Positions 1 to 44,240 of a DNA stretch of 44,240 bases are shown in pieces. The position numbers were made by a program, and so were the translations under genes. The notes beneath the pieces are model-generated. The model was not told the origin of the DNA. It ran no database searches and worked only from the letters and a program-made list of their open reading frames with translations. The stretch covers positions 1-44,240 of IMG/VR virus record IMGVR_UViG_3300042090_003246; one strand, given 5' to 3'. The number at the start of each line of letters is the position of its first letter. Position 1 is the first letter of the stretch. The DNA comes from a virus.

Positions 1-645
1 TCAGGCGGCGCGCGGCGCCGTTACGGCGGATGCGGCCGGCAAGGGCACGGTGCCGGCGTAGCGATGAATGAGGACGGCGGTCAAAATGACGCCGGCGCTG
101 AGCGCCAGGACGACGAGAGCGATGGCGATCATCGCTCCGAGCATCGCCGCCTTGCCCTTGGCGTCGCCGCGGCCCTTGGCGACCGAGGCGAACAGCTTGC
201 CGACCGCCTGGAACGCCGGGCCGAGGCCGTTGATCGCGCCCATCGTGTTATGAACCTGCGCCAGCGTATTGTAAGCGGCGAGGCCAATGTTCATCAGCCT
301 ATGTTGGCGGTAGGCGGCGATCCAGGACTCGATGGTGATGATCAGGCCGGTGCCGAGCGCCGGGAAGATGATGGTGACGTACCAGAGGCTCACGGCCCCG
401 TTCAGTTGATCGGCGGTGAAAGCATCGGGGAAGAGGGCGTTCGCCAAGAACAGCAGCGGAAACAGAAAAACTGAGCTGAAGCCGATGGCGCTCTGGATCG
501 CGCCGCACCACACCAACGCCCTGATCGATCCGCCGACCGCCTTCGATTCGACCCAGGCTCGGCCGCAACTTCGGGCGTTCCACCACGAAATCCCGAAGTT
601 CAGCGCCAGGATCAGGTAGAGCCAAATCGGAACCGATCCGTCCAT
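1..645 (-). CDS. Host multi-pass membrane protein, function unknown
   Basis: A 214-residue protein read leftward. I chose the internal ATG at 645, because the 23 codons upstream of it look like leader sequence and the protein then begins MDGSVPIWLY and runs straight into a hydrophobic segment. Four hydrophobic stretches are visible: near the N-terminus (WLYLILALNF), around residues 48-70 (a Leu/Phe-rich stretch), around residues 85-105 (WYVTIIFPALGTGLIITI) and near the C-terminus (MLGAMIAIALVVLALSAGVI). The middle part contains a soluble Gly/Ala/Lys-rich segment. I do not recognise a family. It lies 87 bases beyond the stop of the histidine kinase gene, on the same strand, and could be co-transcribed with it. 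It lies outside the expected prophage end, so I take it as host chromosome. The stop codon sits exactly at the window edge. Confidence 0.7.
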   Translation of the reverse strand: MDGSVPIWLYLILALNFGISWWNARSCGRAWVESKAVGGSIRALVWCGAIQSAIGFSSVFLFPLLFLANALFPDAFTADQLNGAVSLWYVTIIFPALGTGLIITIESWIAAYRQHRLMNIGLAAYNTLAQVHNTMGAINGLGPAFQAVGKLFASVAKGRGDAKGKAAMLGAMIAIALVVLALSAGVILTAVLIHRYAGTVPLPAASAVTAPRAA

Positions 646-732
646 GGCGACGTTCCCCTGCCAGGCGCCCGCCAACGACGTCGCAAATCTCCCCCGCTCG
701 AGGCGGCTTGGCAAGACGTCGCCGAAGCGCCT

Positions 733-2307
733 TTACGCCGCAGCGCGGCGGCTCCAGCGGCGGGCGCGGCGCCGAGCGCGCTGCTCGGGCGTCTCTTCGG
801 GCGGCGCGCTGGGGTCGAGTTGCGGCAGCGCGTCCATCACCCGCTCGGGCGGGAAGACGACGACGACCTCGGTGCCGACGCGCAGCTTCGAGTTGAGGCG
901 GAACTCGCCGCCATGCAGCTCGACCAGGCCCTTGACGATCGGCAGGCCGAGGCCGGAGCCCTCTTCGGCGTTCTTCTGCGCCAGCGAGCCGCGGCCGAAC
1001 GACGACAGCACGATCGGGATTTCTTCTTCGGCGATGCCGGGGCCGGTGTCGCGGATCGACAGATATTGCCCGCCGGCGCTGGTCCAGCCGACCTTGATCG
1101 TGATCGTTCCGCCCTGCGGCGTGAACTTGATCGCGTTGCTGAGCAGGTTGAGCGTCACCTGGCGCACCGCCTTCTCGTCGGCCCAGATGCGCGGCAGGTC
1201 GCTGTCGAGCTGCTCGACGACGTCGATGTTGCGGCCCTTGGCGCGCATCGCCAGCAGGTGGCGGCATTCCTCGACCACGCCGGGCAGCGACACCGATTCT
1301 TCCTTCAGCTCGTAGCGGCCCGCTTCGACCCGGGACAGGTCGAGGATCTCGTTGATCAGCATCAGCAGGTGCTGGCCGCTCGAATGGATGTCGTTGGAAT
1401 AGTCCTTGTAGACCGCGACCGAATGGGCGCCGAACAGCTCGGCCTTCATCACCTCCGAGAAGCCGAGGATGGCGTTGAGCGGCGTGCGCAACTCGTGGCT
1501 CATCGTCGCCAGGAAGCGCGACTTGGCGAGATTGGCGCTCTCGGCGCGCCGCCGCGCTTCGTCGGAATTGAGCTTGGCCTGCTCCAGCTCGGCGATCAGC
1601 GCGTCCTTTTCCGCCTGGAACGACAGGCCGGCGAGCGAGGTGCGATGCAGTCGGTTGGCGAGGATGACGAAATAGACGAGGATGCCGACGCACAGCGCCG
1701 ACATCAGCAGCGCTTGCCCGCGCGTCGTCGGTCCGAGCGCGTAGACGATCGAAATCGCCATCGGCAGCAGGCCGCCGGCGACGGCGAAGGGAATCGCCGA
1801 GGCGACCATCGCCGTCATGCCCGAAATCAGCAGCAGCACGACCAGCACGAAGGTGCGGGCGTTGGGGTCGGGCGATTGCAGCAGCAGAACGACGAGCAGC
1901 GCCCATGCGCCGCCGGCGAAGGTCTCGGCGACGATGAATTTACGCCGCCAGGCGGGCGACGCCTTTTCCGGCTCGCGCAGATCGAGGAAGGCGATCGCCA
2001 GCCCGTAGCGCACCGCCAGCGAAACGGCGAGCAGGACGCCCCAACTGACGACCTTCGGCGTCGGCACCCAGTAGAAGGCGATCGCACCGACGGCGAGCGC
2101 GACCAGCGCCATCGCCGGCGTCGCGCCGGCGACGCTGTTGGCGAACAGCCGCGCCAGCGAGGCGTATTGGCCGGTGAAGTCGATGGTGTTGGTGGTGAGG
2201 GTCTGGCGCGCCTGGCGCAGCTTGAGCGTCATCGCGCGCCGCCGCGCCGCGGCGGCGGGATCGCCGACGCGACCCTTGTCGTTTTTTTCCGCCGCACCCT
2301 CGACCAT
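733..2307 (-). CDS. Host membrane-bound sensor histidine kinase (PdhS/DivJ-like)
   Basis: A 524-residue protein from the ATG at 2307 (MVEGAAEKND); a second plausible start is the Met at 2232. The N-terminal part has about six hydrophobic segments (roughly residues 62-220), followed by a short coiled coil (about 232-260). The HisKA dimerisation/phosphotransfer motif is LATMSHELRTPLNAILGF with the phospho-acceptor His at about residue 271. The ATPase domain follows with the N box (LNLLSNAIKFT, about 386-396), the G1 box (DTGPGI, about 417) and the G2 box (GSGLGLPIVKGLVELHGG). The family autophosphorylates on His and passes phosphate to a response regulator; partner and signal cannot be read from the sequence. 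The architecture resembles alphaproteobacterial cell-cycle kinases of the PleC/DivJ/PdhS group. The Arg-rich C-terminus is ordinary high-GC tail. I treat it as the host gene flanking the prophage. Confidence 0.9.
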   Translation of the reverse strand: MVEGAAEKNDKGRVGDPAAAARRRAMTLKLRQARQTLTTNTIDFTGQYASLARLFANSVAGATPAMALVALAVGAIAFYWVPTPKVVSWGVLLAVSLAVRYGLAIAFLDLREPEKASPAWRRKFIVAETFAGGAWALLVVLLLQSPDPNARTFVLVVLLLISGMTAMVASAIPFAVAGGLLPMAISIVYALGPTTRGQALLMSALCVGILVYFVILANRLHRTSLAGLSFQAEKDALIAELEQAKLNSDEARRRAESANLAKSRFLATMSHELRTPLNAILGFSEVMKAELFGAHSVAVYKDYSNDIHSSGQHLLMLINEILDLSRVEAGRYELKEESVSLPGVVEECRHLLAMRAKGRNIDVVEQLDSDLPRIWADEKAVRQVTLNLLSNAIKFTPQGGTITIKVGWTSAGGQYLSIRDTGPGIAEEEIPIVLSSFGRGSLAQKNAEEGSGLGLPIVKGLVELHGGEFRLNSKLRVGTEVVVVFPPERVMDALPQLDPSAPPEETPEQRARRRARRWSRRAAA

Positions 2308-2915
2308 GATCGCCCGACGCGCGCACGCCACACCCCTTTCAGGATCATGACGATTAATCCTTAACGAGCGGCTACGACCGGCGCCCAAATCTGCGCCAAA
2401 CCCTTTCTTTTGCAAGGGGAAGGGGGCGCTGATCGCCGCCGCGCCGGGCCTCGCCGGCTGTGCCGCGCAAGATCATCTGACATAGGCGGGATTGAGTGGG
2501 ATTTGGCGGGCGGTCGCGGGCCTGTGGGCTGAAAAAGTGGGCCTCTGCGGGCGTCGGCGGGAGCTGGCATAGCTCGGCGGCCGCGCAAGATCAAATGGCT
2601 CAGAGCGAGCGGCGGCGGCCGAACGGCGGCGACCTAAGCCGTTGAAATTGCGTGGGCGCCATTCTGGCGGTGGCGTCGAACCGGAAACTGGCCGCAGAGG
2701 CGGCGGCCGGCGGACAAAACCGCGCAAAGGACCGGAAAATCGGGCGGAAGCGCGAATATCGGCCGAAAAGGCGATTGTGGCGAACCGGAAAGCGAAAGCG
2801 GCCTAAAACGCGTCTTTTCGGGGTCTCAAACCGTCGGCGGCGGGGCTATCGGAAGAGGCGAGTCAACAGGCCGCGGCGGCGCGCCAGGCCAGCGACGGCG
2901 CCTCGAAATCGAAAG
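2308..2915. other. Gene-free stretch expected to contain the left prophage end (attL)
   Basis: No convincing gene lies between the kinase start and the stop of the small leftward membrane protein. The kinase promoter should occupy the first 100 bases or so. In Mu-type phages the repressor reads toward the left end, so the host/phage junction should be here. A 13-bp direct repeat CCGCGCAAGATCA occurs at 2463-2475 and 2581-2593. Three ACCGGAAA motifs follow at 2680, 2731 and 2784. The exact terminal dinucleotide and the 5-bp target duplication expected of Mu cannot be fixed, because the right end is not in view. Confidence 0.5.
2680..2791. promoter_or_regulatory. Triple ACCGGAAA motif, candidate transposase-binding end sites
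   Basis: The 8-mer ACCGGAAA appears at 2680-2687, 2731-2738 and 2784-2791, in the same orientation and 51 and 53 bases apart, close to five helical turns. The two outer copies share a longer core, CGAACCGGAAA. In Mu, MuA binds three related sites at each end (L1-L3, R1-R3), and the place is right for the left-end set. This assignment is inference; a matching set at the right end is not available in the window. Confidence 0.4.
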
Positions 2916-3185
2916 TCAACGCGGGGTCGGCGGGGGCAGCCGGTCGCGGATTTCGCGAAGCAGATCCCGCACGCTCTTCATCCAGGCGAAGACCCAGATG
3001 AGAATGCCGACCGCGATCGCGCCCTCGAAAAGGGTCCAAACGGCCGTCTCCCCGCCGAATGTGCCGGTCGCGACAATGACAAAGAGGACGAAGTACGAAA
3101 GCGCCGCGAAACCAAGCAAGCCGATCGCCAGGCGGCCGAGAGCATGCCAATTTATCGCCCGTTCGACGGGCGCGCTCGAAGACAT
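2916..3185 (-). CDS. Small two-helix membrane protein downstream of the repressor
   Basis: An 89-residue protein (MSSSAPVERAINWHALGRLA...) whose start lies 10 bases past the repressor stop codon, so it is almost certainly in the same leftward lysogenic transcript. Two hydrophobic segments are visible (LAIGLLGFAALSYFVLFVIV and AVGILIWVFAWM), with a charged, Arg-rich C-terminal tail (SVRDLLREIRDRLPPPTPR). It has no recognised family. Co-expression with the repressor means it would be made in the lysogen; superinfection exclusion or another lysogenic-conversion role is possible but only inferred from position and size. It is the gene nearest the expected left end. Confidence 0.7.
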   Translation of the reverse strand: MSSSAPVERAINWHALGRLAIGLLGFAALSYFVLFVIVATGTFGGETAVWTLFEGAIAVGILIWVFAWMKSVRDLLREIRDRLPPPTPR

Positions 3186-3195
3186 CGAAGGTTCC

Positions 3196-3888
3196 TCACA
3201 ACCGGTTGTCCCACCATATCACCTTGCCGATGATGGCCAAAGCGCCGTCACGGCCGGGTTTGACGATCTCGATCGGGTAGCCGGCGTGATTGTCGGACAG
3301 GATGGCGACGAAGCCCTCGCCGATGTCGCGCAGGCGCTTCAAACGCAGATCGCCGCCCTGGATGAAGATGAAGATGTCGTCCGGCCTCTGGCGCTCGACC
3401 GGCGCCTTGCGCGCCCGTGAGCGAAACGGCCGCAACTGCTTCTGGCGCTCGTCGACGATCAGGGTAGCGCCGTCGCGGATGGTCGGCGCCATGGAGTCGC
3501 CGGCGCAGCGCAGGCATGAAAGATCGGCGTCGCGCGGCGCGAAGGTTCGCAGGTACTCCAACGGCAGCGCGAGCGCGCCGACCGGCATGACCACGTCGGC
3601 GGCGCGGCCGGCGCCGGCCGCAGCCTCGACGTCGAGCACCGGGATCGAGACCGCCGCCGGAACGTGCTGCGGCTCGCTCGGTGGCAGAAAATAGCCAATC
3701 GGGCGATCCGTCGCCTCAGCGAGAGCCGCCAGCTCGGCGAAGTCCGGCCAGGTCTTGCCGTCGATCCAACTCTGCAGCGTCTTGCGGGTGAACCGGCCGC
3801 CGGAACGGCCGGCGAACGCAAGGGCGTTGCGCCGGCCACCGATCGCCAGCGCGATCCGATCGCGCAGGAACGCAAGTTCATGCGACAT
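3196..3888 (-). CDS. LexA/CI-type phage repressor with S24 peptidase domain
   Basis: A 230-residue protein from the ATG at 3888 (MSHELAFLRD); an ATG at 3960 would put the start across the operator region and is less likely. The N-terminus is a helix-turn-helix region (about residues 5-65, including TRKTLQSWIDGKTWPDFAELAAL). The C-terminal S24/LexA-like domain holds the catalytic Ser in CAGDSMAPTIRDG (about Ser132) and the Lys in LRLKRL (about Lys184). An insert rich in Arg/Lys (about 148-170) separates the two catalytic parts, which is longer than in LexA. The family binds operator DNA as dimers and is inactivated by self-cleavage after DNA damage, so induction by the SOS response is likely. 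No Ala-Gly or Cys-Gly cleavage site is certain; the Ala/Gly-rich linker around 88-96 (EAAAGAGRAAD) is a candidate. It differs from the Mu c repressor family. Confidence 0.9.
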   Translation of the reverse strand: MSHELAFLRDRIALAIGGRRNALAFAGRSGGRFTRKTLQSWIDGKTWPDFAELAALAEATDRPIGYFLPPSEPQHVPAAVSIPVLDVEAAAGAGRAADVVMPVGALALPLEYLRTFAPRDADLSCLRCAGDSMAPTIRDGATLIVDERQKQLRPFRSRARKAPVERQRPDDIFIFIQGGDLRLKRLRDIGEGFVAILSDNHAGYPIEIVKPGRDGALAIIGKVIWWDNRL

Positions 3889-3900
3889 CGGGTCGCCCCG

Positions 3901-4000
3901 TGGCGGAAAACCGCCAGTTAAGATCAATATGTCTTGACGGAAGTGGAAATTCATCGCCACTATGGCGGCGCGGCTGATTTGAAGTGGCGGAAATACGCCA
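3901..4000. promoter_or_regulatory. Divergent early/lysogenic control region with three inverted-repeat operators
   Basis: Three inverted repeats share the half-site TGGCG/CGCCA. They are TGGCGGAAAACCGCCA (3901-3916), CGCCACTATGGCG (3955-3967) and TGGCGGAAATACGCCA (3985-4000). They lie between the leftward repressor and the rightward Ner-like gene. They are likely operators for the repressor, for Ner, or for both. The first lies just upstream of the repressor start, the second would overlap the predicted early promoter -10 region, and the third covers the early leader. Confidence 0.65.
3934..3963 (+). promoter_or_regulatory. Probable early promoter (Pe)
   Basis: TTGACG at 3934-3939 is a good -35 box. 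With an 18-base spacer, CACTAT at 3958-3963 could be a weak -10 box, lying inside the middle operator. Repressor bound there would block initiation. The reading is by eye only. Confidence 0.4.
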
Positions 4001-4016
4001 CAGGAGCGACGGGGCG

Positions 4017-4340
4017 GTGACTAGGGCGCGGATCAAGGGCTGGCATTCAGCCGACATCGTCGCCGCCGTTCGCAAGAAGGGGACGTCGCTGGTGGCGATC
4101 TCCGGCGATCTCGGCCTGACCCGTTCGGCGGCGTCGCGCGCGCTGCTCATCCCGCACACGCGCGTCAACCGGGCGATCGCCGACCTGATCGGCGTTTCGG
4201 CCCATGAACTCTGGCCCTGCTGGTTTGACGCCACCGGTCGGCGCATTCGCGCGCGCTCCCCTCGCTCGCGCCTGTCTTCCACGACTCGCGTTTCGGAGTC
4301 GAGCCCCGCCGCGTTCCCGTCCTCGAAAACGGCAGCCTAA
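4017..4340 (+). CDS. Ner-like DNA-binding regulator (Nlp family)
   Basis: A 107-residue protein starting at GTG 4017, placed 10 bases after AGGAG at 4002-4006. An upstream in-frame GTG at 3984 is less likely because it lies inside an operator repeat. The N-terminal 70 residues match the Ner/Nlp fold: WHSADIVAAVRKKGTSLVAI, then a turn and recognition helix (GLTRSAASRALLIP), then RVNRAIADLIGVSAHELWPCWF. In Mu, Ner is the first early protein and turns down both the early and the repressor promoters, and the position here is the same. The last 35 residues are a Ser/Arg-rich extension not found in Mu Ner. The next gene begins 3 bases after its stop. Confidence 0.85.
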   Translation: MTRARIKGWHSADIVAAVRKKGTSLVAISGDLGLTRSAASRALLIPHTRVNRAIADLIGVSAHELWPCWFDATGRRIRARSPRSRLSSTTRVSESSPAAFPSSKTAA

Positions 4341-4343
4341 CCG

Positions 4344-5153
4344 ATGTCGAAGACCGTTCGTATCGACCAAATCGACGCAAGCATCCGGCTGCGGCCGGTC
4401 GACCCTGACCACGCCGCCTTTATCGCAGCGTCGATCGAGGCGGTTGGCCTCAAGCACCCGATCGTCATTCGCCCGGCCGGCGACGGCTACAAGCTGACGA
4501 TCGGCGCCCATCGGTTCGCCGCCTTCAAGCTGCTCGGTTGGACCGAGCTGGTCGTCGGCGACCAGGCGATCATCCGCGAAGAGGCAGAAGAAGACGCCAA
4601 GATTTCCGAGATCGACGAGAACCTGGCGCGCCACGAGCTCAATGCGCTCGACCGCGCCGTGTTCCTCGCCGAGCGGCGCCGTCTCTACGAGGAGAAGCGC
4701 CGGGTGGCCGCCAAGGGCGGGGATCGGAAGTCCGACGCGTTCAAGTCGCAATCATTGCGAATTGATCTTTCGCCCCGGTTTACCGAGGACGTGGCCGAGC
4801 GCGTCGGCCTGTCGGAGCGGACGGTTCAACTGGCGCTGCGGATCGCTTCCGGCCTCGACCGCGAGGCGATGGCCGCGCTGCGCGGCACGAAGATGGAGCG
4901 CAACCAGCAGGAGCTGCTGGCGCTGGTCGAACTGTCGGCTGCTCAGCAGCGCGCCGCCGCCAAGGCGATCGCGGCCGGCGAGGCCAAGACGGTCGCGCAA
5001 GCGCGCGTCGCGATCGGCGTCGACAAGGAAGTCGCCAACGATCCGCAGGGCCGCGCCTACGCCGCGCTGCTGGCGAACTGGGAAAAGGCCGACGCCAAGA
5101 CGCGGCGGGCGTTCCTGAAGGCGATCGACGCGCAGATCGTCAAGAAGGGCTGA
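4344..5153 (+). CDS. ParB-like nuclease-domain protein
   Basis: A 269-residue protein. The N-terminal 100 residues form a ParB/Sulfiredoxin-like domain: IEAVGLKHPIVIRPAGDGYK, then the GxxR-type box GAHRFAAFKLLGW (about 54-66), then IDENLARHELNALDRA (about 90-105). The central part carries a helix-turn-helix region (FTEDVAERVGLSERTVQLALRIASGL), as in ParB proteins. The C-terminal part is helical. In ParB this fold binds CTP and centromere-like DNA; in phages related proteins act as DNA-binding regulators or nucleases. Its task here is unknown. It sits between the Ner-like gene and the transposase, where Mu itself has no such gene. I do not see a ParA partner, so plasmid-type partition is unlikely. 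Confidence 0.85.
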   Translation: MSKTVRIDQIDASIRLRPVDPDHAAFIAASIEAVGLKHPIVIRPAGDGYKLTIGAHRFAAFKLLGWTELVVGDQAIIREEAEEDAKISEIDENLARHELNALDRAVFLAERRRLYEEKRRVAAKGGDRKSDAFKSQSLRIDLSPRFTEDVAERVGLSERTVQLALRIASGLDREAMAALRGTKMERNQQELLALVELSAAQQRAAAKAIAAGEAKTVAQARVAIGVDKEVANDPQGRAYAALLANWEKADAKTRRAFLKAIDAQIVKKG

Positions 5154-5157
5154 CGCG

Positions 5158-5643
5158 ATGAAGGCCCTGACCGTCTGGCAGCCCTGGGCGTCGCTGATCA
5201 TCCTCGGCGCCAAGCCATACGAGTTTCGCGGCTGGGCGGCGCCGAAGGCGGTTCGCGGCGAGCGCATCGCGATCCACGCCGGGGCGCGCAAGGTCAAGCG
5301 CGACGAGATCGCCGACCTGATCATCCGGCTACACGATGAGCCCTGGTCGACCGGGCTGATCAAAGACCTCGCGCTGCCGCTGCTCGATCGCGCGCTGCTG
5401 AGGCCCGGCATCCTGCCGCTCGCCTCGATCGTCGGAACCGCCGTGCTCGGCGCCCCGGTGCGCGCGCAGACGCTGAAAAAGGAGTTCGGGACGCCGCCGA
5501 ACGACAGCCGGCGCATCCAATACAGCCTTTGGGCATGGCCGATGGGTGACCCCCAGGCGCTCGAACCCATTCAGCCGGCGCGTGGCGCGCAAGGGTTCTG
5601 GGAATGGGGCCAAGCCGACTTCTTCAGCGCGGACGTCGTCTGA
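5158..5643 (+). CDS. ASCH-domain protein
   Basis: A 161-residue protein. The start MKALTVWQPWASLIILGAKP followed by YEFRGW and RIAIHAGARKV is the typical opening of the ASCH fold, a PUA-like beta barrel that binds RNA or modified nucleosides. The C-terminal half carries IVGTAVLGAPVR and YSLWAWPMGDPQAL, which fits the second half of the barrel. Some ASCH proteins hydrolyse N4-acetylcytidine; catalytic competence cannot be judged here. The stop codon overlaps the transposase start by one base, so translation is likely coupled. Confidence 0.8.
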   Translation: MKALTVWQPWASLIILGAKPYEFRGWAAPKAVRGERIAIHAGARKVKRDEIADLIIRLHDEPWSTGLIKDLALPLLDRALLRPGILPLASIVGTAVLGAPVRAQTLKKEFGTPPNDSRRIQYSLWAWPMGDPQALEPIQPARGAQGFWEWGQADFFSADVV

Positions 5644-7964
5644 TGCGCGACTGGCTCTCGCCGCAGGAACTCGCCGACCTCGGTTTGCCGGGCCTGCCCG
5701 ACAGCAAGCAAGGCTGGAACGAGCTGATCGACCGCGAGGGCTGGCTGGAGCGCAAGGGCAAGGTGCGGCCGCGCCGCGGCAAGGGCGGCGGCTTCGAATA
5801 TCACGTCGACCTGCTGCCGCCGGCGGCGCTGGCGTCGTATGCGGCCCGCGCCATCGGCGCGGTGGAAATCCCGCGCGAGGACCTCGCCGCCGCCGCGGCC
5901 GACCCGCAGGCGGCGCAACTGACATTGCCGGCGCTGGAGTCGCGCGACGCGCGGCTGGCGCTGATCGCGGCGGCCGATCGCTTCGCGCGCAACGCCTCGC
6001 TGTCGCGCCGCACCGCCGACACCGCGTTCTCGGCGCTCTACGGGCTCGACAAGCTCGACATCGCGCCATGGATCAAGGCCGCCGTCGGCCGCCTGTCGCC
6101 GCGGACCCTCGCCCGTTGGCGCGAACAGACGAAGAACGGTTCGGCCTCCCGCCTCGGCGTCGATCGCGGCGCGGCGCGGCGCGGCAAGGGGGTGCTGGCG
6201 ACGGCCGAGGGCGGCGAGGTCAGGCGCTACATACTCGCGCTGGTTGCGCACCAGCCGCACCTTTCGGCCGACCACGTGCGCGAGTGCGTCGCGGCCAAGT
6301 TCCCCGCCTTTGCGCCGCCGCCGGTCAGGACCTTCCAGCACGTTTTGAAGGACCTTAAACGGACCGAAGGGGCGCTGCTCGCCAAGATCACCAATCCCGA
6401 CGCGTTCAAGTCGCGCTTCCGCCTGTCGGGCGTGAAATCGCATCCGGTGTCGCGCCTCAACGAGCTGTGGCAGATCGACGCCTCGCCGGCCGACGCTCTG
6501 TGCGTCGACGGCCGCCACTCGATCTACGCCTGCGTCGACATCTTCTCGCGCCGGCTCTCCATCCAGGTCACGCGGACGCCGCGGGCCGAGAGCGTCGCGC
6601 TGCTGATGCGCCGCGCCATCCTCGCCTGGGGCGTTCCGGAGCGGGTCAAGACCGACAACGGCTCGGATTTCAAGGCCAAGGCGACGCAGCGGCTGTTCGC
6701 TTCTCTGCAGATCGAAACCGAAGCCTCGACGCCCTTCAGTCCCGAACAGAAAGGCCACATCGAGCGCGCGATCGGCACGCTGCAGCGCGATCTGATGCCG
6801 CTGCTGCCCGGCTTCATCGGCCACAGCGTCAAGGATCGCTCGGTGATCGAAGAGCGCAAGGCGTTCTCGGCCCGGCTCGGCGAGAGCGACGCCGAGGCGT
6901 TCTGCGTCGAGCTGAAGGCGGCCGAGTTGCAGCGCTATTGCAACGAATGGGCGGAAAACCGTTACGCCCACCGGCCGCACGATGGGCTGGCCGGCGCGAC
7001 GCCGTTCGCTGCGGCCGCCGCCTATCCCGGCAAGGTCAAGCGCATCGACGACCTGCGGGCGCTCGACCTGCTGCTCGCGCCGATCGCCGGCAAGGACGGC
7101 CTGCGCGTCGTCGGCAAGACCGGCCTGCGCATCGATCATTCGCACTACATCTTCGCCGCGGCGATGCCCGGCACGCCGGTGTTCGTGCGCATGGACCCGG
7201 CCGACATGGGCCGCGCCTTCGTCTTCGAGCCCGACGGCGAAACCTATCTCGGCGAGGCGGTCTGCCCCGAGCTCGCCGGCGTCGATCCGGCCGAAGCGGT
7301 GGCGCGGGCGCGCGCCGAACAGAAGAAGCTGCTCGAAGCCGGCGCCAAGGAACTGCGCGCCGACATGCGCAAGATCCGCCCGCGCGACCTGGCGCAGGCG
7401 GTGCTCGGCCGCGCCGAGGAAAAAGCCGCCGAGATCGTCGCCTTCCCGCGCGGCCACGACGTCTACGCCACGCCGGCGCTCGACGCCGCCGGCGAAGCGC
7501 TGCGGGCGCCGCCGGCGCCGGCGCTGCCGTCGCCTGACGATGCTCGCGCCCTGATGGCGCAATATGAACGGCAACACGACGCCAACGTCGCCAAGGTCGA
7601 GCGCGAGCTCGCCGGCGCGCAGGCCGAGGGCGGCGCCGACGTCGTCGCGCTCAGGGCGCGCGCGACGCTGCCGCAGCGCATGGCGCTGTTTCGCGAACTC
7701 GACGCGCTCGATCGCAACGGCGTCGCGCTCATCGCCAGCGATCTGAGCTGGCACGCCGCGTTCCGCCGCGCGCCCGAGTTCATCGGCGCGATGACGACGC
7801 CGTCCGAGCGCTATCGCCACGTGCTGTTCCTGCTCGCGCGCCGCGCCGTCAACGAGGCGCTGCATCCCTACGAGGACCGCTGGCTCGGCCATTACCTGAC
7901 CAGCGGCGAATACGAAACGACGGCCGGTCTGGTCGCGGATTTTGGCGAGGCGGCCCTGAGGTAG
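5643..7964 (+). CDS. A: MuA-type DDE transposase
   Basis: A 773-residue protein; the start ATG at 5643 overlaps the preceding stop codon. Residues 1-70 are the Mu-type winged-helix DNA-binding domain (WLSPQELADLGLPGLPDSKQ ... GWLERKGK). An HTH and end-binding region follows (about 110-260). The RNase H-like core has the DDE triad: Asp279 in ELWQIDASPAD, Asp338 in RVKTDNGSDFKA and Glu374 in EQKGHIERAIGTLQRDL, with spacing close to Mu (269, 336, 392). After the core come a beta-barrel region (residues about 470-560) and a C-terminal helical region that in Mu binds MuB and ClpX. The length is slightly above Mu A (663 residues). It catalyses strand transfer for integration and for replicative transposition. 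All catalytic residues are present, so it looks functional. Confidence 0.97.
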   Translation: MRDWLSPQELADLGLPGLPDSKQGWNELIDREGWLERKGKVRPRRGKGGGFEYHVDLLPPAALASYAARAIGAVEIPREDLAAAAADPQAAQLTLPALESRDARLALIAAADRFARNASLSRRTADTAFSALYGLDKLDIAPWIKAAVGRLSPRTLARWREQTKNGSASRLGVDRGAARRGKGVLATAEGGEVRRYILALVAHQPHLSADHVRECVAAKFPAFAPPPVRTFQHVLKDLKRTEGALLAKITNPDAFKSRFRLSGVKSHPVSRLNELWQIDASPADALCVDGRHSIYACVDIFSRRLSIQVTRTPRAESVALLMRRAILAWGVPERVKTDNGSDFKAKATQRLFASLQIETEASTPFSPEQKGHIERAIGTLQRDLMPLLPGFIGHSVKDRSVIEERKAFSARLGESDAEAFCVELKAAELQRYCNEWAENRYAHRPHDGLAGATPFAAAAAYPGKVKRIDDLRALDLLLAPIAGKDGLRVVGKTGLRIDHSHYIFAAAMPGTPVFVRMDPADMGRAFVFEPDGETYLGEAVCPELAGVDPAEAVARARAEQKKLLEAGAKELRADMRKIRPRDLAQAVLGRAEEKAAEIVAFPRGHDVYATPALDAAGEALRAPPAPALPSPDDARALMAQYERQHDANVAKVERELAGAQAEGGADVVALRARATLPQRMALFRELDALDRNGVALIASDLSWHAAFRRAPEFIGAMTTPSERYRHVLFLLARRAVNEALHPYEDRWLGHYLTSGEYETTAGLVADFGEAALR

Positions 7965-7987
7965 CGGCGTGCGCCGTCTCGCAAAAG

Positions 7988-8051
7988 CCCCGGCGCTGCG
8001 TGGCGTCACGCGCCGGGGAAGTCCCCGAAAGCGTTGGTCAAAAAAATGACC
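7988..8051 (+). promoter_or_regulatory. Two hairpins between the transposase and MuB genes
   Basis: CCCCGGCG (7988-7995) can pair with CGCCGGGG (8011-8018) around a 15-base loop. GGTCA (8036-8040) can pair with TGACC (8047-8051) around an A6 loop. They occupy the longest gap of the early operon (about 120 bases) and may attenuate or stabilise the message between A and B. There is no T-run typical of an intrinsic terminator. Confidence 0.45.
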
Positions 8052-8085
8052 GCCCGAAGGCGGCCGAGACATTTGCAAGGTGGAA

Positions 8086-8862
8086 ATGATGACAGACAAC
8101 GCTCAAATCGTCAAACCAGGCTCGCTGGCGCCGTTGAAGAACGTCGCCGGCTTCATGGCGCTGGTGACGAAACTGCAGCGGCGCGGGCCGCATCTGCCGA
8201 ACCTCGGCGTGATGTACGGCCATTCGGGGCTGGGCAAGTCCTATGCGTCGATCTACGCCCAGAACAAGACGCGCGCGGTGCGCGTCGAGGTCGGCGAAAG
8301 TTGGAACCGCAAGACCTTCGTTCGCGCCATCCTGCTCGAATGCGGCGTCGCCGATCCGAAGGGCGCGACCGCCGATCTGGCGGCGCAAGCGATCAGCCTG
8401 CTCGGCGACGAACCGGCGCGGCCGCTGATCATCGACGAGGCCGACAAGCTGGTCGACAAGAAGCTGATCGAGACCGTGCGCGAGATCTCGGAAGCCAGCC
8501 AGGTGCCGGTGCTGCTGATCGGCGAGGAGCTGTTGCCGCAGAAGCTGGCGCGAGTCGAGCGCGTCCACAACCGGGTGCTCGACTGGTACGGCGCCGAGCC
8601 GTGCGACCTCGACGACTGCAAACTGCTCGCGCGCATCTTCCTCAACGGCGTCAAGATCAGCGACGAACTGTTGGAGATCGTGCGGGTCAAGGGCGAAGGC
8701 CGGGCTCGCCGCATCGTCGTCACGCTGTCGGGCATGGCCGACTGGGCGCGCAATTCCGGCGCGCGCGAGATCGACGCCAAGACCTATTCCGGCGCCGTGT
8801 TCACCGGCGAAGCGCCACGCGCCCGCTCGGGCAAGCTGATGCAAGCCGGGAGGTTTGCATGA
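8086..8862 (+). CDS. B: MuB-type AAA ATPase, transposition target protein
   Basis: A protein of 258 residues from ATG 8086; ATG 8089 is an equally good start, 8 bases after AAGG at 8077-8080. It carries Walker A MYGHSGLGKSYAS (GHSGLGKS at about 45-52) and Walker B PLIIDEADKL (about 113-122), then a sensor region (VPVLLIGEELLP) and a helical C-terminal domain. MuB binds DNA as ATP-dependent filaments, selects target DNA and activates MuA. Mu B has 312 residues with an N-terminal helix-turn-helix domain of about 60 residues; that domain is absent here, so the ATPase begins almost at once. The gene follows the transposase and overlaps the next gene by 4 bases. Confidence 0.93.
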   Translation: MMTDNAQIVKPGSLAPLKNVAGFMALVTKLQRRGPHLPNLGVMYGHSGLGKSYASIYAQNKTRAVRVEVGESWNRKTFVRAILLECGVADPKGATADLAAQAISLLGDEPARPLIIDEADKLVDKKLIETVREISEASQVPVLLIGEELLPQKLARVERVHNRVLDWYGAEPCDLDDCKLLARIFLNGVKISDELLEIVRVKGEGRARRIVVTLSGMADWARNSGAREIDAKTYSGAVFTGEAPRARSGKLMQAGRFA

Positions 8863-9449
8863 GCCCTCTCATCTTCAAGCTCGATCTGCCGCGCGGCCCC
8901 GACCACTACTGGAAGGCCGCCTGCGACTTCGGGCCGAAAGGCTTCACGGTCGGCGAATTGTTCTGGGCGACCAACGCCAAGACGCGCGGCGTCCTCAGCG
9001 AGTGGATCAAAGCCATGGTCGCGCGCGGCCTGATCGCGCTGATCGAGAAGCGCGACGTCAAGCCGCGCGGCCAGTTCGTCTACGCGGTGGTGCGTTCCAC
9101 GAGCAAGGTGCCGATCGATCCCGACATCAAGCACGGCCGCGTCGCGCGGCACTTATGGACGGCGATGCGCGGCTTGCCGATGTTCACGGTCGGCGAACTC
9201 GCCGCCGCCGCCTCGACGGACGAGGTCGTCATCTCGCACAAGAGCGCTTCCGACTACGTGCGCAAGCTTGAACTCGCCGGGGCGCTGGTGGTGGTGCGCG
9301 AGGCGAAGCGCAAGAGCCTCAACTCCGGCGTCTACCGGCTGAAGAGGAGCGCCGACACCGGGCCGCTCGCGCCGCGCGAGATCAGAGCCAAAGTGCTGGT
9401 CGACCGCAACACCGGCAGGCCGATCGGACAGGCGGAGGCGACGCTATGA
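8859..9449 (+). CDS. Duplicated winged-helix early protein
   Basis: A 196-residue protein starting at ATG 8859 behind GGGAGG (8848-8853), overlapping the MuB stop by 4 bases. It appears to contain two copies of one winged-helix unit: residues about 24-80 (GFTVGELFWATNAK ... VLSEWIKAMVARGLIALIEK ... FVYAVVRS) and about 106-163 (MFTVGELAAAASTD ... SDYVRKLELAGALVVVREAK ... GVYRLKRS). The repeated FTVGEL start and the matching ends support an internal duplication. Proteins of this kind follow MuB in other Mu-like phages of proteobacteria, but their function is not established. DNA binding is likely from the fold. Confidence 0.75.
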   Translation: MSPLIFKLDLPRGPDHYWKAACDFGPKGFTVGELFWATNAKTRGVLSEWIKAMVARGLIALIEKRDVKPRGQFVYAVVRSTSKVPIDPDIKHGRVARHLWTAMRGLPMFTVGELAAAASTDEVVISHKSASDYVRKLELAGALVVVREAKRKSLNSGVYRLKRSADTGPLAPREIRAKVLVDRNTGRPIGQAEATL

Positions 9450-9877
9450 CCGCGCCCCTTTTTTCGCCGCCCGCGGCCGTTAACGTTAACGCTTCGCGCA
9501 AGACCGACTTCCTCGCCAACGCCCGCAAGGGCTGGGGCGAGACGCCGCCCGACTGGATCGTCCGCCTCGCCGAGGAATGCGAGCGGACGTCGGCCTCCGA
9601 CGTGGCGCGGCGGCTCGGCTATTCGGTCGCCGTGATCTCCGGCGTGGTGCTCGCCTCCTACAAGGGCGACGTCGGCAAGGTCGAGGCCAAGGCGCGCGGC
9701 GCCTACATGGGCGAGCTGGTCGACTGCCCGATCCTCGGCGAAATCGAGCGCGACCGCTGCATCGCCGAGCAGAGCCACCGTCACGCCGCGACGTCGGCCA
9801 ACCGGGCGCGGCTCTATCGCGCCTGCCGCGACGGCTGCGAACACTCGCGGCTGCGAAAGGAGAGCGGCGATGTCTGA
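9446..9877 (+). CDS. Phage HTH transcriptional regulator-like protein
   Basis: A 143-residue protein that overlaps its neighbours at both ends. The middle contains a helix-turn-helix (SASDVARRLGYSVAVISGVV) followed by YKGDVGKVEAKARGAYMG. The C-terminal part has four Cys (VDCPILGEIERDRCIAEQ and YRACRDGCEHSRL), which could bind metal. The same arrangement is familiar from Mu-like phages of the D3112/B3 type, where the product is annotated as a transcriptional regulator. The first 20 residues (PLFSPPAAVNVNASRKT) look disordered. The target is unknown. Confidence 0.75.
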   Translation: MTAPLFSPPAAVNVNASRKTDFLANARKGWGETPPDWIVRLAEECERTSASDVARRLGYSVAVISGVVLASYKGDVGKVEAKARGAYMGELVDCPILGEIERDRCIAEQSHRHAATSANRARLYRACRDGCEHSRLRKESGDV

Positions 9878-10175
9878 ACCGCTGTCGCAGCAGATCGGCG
9901 CGTTTCGCCGCCAGTTCGGCCGCTACGTCGACGCCGGCGGCGCCCTCGCCGGCGACGCGGTCGAAGCGCTCGACGGCGTGTTCGCCTCGTTCCAGGCGCA
10001 GGCGCGCATGCTCGAAGGCGGCGGCGCGCCGGACCTCGCCGTGTTCGACGAAATCTGCCGCGCCGCCTCGGCGGAGGCGAAGGCGATCGCCGGCATGGCG
10101 GAACGACTGGAGGCGACGACGAAGCGGCTGCGTTCGGCCGAGACCGTCGCTTTTCCGCTGCGGGGAGAAGCGTGA
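9870..10175 (+). CDS. Small hypothetical early protein
   Basis: A 101-residue helical protein (MSEPLSQQIGAFRRQFGRYV...) with Ala-rich heptad-like stretches (ICRAASAEAKAIAGMAERLE) that could form a coiled coil. No family is recognised. The start overlaps the preceding stop by 8 bases and the stop is shared with the next start, which supports it being a translated member of the early operon. Confidence 0.65.
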   Translation: MSEPLSQQIGAFRRQFGRYVDAGGALAGDAVEALDGVFASFQAQARMLEGGGAPDLAVFDEICRAASAEAKAIAGMAERLEATTKRLRSAETVAFPLRGEA

Positions 10176-10816
10176 TGCGCGACCTTCCACTCGCGACGAT
10201 CCTCGAAATCGCCGCCGCCCGCTTCGGCCTCGCCGCGGCGGCGGTGCGCACGCAAGCGAGCGACGAAGCGCGCCAGGCGCGACGCGTCTTCTGCTACCTG
10301 GCGCGCGGGCTTAGCCGCGCCGAACCGGTCGAGATCGGCGAGGCGATCCTCGAACGGCCGGCCGAAGTGCTCGCCGCCGCCGACGAGATCGGCGCGGCGC
10401 TCGACGCCGGCCGCGACCTGGCGGCGCTGGTGGTCGAGGCGGAGATCGAGTTGCTGGCGCTCGCCGGCGTCGCCGAGGCGCGCGGCTATCCGCTGCCGAC
10501 GACGGCGTCGGCCAAGACGACGGCGATGCGCATCGTCGTCGACGGCCGCGACAGCTTCACTGCACCGCATTCCGACCCGGTGGCGCTCGCCGCCGCCTAT
10601 CTCGCTCGGCTGAAGGCCGAGCCGGCGCCGCCGCCGACGACGCGCGAGCTGTCGCCGTTCATGCGCGCCGCCAAGGACTACGACCTCGCCGTCGCAGCGG
10701 CGCGCGAGGCCCGCTTCACCGCCCGCGAGCGCGGCGCGATCGCCGTGCGCGAACGCGCTTTCAACGCCCTTCTGTCCCGTCTCGGAGTCGATCATGTCGA
10801 AGTCGCCCAAGTCTAA
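10175..10816 (+). CDS. Early protein with a DnaA domain IV-like N-terminus
   Basis: A 213-residue protein from ATG 10175; a GTG immediately before it (10172) is the alternative. Residues about 5-60 resemble the DnaA-box-binding domain IV: PLATILEIAAARFGLAAAAV, then TQASDEARQARRVFCYLARG and LSRAEPVEIGEAILER. In DnaA the matching parts are the helix before the HTH, the basic loop with the arginines of the RxxR/ARQ region, and the helix starting with S...EIG. No AAA+ domain is present. Residues 100-213 are Ala-rich and unassigned; the C-terminus is basic and helical (ARFTARERGAIAVRERAFNA). It could bind host DnaA boxes, but that is inference. It overlaps the gam gene by 23 bases. Confidence 0.65.
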   Translation: MRDLPLATILEIAAARFGLAAAAVRTQASDEARQARRVFCYLARGLSRAEPVEIGEAILERPAEVLAAADEIGAALDAGRDLAALVVEAEIELLALAGVAEARGYPLPTTASAKTTAMRIVVDGRDSFTAPHSDPVALAAAYLARLKAEPAPPPTTRELSPFMRAAKDYDLAVAAAREARFTARERGAIAVRERAFNALLSRLGVDHVEVAQV

Positions 10817-11321
10817 GACCAAGGCCGGCGCGCCGGCGCCGCAGAGCCGCGAGGAGGCGGCGTCCTACGTCCGCCGCATCGGCGAGAACGCGCGCATGAT
10901 CGCGCGCTTCCAGGCCGAAATGAACGACGCCATCGCCCGGCTGAAAGAGGACGCGGAGAACGCCGCCGCGCCGCGCGCCGCCGAGATCGAGCAATGGACC
11001 GAAGGCCTGCGCGCCTGGTGCGACGCCAACCGCGCGGCGTTGACCGACAACGGCAAGCGCAAGTTCGCCGATCTCGGCACCGGCAAGGTCGAATGGCGGA
11101 AGTCGCCACCGAAGGTGATGATCCGCGACGCCGCGGCCGTGCTCGCCGCCATCAAGGAACTCGGCCTGCCGTTCATTCGGCCAAAGGAAGAGATCGACAA
11201 GGAGGCGATGCTCGCCGACCCCGACAACGCGCGCTTGGTGCCAGGCGTCACGATCGGCTCGGAAGGCGAGTTCTTCGCCGTCGAGCCGTTCGAGGCCGAG
11301 CTGGCGGGAGGCGTGTCATGA
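10794..11321 (+). CDS. gam: Gam-like host-nuclease inhibitor
   Basis: A 175-residue protein of Mu Gam length (174). The pattern fits the family: a long helix (about 20-70; YVRRIGENARMIARFQAEMN ... RLKEDAEN), a central segment LRAWCDANRAALTDNGKRKF, the strand motif GTGKVEWRKSPPKVMI, then VLAAIKELGLPFIRPKEEID and a C-terminal strand region. Mu Gam is a dimer related to Ku that binds double-stranded DNA ends and protects them from exonucleases. It starts inside the previous gene and shares an ATGA with the next. Confidence 0.92.
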   Translation: MSKSPKSKTKAGAPAPQSREEAASYVRRIGENARMIARFQAEMNDAIARLKEDAENAAAPRAAEIEQWTEGLRAWCDANRAALTDNGKRKFADLGTGKVEWRKSPPKVMIRDAAAVLAAIKELGLPFIRPKEEIDKEAMLADPDNARLVPGVTIGSEGEFFAVEPFEAELAGGVS

Positions 11322-11563
11322 GGGCGCTCCCGGCCGACTACCCGAGCGAAAACGTCTTCGGCAAGATGCGCGGCCGCTACGACGAGGCGGCGGCGCGGAA
11401 GCTCGCCGCCACAGGACTCGCGAGCCTCACTGTCGGCCTTTGGTCACTCTCCGACTACGACGCGCGCGAGCTCGCGCGCCGTTTCAACATGGAAGCCGAG
11501 CGCTGCCCATCGCAGCGCATGCGCCTGACCTTCATCGACGAGCCGGCGGGAGGCGTGCAATGA
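11318..11563 (+). CDS. Small hypothetical protein
   Basis: An 81-residue protein (MRALPADYPSENVFGKMRGR...) with a good ribosome site, GGGAGG at 11306-11311, and 4-base overlaps on both sides. It contains DYDARELARRFNMEAERC, possibly helical. No family is recognised. Position and coupling are the only support beyond codon use. Confidence 0.65.
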   Translation: MRALPADYPSENVFGKMRGRYDEAAARKLAATGLASLTVGLWSLSDYDARELARRFNMEAERCPSQRMRLTFIDEPAGGVQ

Positions 11564-11778
11564 AAAGCCCGTTCAAGGCGCCTCTGCCGCTCGCCGCGGC
11601 GGCGACGTTTCTCTTCCTCGGCGGACGCCTGGCTTTCGCGCCCGGCCTGTGGCCGCTCGCCGCGCTGGCCTGCGTGATCATCGCCGGCGGCCTGGTGCTC
11701 GACCGCGACGCGCAGCTCTCCGGCGAAGCGAAGGCCGAGCAGATGCGCGATCTCTGGCGCGCGCGGGACCGCTCATGA
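11560..11778 (+). CDS. Small membrane protein
   Basis: A 72-residue protein with two hydrophobic segments, LPLAAAATFLFLGGRLAFA and LWPLAALACVIIAGGLVL, and a charged C-terminus. It has its own GCGGGAGG ribosome site and overlaps both neighbours by 4 bases. Function unknown; it lies between gam and gemA. Confidence 0.65.
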   Translation: MKSPFKAPLPLAAAATFLFLGGRLAFAPGLWPLAALACVIIAGGLVLDRDAQLSGEAKAEQMRDLWRARDRS

Positions 11779-12467
11779 CCAGCGCCGCCCAGACCCGCGC
11801 CATCCACGCGATGCGTCGCGCGCTCGGCATGACCGACGGCGACTATCGCGGGCTGCTCAAGGCGAACTTCCACGTCGTGTCGTCGAGCGATCTCAATGCC
11901 GCCCAAGCGGGCGCGCTGATCGACACCCTCAAGGGGATCGGCGCGCCGGCGGCGAGCGGCAAGCGGCCAGCCGCTAAGACCGCCAGCGGCAAGTACGCGC
12001 CGGTGCTGCAGGCGCTGTGGATCGCCGCATGGAACCTCGGCCTGGCGCGCTCGCGCGACGACGCGGCGATGCTCGCCTTCGTCGAGCGCCAGACCGGGCT
12101 CGCCCACACGCGCTTCCTCGCCGACTCAGCCGACGCCGCGCGGGCGATCGAGGGGCTGAAGGCGTGGATCGCGCGCGACGGCGGCGTTACATGGCCGACC
12201 CGGCGCGACGCCGAATTGGCGGACCGCGATCTCGCTTGGCTGCGGAAACGCGAGATTACGCGGGCGATTGCGGCGAAGTTGCAGGCCGCCGGCGGCTTCG
12301 CGCCGTTTATCCCAGGTCAAAACATCTGGCCCGGCGACGTCGAGGCTTACGGCCACAGCCGCGGCCTGAAAGCGACGTTCACGTTCTACGACGAGGCGGA
12401 TTGGGACCGCCTCGCCGCATGGTTTGGCGCGCGCCTGCGCGCCACGCTGGCGAAGCGAGGAGCCTGA
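11775..12467 (+). CDS. gemA: GemA-like regulatory protein (DUF1018)
   Basis: A 230-residue protein. The N-terminal IHAMRRALGMTDGDYRGLLK and the following LNAAQAGALIDTLKGIG are the hallmark of the GemA/gp16 family. The middle carries KYAPVLQALWIAAWNLGLAR and the C-terminal part TRAIAAKLQAAGGFAPFIPG. Mu GemA affects host gene expression and DNA supercoiling through gyrase; the mechanism is not well settled. Its place between gam and the mor-like gene matches Mu. The stop is followed after 2 bases by the next start. Confidence 0.88.
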   Translation: MTSAAQTRAIHAMRRALGMTDGDYRGLLKANFHVVSSSDLNAAQAGALIDTLKGIGAPAASGKRPAAKTASGKYAPVLQALWIAAWNLGLARSRDDAAMLAFVERQTGLAHTRFLADSADAARAIEGLKAWIARDGGVTWPTRRDAELADRDLAWLRKREITRAIAAKLQAAGGFAPFIPGQNIWPGDVEAYGHSRGLKATFTFYDEADWDRLAAWFGARLRATLAKRGA

Positions 12468-12469
12468 CC

Positions 12470-12796
12470 ATGCCGACCTACGACGAAGAGGGACCGCCGC
12501 GGCCGCGCGCGCCGGCGCCGCCGTTCTCGCCGACGGAACGCGCCGCGATCGAACTGGAGGCGCGCGCCGCCTACGCCCAGGCCGAGTTCGCCGTCATCGC
12601 CGCCGAGGCGTCGCGCCGGGCGCGGCAGGCGCGCGAGGCGCTGGGGACGGCGGCGGGCCGCGAGGCGTTCGAACGCTGCAAGACGCTGCACGGCGCAGCG
12701 CAGACCGCTTTCCGCATCTATCGCCGCGCCCGCCTCGCCGCCGACCGCGCCAAGCGCGCCGCGCGGGCGGCGAGCGGCCTGGAGGAAGCGTCGTGA
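12470..12796 (+). CDS. Small Ala/Arg-rich helical protein
   Basis: A 108-residue protein. After a Pro-rich start (EEGPPRPRAPAPPFSP) it is one long Ala/Arg/Glu-rich helical region (TERAAIELEARAAYAQAEFA ... RRARQAREALG), likely a coiled coil. It has a GCGAGGAG ribosome site and a 4-base overlap with the next gene. No family is recognised. Confidence 0.55.
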   Translation: MPTYDEEGPPRPRAPAPPFSPTERAAIELEARAAYAQAEFAVIAAEASRRARQAREALGTAAGREAFERCKTLHGAAQTAFRIYRRARLAADRAKRAARAASGLEEAS

Positions 12797-13032
12797 AGCT
12801 GGAGCGGATGATCGACGAAGCGGCGCTGCTGGTGCGCGAGTGCGAGGACCACGCGACTAATCTGGAGCGCGCCATCGCCCACGGCCACGTCAAACGACCG
12901 ATCGCCGACGTCGAGCGGATGCACGGCCGCCACCCCGCCATGCGCGCCGGCGCGCGGGCGCTGAAATTGATCGCCGTCTGGCGCGAACGCCTGCCGGCCG
13001 AATTCATCGCTGAAGTGGAGAGCGAACGATGA
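12793..13032 (+). CDS. Small hypothetical protein (GTG start)
   Basis: A 79-residue protein starting at GTG 12793, overlapping the preceding stop (GTGA) and preceded by GGAGG at 12781-12785. It reads MKLERMIDEAALLVRECEDH and contains RMHGRHPAMRAGARALKLIA, probably helical. No family is recognised; the coupling and the ribosome site support translation. Confidence 0.6.
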   Translation: MKLERMIDEAALLVRECEDHATNLERAIAHGHVKRPIADVERMHGRHPAMRAGARALKLIAVWRERLPAEFIAEVESER

Positions 13033-13069
13033 ACTGCGCCTTTCCGCTTAACACCCAAGGAGCGCTGAG

Positions 13070-13258
13070 ATGACCTATCGAGTCGTGTATGGCGAGACGA
13101 TGCCTGCGTGGGAACAAACGTTCTCCACGAAGCGCGAGGCCGAGGCGTTCGCGAACAGACACAAGAGCTTTGGCGACTTGATCTTCGAAGTCTCGAAGAC
13201 GACTCCGAAGGACCCTCCCAAGTCGCTTATGGCGGCGCTCGCTGCTCGTGGCCGCTAA
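13070..13258 (+). CDS. Small protein, lower-GC insert
   Basis: A 62-residue protein (MTYRVVYGETMPAWEQTFST) with AAGGAG a few bases upstream. Sequence and codon choice are less GC-biased than in the neighbours (for example AACAAACGTTCTCCACGAAG), which suggests a more recent arrival. It has the look of a short beta-rich protein (YRVVYGETMPAWEQTFSTKR ... LIFEVSKTT). No family is recognised. Confidence 0.6.
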   Translation: MTYRVVYGETMPAWEQTFSTKREAEAFANRHKSFGDLIFEVSKTTPKDPPKSLMAALAARGR

Positions 13259-13273
13259 CCGGATAGGCATGCC

Positions 13274-13519
13274 ATGATCCTCGCGGTTTCCGACCACGCC
13301 TTGGTGCGCTTCCTCGAACGCGCCGGCGGCCTCGACGTCGAGGATCTGCGCGAGCGCCTGACGGTGTCGCTGCGTCGCGCCGCCGAAGCGGCCGCGGCGC
13401 TCGGCGCGGTCGATTTCACGGTCAAGGCCGACGGCCTGTCCTGTCTCGTCTGCGCCGGCGTCGTCGTCACGGTGCTGCCCGAACACGCCACGGCGCGAGC
13501 GCGGACAGTTGACAAGTGA
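13274..13519 (+). CDS. Small hypothetical protein before the activator gene
   Basis: An 81-residue protein (MILAVSDHALVRFLERAGGL) with a central helix and a C-terminal beta part (FTVKADGLSCLVCAGVVVTV). The SDHALVRFLER start resembles small bacterial proteins with a conserved H..xR pattern (a DUF4258-like look), but the match is too short to be sure. It overlaps the next gene by 4 bases (GTGA), so it is probably co-translated with the activator. Confidence 0.6.
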   Translation: MILAVSDHALVRFLERAGGLDVEDLRERLTVSLRRAAEAAAALGAVDFTVKADGLSCLVCAGVVVTVLPEHATARARTVDK

Positions 13520-13932
13520 AATACGTCTGGCTCGCCGATCTCTATCGCCAGATCGCCGAGGGCGCGGGGCTGGAAAGCGCGCTCGGCCTGGCGCGGGCGC
13601 GCGGCGGCTTGCGCATCTCGGTGCCGCGTAATCCGCGCGCCGCGCCGTGGATCGGCGAGGCGATGGGCGAAGAGGGCGCGGCGCTGCTGTGCGAGCTCTA
13701 CGGCGGCGAGCTGATCGACCTGCCGGCCGACCCGGTGTCGGGCCAGGGCCGCAACGCGCGGGCGCGGCGCCTGCGCGAGGCGATCCGCGAAGGCGCGCTG
13801 TCGGCCAACGAAATCGCCATGATGTCGTCGGTGACCCGCCCCGCCGTGTTCAAGGCCAAGGCGCAGCTGCGCGAAATGGCGCCGGCGCCCGATCTCTTCA
13901 CGCCTCTTTCCAAGCGCGAAGCGCGGGGCTAA
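13516..13932 (+). CDS. Mor/C-family transcription activator
   Basis: A 138-residue protein starting at GTG 13516. It shows the two-part plan of Mu Mor and C: an N-terminal dimerisation part with two glycine turns (LARARGGLRISVPRNPRAAP, Gly30-Gly31; and GAALLCELYGGELIDLPADP, Gly63-Gly64) and a C-terminal helix-turn-helix (about 86-118; RLREAIREGALSANEIAMMS then VTRPAVFKAKAQL). In Mu, Mor activates the middle promoter and C the four late promoters. Only one family member is visible here, the last early gene just before the lysis cluster, so it may do both jobs. The 18-bp inverted motif starting 31 bases past its stop is a candidate target. Confidence 0.8.
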   Translation: MKYVWLADLYRQIAEGAGLESALGLARARGGLRISVPRNPRAAPWIGEAMGEEGAALLCELYGGELIDLPADPVSGQGRNARARRLREAIREGALSANEIAMMSSVTRPAVFKAKAQLREMAPAPDLFTPLSKREARG

Positions 13933-13963
13933 ACAACCCGCTCAGCGCGACCGAAGCGCCTTT

Positions 13964-13981
13964 GGTGAAGTTGTTCACCCT
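13964..13981 (+). promoter_or_regulatory. 18-bp inverted motif, copy 1 (upstream of lysis genes)
   Basis: GGTGAAGTTGTTCACCCT, with GGTGAA and TTCACC as a 6-bp inverted repeat around GTTG. It lies 80 bases before the endolysin start. Copies recur at 23747-23764 (inverted) and 37205-37222. Proposed activator-binding site of late promoters; inference. Confidence 0.6.
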
Positions 13982-14061
13982 GCATTCGGGATCGCTCCGC
14001 TCCTAAGCCTGATCGCGCAGGCCGCTTTGCGGCCTTTCTCGAAGGCTTCGGAGCGCTTCCC

Positions 14062-14901
14062 ATGTGGCCTGGCTTTGACGGCACGCTCTATAGCCGCGAG
14101 CAGTTCGCCGCCCACGTCGCCGCGCTGACGATCGGCCCTTACGCCAAATTCATCGTCATGCACGGCACCGGCTCGCCGACGCTGAAGCAATGGCAAGAGA
14201 CGCCCGAAGCGCAGCGCGTCGCCAATTTGCAGCGCTACTACGAGACCAACCTCGGCTGGCAGCACGGCCCGCACCTGTTCATCGGCCCCGACCACATCGT
14301 CGGCTTCAGCGATCTGCGCGTCCGCGGCACGCACTGCTCATGCTGGAATTTCTCCTCGATCGGCATCGAGACCGCCGGCAATTGGAACACCGAGGATTTC
14401 AACAGCGGCGACGGCGCCAAGGTGCGCGACAACTTCGTCTTCGCCGCGGCGGTGCTGCACAAGCATCTCGGCCTGCGTCCCGACGGCTATGTCAAGGGCG
14501 TCTCCGGACTGCACCTGCACCGCGAGTGCGCCGCCGACGGACACTTTGAATGCCCGCACGCCGCGGGCGGCGCCTTCGACAAAGACGACATCGTCAAACG
14601 CATCCTCGCCGCGATGGATGCGTTGCCCGCGCTCGTTCCCAACCCGGCGCTGGTCGCCACGGCCGCCAGGCTGACAGCGACGCCGCCGGCCGGCCCGGCG
14701 GAAGGTTCGGTCGCCTGGCTGCAACTGCGCCTCAACGCCTTCGGCGCGGCGCCGACGCTCAAAGTCGACAACGACTGGGGCGAGCTGACCCGCAACGCGA
14801 TGCGCGCCTTCCAGACGACGCACGGGCTGACGCCGACCTGGTCGCCCGACCCGGCGACCGTCGCCGCGCTGCGCGAGGAACCGGCCGCCAAGGCGGCTTG
14901 A
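14062..14901 (+). CDS. Endolysin: N-acetylmuramoyl-L-alanine amidase with peptidoglycan-binding domain
   Basis: A 279-residue protein without a signal peptide. Residues about 25-175 are an amidase_2/PGRP-type domain: YAKFIVMHGTGSPTLKQW (zinc ligand His34), HLFIGPDHIVGFSDLRVRGT (substrate cleft), SSIGIETAGNW (Glu103) and GLHLHRECAADGHFECPH (His151/His153 and Cys164 as likely remaining ligands). Residues about 200-275 form a PG_binding_1 domain (VAWLQLRLNAFG ... NDWGELTRNAMRAFQTTHGL). It would cut the bond between muramic acid and L-Ala after reaching the periplasm with holin help. It is the first late gene, as in Mu where lys opens the late region. Confidence 0.9.
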   Translation: MWPGFDGTLYSREQFAAHVAALTIGPYAKFIVMHGTGSPTLKQWQETPEAQRVANLQRYYETNLGWQHGPHLFIGPDHIVGFSDLRVRGTHCSCWNFSSIGIETAGNWNTEDFNSGDGAKVRDNFVFAAAVLHKHLGLRPDGYVKGVSGLHLHRECAADGHFECPHAAGGAFDKDDIVKRILAAMDALPALVPNPALVATAARLTATPPAGPAEGSVAWLQLRLNAFGAAPTLKVDNDWGELTRNAMRAFQTTHGLTPTWSPDPATVAALREEPAAKAA

Positions 14902-14929
14902 AACGGGTTTCAAACCGAGGAGCAACGTC

Positions 14930-15112
14930 ATGAAGGGTTTTAAGACCGTCGCGTTTGGGCTGGCGCTCGTCGTCGTCCCGCCCGCCATCACCTATCTCGG
15001 CGGCGTCGACTGGACGTCGCTCGGCGTCTCGCCGGGCGTCTCCGCCGCGATCGGCCTCGTCGTCATCGGCCTGCGCGCGGTGACCAACTCCGCCATCGGC
15101 TCGAAGTCGTAA
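14930..15112 (+). CDS. Holin-like small membrane protein
   Basis: A 60-residue protein with two hydrophobic segments (VAFGLALVVVPPAITYLGG and SAAIGLVVIGLRAVTNSAIG) and charged ends. Size, topology and position directly after the endolysin suggest a class II-like holin. It has a CCGAGGAG ribosome site. No specific holin family is recognised. Confidence 0.65.
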   Translation: MKGFKTVAFGLALVVVPPAITYLGGVDWTSLGVSPGVSAAIGLVVIGLRAVTNSAIGSKS

Positions 15113-15117
15113 CGCCG

Positions 15118-15321
15118 ATGTCGCCGCAGCCCGCCGCCGAGTCCGCCGCGCCCTTCGCGATCGGCGACCTCGTCAGGCTCAATTCCGACCGCCTGCACAT
15201 GACGGTCAAGACGGTCGCCGGCGGCCGCGTCGTCGTCCGTTGGCATGACGACGATGGCGACCTGATCGAGGACGACTTCGACCCGCGCGAGCTGACCCTC
15301 GTGCGCAAGCGCGAGGCCTGA
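15118..15321 (+). CDS. YodC-like small protein (DUF2158)
   Basis: A 67-residue protein. FAIGDLVRLNSDRLHMTVKT followed by RVVVRWHDDDGDLIEDDFDP and ELTLV is the usual pattern of DUF2158/YodC proteins, a single small beta-barrel. The family is common in proteobacteria and prophages, and its role is not known. It starts 5 bases after the holin-like stop. Confidence 0.75.
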   Translation: MSPQPAAESAAPFAIGDLVRLNSDRLHMTVKTVAGGRVVVRWHDDDGDLIEDDFDPRELTLVRKREA

Positions 15322-15326
15322 CGCCG

Positions 15327-15995
15327 ATGCTGTCGCACGCCGCGCTCGCCGATCTTGCCGGGCGGTCCTATCGCGGGCCGTGGTCGGGGCGCGCGGCGTT
15401 CGACTGCGAATACGACCTGCTGCCGCGCGGCGACGACGAGCTCGTCGCCGTCATGCCCGGCACCAATCCGCTCGATCCGCTCGACTGGCTGCGCGACCTC
15501 AGCGCGGCGCCGCACTGGGTTCCCGGCGCGGGCCTCGTTCATGGCGGCTTCGGCCGCGGCGGCGAAGCGCTCTACGGCAAAGTCGCCCGCACGATCGCCG
15601 GCGACGATCGGCTGATTTCGCTGGTCGGCCATTCGCTCGGCGGCGCGCTGGCGCAGATGCTCGGCGCGCTGATCGCGGCGCGCCAGCCGGGGCGAAAGTT
15701 TCGCGTCGTCACGTTCGGCGCGCCGCGCGTCGGCTTTCTCAATCCGTGGCTCGGCCATCTCGTGCGCCAGGGCCTTCAGGCGGTCGAATACGCGCGGGCC
15801 GGCGATATCGTGCCGGAGCTGCCGTCGCGGCCGTTGTTCAACCATCCGACTTGGCCGCGCCCGATCGGCGCGCCGATCGCCGGCACGGCCGAGGCGCTGG
15901 CGCGGTTCGACGCGATCGGCCGCATCTGCCGCGAAATTCCCGCCAACCATTCGATCCAACGCTACGCGGCCGACCTCGCCGCGCTCGGGCTCTAG
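15327..15995 (+). CDS. Class 3 lipase-like alpha/beta hydrolase in the lysis cluster
   Basis: A 222-residue protein. The nucleophile elbow is LISLVGHSLGGALAQML (Ser103). The acid is in YARAGDIVPELP (Asp160), matching the NDIVPxLP motif of class 3 lipases, and the His is in PANHSIQRY (His208). FRVVTFGAPRVGF after the nucleophile is also typical of that family. The full triad argues for activity on esters such as membrane lipids. There is no signal peptide, so access to the envelope would depend on lysis or on packaging into the virion. It sits between the holin-like gene and the lipoprotein gene, hence a role in late envelope disruption is a reasonable guess. A cargo enzyme acting on the host is the alternative. 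Confidence 0.85.
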   Translation: MLSHAALADLAGRSYRGPWSGRAAFDCEYDLLPRGDDELVAVMPGTNPLDPLDWLRDLSAAPHWVPGAGLVHGGFGRGGEALYGKVARTIAGDDRLISLVGHSLGGALAQMLGALIAARQPGRKFRVVTFGAPRVGFLNPWLGHLVRQGLQAVEYARAGDIVPELPSRPLFNHPTWPRPIGAPIAGTAEALARFDAIGRICREIPANHSIQRYAADLAALGL

Positions 15996-16005
15996 GAGAC
16001 GCGAC

Positions 16006-16335
16006 ATGACGACGACCCGCATCAAGGCCAAGACGCCGACGCCGGCGAAGCGCGCGCCGAGGCGGCGCGCCGACGCGGTTTGCATCGAGCGCACTGTCGC
16101 CGCCGAACTCGCCGCGCTCCACTTGCTCGATGTGCGCATGTACCTGATGTCCTCGCGCGTCGAGCTGCTAGCGCAGAAAATCTGCGGCGGGAGCGGCGTC
16201 ACGCCGCCTCCCCGACCCGACGCCGAGAGACCGTCGGACCTGATCGCCGCTCTGAGCGCAACGCGCGCGCGTTTCCGCGACGCGCTCGATCGTTGCGCCG
16301 TCGCTGTCGATAAGGCGCTCGACGGCCTCCGCTGA
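16006..16335 (+). CDS. Hypothetical protein with basic N-terminus
   Basis: A 109-residue protein. The first 24 residues are Lys/Arg/Pro-rich (IKAKTPTPAKRAPRRRADAV) and likely disordered. The rest has two helical parts (ERTVAAELAALHLLDVRMYL and SATRARFRDALDRCAVAVDK) around a Gly/Pro linker. No family is recognised. It lies inside the lysis cluster with an AGGAG ribosome site. Confidence 0.6.
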   Translation: MTTTRIKAKTPTPAKRAPRRRADAVCIERTVAAELAALHLLDVRMYLMSSRVELLAQKICGGSGVTPPPRPDAERPSDLIAALSATRARFRDALDRCAVAVDKALDGLR

Positions 16336-16386
16336 TCTTCATCCGCGCGCCGGCGGCTTCCGGCGCTTTCCATTGAGGACTCGACC

Positions 16387-16797
16387 ATGCTCAAAGTCTT
16401 CGCGCCCGCCTATGCGATGATCGCGCTGGCGCTCGCGCTCACCTTCTCCGGCTGCTCGCAGACCGCGTTCAACCAGGGTCTGGCCAATATGCAGGCGGCG
16501 ACGCAAAGCGCCGTCGCGCTCAACAACGCGCTGGTGCAGATCGACATCACCATCGTCAACAATCTCACCGCGCAGGCCAAGCTGCTGGCGCCCTACCAGT
16601 GCGGCGCCTACGCGCTGGCGGCGTCGATCCTTTCCGACTCGTCGGCCGCGGCGAAGGTCAACGCCTATCTCGCCAAGGACCTCGCGGCGAATGTCGCCAA
16701 CGTCGCGGTCAAGGACATCTGCACGGCGGCGGGCTACCCGGCGACGGTGACCGCCGCGCCGGCGGCGAGCGCGACGCCGGCCGCTTCGGCTTCGTGA
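16387..16797 (+). CDS. Phage lipoprotein
   Basis: A 136-residue protein with a signal peptide ending in a lipobox: hydrophobic stretch AYAMIALALALTFSGC with the lipidated Cys at residue 23. The mature part is Ala/Asn-rich and helical (FNQGLANMQAATQSAVALNN), with a second Cys pair (YQCGAYALAA and DICTAAGYPA) and an Ala/Ser/Pro tail. In the lysis cluster an outer-membrane lipoprotein could serve as an outer spanin (Rz1-like), but it is longer than usual and not proline-rich in the usual way. Treat spanin as a possibility only. Confidence 0.75.
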   Translation: MLKVFAPAYAMIALALALTFSGCSQTAFNQGLANMQAATQSAVALNNALVQIDITIVNNLTAQAKLLAPYQCGAYALAASILSDSSAAAKVNAYLAKDLAANVANVAVKDICTAAGYPATVTAAPAASATPAASAS

Positions 16798-16798
16798 G

Positions 16799-17137
16799 AT
16801 GGCCGCGCCGATCGTCGCCTTCGTCATCGCGGCGCTGACCGGCGCCACGCTGGCCAAGGGGCCGGCGGCGCTCATCGCCGTCGACGCCGCCGCGGCGCGC
16901 GTCGTGGCGATCGAGAGCCAGGTCTGCCCGGCGGCGAGCCCGGCGGCGGCGGCGCTGGCGACGATCAAGGCGACGGGCGTCGTCGCGGCGATCCGGACGC
17001 GGCTGGCGCGCGACGCCGCGCTGGTCTGCGCCGATCGGCCGATCCAGAACACACCGGCGCGGCGGCTCGCCGCGGCGGCGAAGCTGCTGCTCGACATCGC
17101 CGAGGCGGACGGGCTGACGGCGAAGCTGAGGAAGTGA
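16799..17137 (+). CDS. Hypothetical exported or membrane-anchored protein
   Basis: A 112-residue protein starting 1 base after the lipoprotein stop. The N-terminus (APIVAFVIAALTGATLAKGP) is a hydrophobic signal or anchor. Two Cys (SQVCPAASPA and ALVCADRP) may form a disulfide in the periplasm. The C-terminal part is helical. It might pair with the preceding lipoprotein as a two-component spanin, which is a guess from order and topology. Confidence 0.6.
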   Translation: MAAPIVAFVIAALTGATLAKGPAALIAVDAAAARVVAIESQVCPAASPAAAALATIKATGVVAAIRTRLARDAALVCADRPIQNTPARRLAAAAKLLLDIAEADGLTAKLRK

Positions 17138-17144
17138 GGGGGCG

Positions 17145-17465
17145 ATGCTCGATTGGAGCGAGATTTGGCAGGGTTTGAGCGCGGCGGGTTCGATCAGCGC
17201 CGTGGCGCTCTCGCTCTATGCCGCGGCGACGGCGCGCAACCGCCGCGACGTCGGCGAGTTGCGCGAGTCGCGCGACGATCACGAGTCGCGCCTGACCAAG
17301 CTCGAAAGCACCGTCGAGCACCTGCCGGACGGCGACACCGTGCATGCGCTGAAGCTGGCGATCACGGAAATGAAAGGCCAGATCGACGTCATCGTCGAGC
17401 GCGTCGCGCCGATCAAGGCGATCGCCGAGCGGTTGCAGGAAAGCATGCTGGAGAATCATCGGTGA
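17145..17465 (+). CDS. Mu gp25-like protein (DUF2730)
   Basis: A 106-residue protein. An N-terminal membrane segment (GLSAAGSISAVALSLYAAAT) is followed by a coiled coil (about 40-100; VGELRESRDDHESRLTKLES). This is the architecture of the DUF2730 family found in Mu-like prophages next to the terminase genes. The function is unknown. Anchor plus coiled coil also resembles inner spanins, which may deserve thought given the lipoprotein upstream. It overlaps the next gene by 4 bases. Confidence 0.75.
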   Translation: MLDWSEIWQGLSAAGSISAVALSLYAAATARNRRDVGELRESRDDHESRLTKLESTVEHLPDGDTVHALKLAITEMKGQIDVIVERVAPIKAIAERLQESMLENHR

Positions 17466-17764
17466 GTCTGTCGGCGATCATGGAGCACGAGGCGCGGCTG
17501 GTCGCGTTGCGCCTGCTGGCCGAGCAGTCGGACGGGCGGCTCAATTCATCGCTGCTGCGCGACGAACTGGCCGAGCGCTGGGCGATCAACCGCACCCGCG
17601 AATGGCTGCACACCCAATTGCGCTATCTCGCCGATTTGGGCGCCGTGCATCTGACCGAAGCGGGCTCGGTGCTGATCGCCGAAATCACCCGGCGCGGGCT
17701 CGACCACGTCGAGCGGCGCATCGCGCTCGACGGCGTCAAGCGGCCCTCGCCGCCGGAGATCTGA
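17462..17764 (+). CDS. Mu gp26-like winged-helix protein
   Basis: A 100-residue protein from GTG 17462. It contains a winged-helix pattern: ARLVALRLLAEQSDGRLNSS, LRDELAERWAINRTREWLHT, then QLRYLADLGAVHLTEAGSVL. Proteins of this type occupy the gp26 slot of Mu-like phages, between the DUF2730 protein and the small terminase. DNA binding is probable from the fold. Confidence 0.75.
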   Translation: MSLSAIMEHEARLVALRLLAEQSDGRLNSSLLRDELAERWAINRTREWLHTQLRYLADLGAVHLTEAGSVLIAEITRRGLDHVERRIALDGVKRPSPPEI

Positions 17765-17765
17765 G

Positions 17766-18347
17766 ATGGCCAGCGCGGATCGCCTCGGCCGCGGCCGCCT
17801 GTCGTCGCTCGATATGGCGCCCGACGAGGCGCAAGACGACATTTTTTGGGCGATGGGCGAGCTCAACGCGCGCAAGCGCACCCAGGCCGAGATCCTGTCG
17901 GATCTCAACGGCCGGCTCGCCGACAAGAACTGCCCGCTGATCAGCAAGAGCGCCTTCAACCGCAAGGCGATGCGCGTCGCCGCGGCGGCGGCGCGCCTTT
18001 CCGAACGCCGGGCGCTGTTCGAAGGCCTGGCGCCACAGTTCACCGCCGAGCGGATGGACGAGGCCAACGTGGTCATCGGCGAGCTGATCAAGACGCTGAT
18101 CACCGAAATGCTCGACGCCGACGCCGGGACCTTCACGCCGAAAGGGGCGATGGAGCTGGCGCGGGCCCTCAAGCACAGCGTCGAGGCGCAGACGATTTCC
18201 AGCGAAGCCAAGCGGCGGGCGCTCGACGCGGCGAGCCGCAAGGTCGGCGAGGCGGTCGAGAAGGTCGCCAAGGAGAAGGGCATCACCGCCGAGACGCGGG
18301 CCAAGATCATGGAGCAGCTCGGCGTCATCCGCAGGAGCGAGGCATGA
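17766..18347 (+). CDS. Small terminase-like protein (DUF3486, Mu gp27)
   Basis: A 193-residue protein. The N-terminal part is RGRLSSLDMAPDEAQDDIFW followed by a DNA-binding-like region (RTQAEILSDLNGRLADKNCP, ISKSAFNRKAMRVA). The C-terminal half is a long helix (ISSEAKRRALDAASRKVGEA). This matches DUF3486, found directly before the Mu-type large terminase and taken as the small terminase subunit. It shares ATGA with the next small gene. Confidence 0.85.
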   Translation: MASADRLGRGRLSSLDMAPDEAQDDIFWAMGELNARKRTQAEILSDLNGRLADKNCPLISKSAFNRKAMRVAAAAARLSERRALFEGLAPQFTAERMDEANVVIGELIKTLITEMLDADAGTFTPKGAMELARALKHSVEAQTISSEAKRRALDAASRKVGEAVEKVAKEKGITAETRAKIMEQLGVIRRSEA

Positions 18348-18547
18348 TCTGGGCGACCGCGGCGGTGATGATCTTCCTCGGCGTCGTGATGATGCTCGAC
18401 GAGCGCGCCGACCACGCGCACGAGCATGAGGGCATGGTCGACGACGAAGGCGGAGCGGCACAGTGGGCCGTTGGCCTGGTCGTCGTCGCCTGCGGCGCAT
18501 TGGTGCTGATCGGCGCCGTGCGCGACGCGCTCAGCGGCGCGGGGTGA
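18344..18547 (+). CDS. Small membrane protein inserted between the terminase genes
   Basis: A 67-residue protein with two hydrophobic segments (MIWATAAVMIFLGVVMML and QWAVGLVVVACGALVLIGAV) separated by an acidic, His-rich loop (DERADHAHEHEGMVDDEGGA). The loop could bind metal. No family is recognised. Overlap with the small terminase stop supports translation. Confidence 0.6.
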   Translation: MIWATAAVMIFLGVVMMLDERADHAHEHEGMVDDEGGAAQWAVGLVVVACGALVLIGAVRDALSGAG

Positions 18548-18551
18548 GACG

Positions 18552-20171
18552 ATGAGCGCGCTGCCGACGGCCGCCGAGATCGCCTCGGCGCGCGCCATCA
18601 CCGAGAAGGAATGGGCGGAGCTTCGCCGAACCTCGCTGATCGCCGGGCCAGGCCTCGACGGCCGCGCCTCGCTCGGCGCGATCCTGCTCGGCTATCAGCA
18701 GAAGCTGCTGGCGACGACCGCCAAGTTCCGCGTGACGATCGTCGAGAAGTCGCGCCGCACCGGCGCGACCTGGGGCGTCGGCGCGCAGGCCGTGTTGACC
18801 TCGGCCTCGGCGCGCGCCGAAGGCGGGATGGACAGCCTGTACATCGGCTACAACCTCGATATGGCGCGCGAGTTCATCGACTGCTGCGCGATGTGGGCGC
18901 GGGCGTTCGACGAGGCGCTGGTCGAAGGCGGCGTCCAAGACTTCATGTTCGACGACGGACCGGACAAGGGCATCTCGGCCTTCCGCGTCCGCTTCGCGTC
19001 CGGCTTCGAGATCGTCGCCCTGGCTTCGCGGCCGCGGTCGCTTCGCGGTCGCCAGGGCTTCGTGATCATCGACGAGGCGGCGTTCCACGACGAACTGAAA
19101 GAGCTGATGAAGGCGGCGCTGGCGCTGCTGATCTGGGGCGGCCGGGTGCTGGTCATCTCGACCCACAACGGCGAGGACAATTACTACAACGCGCTGGTCA
19201 AGGAAGCGCGGTCGGGGAGCAAGGGCTACGGCTTCGTCCGCTTCGACTTCGACGACGCGCTGAAGGATGGGCTCTATCAGCGCGTCTGCCTGCGCACCGG
19301 CGAGACCTGGTCGGTCGAGGCCGAAGCGACCTGGCGCGCCGGCATCATCCGCGAATACGGCGACGCCGCCGACGAAGAGCTGTTCTGCATCCCGAGCGAG
19401 GGCTCGGGGACATGGCTGCCGGGGCCGCTGATCGAGGCGCGCGCCCGGCCGGGCATTCCGGTGCTGCGGCTGACCCGGCCGACTGCGTTCACCTTCTGGC
19501 CGGCGCACTTGCGCGAGGTCGACGTCGAGGCGTGGTGCGAGCGCGAGCTGCTGCCCGTGCTGAAGACGCTCGACCCGGCGTTGTGGCATTACGCCGGCGG
19601 CGACTATGGCCGCATCTCCGATCTCACCGTGCTGTGGGTGCTGGCGATCGCCCGCACGCTGCGGCGGATCACGCCGTTCGTCGTCGAGATGCGCGGCATC
19701 CCGTTCGACCAGCAACGCCAGGTGCAGAAGTACGTCCTGGCGCGCCTGCCGCGCTTCGGCGCGTCGAAGCACGACGCGACCGGGCTCGGCATGTCGATGG
19801 CCGAATACGTCCAGCAGGATTTCGGCGCGCTGCGCTGCGAGGCGGTCAAGCTGTCGGTCGAGTGGTATCGCGAGAACGCGCAGCCGCTGAAAGCGGCGTT
19901 TGAAGACGACGCGATCGAGATCCCGGCCGACGCCGACATCGCCTCGGATCTTCGCCTCGTCCAGGTCAAGGGCGGCGTGCCGTTCATGCCGGCGGTCAAG
20001 AGCGGACAGGCGAAGGATCGCCACGGCGACTCGGCGGTGGCGCTGATGCTTGCCTATGCGGCGACCCGCGCGGCGATGATCGCCTACGACTACGACAGCC
20101 CGCGCACCGCGCGCGAAGAGCGGCCGGACGAAGACGAAGACGAGCGGCGCGGCAAGGAGGGGTTGTGGTGA
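18552..20171 (+). CDS. Large terminase subunit (Mu gp28-like)
   Basis: A 539-residue protein. The ATPase part has a Walker A-like VEKSRRTGATWGVG (about 64-77) and Walker B FVIIDEAAF (about 170-178), then coupling motif LVISTHNG. The nuclease part has an Asp in HYAGGDYGRISDLTVLWVL (about 345-363) and a C-terminal acid in KDRHGDSAVALMLA (about 490-503), as expected for an RNase H-like terminase nuclease. It drives headful packaging of prophage plus flanking host DNA in Mu-type phages. The C-terminal tail is acidic/basic (EERPDEDEDERRGKEG). Confidence 0.95.
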   Translation: MSALPTAAEIASARAITEKEWAELRRTSLIAGPGLDGRASLGAILLGYQQKLLATTAKFRVTIVEKSRRTGATWGVGAQAVLTSASARAEGGMDSLYIGYNLDMAREFIDCCAMWARAFDEALVEGGVQDFMFDDGPDKGISAFRVRFASGFEIVALASRPRSLRGRQGFVIIDEAAFHDELKELMKAALALLIWGGRVLVISTHNGEDNYYNALVKEARSGSKGYGFVRFDFDDALKDGLYQRVCLRTGETWSVEAEATWRAGIIREYGDAADEELFCIPSEGSGTWLPGPLIEARARPGIPVLRLTRPTAFTFWPAHLREVDVEAWCERELLPVLKTLDPALWHYAGGDYGRISDLTVLWVLAIARTLRRITPFVVEMRGIPFDQQRQVQKYVLARLPRFGASKHDATGLGMSMAEYVQQDFGALRCEAVKLSVEWYRENAQPLKAAFEDDAIEIPADADIASDLRLVQVKGGVPFMPAVKSGQAKDRHGDSAVALMLAYAATRAAMIAYDYDSPRTAREERPDEDEDERRGKEGLW

Positions 20172-20455
20172 CCCGGCGGACGATGCGTTTCAAGGCGACG
20201 ATCTCGGCCGCCGAGGGGCGCGAGTCTATGCGGCTCGAGCGCGAGCGCTTGCGGCGCGAACTCGAGGAGCGGGCGCGGCGCGACGCCTGCGCGGCGCATC
20301 GCTTCGTTCGCGTCGAGGCCGAGCCGCCGAGCTGGTATTGCCCGAAGTGCAACGCGCCGGCCGGGCTCGACTACGTCAGAGGCTTCGTCAGCGGCCTGAT
20401 CGCCGCCGGCGCGGACCCGTCTGCCTCCGTCGCCGACTATGGAACCTGGCCATGA
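20168..20455 (+). CDS. Small zinc-ribbon-like protein
   Basis: A 95-residue protein from GTG 20168 (a GTG at 20165 is the alternative), overlapping the terminase stop. It has a charged helix (ESMRLERERLRRELEERARR) followed by a possible half zinc finger (ACAAHRFVRVEAE ... WYCPKCNAPAGLDYVRG). No family is recognised. It overlaps the portal start by 4 bases. Confidence 0.6.
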   Translation: MTRRTMRFKATISAAEGRESMRLERERLRRELEERARRDACAAHRFVRVEAEPPSWYCPKCNAPAGLDYVRGFVSGLIAAGADPSASVADYGTWP

Positions 20456-22104
20456 TCGACCGCAGCACGCCGCGCGACCTGATCGCGGAAGAAAACCAGA
20501 CCGGCATGCACGGCCCGTCGCCGGTGCTCGGGCCGGACGGCCAGGACGCGCGAAAATACCTGGCGCTGCAAGAGCGCGAGACGCTGAAGGAAGAGATCGC
20601 GCGGCCCGAGCTGATCGGCGTGCGCGCCTTCTGGGACCAATCGGTCGCCTCCGGCCTGACGCCGGAGCGCATGGCGACGATCCTGCGCAACGCGGTGCGC
20701 GGCGACCATCGCTATTACCTCCAGCTCGCCGAGGAGATGGAGGAGCGCGACCTGCACTACAATTCGGTGCTGTCGACCCGCAAGCGGGCGATCTCCAGTC
20801 TGCGCGCGGTGGTCGAGCCGTCGAGCGAGAAGCGGGTCGACAAGAAAGTCGCCGACGCGGTGCTCGACCTGCTCGGCGAGCCGCAGTTCCGCCACATGAT
20901 GCGCGACCTCACCGACGCCTTCGGCAAGGGCTATTCCGGCATCGAGATCGTCTGGGGCGAGCGCGACGGTCTGTGGCGGCCGGCCGCCTACAAGTGGCGC
21001 GACCCGAAATATTTCACCTTCGACTTCGTCTCGCGCTCCGAGGTTCGCCTCGCCGTGCTCGGCACGATCGACGGCGTCGCGCTGCCGCCGGCGAAGTTCA
21101 TCGTCCACACGCCGAAGCTGAAGAGCGGCATTCCGATCCGCGGCGGCTTCGCCCGCCTCGCCGCCTGGGGCTGGATGTTCAAGAATTACACGATCAAGGA
21201 TTGGATGGCGTTCCTCGACGTGTTCGGCATGCCGATCCGGGTCGGCAAGTATCACCCGGCGGCGACGCCGGAGGACCGGCGCAAGCTCTTGCAGGCGGTC
21301 GCCTCGATCGCCGTCGACGCGGCGGCGATCATCCCCGAGTCGATGGCGATCGACTTCATCGAAGCGAAGAATTTCGCCGACAAGCCGTTCGAGAACATGG
21401 CTCGCTACATGGACGAGCAGATCTCGAAGGTCGTGCTCGGCCAGACGATGTCGACCGACGGCCACGCCGGCGGCCTGGCGCAGGCGAAGATCCACAACCT
21501 GGTCAGGATCGACATCAAGGAAGACGACGCCGATCAGGCGGCGGCGACGATCAATCGCGACCTGGTGGCGCCGTTCGTCGAGCTGAACTTCGGCGCCGAC
21601 GCTCCGAAGCCCTACGCCATCTTCCCGGTCGCCGAGCCGGAAGACGTCGCGGCGGTGACCAATGCGCTCGGCGTGCTGGTGCCGCTCGGCCTGAAGGTTT
21701 CGATGCGCGAGGCGCGCGAGAAGATCGGCTTCGGCGAGCCGGACAAAGACGAGGACCTGCTGGCGGCGCCCGCGGCTAAGACCAGCGCGCAAAAGGCGCT
21801 CAACCCGGCGCAGCTCGACCGCGCCTGGAACCGGATCGCGCTCAACGCCGAGGGCGGCGGGACGATCGCCAAAGACGAGGTCGAGCAGCTCGCCGCGGCC
21901 GGGGCCGAGGATTGGGAACCGCAGCTCTCGCCGATCGTCGCCAAGGTGCTGGCGGCGGCGGCCGCGGCGCGGTCGTTCGAGGAATTCCAGGCGGCGCTCG
22001 ACGCGCTCGCCGGCGAGATCGACGCCGACCCGCTGGCCAAGAGCCTGGCGGCCGCCGGCCTGAAGGCGCGGGCGCTCGGCGATCTCGGCCTCGGCAAGCC
22101 GTAA
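20452..22104 (+). CDS. Portal protein (DUF935, Mu gp29)
   Basis: A 550-residue protein. The family pattern is clear: LTPERMATILRNAVRGDHRY, EEMEERDLHYNSVLSTRKRA, then FGKGYSGIEIVWGERDGLW, WMFKNYTIKDWMAFLDVFGM and PIRVGKY, and ISKVVLGQTMSTDGHAGGLA. This is the Mu-type portal (DUF935), which forms the dodecameric channel for DNA and joins head to tail. The C-terminal 120 residues are Ala-rich and variable. Confidence 0.95.
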   Translation: MIDRSTPRDLIAEENQTGMHGPSPVLGPDGQDARKYLALQERETLKEEIARPELIGVRAFWDQSVASGLTPERMATILRNAVRGDHRYYLQLAEEMEERDLHYNSVLSTRKRAISSLRAVVEPSSEKRVDKKVADAVLDLLGEPQFRHMMRDLTDAFGKGYSGIEIVWGERDGLWRPAAYKWRDPKYFTFDFVSRSEVRLAVLGTIDGVALPPAKFIVHTPKLKSGIPIRGGFARLAAWGWMFKNYTIKDWMAFLDVFGMPIRVGKYHPAATPEDRRKLLQAVASIAVDAAAIIPESMAIDFIEAKNFADKPFENMARYMDEQISKVVLGQTMSTDGHAGGLAQAKIHNLVRIDIKEDDADQAAATINRDLVAPFVELNFGADAPKPYAIFPVAEPEDVAAVTNALGVLVPLGLKVSMREAREKIGFGEPDKDEDLLAAPAAKTSAQKALNPAQLDRAWNRIALNAEGGGTIAKDEVEQLAAAGAEDWEPQLSPIVAKVLAAAAAARSFEEFQAALDALAGEIDADPLAKSLAAAGLKARALGDLGLGKP

Positions 22105-22107
22105 GCC

Positions 22108-23298
22108 ATGGCCGACGCCAAAGACCTGTCGGGCGTCTTCGACCATCCGCCGGCCGAGGTGCAGCGCTACTTCGACGCCAAGGGCCTGACGCCGAGTTTC
22201 GACTGGCGCGACCTGTCGTTCGACGAGCACGCCCACGCCTTCACCGTCGCCAAGAGCGCCGGCTACGACATCCTCGGCGACGTCAAGGGCGCGCTGTCGA
22301 AGGCGATCGCCGAGCGCCATGACTACGCCGAATTCGCCAAGGGACTGGAGCCGGCGCTCAAGGCCAAGGGCTGGTGGGGCAAGGCGCGCGAGCTCGACCC
22401 GCTGACCGGCGAAGAGCGCATCGTCCAGCTCGGCTCGCCGGCGCGGCTGAAGACGATCTATTGGGCCAACGTCAATTCGGCCTACGCCGCCGGCGAGTGG
22501 GAGCGCATCCAGCGCACCAAGCGCGTGCTGCCGTTCCTGCAATACCTGCACACCACGGCGGAGCATCCGCGGCCGCAGCATCTCGCCTGGGTCGGGACGA
22601 TCCTGCCGGTCGACAGCGCCTGGTGGGCGACGCACTACCCGCCGAACGGCTGGGGCTGCGAATGCCGCGTGCGCCAGCTCTCCGACGCCGAGGCTGACCG
22701 CTACGGCTACAATGCCGACGACCCCGACGAGCCGGTCGACTTCGGCACGCAGCGCTTCGTCAACAAGCGCACCGGCGAAGTCGAGGAGGTCCCGGTCGGG
22801 ATCGATCCCGGCTGGGCGCAGAACCCCGGCATGGCGCGCGCGCGGACGGCGGCGGATTTCATCGCCGGCCGCGTCGACGCGATGAGCCCGGAAGCGCGCG
22901 AGGCGGCGGTCGCCGATCTCGCCGACTCGTGGCTACTGAAGCGCATCGCCTCGGGAACGATCCGCTTCGACCCGGCGTCGCGCGATCCGGCGATGGTCAA
23001 CCGCGGCCAGATCGCCGTGCCGATCGCCGCCTTGACGCCGGAGATCCACGACCGGCTGAAGGCGCCGTCGTTCACCGTGCGATTGAGCGTCGCCGACGCC
23101 GAACGCATCGGCGCGCCGCCGGAGAGCTACGCCCTCGTCCAGGCGCTGATCGACGAAGGCGCGGCGACCGACGTCGCCGGGATGATCGTCGTCGCCGGCG
23201 AGCTGGCCGGCGAGACCTGGAGCGCCGCCCTGCGCCCCGACGCGACGGCCGGCGGCGGTCTCTATCTCGAAAGCCTCGACCGGATCGGCGGCGAATAG
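22108..23298 (+). CDS. Head morphogenesis protein (Mu gpF, SPP1 gp7 family) with extra C-terminal domain
   Basis: A 396-residue protein. The head-morphogenesis part has RLKTIYWANVNSAYAAGEWE, FLQYLHTTAEHPRPQHLAWV and the signature THYPPNGWGCECRVRQLS. The last 110 residues (from about 284, GTIRFDPASRD) resemble the nuclease-like domain attached to many gpF proteins (phage-Barnase-EndoU-ColicinE5/D-RelE-like): QIAVPIAALTPEIHDRLKAP, VRLSVADAERIG, then SYALVQALIDEG. The usual His in the middle of that domain (KHPDL-type segment) appears missing, so activity is doubtful. gpF is a minor head protein. Confidence 0.9.
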   Translation: MADAKDLSGVFDHPPAEVQRYFDAKGLTPSFDWRDLSFDEHAHAFTVAKSAGYDILGDVKGALSKAIAERHDYAEFAKGLEPALKAKGWWGKARELDPLTGEERIVQLGSPARLKTIYWANVNSAYAAGEWERIQRTKRVLPFLQYLHTTAEHPRPQHLAWVGTILPVDSAWWATHYPPNGWGCECRVRQLSDAEADRYGYNADDPDEPVDFGTQRFVNKRTGEVEEVPVGIDPGWAQNPGMARARTAADFIAGRVDAMSPEAREAAVADLADSWLLKRIASGTIRFDPASRDPAMVNRGQIAVPIAALTPEIHDRLKAPSFTVRLSVADAERIGAPPESYALVQALIDEGAATDVAGMIVVAGELAGETWSAALRPDATAGGGLYLESLDRIGGE

Positions 23299-23487
23299 AG
23301 GCGCGGCGGCCCGGATCGATTTAGGCGGCCTAGGAGCGGCCTCGGGGCCCTTGGCGCCTGCCACCGGAGCGGCCGAGGCCGACTTTCGCGCCCACGGCTT
23401 AAAATGGCCTTTTAACGGCGAAGCTGGGGGCGACGGTCGGGCGTCAAAACCGCCCGCGGCGCGTCGGGGGGCGAAATCGGGCGGCGG
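23299..23487. other. Gap between convergent gpF and reverse gene
   Basis: A gene-free stretch between converging genes. CGGCCTCGG (23337-23345) can pair with CCGAGGCCG (23373-23381) around a 27-base loop, a possible bidirectional terminator, though no T-run follows. It lies near the middle of the prophage, where Mu has its strong gyrase site; I cannot identify such a site by eye. Confidence 0.35.
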
Positions 23488-23718
23488 TCAGCTGCGGCCG
23501 AAGCCGAAATGGGCCTGGCAGCGCTGATGGAGATCGAGCGTCGCGCGGTGCGGGCAGCCGGCCGTCAGCTCGGCGAGGAAATCGACCAGGCGCAGGTCGC
23601 CGCGCTCAGCGACCAGCCGAGCGACCGCATAGTCGCCATGGCGGCCGCAGCGGTCGCAGGCGACGACCAGGCGCGCCTGGCGCACGTCGGAGAGGGTCTG
23701 CGATCCTTGTCGGGGCAT
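23488..23718 (-). CDS. Small Cys/His-rich protein, the only leftward late-region gene
   Basis: A 76-residue protein from the ATG at 23718. It carries Cys21-x2-Cys24 (VVACDRCGRHGDY), Cys55 (TAGCPHRAT) and Cys67 (LHQRCQAHFGFG), with His at 57, 64 and 70, so a zinc site is plausible. Short proteins with a CxxCxxxG(R/D)Y start and a CP.R ... H.RC..HF end occur in alphaproteobacterial genomes; no function is known to me. The inverted copy of the 18-bp motif lies 28 bases upstream in the matching orientation. It may be a moron-type insertion between the F and protease genes. A Com-like regulatory role is possible by analogy with the zinc-binding Mu Com, but there is no sequence likeness. Confidence 0.7.
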   Translation of the reverse strand: MPRQGSQTLSDVRQARLVVACDRCGRHGDYAVARLVAERGDLRLVDFLAELTAGCPHRATLDLHQRCQAHFGFGRS

Positions 23719-23746
23719 CGGGAAGCGGCGGCGGTCTGACGCTCGC

Positions 23747-23764
23747 AGGGTGAACAACTTCACC
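23747..23764 (-). promoter_or_regulatory. 18-bp inverted motif, copy 2 (inverted orientation)
   Basis: On the minus strand this is GGTGAAGTTGTTCACCCT, with matching flanks to copy 1 (CTTT before, GC after, 24 bases identical). It sits between the leftward Cys/His-rich gene (28 bases to its ATG) and the rightward protease gene (36 bases to the likely GTG), where Mu has its C-dependent PI promoter. A role in either or both directions is possible. Confidence 0.6.
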
Positions 23765-23800
23765 AAAGCGGCGGCGCGTCGCGTTCGGCCAATTAGCCAC

Positions 23801-24817
23801 GTGACCGAGAAAACCGCAACCCCCTTGCTAGCGCTCTGCGACGCCGCAGCTTCAGCGGCCGCCGGCGTCGCCATCGCCCTCGCGGCGGAGAGCGGCGCGC
23901 CGGATTGGGTGCAGCTCATGCCCTCCGGTCCGACGCTGCAGGGGCGCGACGGCCGCATCTGGAGGGTCGACGATGTAAACCGTCTGGTCGCTCAGTTCTC
24001 GCCGCCGTTCGTCATCGACTACGAGCACGCCCAGGACCGCCTGGCGGTCAACGGGCAGGAAGCGCCCGCCGCCGGCTGGATTGAACAGCTCGATGTGCGG
24101 AACGGCGGCGAGATCTGGGGACGCGTCGAATGGACGCCGCGCGCCAAGCTCGCCATCGCGGCGCGCGAATACCGCTTCATCTCGCCCGCCTTCACCTTTT
24201 CGCCGGCCGACGGCTCGGTTCAAGCGCTGATCGGCGCGAGCCTGGTCAACCGGCCGAATTTCGTCATGACCGCCCTCAACGCGCAGGAGCACTCGATGTT
24301 GAAAGAGATCGCCGCCGCCCTCGGCCTGGCCGATACGGCGACTTCGCCCGAAATCGTCACGGCGATCGCCGCGCTGAAGACGTCGACCGCGCTCAACGCC
24401 GCCCATCAGCCCGACCTCGCCAAGTTCGTGCCGCGCGCCGACTACGAGCTGGCGCTCAACCGCGCGACGACCGCCGAGGCACAGATCGAAGCCGACCGCA
24501 AAGCGGCGCACGCCGCCAAGGTCGCCGCGGCGATCGACGGCGCGATCAAGGCGGGCAAGGTCGCGCCGGCGTCGCGCGAGTATTTCCTCGCCACCTGCGC
24601 GACCGAGGCCGGCCTGGCCGAATTCGAGAAGTACGTCGCCAAGGCGCCGACCGCGTTGTTCAAGGAAATCGTCGACCCGAAGAAAGACGAGCCCGGCGCC
24701 GCGGGCGTCGCGCTCAATTCCGAACAGCTCGCCGTCGCCAAGGCGCTCGGCATCGATCCGAAGGCGTTCGCCGCCGACATCGCCAAGCGCGCCGCCGCGC
24801 GCGCCGAAGCCGCCTGA
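23801..24817 (+). CDS. Head maturation protease/scaffold (Mu gpI)
   Basis: A protein of 338 residues if begun at GTG 23801. The frame is open to an ATG at 23750, but that ATG lies within the 18-bp motif and would encode MNNFT from it, so I prefer the GTG; neither has a strong ribosome site. The N-terminal protease part has PDWVQLMPSGP, GRIWRVDDVN, FVIDYEHAQD (Asp and His of the family), AAGWIEQLDVRNGGEIWGRV and YRFISPAFTF, then IGASLVNRPNF. The C-terminal half is a helical scaffold (ADYELALNRATTAEAQIEAD). It guides capsid assembly and cleaves itself and head proteins. Confidence 0.9.
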   Translation: MTEKTATPLLALCDAAASAAAGVAIALAAESGAPDWVQLMPSGPTLQGRDGRIWRVDDVNRLVAQFSPPFVIDYEHAQDRLAVNGQEAPAAGWIEQLDVRNGGEIWGRVEWTPRAKLAIAAREYRFISPAFTFSPADGSVQALIGASLVNRPNFVMTALNAQEHSMLKEIAAALGLADTATSPEIVTAIAALKTSTALNAAHQPDLAKFVPRADYELALNRATTAEAQIEADRKAAHAAKVAAAIDGAIKAGKVAPASREYFLATCATEAGLAEFEKYVAKAPTALFKEIVDPKKDEPGAAGVALNSEQLAVAKALGIDPKAFAADIAKRAAARAEAA

Positions 24818-24876
24818 GGCCCGCCCGCGGCGCGCGTCCAAGCCGCCGCCGTTGAAACCCGTTTGAAAGGCCCGCC

Positions 24877-25311
24877 ATGACCGCCCTCGTCGCCTCCCGC
24901 CTGATCAAGGAACTCGCCACCGTCACGACGCGGCGGTTCCCCGTCGCCGCCAACGCCGCCGTCTGGGAAGGCGGCATGGTCGCCCTGTCCGGCGCCGGCG
25001 CGGCCGCCGTCGCCGTTCCCGCCAGCGCCAACGTCGCGCTGAAGGTCGTCGGCGTGGCGCAGGCCGACGCCAACAACCTCGGCGGCGCCGCCGGCGCGCT
25101 GACGGTCGACGCCAAGGTCGGGACCTTCCTGATGAACAACAGCGCGACCGATCCGCTGGCGCTCGGCGACGTCGGCGCGCCCGTCTACGCGGTCGACGAC
25201 AACACCGTGTCGAAGACCGGCGCGCCCGCCGCCGGCGCGCCCACCCAGCCGCAGGCCGGCTGGCTGTGGGCGATCGACCCGAGCGGCGGCGTCTGGGTCC
25301 GCTTCCTCTAA
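24877..25311 (+). CDS. Putative head decoration/cement protein
   Basis: A 144-residue Ala/Val-rich, probably beta-rich protein between the scaffold and the major capsid gene. The pattern FPVAANAAVWEGGMVALSGA ... LKVVGVAQADANN ... FLMNNSATDPLALGDVGAPV ... GWLWAIDPSGGVWVRF is what small head-stabilising proteins of Mu-like phages look like. The identification rests on position and composition, not on a diagnostic motif. Confidence 0.6.
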   Translation: MTALVASRLIKELATVTTRRFPVAANAAVWEGGMVALSGAGAAAVAVPASANVALKVVGVAQADANNLGGAAGALTVDAKVGTFLMNNSATDPLALGDVGAPVYAVDDNTVSKTGAPAAGAPTQPQAGWLWAIDPSGGVWVRFL

Positions 25312-25349
25312 CCAGCTCGCCGTCGTCGACGGCTTAACGGAGTTCGCAA

Positions 25350-26297
25350 ATGGCGCCGCGCCCGATTACCCCCGCTCTCCTCGAAGCGATGTTCGAGGGC
25401 TTCAACACGCGCTTCAGCCAGGCCTTCGGCGACGTCAAGCCGGAATGGGGCCGCGTCGCGATGGAAGTGCCGTCGACCGCCTCGGCCGAGAACTACGGCT
25501 GGATGACCCAGGTGCCGCGCATCCGCGAATGGATCGGCGACCGCGTCGTCAACGCGATCAAGGCGTACGGCTATCGCATCGTCAACAAGACCTTCGAGTC
25601 GACGCTCGGCGTGCCGCGCGAGTCGGTCGAGGACGACACTTACGGCGTCTTCGCGCCGCTGTTCTCCGAAATGGGCCGCTCCGTCGCGCAGTTCCCCGAC
25701 GAGCTCGTCTTCCCGCTGCTCGACGCCGGCTTCGCCACGCCGTGCTACGACGGCCAGAACTTCTTCGACCCCGAGCATCCGGTGCTCGACGCCAACGGCA
25801 ATCCGCAGGGCGTCTCCAACGTGCAGGCGGGCGCCGGCCCGGCGTGGTTCCTGATGGACACCACCCGCTACGTCAAGCCGCTGGTCTATCAGACCCGCAG
25901 CGCGTTCGACTTCATTTCCAAGACCGACCCGCGCTCGTCCGACCGCGTCTTCATGCAGAAGGAATTCGTCTTCGGCGTCGACGGCCGCTGCAACGCCGGC
26001 TTCGGCTTCTGGCAGTTCGCCTACGGCAGCCAGGCGCCGCTCAACCGCGCCAACTTCCGCGCCGCGCGCGCGGCGATGATCAACCTCAAGGGCGACTACG
26101 GCCGGCCGCTCGGCGTCAAGCCGAACGTGCTGGTCTGCGGCCCGTCGCTCGAACAGACGGCGCGCGACCTGATCAAGTCGAAGTTCCTGGCGGTCGACGG
26201 CGCGCCGGGCGAAGCGGCCTTGGTCGGCGCGGTCGGCGTCATGGACAACACCGACCATGACCTCGTCGACATCTTCATGAGCCCATGGCTGTCCTGA
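25350..26297 (+). CDS. Major capsid protein (Mu gpT)
   Basis: A 315-residue protein of gpT length. Diagnostic parts are LLEAMFEGFNTRFSQAFGDV, then STASAENYGWMTQVPRIREW, VVNAIKAYGYRIVNKTFEST, VPRESVEDDTYGVFAPLFSE and LNRANFRAARAAMINLKGDY. These match the Mu-like gpT family, an HK97-fold head subunit. A strong hairpin follows 47 bases after the stop, which may protect the abundant capsid message. Confidence 0.95.
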   Translation: MAPRPITPALLEAMFEGFNTRFSQAFGDVKPEWGRVAMEVPSTASAENYGWMTQVPRIREWIGDRVVNAIKAYGYRIVNKTFESTLGVPRESVEDDTYGVFAPLFSEMGRSVAQFPDELVFPLLDAGFATPCYDGQNFFDPEHPVLDANGNPQGVSNVQAGAGPAWFLMDTTRYVKPLVYQTRSAFDFISKTDPRSSDRVFMQKEFVFGVDGRCNAGFGFWQFAYGSQAPLNRANFRAARAAMINLKGDYGRPLGVKPNVLVCGPSLEQTARDLIKSKFLAVDGAPGEAALVGAVGVMDNTDHDLVDIFMSPWLS

Positions 26298-26343
26298 TCT
26301 GACCCATACCTGAGAGGCGGCCCCGGAACTCCGGCGTCGTCTC

Positions 26344-26367
26344 GGCGGGGGCGCCGACGCCCCCGCC
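26344..26367 (+). terminator. Perfect hairpin after the capsid gene
   Basis: GGCGGGGGCG (26344-26353) pairs perfectly with CGCCCCCGCC (26358-26367) around the loop CCGA. It is a 10-bp GC stem with no T-run, so it could be a partial terminator, attenuator or message-stabilising element downstream of the major capsid gene. Confidence 0.6.
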
Positions 26368-26392
26368 ACCGTCTTCCCTCTCGGAGAACACC

Positions 26393-26611
26393 ATGGCCGC
26401 CAAGACCGCCAATTCCGACAACGCCGACGCCGCCAAGGCGACCGCTGGCAAGAAGGGCGAAAAGATAACGGTCGTCGGCCCGGTCGACGGGCGCTGGCGC
26501 GGCGGAACGAAGTTCGGCCCGACGGCGATCGACGTCGACCTGTCGACCATCACGCCGGAGCAGCTCGCGGCGATCGAGGGCGATCCGCTGCTCTCCGTCA
26601 AGCGCTCCTAA
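26393..26611 (+). CDS. Mu gp35/HI1506-like small protein
   Basis: A 72-residue protein. After a Lys/Ala-rich start (KTANSDNADAAKATAGKKGE) comes ITVVGPVDGRWRGGTKFGPT and IDVDLSTITPEQLAAIEGDP, LLSVK. This is the pattern of the FluMu HI1506-type domain of about 60 residues, found after gpT in Mu-like prophages. The role in the head is unknown. Confidence 0.75.
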   Translation: MAAKTANSDNADAAKATAGKKGEKITVVGPVDGRWRGGTKFGPTAIDVDLSTITPEQLAAIEGDPLLSVKRS

Positions 26612-26617
26612 CCCGCT

Positions 26618-26697
26618 CCGCGCGCGTCCTACGCCGCGCGCGGGGAACGTCCGACTGGATGTTTCCTCCCTGACTGCCGGCGGCGCGAGCCGCCGGC
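26618..26697 (+). promoter_or_regulatory. Two hairpins before the gp36-like gene
   Basis: CCGCGCGCG (26618-26626) pairs with CGCGCGCGG (26635-26643), loop 8. GCCGGCGGC (26676-26684) pairs with GCCGCCGGC (26689-26697), loop GCGA. No T-run. With the hairpin at 26344 they bracket the gp35-like gene. Confidence 0.5.
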
Positions 26698-26715
26698 CCT
26701 TCCGGAGTTGTGCTC

Positions 26716-27153
26716 GTGGCCTACGCCGCAGAAGCCGATCTCGACGCGAAGTGGGGCGCGGAGCTGGTCACGCTGGCGGCGTGGGACCCGGCGACACAAG
26801 CGCGCAGCGAAAGCCGCATCGCCGTCGCGCTCGCCGCCGCCAGCGCGGTGATCGACGCCTATCTCGGCCGCCGCTACGCGCTGCCGCTAGCCCTCGCCGC
26901 CGACGGCGCGCTGCTGCTGACCAATCTCAATTGCGACCTGGCGATGGGCCAGCTCTCCAACACGCCCGGCGCGCGCAACGAAATCGTCGCCGACGCCGAG
27001 AAGCGCGCCATTCAATTCCTGCGCGACGTCGGCGACGGCAAGGCCGCGGTGCCGGTCGTCGCGCCGAACGCCCTCGCGACGATCGCGCCCAACGAGCCGG
27101 CGATGGTCGCCGACACGCGGATGTTCACCCGCCAGCGGATGAGGGACCTGTGA
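26716..27153 (+). CDS. Mu gp36-like protein (DUF1320)
   Basis: A 145-residue protein from GTG 26716, eight bases after CCGGAG; the GTG at 26710 is too close to it. It contains YAAEADLDAKWGAELVTLA, then ALAAASAVIDAYLGRRYALP and LLTNLNCDLAMGQLS, the usual DUF1320 pattern. DUF1320 proteins act at the head-tail connector. It shares GTGA with the next gene. Confidence 0.85.
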   Translation: MAYAAEADLDAKWGAELVTLAAWDPATQARSESRIAVALAAASAVIDAYLGRRYALPLALAADGALLLTNLNCDLAMGQLSNTPGARNEIVADAEKRAIQFLRDVGDGKAAVPVVAPNALATIAPNEPAMVADTRMFTRQRMRDL

Positions 27154-27629
27154 GCGTCGGCGTCGCAATCCAGCTCGTCGGCCTCGACGCGGCGCTGGCG
27201 CGCCTCGAAGCGCTCGGCCGGATCGAGTTCGACGAGCTGCTCGACGGCCTGGCGCGCATGGGCCAGCAACAGACCCAGCGCCGCATCGAAGACGAGAAGA
27301 CGACGCCGGAGGGCGCCGCCTGGCCGCTGACCCGCGACGGCCGCAAAGCGCTGTTCGTCACCGGGACGCATCTCTATCGCTCGATCGACCATGCGGCGAG
27401 CGCCAGCGAAGCGCGCTGGGGAACGGGGTGGATCGGCGCCAAGGTGCATCAGTTCGGCGCGGTCATCCGGCCGAAGGACGCCAAGGCGCTTTCCTTCACC
27501 GTCGGCGGCAAGCGCGTCGTCGCCAAGAAGGTCACGATCCCGGCGCGGCCCTATCTCGGCGTCTCGGAGCAGAACGCGCGCGATCTCGAAGCGGCGGCGA
27601 TGGCGTTCATCGAGAGGGCCGTGCAATGA
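27150..27629 (+). CDS. Virion morphogenesis protein (Mu gpG)
   Basis: A 159-residue protein from GTG 27150. It shows LEALGRIEFDELLDGLARMG, QQQTQRRIEDEKTTPEGAAW, RKALFVTGTHLYRSI and the signature VHQFGAVIRPKDAKAL ... IPARPYLGVSEQNARDLEAA. This is the gpG / P2 gpS-like tail-completion family. In Mu the G gene follows F directly, but here it stands after gp36. Confidence 0.88.
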   Translation: MSVGVAIQLVGLDAALARLEALGRIEFDELLDGLARMGQQQTQRRIEDEKTTPEGAAWPLTRDGRKALFVTGTHLYRSIDHAASASEARWGTGWIGAKVHQFGAVIRPKDAKALSFTVGGKRVVAKKVTIPARPYLGVSEQNARDLEAAAMAFIERAVQ

Positions 27630-28222
27630 ACGACCTCGTCGCGCTGCGCTCGGCGATCGTCGCCTCGCTCGCCGCCAAGCTCGGCGCGACGATCGACGTC
27701 GACGAACACGGCGGCACGTTCAACGAGGCCGAGCTCAAACGCTTCGCGACAAAAGCGCCGGCGGTGCGCGTGGCGATCGTCGGCGTCGGCAAGGCGTCGC
27801 GCTTCGCCGACGGTCGCCTGCGCGTGCCGGTGCGCTTCGCCGCCGTCGTGGTCACCCGCGACGCGGCGCCCGGCGGCGCGAAGATCCCGCGCGACGCCGC
27901 GGCGCTGCTGTTGGCGACCGCGGTCGAGTTGGCCGTCGGCGGCAATCGCTTCGGTCTCGAAGGGATGTTTCAGCCGACCGACCTCGAAGCGCGTTCGGAA
28001 TATTCCGGGCCGGTCGACACGCTCGGCGTCGCGCTGTGGCAGGTGACCTGGACGTCGGACGCGCTGATCGGGGACTCGCTGGCGCCGCCCGACACGGCGA
28101 TCGCCGCCTTGACGCAGGCGCTGGTCGACAGCGTGGCGACCTGGAACGCGCCGGCGGCGGGCGCCGACGCGGCGAGCGGCCTGACCGGCGCCGATCCCCT
28201 CAATCCGGGGGACAACTCATGA
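27626..28222 (+). CDS. Mu gp37-like protein (DUF1834)
   Basis: A 198-residue protein with VALRSAIVASLAAKLGATID, then TKAPAVRVAIVGVGKASRFA, RLRVPVRFAAVVVTRD, and DLEARSEYSGPVDTLGVALW followed by VTWTSDALIG. This fits DUF1834, the gp37 slot of Mu-like phages and related to tail terminator proteins. The last 50 residues are an extra Ala-rich tail. It overlaps both neighbours by 4 bases. Confidence 0.8.
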   Translation: MNDLVALRSAIVASLAAKLGATIDVDEHGGTFNEAELKRFATKAPAVRVAIVGVGKASRFADGRLRVPVRFAAVVVTRDAAPGGAKIPRDAAALLLATAVELAVGGNRFGLEGMFQPTDLEARSEYSGPVDTLGVALWQVTWTSDALIGDSLAPPDTAIAALTQALVDSVATWNAPAAGADAASGLTGADPLNPGDNS

Positions 28223-28794
28223 GCCTCGTCGCCCGCATCGAAGCGCTCGAATATCACATCGCCGATCTGAAGCGGCGCCAGTCGAACTACGTGCGCCCCG
28301 CGGTCGTGATCTCGTTCGACCCGGCAACCAACACGACGATCGCCAACATCGGCGACGCGACGACGCCGGTGCCGACCCACGCCATTCCCGTCTTCACGCA
28401 TGCCGGCTCGGGCAAGAGCTGGCGGCCGCTGAAGGTCGGCCAGCAGCTCACGCTGCTCTGCCCCGACGGCGACCTCGCCAACGCGGTGGCGCTGCCGGGC
28501 GGCTTCCACGACAAAAACCCGGCGCCGTCTTCGAGCGCGGCGGAAGACATCGAGGCGCAGCGCGGAACCGCGCGGCTGCGCACCACCGACACGGCGGCCT
28601 TCCTCGAGTGCGGCGGATCGAGCGTCGAAGTGCAGGACGGCGTGATCACGCTGACTGCGGCGAAGATCGTTCTCGCCGGCAAGTACTACCTCGGCGGCGC
28701 CGACGCGGCCAATCCGGTGGCGATGCAAGGGACGATCGACACCGGCGGTTTCGCCGACGTCGGCAACCTCGCCACCATGGGCTTCACCAAGTGA
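28219..28794 (+). CDS. Baseplate spike protein (P2 gpV-like)
   Basis: A 191-residue protein. The OB-fold part has RPAVVISFDPATNTTIANIG, then FTHAGSGKSWRPLKVGQQLT, LLCPDGDLANAVALPGGFHD. The C-terminal part has repeated strands (VEVQDGVITLTAAKIVLAGK) that form the spike shaft. P2 V and Mu gp45 are the trimeric membrane-piercing tip. It opens the P2-order tail block V-W-J-I. Confidence 0.88.
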   Translation: MSLVARIEALEYHIADLKRRQSNYVRPAVVISFDPATNTTIANIGDATTPVPTHAIPVFTHAGSGKSWRPLKVGQQLTLLCPDGDLANAVALPGGFHDKNPAPSSSAAEDIEAQRGTARLRTTDTAAFLECGGSSVEVQDGVITLTAAKIVLAGKYYLGGADAANPVAMQGTIDTGGFADVGNLATMGFTK

Positions 28795-28807
28795 AAGGGC
28801 TTTTGAA

Positions 28808-29170
28808 ATGGCTGTGATCAAGCGATCAGGACCTCGCCGCGGCCTTTCGACCGGCGGCGCGAAGGTCGACACGACCAAGGTCAGCTACACCGTGGTCAAG
28901 GACGTCAAGAACGCGATGAAGATCGCCGGCAAACGCCGCCAGAAGGGCGACGTCTTCATGGCGATCCCGCGCCACGTGTACTTCCTGGTGCTCGAAGGCG
29001 TGATCGCGCCGACCCCGGCGGCGAGCTCGGCGAGCGCATCGACCGCGACCGGCGCCTCGTCGAGTTCATCGGCGTCGTCCGCTTCGTCGTCTTCCTCGAG
29101 TTCGTCGGTCTCGTCGAGCTCATCGTCTTCGTCGAGCGCGACGACCTCGTCGAAGTCCGTCGCGAGCTGA
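28808..29170 (+). CDS. Protein with serine-run tail
   Basis: A 120-residue protein. The first 70 residues are a small basic domain (VSYTVVKDVKNAMKIAGKRR then QKGDVFMAIPRHVYFLVLEG). From about residue 75 it is nearly all Ser with Ala and Thr, encoded by TCG/TCC/TCA/AGC repeats (29025-29165). The Ser run is likely unfolded and prone to length changes. No family is recognised. It lies between the spike and the W-like gene, where P2 has no counterpart. Confidence 0.65.
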   Translation: MAVIKRSGPRRGLSTGGAKVDTTKVSYTVVKDVKNAMKIAGKRRQKGDVFMAIPRHVYFLVLEGVIAPTPAASSASASTATGASSSSSASSASSSSSSSSVSSSSSSSSSATTSSKSVAS

Positions 29171-29171
29171 C

Positions 29172-29552
29172 ATGCGCACCGGGATCGATCGCAACACGGG
29201 CGCCGTGCTGACCGGCTGGGACCATTGCGTCCAGTCGATCCTCGACATCGTCTCGACGGCGATTGGTTCGCGCGTCATCGCCCGGCCCTATGGCTCGAAC
29301 GGCCCGAACCTGATCGATCGGCCGCAGAGCCCGCCGTCGATCGTCGCGCATTGGTCGGCGATCGCCGAGGCGCTGCGCAAGTGGGAGCCGAGCTTCCGGT
29401 TGCGCCAGGTCGCAGTGACCGAGCTCGGCCCCGACGGCGTCGCCGGCTTCACGCTCGCCGGCGACTACTACCCCAACGGCTATCTCGGCGACTATTCGAT
29501 CGTGATCCCGATGCAGACGGTGTTCGCGCCGCTTCCGGCGATCTTCGCATGA
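29172..29552 (+). CDS. Baseplate wedge protein (P2 gpW / T4 gp25-like)
   Basis: A 126-residue protein with MRTGIDRNTGAVLTGWDHCV, then QSILDIVSTAIGSRVIARPY and GSNGPNLIDRPQSPP. This is the gp25/gpW fold of contractile-tail baseplates, which begins sheath polymerisation. It overlaps the J-like gene by 4 bases. Confidence 0.9.
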   Translation: MRTGIDRNTGAVLTGWDHCVQSILDIVSTAIGSRVIARPYGSNGPNLIDRPQSPPSIVAHWSAIAEALRKWEPSFRLRQVAVTELGPDGVAGFTLAGDYYPNGYLGDYSIVIPMQTVFAPLPAIFA

Positions 29553-30436
29553 GCAATTTCGCCAACATCGATCTGTCGACCCTGCCGCAGCCGGCGGCCG
29601 TGCAGACCTGGTCGTTCTCGGCGATCGTCCAGGCGCGGCTCGCCGACCTCACTGAGCGCATGCTGGCGGCCGGCATCGCCTACGACACGTCGGCGCTGGA
29701 AAGCGAGCCGTCGGTCAAGCTGCAGGAGACCGGCGCCTATCGCGAAGGCCTGGTCGCCCAACGCATCAATGAAGCGGTGCTGGCGACGACCCTGGCGTGG
29801 GCGCAAGGCGACGATCTCGACAACGTCGTCGCGGCCTTCGACACTTTTCGCGCCAGCGGCGAACTCGACCCGAGCCTGCGCCGCCGCGGCCAGCTCGCCT
29901 GGGAGGCGTTGAGCCAGGGCGGCACTTATGGCGGCTATCGCTACAAGGCGCTGTCGGCCGCGCCGGTCGACCTCGCCGACGTCGCCGTCTACGGCGCCGA
30001 AGTCGCCGGCGTTTCGCCCGGCCAGGTGATGATTGTCTGCCTCGGCGTCGCCGCCAACGGCGCGCCGTCTCCGGCTTCGCTCGCCGCCGTGCGCGCCGCC
30101 TTCCCGCGGCAAAATCGCAAGGTCAACGACCAGATCGTCGTGCGGGCGATCAATCCGGCGCCCTATTCGGTCGACGCGACCATCTTCCTCAATTCCGGCC
30201 CGGACGCCGCCTCCGTCGTCGCCGCGCAGACCAAGGCGCTCGCCATCTTCGCCGCGGCGCGGCGCGCCATCGGCGCGTCGGTGACGCCAGGCGCCATCGA
30301 GTCGGTGCTCGGCTATAGCGCGCCGGGCCTCGTCTACGACGTGACGGTGCGCTCGCCCGCCGCGCCGGTCGGCGGCGATCCGTTCGCCGCGCCGATCCTT
30401 TCCGGCGCGCGCGTCGTCTGGGCGCCGCGCTCATGA
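29549..30436 (+). CDS. Baseplate J-like protein
   Basis: A 295-residue protein. Family features are QETGAYREGLVAQRINEAVL, TTLAWAQGDDLDNVVAAFDT, DPSLRRRGQLAWEALSQGGT, YRYKALSAAPVDLADVAVYG and the C-terminal GASVTPGAIESVL. P2 J (Mu gp47) forms the baseplate wedge with W and I. The order W-J-I is exactly that of P2. Confidence 0.93.
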   Translation: MSNFANIDLSTLPQPAAVQTWSFSAIVQARLADLTERMLAAGIAYDTSALESEPSVKLQETGAYREGLVAQRINEAVLATTLAWAQGDDLDNVVAAFDTFRASGELDPSLRRRGQLAWEALSQGGTYGGYRYKALSAAPVDLADVAVYGAEVAGVSPGQVMIVCLGVAANGAPSPASLAAVRAAFPRQNRKVNDQIVVRAINPAPYSVDATIFLNSGPDAASVVAAQTKALAIFAAARRAIGASVTPGAIESVLGYSAPGLVYDVTVRSPAAPVGGDPFAAPILSGARVVWAPRS

Positions 30437-31161
30437 GCGCGACCGACCTTCTGCCGCCCAACGCGACGCCGCTCGAAAGCGCGCACAGCGCCGAGGACAA
30501 TCGCATCCTCGCCGCCGACGTCGACGCGATCCGCCGCGAGCGCGATCCGACGCGCTGCGACGCCGCCTTCGTCGCGCCGCTGGCCTGGGAGCGCAGCATT
30601 CATTTCTGGGACCCGAACGACGACGCGGCCAATCGCGCCCGCGTCGCGTCGAGCTTCGCCGACCACGGCGCCTACGGTTCGCCGCCGGCGCTTGAAGACG
30701 AGATCGCGCTCGACGCCGGCCTGCCGGTCAAGGTGCGCGAGTTCTTCGAGCTGGCGCGGCTCGTCTGGCCGGAATTCACCGTCGACGTCGCGGTCGAACT
30801 GCAGGGGGCCGAGCCTCTCGTCATCGCCTCCGCCGCATGGGCCGGCGGTTTCGCGCCGCTCGGCGCGTCTGGGCCGCCCGGCGCGACGATCGCCGCGCCG
30901 CTGCCAGCGGCTTCGGCGATCGATATCGCTGCGGTCACGGCCTCGGCGTTGGCGCGCAAGAACGTTCGTGACGTGCTCGCCGCGGTGCGCTTGGTCGCGA
31001 ATCAGCCGGCGTCGCCGCTCTACGTCGGCGCGGCGGCGAGCGTGCGGCCGAGCGTCACGGTGCTGCCGTTCGGGCTGCCGAAGCCGGCGCCGCAGCTCTT
31101 CGTCGGCGCGGCGAGCCGCGTGCTGCCGACGTTCACAGTTTTGCCGTTGAGGGCGACATGA
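30433..31161 (+). CDS. Tail protein I (P2 gpI-like) with a repeat tail
   Basis: A 242-residue protein. The N-terminal part has LPPNATPLESAHSAEDNRIL, CDAAFVAPLAWERSIHFWDP and ARVASSFADHGAYGSPPALE, as in the P2 gpI family. The C-terminus has two near-copies of one unit (LYVGAAASVRPSVTVLPFGL and LFVGAASRVLPTFTVLPLRA), visible also in the DNA at 31018-31155, and absent from P2. It joins the fibre to the baseplate. The stop overlaps the fibre start. Confidence 0.85.
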   Translation: MSATDLLPPNATPLESAHSAEDNRILAADVDAIRRERDPTRCDAAFVAPLAWERSIHFWDPNDDAANRARVASSFADHGAYGSPPALEDEIALDAGLPVKVREFFELARLVWPEFTVDVAVELQGAEPLVIASAAWAGGFAPLGASGPPGATIAAPLPAASAIDIAAVTASALARKNVRDVLAAVRLVANQPASPLYVGAAASVRPSVTVLPFGLPKPAPQLFVGAASRVLPTFTVLPLRAT

Positions 31162-32474
31162 CCCAAGTCTACGCGACGCAGACGACCCAATATTTCGACA
31201 ACCTGATCGCTGCGGCGCAGGCCGGCGGATCGCCGGCCAACCTGACCGGCGGCGCGCTGGTGGTCGGGGACGGCAATGGCGCGGTGCCGACGATCTCGGC
31301 GCTGATCGCCGCCGGCGGCGTGACGCACGAAGTGTGGCGCGGCCAGGTCATCCAGTCGGTGACCGTCGACCCCAACGCCGCCAATCAGATCGACGTCGCG
31401 GTCGACATTCCCGCGTCGAGCGGCGGGGCGGAGATCGGCCCGTTCACCGTCACAGAATTCGCCATCCTCGACGCGCTCGGCCACTGCTGCATCGTCGGCA
31501 CCACCAATTTCGAAAAGACGGTGTCGTCGCAGGGCCAGACCTGCGACCTGGCGTGGAACGTCGCGGTGGTCGTCGCTTCGACCAGCGCCGTGACGATCAC
31601 GCCGCCGAACGGCGGCTTCGCGACGATGGCGCAGGTGATCGCCGGCTACAACGCCAATCTCCCCGGCGTCGCGGCGCCGATCACCAAGAGCGACACGACG
31701 AGCGCCGCCGGCTGGACCGACCGCACGATCGGCATCGCGGCGGCGGCGCAGCCGGTCGACGCAGTGACGCCGGCGTCGAGCACGGCGGCGATGGGTTCGG
31801 GGCGACCGGCCTCGCCGGCGGAGTGGGCGGCTGGCGCGCCGACCGCCGGCGGCTTCGCCTGGCCGTGGCCGACCCTCCAACAGGTCAGCGCGGCGCTGGC
31901 GGCGATCTGGACGGCGATCAACGGGCTGCCGCAGTCGCTGGCCGGCTACCTGCCGCTTGGCGGCGGCACGATGCAGGGCATGCTGGCGCTGTTCGCCGAT
32001 CCGACGGCGGCCGCGCACGCGGCGACCAAGCGCTATGTCGACGCCGCGATCTCCGCCCTGGCGACGGCGCTCGGCGGCTATCTGCCGCTCGCCGGCGGGA
32101 CGATGACGGGCCCGCTGATCACCGCGCGCGACCCGCAGAGCGGCAAGGAGGCGGCGAACAAGGAATACGTCGACGCCGCGGCCGTCAACCCGTTCAGTTC
32201 GACGGGCGTCGGCGCGATGATCCAGCTCGTCGCCGCCGGTGGCGTCAATGTAACGCCGTCGTCGGCCTTCATTGGCCAAACAGCATCGTGGGTTTGGCAG
32301 GTGTCGACGCAGCCGATGAGCGCCAGCTGTGGGCCGACGAGTTGCTTGTTCAGCGACGCGCGGTGGACCTACCCCAACATGCCGGCCGGCGTATGGACCT
32401 GCATCTCCGCCGCCTCGTTGCAGAGCGGCGCGAACCCGCAAACCTGCCTCGTGACCTTGAAGCGCACCTCGTGA
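31158..32474 (+). CDS. Tail fibre protein
   Basis: A 438-residue protein. The N-terminal 150 residues follow the P2 H-type start (TQTTQYFDNLIAAAQAGGSP, LVVGDGNGAVPTISALIAAG ... EIGPFTVTEFAILDALGHCC). Two shaft repeats follow: YLPLGGGTMQGMLALFADPT with AATKRYVDAAI, and YLPLAGGTMTGPLITARDPQ with AANKEYVDAAA. The C-terminal part has six Cys (QPMSASCGPTSCLFSDARWT, CISAASLQSGANPQTCLV), which suggests disulfides or metal in the tip. It is part of the receptor-binding apparatus. Confidence 0.88.
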   Translation: MTQVYATQTTQYFDNLIAAAQAGGSPANLTGGALVVGDGNGAVPTISALIAAGGVTHEVWRGQVIQSVTVDPNAANQIDVAVDIPASSGGAEIGPFTVTEFAILDALGHCCIVGTTNFEKTVSSQGQTCDLAWNVAVVVASTSAVTITPPNGGFATMAQVIAGYNANLPGVAAPITKSDTTSAAGWTDRTIGIAAAAQPVDAVTPASSTAAMGSGRPASPAEWAAGAPTAGGFAWPWPTLQQVSAALAAIWTAINGLPQSLAGYLPLGGGTMQGMLALFADPTAAAHAATKRYVDAAISALATALGGYLPLAGGTMTGPLITARDPQSGKEAANKEYVDAAAVNPFSSTGVGAMIQLVAAGGVNVTPSSAFIGQTASWVWQVSTQPMSASCGPTSCLFSDARWTYPNMPAGVWTCISAASLQSGANPQTCLVTLKRTS

Positions 32475-32545
32475 TCCGCCGCCCGGCGGCCGCCGCCGAA
32501 CGCGACCATTCCGTGGCGCGGCGCGCCGACCCAGTCGAGGGATGA

Positions 32546-32926
32546 ATGACAACCGCCATCCTCGCCCTGCCGCAGATCTCCGGCTCGCTGACGATCGCGA
32601 CCAACGCCGACCTGCGCGCGGCGCTGCAATTCACGCAAGCCGGGTCGAGCGCGCCGCTCGATCTCACCGGGATTGCGTTTCACATGCAGGTGCGGCCGAC
32701 GGCGGGGTCGTCGGCCATCGCGCTCGACCTGTCGACCGCCAACGGGCTGCTGACCAATGGCGGGACGAACGGGCTGTTGAGTTGGCTCGTTCCCGCGGCG
32801 CAAGTCGCGCAGATCGCGGCAGGCGCCTATGTCGCCGACCTGATCGCCGAGGGCGACGGCGCCGTCGTCAATCTCTGCCAGGCCGCGCCGCTGACGGTGA
32901 CCGTCGTCGAGGGCGTCACATGCTGA
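32546..32926 (+). CDS. BppU-like N-terminal domain protein
   Basis: A 126-residue protein (LPQISGSLTIATNADLRAAL then APLDLTGIAFHMQVRPTAGS). The sequence resembles the N-terminal domain of baseplate upper proteins, a small beta fold that attaches receptor-binding parts. Ribosome site GAGGGA at 32537. It overlaps the next start by 7 bases. Confidence 0.6.
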   Translation: MTTAILALPQISGSLTIATNADLRAALQFTQAGSSAPLDLTGIAFHMQVRPTAGSSAIALDLSTANGLLTNGGTNGLLSWLVPAAQVAQIAAGAYVADLIAEGDGAVVNLCQAAPLTVTVVEGVTC

Positions 32927-33450
32927 CGATCTCGGCCGCGCCGTCGCCGTTGAGCGTCGCCGCCGCCGCGGCGAGCCTGGCGATCGCCGCCGCTTCGCCG
33001 TCGCCGTTCCTGGCCGGCGGCGCGGGTCAGGTCGCCAGCGTCGTCGCCGCGCCGAGCGGCGCCAGCGTCGCCGCGCAAGCGGGCGGCGTCTCGGTTTCGG
33101 GGCAAAGCGCCGCCGCGCTGGCGCTGACGCTGCAAGCGGTCAGCCTCGCGCCGGTCGACGGCGAAGTCGCGATCGACGTCTCGCAGGGCAATACGTTCGT
33201 CGTGGCGATGAACGCCGCGGCGGCGGTGCGCTTCGTCAATTGGCCGGCCGGGCGCGCGCAGCGGGTCGCGGTCTATTTCGTCCAGGACGCGGTCGGCGAT
33301 CGCGTCGCGAGCTGGCCGCCGGTGAAGTGGCCGGACGGCCAGCCGCCGATGCTGTCGACGGCGCCCGGCGCGATCGACTGCGTGGTGTTCGACACGTTCG
33401 ACGGCGGCGAAACCGTGTTCGCCAACCTGGTCGGCGAAGGCTACGCCTGA
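32920..33450 (+). CDS. Ala/Ser-rich tail-associated protein
   Basis: A 176-residue protein starting at ATG 32920, 4 bases before the preceding stop codon. The first 80 residues are low-complexity Ala/Ser/Val (SPLSVAAAAASLAIAAASPS), then a beta-rich domain VDGEVAIDVSQGNTFVVAMN and FVNWPAGRAQRVAVYFVQDA ... WPDGQPPMLSTAPGAIDCVV, a pattern often seen in phage tail proteins. Function unknown; it stands in the fibre cluster. Confidence 0.6.
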   Translation: MLTISAAPSPLSVAAAAASLAIAAASPSPFLAGGAGQVASVVAAPSGASVAAQAGGVSVSGQSAAALALTLQAVSLAPVDGEVAIDVSQGNTFVVAMNAAAAVRFVNWPAGRAQRVAVYFVQDAVGDRVASWPPVKWPDGQPPMLSTAPGAIDCVVFDTFDGGETVFANLVGEGYA

Positions 33451-33461
33451 AAGGGGTTCGA

Positions 33462-33863
33462 ATGTCCATTCAATTCTCGGTCGCGGTGCGCAATGCGCAG
33501 CTCGCCGCAATCTTCGCCACCATCGGCGCGGCGGCGAAGCTGCTGCTCTACGCCGGCGCGCCGCCGGCCAATTGCGCGACCGCCGACTCGGGCGCGCTGC
33601 TGGCGACGCTGACGCTGCCGAGCATGGAAGAGAACAGCGCCGCCGGCGGCTCGGAGTCGCAGGCGAACGGCCCATGGACCGGCGTGGCGAGCGCGGCGGG
33701 CACGGCGGGGCATTTCCGCGTCATGGACCCGACCGGCGCGACCTGCCACGTGCAGGGCACGGTCGGTCAGGGCTCGGGCGATCTCGCCTTCGACAACCCG
33801 ACCTTCGCCGTCGGCCAGAACATCCAGATCACCTCATTCACTCTGACTGATGGGAACGCCTGA
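33462..33863 (+). CDS. Hypothetical tail-cluster protein
   Basis: A 133-residue protein (MSIQFSVAVRNAQLAAIFAT) with KLLLYAGAPPANCATADSGA, TLTLPSMEENSA and CHVQGTVGQGSGDLAFDNPT, beta-rich. Similar short proteins often stand next to fibre genes of alphaproteobacterial phages and prophages; the role is unknown. Its stop overlaps the next start by one base. Confidence 0.65.
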   Translation: MSIQFSVAVRNAQLAAIFATIGAAAKLLLYAGAPPANCATADSGALLATLTLPSMEENSAAGGSESQANGPWTGVASAAGTAGHFRVMDPTGATCHVQGTVGQGSGDLAFDNPTFAVGQNIQITSFTLTDGNA

Positions 33864-35224
33864 TGGTTCAGCTCGTCGACCGCGCCAAGATGACGGTGGC
33901 GACCGCGCCGGGGGCGGGCGTGGTCGCGCTCGGGGCCGCCGTCGCCGGCTACCAGTCCTTCGCCGCCGCGGGCGTGGCCAACGGCGCCGCCATCTCATAC
34001 GTAATCGAGGACGGCGCCAACTGGGAATACGGCCATGGAACGTATTCATCGACCGGCCCGACTCTGACGCGTACCACGATCCTCGGCTCGTCGAACGGCG
34101 GCGCGGCGATCGCGGCGTCGGCTGCGGCGCTCGTCTTTGCCTCGGTGCTCGCCGAGGACCTGCAGCCGTTCGCCGGCGACTCCGGCTCGGGCGGCGTGGC
34201 GGGCATGGTTCCGGAGCCCCCGGCCGGCGCGGCGGCTTCCAATCTGGTCCTCGGCGCGGGCTCGACGCCATGGGTCGGCCGGATGGCCGGCTTCCGCAAT
34301 CGCCTCATCAATGGCGCATTCGACGTTTGGCAGCGTGGGACAACGTTCACGCCCCTCGGCGCTTCTCCGTACACCGCCGACAGATGGGTTTGCGTTCGCT
34401 ACGCCGACGTTGGCAACTTCGTCCTCTCGAAGGCGACGGGAATATTGCAGAACGGCGTCAACCGCAGCGCCCTGCACGTTCAGCGCACGCCTGGCGACAC
34501 GATAACAGCGAACCCGATCTGGCTTTCACAGTCTGTCGAGTCGCTCAACTGTCACGACCTCGCAGGCCAAGACGTCACGCTGTCCCTCTACGCCCGCGTC
34601 GGCGCCAACTTTTCGTCTCCGAACTTGAGCGTGGCTCTTCGTTCCGGAACCGGAACCGACGAGCGCGCCGGAGCTTATACCGGAGACGCTCTCGTCGCCT
34701 CGCTCAACGTCCCTCCTTCGCAGACGACCTATGCAAGGTTCTCCTGCACGGGAACGCTCGCCGCCAACGCCAACGAGTTGGGCGTGTTTATCACTTACGG
34801 CCCGACAGGGACGGCGGGGGCGAACGACTGGTTCGAAATCCTCGACGTGCAGCTCGAGCCGGGTCAAGTCGCGACGCCCTTCGAGCGCCGACCGATTGGC
34901 GTCGAACTGGCGCTGTGCCGGAGGTACGCCAGGCCCGCGGGCGCCGGGATGGGCGGCCGCGTCAATACCTCGACGATGATTGAATTGTGGGGGGCAATTT
35001 CTCCGCCGATGCGCGTGTCGCCCTCCGCTACGCTCGGCGGCTTTACGGGGGCGTCGACGACAATCGAACAGGTGGGGGTCGGCAACATAACCACGACCGC
35101 TATTTGGAGCAGCCTAACGACGCCCGACTCGATGGATTTCAATTTCACGGTCTCGGGCGCGGGGGGCGGGAATATGGCGGCCGTGATCTCGGGCGATCTT
35201 GTCTTTCTCTCGGCGGAGCTTTGA
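33863..35224 (+). CDS. Putative receptor-binding tail protein
   Basis: A 453-residue protein. The N-terminal 110 residues are an attachment part (AAISYVIEDGANWEYGHGTY, LTRTTILGSSNGGAAIAASA). From about 145 comes a carbohydrate-binding-like domain with the widespread fibre-tip pattern NRLINGAFDVWQRGTTFTPL ... YTADRWVCVRYAD, and FEILDVQLEPGQVATPFERR, then LALCRRYARP. The DNA from about 34300 to 35224 is visibly less GC-rich, with codons such as TCT, ATA and TTT, unlike its neighbours. This is a common sign of exchanged receptor-binding sequence. Confidence 0.75.
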   Translation: MVQLVDRAKMTVATAPGAGVVALGAAVAGYQSFAAAGVANGAAISYVIEDGANWEYGHGTYSSTGPTLTRTTILGSSNGGAAIAASAAALVFASVLAEDLQPFAGDSGSGGVAGMVPEPPAGAAASNLVLGAGSTPWVGRMAGFRNRLINGAFDVWQRGTTFTPLGASPYTADRWVCVRYADVGNFVLSKATGILQNGVNRSALHVQRTPGDTITANPIWLSQSVESLNCHDLAGQDVTLSLYARVGANFSSPNLSVALRSGTGTDERAGAYTGDALVASLNVPPSQTTYARFSCTGTLAANANELGVFITYGPTGTAGANDWFEILDVQLEPGQVATPFERRPIGVELALCRRYARPAGAGMGGRVNTSTMIELWGAISPPMRVSPSATLGGFTGASTTIEQVGVGNITTTAIWSSLTTPDSMDFNFTVSGAGGGNMAAVISGDLVFLSAEL

Positions 35225-35226
35225 CA

Positions 35227-35670
35227 ATGAACTACACATTGCAACCCGCGCCCTCGACCTCCATCACCCGCGACGCCGCGACGCCGACGGCGCTTTCCAT
35301 CCCCGCCGACGTCGGCAACGCCGATTGGCGAGCTTATCAGGCGTGGCTCGCCGCGGGCAACGCGCCCAACCCCGCGCCGGCCGGCCCCGCGCCGGTTCCG
35401 ACCGCCCTGCTGTGGCAGCTCGAGGCGGCGTGCGAGGGCGCCGCGTCGGCCGCCGCGCTCGGCTTCACCCCGCCGACCTGGGCGCAAGTGCAGGCGGCGG
35501 TCGCGGCGCAGAACAGCCCGGCGCTGACGGCGTTCTTCAATGTCGGAACGAACGCGATCCCGGCCGACTCGACGACGCTGCTCGCTCTCGCCGCCGCGTT
35601 GCCGTCGCCGCTGACGGCGGCGCAAGTGACGGCGCTGGTCGCGGCGGCGGCGGCGGTCGCGATCGACTGA
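35227..35670 (+). CDS. Tail-fibre-assembly-like protein
   Basis: A 147-residue protein. It begins MNYTLQPAPSTSITRDAATP and has NADWRAYQAWLAAGNAPNPA, a motif common in small proteins encoded after fibre genes. The middle has LWQLEAACEGAASAAALGFT and the end is Ala-rich. A chaperone or fibre-accessory role is suggested by position. The start is 2 bases after the preceding stop. Confidence 0.6.
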   Translation: MNYTLQPAPSTSITRDAATPTALSIPADVGNADWRAYQAWLAAGNAPNPAPAGPAPVPTALLWQLEAACEGAASAAALGFTPPTWAQVQAAVAAQNSPALTAFFNVGTNAIPADSTTLLALAAALPSPLTAAQVTALVAAAAAVAID

Positions 35671-35693
35671 GGCTGCACACGGCGCAATAACCC

Positions 35694-36494
35694 ATGCTCG
35701 GCTTCGCCGCCCTCGCCAAGCTGCCGCTCAGCGCTTCCGTGCAGGCGGCGGGGTCGCTCGCCGCAGGCGCGCTGGCGCCGGCGGCGCTCTCCGGCGGCGC
35801 TGAGGGCGTCGCGACCGGGACGCTCAGCGGTCCGGCGATCTCTGGCTCGGGGGCGCTCGGTTCGGCGCCGCTCGGCGGCGTCGCACTCAGCGCTTCGCTG
35901 GCGCCGGTCAAACCGGTCGCCGACGCGACCCTCTCGGCCGCGGCCTCCGCACCGGCGACGGGTTCGCTCGCGTCGGCGCTCCGCGACGCAACGCTCGACG
36001 CGACAGCGTTCGCGCTGGCGAGCGCCGCCGAAGGCTCGACGCTCGACGGCGCGGCGTTATCGGCTGCAGCTTCCGCTCTGTCGACGGGCGCTCTCGCCGA
36101 GGCGCTGGCGGCGGCGACGTTGGCCGCCGCGGCGATCGCTCCAGCGACTGGGGGCGAAGCCTCGACGCTTCTCCCTGTAAACCTCTCGGCCTCGGCTTCC
36201 TCGCCAGCGACGGGTTCGCTCGCGGCGGCGCTCGCCGTTGCGACGCTCGACGCGAACGCGTTCGCGCCGTCGAGCGCCGCCGAAGGCTCGACGCTCGACG
36301 GCGCTACGACCGCCGCCGACGCCGCAGCGATGGCTTCGGCGGCGCCATCCGTCACGCTCGCCGACGTGACGGCGTCGTCCGCCGGGTTTGGGCTCGCCCG
36401 CGGCGCCGTCGTGACCGAGCTCGCCGCCGCGACCCTCGGCGCGACGGCGTGGCGTCGCTCGAAATATCGCCCAGCCGCGCTGCTCGCGGCGTGA
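35694..36494 (+). CDS. Ala/Ser repeat protein of the fibre region
   Basis: A 266-residue protein made almost wholly of Ala, Ser, Leu, Gly and Thr. From about residue 80 it shows a repeat of about 21 residues, roughly ATL-x-A-x-A-x-AP-x-TG-slaaaLa. Examples are ATLSAAASAPATGSLASALR, ATLAAAAIAPATGGEASTLL, and two long near-copies, DATLDATAFALASAAEGSTL and VATLDANAFAPSSAAEGSTL. The first 80 residues hold a looser version. Regular spacing suggests a solenoid or beta-roll. The C-terminus (WRRSKYRPAALLAA) is basic. It is not a recognised family; it may be a fibre or decoration element. Confidence 0.65.
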   Translation: MLGFAALAKLPLSASVQAAGSLAAGALAPAALSGGAEGVATGTLSGPAISGSGALGSAPLGGVALSASLAPVKPVADATLSAAASAPATGSLASALRDATLDATAFALASAAEGSTLDGAALSAAASALSTGALAEALAAATLAAAAIAPATGGEASTLLPVNLSASASSPATGSLAAALAVATLDANAFAPSSAAEGSTLDGATTAADAAAMASAAPSVTLADVTASSAGFGLARGAVVTELAAATLGATAWRRSKYRPAALLAA

Positions 36495-36507
36495 GGAGGA
36501 AAGACGC

Positions 36508-37209
36508 ATGAGACGAGTTTGCCTCGCTCTCGCCGGCCTCGCGCTGCTGATCGGCGGCGGCTCCGCCGAGGGCGCCGGACGCGGCGGGGCGCCGGCGCCG
36601 TCGCTCTATGCGCCAGCCTGGCGCGACGGCGCGCCGGCGATCGTCGGGCGCGCGGCGTGGGAGGGCGGCTCGCGGATCGTCGCCGAGGCGCAGCAGTGGA
36701 TTGGCTCGGCCAATCCGACCGGAACGATCGGGCCGTGGTGCGCCGATTTCGCCAGCTTCGTGTTGCAGCGCGTTGGCTTGCCGCCGCTGCCGAACCGTAT
36801 GGCGTCAAGCGCGCTTCGCTACGGGCCGCACACCGACGCTCCACGGCGGGGCGATCTGGCGGTCATGCCGCATCACGTCGGCTTCGTCGCCGGCGTCGAG
36901 CCGGGCGGGACGATCGATTTGCTGTCGGGCAATTACGGTCGCCGCGTCGCGCTGGCGCACGTGTCGCGCGCAGCGTTCGTCGCCTTCGTCGCCGTCGGCG
37001 AGGCCGCGACGCCATCAGGGAGCGCCCATCATGATCGAAAGCGTCGTTTGGTTCATCTGCGGCGCGTCGTTCCTCGCGGCGCTCATCGTTTTGAACGCGC
37101 CGTTCCGGCGCCGACAGGGCTATCAGCCGCAGCCTGGGCCACGCCCGAAGCCGCCAACCTGTGGCGGCGGCGTTCGTTGACGGAAGGGGATGCTGCGCGG
37201 CGCTGGTGA
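36508..37209 (+). CDS. Exported CHAP-like amidase/peptidase
   Basis: A 233-residue protein. The N-terminus is a clear signal peptide (MRRVCLALAGLALLIGGGSA). The catalytic domain has Cys78 in GTIGPWCADFASFVLQRVGL, His123 in GDLAVMPHHVGFVAGV and Asn142 in DLLSGNYGRRVAL, the triad of CHAP-type (NlpC/P60-related) peptidoglycan hydrolases. The last 65 residues (SAHHDRKRRLVHLRRVVPRG) look unlike a natural domain end and overlap another frame with a membrane peptide (37031-37180). The stop lies inside copy 3 of the 18-bp motif. A lost stop or frameshift near 37020 is possible. It may help cell-wall penetration or lysis. Confidence 0.75.
   Translation: MRRVCLALAGLALLIGGGSAEGAGRGGAPAPSLYAPAWRDGAPAIVGRAAWEGGSRIVAEAQQWIGSANPTGTIGPWCADFASFVLQRVGLPPLPNRMASSALRYGPHTDAPRRGDLAVMPHHVGFVAGVEPGGTIDLLSGNYGRRVALAHVSRAAFVAFVAVGEAATPSGSAHHDRKRRLVHLRRVVPRGAHRFERAVPAPTGLSAAAWATPEAANLWRRRSLTEGDAARRW
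37031..37180 (+). CDS. Small membrane peptide overlapping the CHAP gene end
   Basis: A 49-residue frame from ATG 37031 with GGGAGCG as a possible ribosome site. It has one hydrophobic segment (IESVVWFICGASFLAALIVL) and a basic, Pro-rich tail (RRRQGYQPQPGPRPKPP). It lies wholly inside the end of the CHAP frame, one frame over. Topology and codon use look more natural than the CHAP tail, so I think it is real. Confidence 0.5.
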   Translation: MIESVVWFICGASFLAALIVLNAPFRRRQGYQPQPGPRPKPPTCGGGVR

Positions 37210-37222
37210 AGTTGTTCACCCT
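37205..37222 (+). promoter_or_regulatory. 18-bp inverted motif, copy 3 (upstream of sheath operon)
   Basis: GGTGAAGTTGTTCACCCT, identical to copy 1 over 18 bases with different flanks. It is 83 bases before the sheath start, at the place of the P2 PF promoter that serves FI-FII-E-T-U-D. Supports a late-promoter role. Confidence 0.6.
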
Positions 37223-37305
37223 AGGGCCGCAGCCCGGACAAAAGCGAAGGTGGCGCGGTTTCCGAGCGCCGTCAAGCGGCCTTAAACCAGCATTTGCGAG
37301 GCCTC

Positions 37306-38547
37306 ATGAGCTCAACGACTTTCCTCCACGGCGTCGAGGTCCAGGAAGTCGCTTCGGCGACGCAGCCGATCTCCATCAACCCGTCGGGCGTCGTCGGCCT
37401 GATCGGCACGGCGGCGTCGGCCGACGAGGCCTCGTTCCCGCTCAACGAGCCGGTGCTGCTCAATTCGCAGCCGACGCTGGCGCTGAAGCTTGGCGCCGAC
37501 GGCACGCTGCTCTCCGCGGTGCAGCAGGTCTACGCCGAGGGCGCCGGCCAGGTCGTCGTCGTGCGCGTCGCCGACGATCCCGAGCCCGACAACGTGATGA
37601 ACAACATCATCGGCTCGGCCGCGGCCAAGACCGGGCTCTACGCCTTCCTCGGCGCGCGCGCCCAGGTCGGCGTGCCGCCGCGCACGCTGATCGCGCCTGG
37701 CTATATGTCGATCCTGCCGACCGCGACCGGCGGCGGCCCGCTCGCCAACCCGATCGTCACTGCGGCGCTGCCGCTGGCGACGCGGCTGCGCGGCCGCGTC
37801 TATTTCGACGCGCCGTCGACCGGCGATGACGACGCCATCGCCGCGGCCGAGCTCTACGGCTCGGATCGCGCCGTGATCTTCTATCCCAACGTGATGGTTT
37901 GGGACACGACGACGGCGTCCTATGTCGCCATGCCGGCGTCGGCGTCGATGGCGGGACTGACCGCCTACGTGCACGAAAACCTCGGCTTCTGGTATTCGCC
38001 GTCCAACCAGGTGCTGCAAGGCGTCGGCGGCGTGGCGACGCCGATCGACTGGGCGATGTCGGACGCCGAGTGCGAAGCCAATGTGCTCAACGGCGCCAAC
38101 ATCACCACGATCATCAACGCGGCGAAGTCGGCTGGCCTGCAAGACGGCGGCTTCCGCCGCTGGGGCAACCGCAACCTCGCCACCGACGCCAACTGGCGCT
38201 TCGAGGCGGTGCGCACGGCGGCCGACATGATTTACGAGTCGCTCGACGAGGTGACGCTGTGGGCGGTCGACAAGCCGCCGGGGCTGCAACTGCTGCAAGA
38301 CATGACCAACCGCGCCAACGATTTCTTCAAGTATGGCAAGACGGTCGGCTTCCTGGTCGGCGGCCGCTGCTGGCTCGACCCGGAACTCAATCCGTCGTCG
38401 CAATGCGCGCAGGGCATCTGGAACTGGTCGATCGACCCGGAACCGCCGGCGCCGATGGAGCACATCATCTACACCGCGAACCGCAACGCCGACTACTACA
38501 CCCAGGAGGTCGCGTCGCTCGCCAACATGATCTCCGCCAACGGCTGA
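37306..38547 (+). CDS. Tail sheath protein (P2 FI-like)
   Basis: A 413-residue protein from ATG 37306, preceded by CGAGG. Family marks are FLHGVEVQEVASATQPISIN, SGVVGLIGTAASADEASFPL, the mid-domain VYFDAPSTGDDDAIAAAELY and the C-terminal assembly domain (FEAVRTAADMIYESLDEVTL ... NPSSQCAQGIWNWSIDPEPP ... HIIYTANRNADYYTQEV). This is the contractile sheath of P2-like tails, about P2 FI length (396). It opens the second tail operon. Confidence 0.95.
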   Translation: MSSTTFLHGVEVQEVASATQPISINPSGVVGLIGTAASADEASFPLNEPVLLNSQPTLALKLGADGTLLSAVQQVYAEGAGQVVVVRVADDPEPDNVMNNIIGSAAAKTGLYAFLGARAQVGVPPRTLIAPGYMSILPTATGGGPLANPIVTAALPLATRLRGRVYFDAPSTGDDDAIAAAELYGSDRAVIFYPNVMVWDTTTASYVAMPASASMAGLTAYVHENLGFWYSPSNQVLQGVGGVATPIDWAMSDAECEANVLNGANITTIINAAKSAGLQDGGFRRWGNRNLATDANWRFEAVRTAADMIYESLDEVTLWAVDKPPGLQLLQDMTNRANDFFKYGKTVGFLVGGRCWLDPELNPSSQCAQGIWNWSIDPEPPAPMEHIIYTANRNADYYTQEVASLANMISANG

Positions 38548-38557
38548 GGACGCTCCC

Positions 38558-39070
38558 ATGGCCAACCAACTCGACTACATCCTCCAGTCGTTCAGCCTCA
38601 ACATCGACGGCTACGGCATGGCCGGCTCGGGCGAGAAGTGCACCTTGCCGAAGATCAAGAAGCACATGGAGAAGTACCGCGGCGGCGGCATGATCGCGCC
38701 GCGCCAGCACGCGCTCGGCTACGAAGAATTCGAGTTCGAGTGCGACCTGACGGCGGTCAATCCGCAAGTCATCGCACAGAGCGCCTTCCTGGTGTCGAAG
38801 GGCGTCTCGTTTTCGGTGCGCGCCTTTCTCGACGGCGACCAGAACTCGACCCATTCGCTCTACATGTACATGCGCGGCGAAGTGATCGAGAACGACTTCG
38901 GCGCCTGGGAGGCGGGCAAGAAGGCGACGATGAAGGTCAAGGTCGCGCTCGACGCGCTGAACCTGACGATCGACGGCGCGTCGATCTTCGACATCGACAT
39001 CGAGAACGGCGTCGACACCTGGAATGGGACCGACGTCGCGGCGATGATCAGCAACGCGATCGGCTCGTAA
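38558..39070 (+). CDS. Tail tube protein (P2 FII-like)
   Basis: A 170-residue protein, the length of P2 FII (172). It has LDYILQSFSLNIDGYGMAGS, CTLPKIKKHMEKYRGGGMIA, ALGYEEFEFECDLTAVNPQV and VKVALDALNLTIDGASIFDI DIENGV. It forms the inner tube inside the sheath. The order sheath then tube is that of P2. Confidence 0.93.
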   Translation: MANQLDYILQSFSLNIDGYGMAGSGEKCTLPKIKKHMEKYRGGGMIAPRQHALGYEEFEFECDLTAVNPQVIAQSAFLVSKGVSFSVRAFLDGDQNSTHSLYMYMRGEVIENDFGAWEAGKKATMKVKVALDALNLTIDGASIFDIDIENGVDTWNGTDVAAMISNAIGS

Positions 39071-39125
39071 GCGCGGCTGCGGGCGAAGCGGATCGCAAAA
39101 GGGCCTTTTCAGCAGGGGATCGCGC

Positions 39126-39431
39126 ATGGCCGAAGACAAGAAAGCCGAAGACAAGAAGCAAGAGATCACCGACGCTGAGAAGGGCTGGGGGCTGGAGGAT
39201 TTCGAGCTCAACCATCCGTTCAAGTTCGCCGGCGTCGAGTTTCGCAAGCTCGCGGTGCGCGTGCCGACCGGCGCCGACATCGAAGCCTATATCCGCTCGC
39301 CCGACCGCGGCTTCCGCGCGCTGGCGCTGAAGCTCGCCGACGCCGACGCCAAGGTGCTCGACGCGATGCACGGCGCCGACTATTCGCGGCTGATGGCCGA
39401 GCTGGGGAAATTTGTCGCCGGTGTCCGCTAG
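39126..39431 (+). CDS. Tail assembly chaperone, short form (P2 gpE-like)
   Basis: A 101-residue protein with a Lys/Glu/Asp start (AEDKKAEDKKQEITDAEKGW), then FELNHPFKFAGVEFRKLAVR, VPTGADIEAYIRSPDRGFRA and LKLADADAKVLDAMHGADYS, as in P2 gpE-type chaperones. It ends with TAG at 39429. A second open segment in the -1 frame starts at the same place (see next entry), as in P2 where E and E+E' come from one start. Confidence 0.85.
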   Translation: MAEDKKAEDKKQEITDAEKGWGLEDFELNHPFKFAGVEFRKLAVRVPTGADIEAYIRSPDRGFRALALKLADADAKVLDAMHGADYSRLMAELGKFVAGVR

Positions 39432-39568
39432 ACCTCGACGAGGTCGTCGACGACATCGGCCTGGCGTTTCCCTATAGCCGCGAGTGGGTGCTGGCGCAGC
39501 CGATGCCGACGATCCTGAGGCTGGCGGGGCGCGCGGCGATCCATCTTGACCGGCTCTACGGGCGCTGA
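39404..39568 (+). CDS. Tail chaperone E' extension by -1 frameshift
   Basis: In the frame one base back from the E frame, the sequence is open from before 39404 to TGA at 39566-39568. After the E stop it reads DLDEVVDDIGLAFPYSREWV, then LAQPMPTILRLAGRAAIHLD RLYGR, like P2 E'-type sequences. It has no start codon of its own. The shift probably occurs in GGGGAAATTT (39404-39413), where the Gly tRNA on GGG can re-pair with GGG one base back. The site is not a perfect X-XXY-YYZ heptamer. The long product would be about 147 residues and ends 2 bases before the tape-measure start. Confidence 0.7.
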   Translation, partial: GEICRRCPLDLDEVVDDIGLAFPYSREWVLAQPMPTILRLAGRAAIHLDRLYGR

Positions 39569-39570
39569 CC

Positions 39571-41685
39571 ATGGCCAACATGACGCTCGAATTCATCCTC
39601 GAGCTGGTCAACCGCATGTCGGGGCCGGCGCGGGAGGCGGTCAAGGATCTCGAACAGTTCGGCGCGGCGGCGAAGCAGGCGGGCAACGCCGACGCCGGCC
39701 TTCGGCCTGATAAGTGGGTCGAGGAAGGCCGCGCCATCATGGAGGCGGCCGAGAAGGCGAAGCAGTTCGAGACCTCCGTCATCGACGCCGCCGATGCCGA
39801 GAAGCGGGTCGGCGCGGCGTGGATCGCCACGATCGAGGACATCGACAAGGCGACGGGGGCGCTAAAGGACTTCAACGCGCAGCTCGACGCGATGATCAAC
39901 AAGAAGCTGCCGCCGGGGCGAGGCGGACCGCCGGCACCGGGCGGCAAGGGTGAGCCGTCGCCCTTCTGGGGCATGGTCGAAAACGCTGGCGAAATGCTCG
40001 CTCTGTTCGAAGGCCCGAAGGCGATCGAGACGATCGTCGGCGGCGGCGCCAATCTGAGCGACGAAAAGATCGCCCAGAAGATCGCCGGCATGAGCCCGCA
40101 GCAGATCGAGGACACGCGCAAGCTGGCGGCCGATCTGGAGCAAAAATACCCGCAGTTCCCGTTGGCGGACGTCCTCAAGGAAGCGCGCGAGGCGCGCGCC
40201 ATCTTCACCACCGACGAAGAGGCGGCCAAGGCGCTCGGCGTCTATATGAAGATGGCGGCGCTGGCCGATCGCGACCACCCCGGCGAGGGCCTGACGGCCG
40301 CCTATCCGGCGCTGCGCGCGGTCGAGGAAGGCGGCTTCACCAAGGACTGGGAGAAGACCGAACGCGCCCTCGACGACTTCCAGGCGGCCAAGAACGCGCT
40401 GGGCGCCAAGCTCAGCTTCTCGGACTATTTCGAGGTGTTCCAGCGCGGCGGCGCCTTCGCGCGGCAGTGGAACGACAAGTTCCTGCGCGACGAGCTGCCT
40501 CACCTGCTGCAATCGCTCGGCGGCGACGCGACCGGCGTGATGATTGCGACGCTCGGCGAAGGGATCATGGGCGGCCACCTGATGGGGCCGTCGCTCGACG
40601 CGCTCGACAAGATCGGCCTGCTCGACGAGAAGAAGGTCGAGCGCAAAGGCGGCCACATCAAGCGCATCGAACCGGGCGGCGTCAAAGGAGCCGAGATCCT
40701 GGCGCGCGACCCGGTCGAGTGGGCGCAGGGCGTGCTGTGGCCGGCGATCCAAAAATACACCAAAGATCCCGACCTGCAGATGCAGTTGCTGGTGACCGCG
40801 CTGTCGAACCGCAACGAGCTCAAAGCGGCCTATATGGCGGTCACCGACACGCCGCAGTTCCAGCGGACCAAGGAGCTGATCGAAAACCCGCTCAACAAGG
40901 GGCTCGATGCGGCGCAAGACCTGAAGGACGATCCGAAGGTCCAATGGCAGGCGGTCAAGGCGACGATCGACACCCTGAGCGGCGTCGCCGCCGAGCCGGC
41001 GATGACGACGGTCGCCAAGGGGCTCGGCATTCTGGCGAACGGATTGTCGGCCCTCAGCCGAGTCGCGGCCGACCGGCCGGTCGAGAGCACGCTCGCCGCC
41101 GGCTTCTCGGTCGCCACCATCCTGACCTGGCTCGGCAAAGGGTTCATCGGCGTCGGACAGAAACTCGGGTTCATTTCCGGCGGTGGCGAAGGGGCCGCGG
41201 CGGCAGCGGAAGCGGCCGCCGGCGCGGGCGCCCGGATGGTCGGCGGCCGCTTCCTCGGGCCGCTCGGCTGGGGCCTGGCCGCGGTCGACACCTTCAACGA
41301 CATCATCGAAGACGTGAAGCGGCTGCGCCGGGATCTGCCCTCTGCGCCGGATGCCGGCGGCAAGGGCGCGTCGATCGCCGGCCCGGAGGCGATCGCGGCG
41401 GCGCGGGTGCGCGCCGGGCTCGACCCGCCGCCGCGATCGACGAACCCGCGGATCGACGCCAGCGAGGTCGACCTGGCGGCGAGGAAGGCGAAGGAAGCGC
41501 ATCAGGATTTGCAGGCGCTCGGCCAGACGGTGAAGCCGAAGGTCGACGCTTCGACCCTCGACGCGCTCATCTCTAAGTTGCGCGAGGCGGCGTCGCTGGT
41601 CGGCTCGATCAACGGCGGCCTGTCGACCGCTTCGCACCGCGCCAGCTTCGCCGGCGCGTTGCATGACGGGCCGGAGGCGCGCTGA
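39571..41685 (+). CDS. Tail tape-measure protein (P2 gpT-like)
   Basis: A 704-residue protein. It starts with a typical TMP pattern (MTLEFILELVNRMSGPAREA) and long helical stretches (KDLEQFGAAAKQAGNADAGL). The middle region (about 150-480) has helical repeats, and near 495-545 lie hydrophobic segments (LAAGFSVATILTWLGKGFIG) expected of a membrane-inserting tape measure. The C-terminus is helical (DASTLDALISKLREAASLVG). The length suggests a tail of roughly 100 nm at about 0.15 nm per residue, which is a rule of thumb. The preceding chaperone pair supports the call. Confidence 0.85.
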   Translation: MANMTLEFILELVNRMSGPAREAVKDLEQFGAAAKQAGNADAGLRPDKWVEEGRAIMEAAEKAKQFETSVIDAADAEKRVGAAWIATIEDIDKATGALKDFNAQLDAMINKKLPPGRGGPPAPGGKGEPSPFWGMVENAGEMLALFEGPKAIETIVGGGANLSDEKIAQKIAGMSPQQIEDTRKLAADLEQKYPQFPLADVLKEAREARAIFTTDEEAAKALGVYMKMAALADRDHPGEGLTAAYPALRAVEEGGFTKDWEKTERALDDFQAAKNALGAKLSFSDYFEVFQRGGAFARQWNDKFLRDELPHLLQSLGGDATGVMIATLGEGIMGGHLMGPSLDALDKIGLLDEKKVERKGGHIKRIEPGGVKGAEILARDPVEWAQGVLWPAIQKYTKDPDLQMQLLVTALSNRNELKAAYMAVTDTPQFQRTKELIENPLNKGLDAAQDLKDDPKVQWQAVKATIDTLSGVAAEPAMTTVAKGLGILANGLSALSRVAADRPVESTLAAGFSVATILTWLGKGFIGVGQKLGFISGGGEGAAAAAEAAAGAGARMVGGRFLGPLGWGLAAVDTFNDIIEDVKRLRRDLPSAPDAGGKGASIAGPEAIAAARVRAGLDPPPRSTNPRIDASEVDLAARKAKEAHQDLQALGQTVKPKVDASTLDALISKLREAASLVGSINGGLSTASHRASFAGALHDGPEAR

Positions 41686-42098
41686 TGCTGATGTGCTGGG
41701 GCGACACCGTCTTCGAAACGGGCGCCATGGCCTTCGACAAGCTGGCGCGCCAGACCAAGGCGCGGTGGAAGGACCACGAGATCATCGGCCGGCGGCCGGC
41801 CGGGCAATATCTCGGGCCCGACAAGCGGACGCTGACGATCTCCGGCGTGACGTTCCCCAACGACGACGGCGCGGGGCCGGCCGCCCAGGTGCTGGCGCTC
41901 GAAGCCGCGTGCGAGGCGGGCGATGTCTATTGCCTGGTCACCGGCTCGGGCAGCGTCTCGGGGCCGTTCCGGCTGGAGGAGATCGACCCGGAAGAGACGT
42001 TCCACGACGCCAACGGCCGGCCGCAGCGCGTCGCCTACAACCTCACCTTCGCCGCCCATGACGACGGCGACGGGCAGATCTGGAGCCTGTGGCCATGA
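41685..42098 (+). CDS. Tail protein U (P2 gpU-like)
   Basis: A 137-residue protein with MLMCWGDTVFETGAMAFDKL, then ARWKDHEIIGRRPAGQYLGP and LTISGVTFPNDDGAGPAAQV, SVSGPFRLEEIDPEETFHDA. This matches P2 gpU, needed to finish the tail tip. Its ATG overlaps the tape-measure stop by one base and its stop overlaps the X-like start by 4. Confidence 0.9.
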   Translation: MLMCWGDTVFETGAMAFDKLARQTKARWKDHEIIGRRPAGQYLGPDKRTLTISGVTFPNDDGAGPAAQVLALEAACEAGDVYCLVTGSGSVSGPFRLEEIDPEETFHDANGRPQRVAYNLTFAAHDDGDGQIWSLWP

Positions 42099-42310
42099 GC
42101 GGCGTCTACATCACCCAGCAGGGCGACATGGTCGACGCGATCGCCTGGCTGAATTACGGCTTCGTCGCCGGCGCGGCCGAGGCGATCCTCGCCGCCAATC
42201 CCGGCCTCGCCGACCAGCCGCCGGTGCTGCCGGAGAACATCACGGTGCAACTCCCCGACGTCGCGACCGTCACGCCGCCGCCGAAGCAGACCGTCAACCT
42301 GTGGGACTGA
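42095..42310 (+). CDS. Tail protein X (P2 gpX-like)
   Basis: A 71-residue protein: MSGVYITQQGDMVDAIAWLN, then AAEAILAANPGLADQPPVLP and ENITVQLPD. This is the LysM-like gpX fold of P2-type tails, about the P2 length (67). It lies between U and D; in P2 gene X lies elsewhere, near Q-S, but in many P2-like tails it lies here. Confidence 0.85.
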   Translation: MSGVYITQQGDMVDAIAWLNYGFVAGAAEAILAANPGLADQPPVLPENITVQLPDVATVTPPPKQTVNLWD

Positions 42311-42311
42311 G

Positions 42312-43301
42312 ATGGCGACGCCGGTTCTGCAGATCTCGATCGGCGGCAAGGATGTCTCCAGCCGGATCAATCCGCGCGTGCTGAAGGGCCGCGTCAGCCG
42401 CCACGACGGCGAGAAGGCCGACGAGCTGGAGCTGACGCTGTCGAATTACGACGGCATGCTCGCCAAGCCGCAGCGCGGCCAGACGCTGCAGGTGGCGCTC
42501 GGCTTCGAGGAATTCGGCGGCGCGGTCGACCGGGGCGCCTACATCGTCCAGGGCGTGACGAAGAGCGGCGGCCCGGCGGTCTTTCACGTGACGGCGCAGT
42601 CGGCCGACCTGAAGAAGACCTTGAAACAGCAGAAGACGCGCTCGTGGGTGGCGCCGAAGACGCTCGGCGACGTGCTCAACCAGGTGGCGAGCGACAACGG
42701 CCTGACGCCGGCGATCGACGCCGGCCTGGCGGCGACCGCGATCGACCAGATCATCGCCCAGACCGGCGAAAGCGACATGCACCTGGTGATGCGCCTGGCG
42801 CGCCGCTTCGACGCGGTCGGCAAGTTCGCCCAGGGGCGGCTGGTCTTCGTCCCGAAGGGCGCGGGCACGACGGCGAGCGGCGCGGCGATCGCCGCCGTCA
42901 AGATCACGCCGAACGACTGCGAGAAGTTCGACATCCGCGACAACGATCGCGAGGCGCGCGGGGCGAGCCACGCCAAGGTGTGGGACCGCAAGACGGCGAC
43001 CTCGACCGACGTCAACGGCCACGCCGGCGACGCCGGGCCCGACTACAGCTACCCCGAGACGTTCGCCTCGAAGACCGAGGCGCAGAAGGCGACCGCCGGC
43101 CGGGCCAAGGCGTTCGCGCGGGCCAAGAAGACCCTGTCGGCGACGCTGCGACCGCCCGTCCAGCCGCCGGTTCCCGGCGGGGTGGTGACGACCGAGGGTT
43201 TCGGCGACGACGACGATACGGATTTCACCGTCAAGACGGTGACCGACGAGTTCGACGACAAGGGCCTGGCGACCACGATCGAGGGGGAGCTGAAGGTCTA
43301 G
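42312..43301 (+). CDS. Late control protein D-like tail hub (P2 gpD)
   Basis: A 329-residue protein with GKDVSSRINPRVLKGRVSRH, then DELELTLSNYDGMLAKPQRG, QTLQVALGFEEFGG, FHVTAQSADLKKTLKQQKTR and WVAPKTLGDVLNQVASDNGL ... LVMRLARRFDAVGKFAQGRL. This is the gp27-like baseplate hub family to which P2 gpD belongs. It closes the P2-type tail block. A 118-base gap follows. Confidence 0.92.
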   Translation: MATPVLQISIGGKDVSSRINPRVLKGRVSRHDGEKADELELTLSNYDGMLAKPQRGQTLQVALGFEEFGGAVDRGAYIVQGVTKSGGPAVFHVTAQSADLKKTLKQQKTRSWVAPKTLGDVLNQVASDNGLTPAIDAGLAATAIDQIIAQTGESDMHLVMRLARRFDAVGKFAQGRLVFVPKGAGTTASGAAIAAVKITPNDCEKFDIRDNDREARGASHAKVWDRKTATSTDVNGHAGDAGPDYSYPETFASKTEAQKATAGRAKAFARAKKTLSATLRPPVQPPVPGGVVTTEGFGDDDDTDFTVKTVTDEFDDKGLATTIEGELKV

Positions 43302-43418
43302 GGGGTGGCGGGGCTCGGGTTGCCCCGAACGCGGGCCTTGCTTGGCGGCCGACCCGCGCAGCGCAGTAGACCTGAACGCCGCCCCGCCCTCGCCGTCTCG
43401 CGGCGCGGGCCAAGGGCC

Positions 43419-44240
43419 ATGAGTCGGGACCGCGAGTCGATGGGAATTCCGCACAGGAGCGTCGAAACGACGCATCCGGCCGCCGGTTATGTCGGCGGCA
43501 AGAAGCAGCTGGCGCGCGGGCTGGTCGCCCGCATCGAGGCGATCGACCACCGGCTCTACGCCGAGCCCTTCGTCGGCATGGGCGGCGTCTTCCTGCGCCG
43601 CCGCAGCGCGCCGCGGGTCGAGGCGATCAACGACGCCTCGCGCGACGTGGCGACGTTCTTTCGCGTGCTGCAGCGCCACTACCAGGCGTTCATGGACATG
43701 CTGAAGTGGCAATTGACCGGCCGGGCCGAGTTCGAGCGGCTGCGGGCGGTCGACCCGGAGACCCTGACGGACCTGGAGCGGGCGGCGCGGTTTCTTTACC
43801 TTCAGCGCCTGGCGTTCGGCGGCAAGGTCGCCGGGCGATCGTTCGGCGTCGATACCAGCGGGCCGGCGCGGTTCGACACCACCAAGCTCGGCTCGCTGCT
43901 GGAGGCAATCCACGAGCGCCTGGCCGGGGTGACGATCGAGTGCCTGGGGTGGCGGGCGTTCATCGCCCGCTGGGACCGCCCGCACGCCCTGTTCTACGTC
44001 GACCCGCCCTACCTCGGGTCGGAGGACTATTACGGCGCGGGGCTGTTCCCGCCCGCCGACCATGAGGCGTTGGCGGCCGTTTTGAGGGGCCTAAAAGGCC
44101 GCTTCATCCTGACCCTGAACGACACGCCCGAGGCCCGCGCGCTCTACGCCGGCTGCCGGATCGAGACGGCCGGCCTCAGCTACTCGCTGGCGGGGTCAGG
44201 GCAGTCGAAACGGGTCCGGGAGATCATCGTGACCGGCTAG
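43419..44240 (+). CDS. DNA adenine methyltransferase (D12 class, Dam-like)
   Basis: A 273-residue protein from ATG 43419; ATG 43440 is the alternative. The S-adenosylmethionine region is GYVGGKKQLARGLVARI followed by YAEPFVGMGGVFLRR (about 48-61), and the catalytic motif DPPY is at 195-198 (ALFYVDPPYLGSEDYY). ERAARFLYLQRLAFGGKVAG in between is usual for this class. It would methylate N6 of adenine in a short site that cannot be predicted. In Mu the rightmost gene is mom, another DNA modification that blocks host restriction; this protein holds the same place. Its stop codon is the last base of the window. The order N-motif I to DPPY is intact, so it looks active. Confidence 0.9.
   Translation: MSRDRESMGIPHRSVETTHPAAGYVGGKKQLARGLVARIEAIDHRLYAEPFVGMGGVFLRRRSAPRVEAINDASRDVATFFRVLQRHYQAFMDMLKWQLTGRAEFERLRAVDPETLTDLERAARFLYLQRLAFGGKVAGRSFGVDTSGPARFDTTKLGSLLEAIHERLAGVTIECLGWRAFIARWDRPHALFYVDPPYLGSEDYYGAGLFPPADHEALAAVLRGLKGRFILTLNDTPEARALYAGCRIETAGLSYSLAGSGQSKRVREIIVTG

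Follow-up and report, generated by a model that had tools for sequence, protein, structure and literature searches.

A 16-bp dyad as the probable operator of a Mor/C-family activator at three late promoters of a Mu-like phage, with a related arrangement in DMS3 and D3112

Comparison of DNA sequences led us to conclude that the dyad GGTGAA-N4-TTCACC is very probably bound by the Mor/C-family activator that the phage itself encodes, which would drive three late promoters from it. The window, by which we mean the whole virus record analyzed here (44,240 bases, 69.5% GC), is the stretch that all dyad counts cover, and in it the three dyads lie in gene gaps, namely between the activator and lysis genes, 5′ of the head protease and 5′ of the tail sheath (Table 1). 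The sites, their conservation, their places in the gene order and their fixed spacing to a −10-like element can all be read directly from the DNA.

A first-pass annotation of this DNA had described an 18-bp motif in three copies, the second inverted, and its coordinates proved exact. The 24 bases that it gave as common to copies 1 and 2 are indeed there, as the 24-mer CTTTGGTGAAGTTGTTCACCCTGC, and it was right that there is no further copy: the 18-mer has three exact places in the window and no other match at up to three mismatches, and shuffled sequence contained none. It had also set the sites at boundaries between gene blocks, with which the labels of the neighboring genes (activator, amidase, gpF-like, protease, tail fibre and sheath) agree. 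It is the 16-bp dyad that appears to be the working unit; it occurs in the window three times without a mismatch, never with one, once with two and 27 times with three, and the three real sites therefore stand apart from the background. Site 2 is inverted with respect to the plus-strand gene downstream of it, and site 3 overlaps the final codons of the ORF at 36508–37209.

Table 1. Activator boxes, predicted promoter elements and neighboring genes in the window.
Feature	Position	Strand	Details
Mor/C-type late transcriptional activator, 138 aa	13516..13932	+	phrog_836, E 8.8e-15; predicted dyad binder
Activator box 1, GGTGAAGTTGTTCACC	13964..13979		exact 18-mer 13964-13981 (+); 5′ of lysis amidase; same place in L004-L010
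Predicted −10 of box 1, TAAGCC (relatives TAATCC)	14004..14009	+	predicted RNA start ~14016
Lysis amidase, first gene of late unit 1	14062..14901	+	Amidase_2 and PG_binding_1
gpF-like	22108		
Activator box 2, GGTGAACAACTTCACC on +	23749..23764		exact 18-mer 23747-23764 (−); 5′ of head protease
Predicted −10 of box 2, CCAATT	23789..23794	+	predicted RNA start ~23801
Head maturation protease	23801..24817	+	phrog_328; GTG start
Tail fibre	33863		
Activator box 3, GGTGAAGTTGTTCACC	37205..37220		exact 18-mer 37205-37222 (+); 5′ of tail sheath; kept in L147-L151
Predicted −10 of box 3, CGAAGG/GAAGGT	37245..37251	+	predicted RNA start ~37257; weakest of three
Tail sheath, first gene of late unit 3	37306..38547	+	phrog_23

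The protein encoded at 13516 is related in sequence to the Mor/C family, since in addition to its phrog_836 match, a profile of ten diverse activators compared with the PDB matched Mu C (9l0x, E 1.7e-5) and Mor (1rr7, E 1.2e-4); against Pfam at a threshold of 0.01 the protein gave no match. An AlphaFold model of the activator (pLDDT 82) displayed the expected helices, including the C-terminal ones, and the C-terminal helix-turn-helix part could be traced across all members in the activator alignments. Foldseek with this model returned Mu C first and Mor third, weakly (best E 0.31, TM below 0.4), and at that E value we rejected the structure search alone as proof of family membership.

Seven records with activators 78–99% identical to that of the window were taken as its nearest relatives, and the exact dyad was found in all seven. 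A scan of the window and its Mu-like relatives, which the first-pass annotation had proposed, found the dyad in the relatives at the corresponding boundaries: G005 (30.9 kb) and G006 (37.7 kb) each carry three dyads, after the activator, 5′ of the protease and 5′ of the sheath, and relatives recruited via the sheath and gpF genes provided additional copies at sites 3 and 2, respectively. Across the window group the arms were invariant, while seven different N4 spacers were observed (GTTG, CTCG, GAAC, CAAC, CAAT, CAAA, and AGGT), with four different spacers at site 2 in relatives; the spacer ACCT was left out of these seven, as it comes from the distant phage G010, which has the core GAC/GTC. 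The flanks were more variable than the arms, except for a block 20–35 nt downstream.

We aligned the sites on their core and scored the −10 hexamer at 60 offsets in 20 lineages/sites, using weights based on E. coli promoters. Offset 28 stood out as the single clear peak of the profile (score −2.35), and its score was reached in 0 of 2000 permutations; the next scores were at offset 5 (−3.44) and offsets 27 and 26 (about −4.6), and 797 other core matches from the same genomes showed no −10 peak. A sigma70-like −10 thus begins 26–29 nt past the dyad core (the inner half-site), and a −10 at offset 28 would therefore put the dyad centre at about −44.5. The window group alone peaked at 29 and 28, and when it was left out, offset 28 was outscored only by offset 5, immediately next to the box. 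In Rhizobium phage RR1-B, which was initially left out, offset 27 was third best, behind two offsets in a T-rich stretch adjoining the box. No sigma70 −35/−10 pair was found at site 1, and the predicted layout agrees with that of a Mor/C-dependent promoter, in which a dyad is centred near −43.5, the −35 is weak or absent and a −10 is present.

We propose that the activator would bind each dyad as a dimer, centred about 44 bp 5′ of the RNA start, that it would substitute for the missing −35 contact, and that it would bring in host RNA polymerase at a weak −10. Lysis and packaging genes would thereby be switched on from site 1 together with head genes from site 2 and tail genes from site 3, and we predict that the protease mRNA made from site 2 has no leader. 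That the 13516 protein binds the dyads, that it activates transcription and where the RNAs start are predictions, and the pairing of dyad with activator is suggested by position and co-variation. Among the points against this proposal are the poor −10 of site 3 and the 5-base spacer that RR1-B needs. The first-pass annotation had likewise interpreted the sites as activator operators, and this probable interpretation gained backing from the relatives' boundaries, from the invariant arms with variable spacers, from outer dyad bases that change in phages with other activators and from the fixed −10 distance.

The distant set consisted of phages with a gpF 30–47% identical and a phrog_836 activator, in which we read the DNA 3′ of the activator gene; these sites were selected after the pattern was known, that of G029 partly after its −10 had been seen. 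In distant phages, whose activators are 15–40% identical, the activator gene is followed by a dyad of related form, GA[A/C]-N4-[G/T]TC, with other outer bases: GCGTGAA-N4-TTCACGC in G035, TGGAA-N4-TTCCA in G039, GGAACCCCTTCC in G013, and GGTGAC-N4-GTCACC in G010. Several of them (DMS3, D3112, RcapMu, and RR1-B) repeat their changed dyad 5′ of the protease. The box of DMS3 and D3112, GTTGAACCCCTTC, has its core 54 bp past the activator stop and its second copy upstream of the protease, RcapMu has CCGGAC-N4-GTCCGG at both places, and RR1-B has four near-identical dyads with a 5-base spacer, located after the activator and before the protease, the tape measure and a baseplate gene. The TGACCGGAACCGAGTTCCGGTCA dyads of RR1-B (L320) lie at 11533, 18997, 26074, and 31111, with T-rich DNA following three of them, and could be an activator box, a terminator or both. 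CCGGAC-N4-GTCCG also follows the activator in L332 and L333, which were found later and fall outside the definition of the rule.

A core with at least two extra symmetric base pairs was present within 160 bases after the activator in 7 of 31 records, compared with control frequencies between 0.4 and 2.4% each. No symmetric core of this kind follows the phrog_836-type activator in Mu, KS10, TJ1, Aussie, B23, or StM171, and the rule therefore covers part of the family. A core match after the Mu C gene was not counted, being without flanking symmetry, and the dyads after the activator in G018, G022, G024, and G017 were kept out of the interpretation. G017 (L294/L295) contains TTAAAG-N2-CTTTAA five times (joined-stretch positions 2481, 6631, 12839, 18825, and 26499), mostly in seemingly intergenic DNA, and this is possibly the late operator of its own phage. 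A per-genome search for repeated dyads gave noise in the GC-rich phages, the dyads named above excepted, and among the matches listed in a pattern scan of viral contigs with GGTGAANNNNTTCACCCT, most were chance-like and the scan was not used. A tblastn search of INPHARED with the window activator gave no match, a distant member being needed as query, and two scans of genome_contigs with the activator turned up no host genome. The ten diverse activators, once aligned, had diverged too far to support a locus search. Beyond Mu itself, we lean toward a family-wide rule for Mu-like phages, in which a GA[A/C]-N4-[G/T]TC box lies beside the activator gene and 5′ of the head protease, the −10 begins 26–29 nt past the core, the outer bases co-vary with the activator, and several late genes, the protease first, are read from leaderless mRNAs that begin at the start codon.

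It is improbable that the dyads work instead at the RNA level, as hairpins for termination or processing where transcription units end, even though each can fold (6-bp stem, 4-base loop, −6.4 kcal/mol) and the corresponding boundaries in RcapMu and RR1-B carry repeated hairpins that are stronger and have T-rich tails. As the first-pass annotation had said, no T-run follows any of the three window sites, which are thus unlike the GC-rich hairpin plus T-run of a terminator, and no terminator was called at site 1. Within the group the stem bases are invariant, without compensatory changes, whereas the loops vary, which therefore argues for DNA recognition by a protein and not for an RNA hairpin; for these reasons the terminator reading was rejected, and hairpins would also leave the −10 spacing unexplained. 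The T-rich tail of RR1-B falls in the promoter spacer, with the −10-like element still at offset 27, and Mu lys and mom likewise have 6 T in the spacer (PMC4461284).

We give still less credence to the dyads being operators through which the CI-like immunity repressor (3196–3960, minus strand) silences the late genes in the prophage: dyads in promoter regions could serve a repressor, and site 2 lies between two divergent genes, but the early control region lacks the late motif at up to three mismatches and contains a repeated dyad of another sequence, TGGCG-N6-CGCCA, with copies at 3901 and ~3985, on which ground this reading was rejected. The least probable idea, that the phage exploits sites of a host regulator, is at odds with a dyad that varies with the activator between phages and stays beside the activator gene across different hosts. 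The TGGCG-N6-CGCCA repeat (3901–4010) adjoins the CI-like repressor gene and is likely the immunity operator, distinct from the late dyad. At the left end of the window, a histidine kinase gene on the minus strand (1–2415) resembles the host flank of a prophage.

For activator operators of the kind we favor, Mu offers two precedents. At Pm, which has no usable −35, Mor occupies a 16-bp dyad with its centre at −43.5 (PMC4287176); the promoters driven by C are lys, I, P, and mom, where its sites either overlap the −35 or lie upstream of it (PMC4461284). The window resembles Mor/Pm in its predicted Mor/C-family dimer, its 16-bp dyad near −44 and its −10 without a −35 (PMC4287176), but whereas the Mor site of Mu serves one middle promoter, the window repeats one site at three predicted late promoters. 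It resembles the C system in that one activator would serve several late promoters with weak −10s, including those before lysis and protease I (PMC4461284), and differs in its operator sequence, in a third promoter 5′ of the sheath and in a protease mRNA predicted to be leaderless. Unlike in Mu, no Mor-to-C cascade is visible in the window, in which one activator was found. The first-pass annotation had treated all three places as expected promoter places by analogy with known phages; the lysis and protease places do match Mu, while the sheath place does not, as the C-dependent promoters of Mu number four and none precedes the sheath gene (PMC4461284), and the third place is therefore equivalent only in function. 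The predicted promoters thus lie 5′ of lysis, protease I and tail genes, as in the Mu late regulon, with the third not at the position of Mu P.

DMS3 and D3112 (P. aeruginosa, Casadabanvirus) are like the window in that one box follows the activator, another precedes the protease and a −10 stands at offset 27, and unlike it in that the box is asymmetric and present in two copies and there is no sheath promoter. Software-predicted promoters have been placed at corresponding positions in this group, in a report whose main text describes no shared activator site (PMC4378225). RcapMu and RR1-B share with the window a repeated dyad that follows the activator and precedes the protease, as well as a −10-like element spaced roughly as expected, and differ from it in longer, GC-rich arms, in a T-rich spacer that could also terminate and, in RR1-B, in the four copies. 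On this sequence evidence, the dyad is an apparently new operator serving a type of activator that is already known, and the rule extends to DMS3 and D3112. Late-gene control by Mor/C proteins is known mainly from Mu, and operator and promoter geometry are now testable in DMS3 and D3112, which are widely used in CRISPR and anti-CRISPR work.

The GTG of the window protease coincides with the predicted +1, and its mRNA is therefore likely leaderless. In relatives, the protease start codon, GTG or ATG, lies either there or one position on, and neither the window nor its relatives showed a visible Shine-Dalgarno sequence at these starts. Start codons fell at offsets 39–41 in 8 of 24 lineages/sites, which made this the top three-base window (0.33 vs. 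a mean of 0.08); examples at offset 40 are a likely protease ATG in G013, the annotated ATG of the RR1-B baseplate gene and an in-frame protease ATG in DMS3 (L316), which would give a protein of 365 aa. In the window, sites 1 and 3 are followed by leaders of the ordinary kind. The rule predicts corrected gene starts in DMS3, with the protease beginning at 19037 and not at the annotated 19163. Two DMS3 ORFs, an unannotated one of 115 aa (10261–10608) and that of the protease (19037–20134), both start 39–40 nt past a core.

The anti-CRISPR insertion spot is predicted to lie directly upstream of a late promoter; it is in the gap between gpF and the protease that DMS3 and D3112 carry anti-CRISPR genes. 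In the window, this gap contains a small Cys-containing ORF on the minus strand (23488–23718), without a family match, which may be an accessory gene adjacent to the predicted late promoter.
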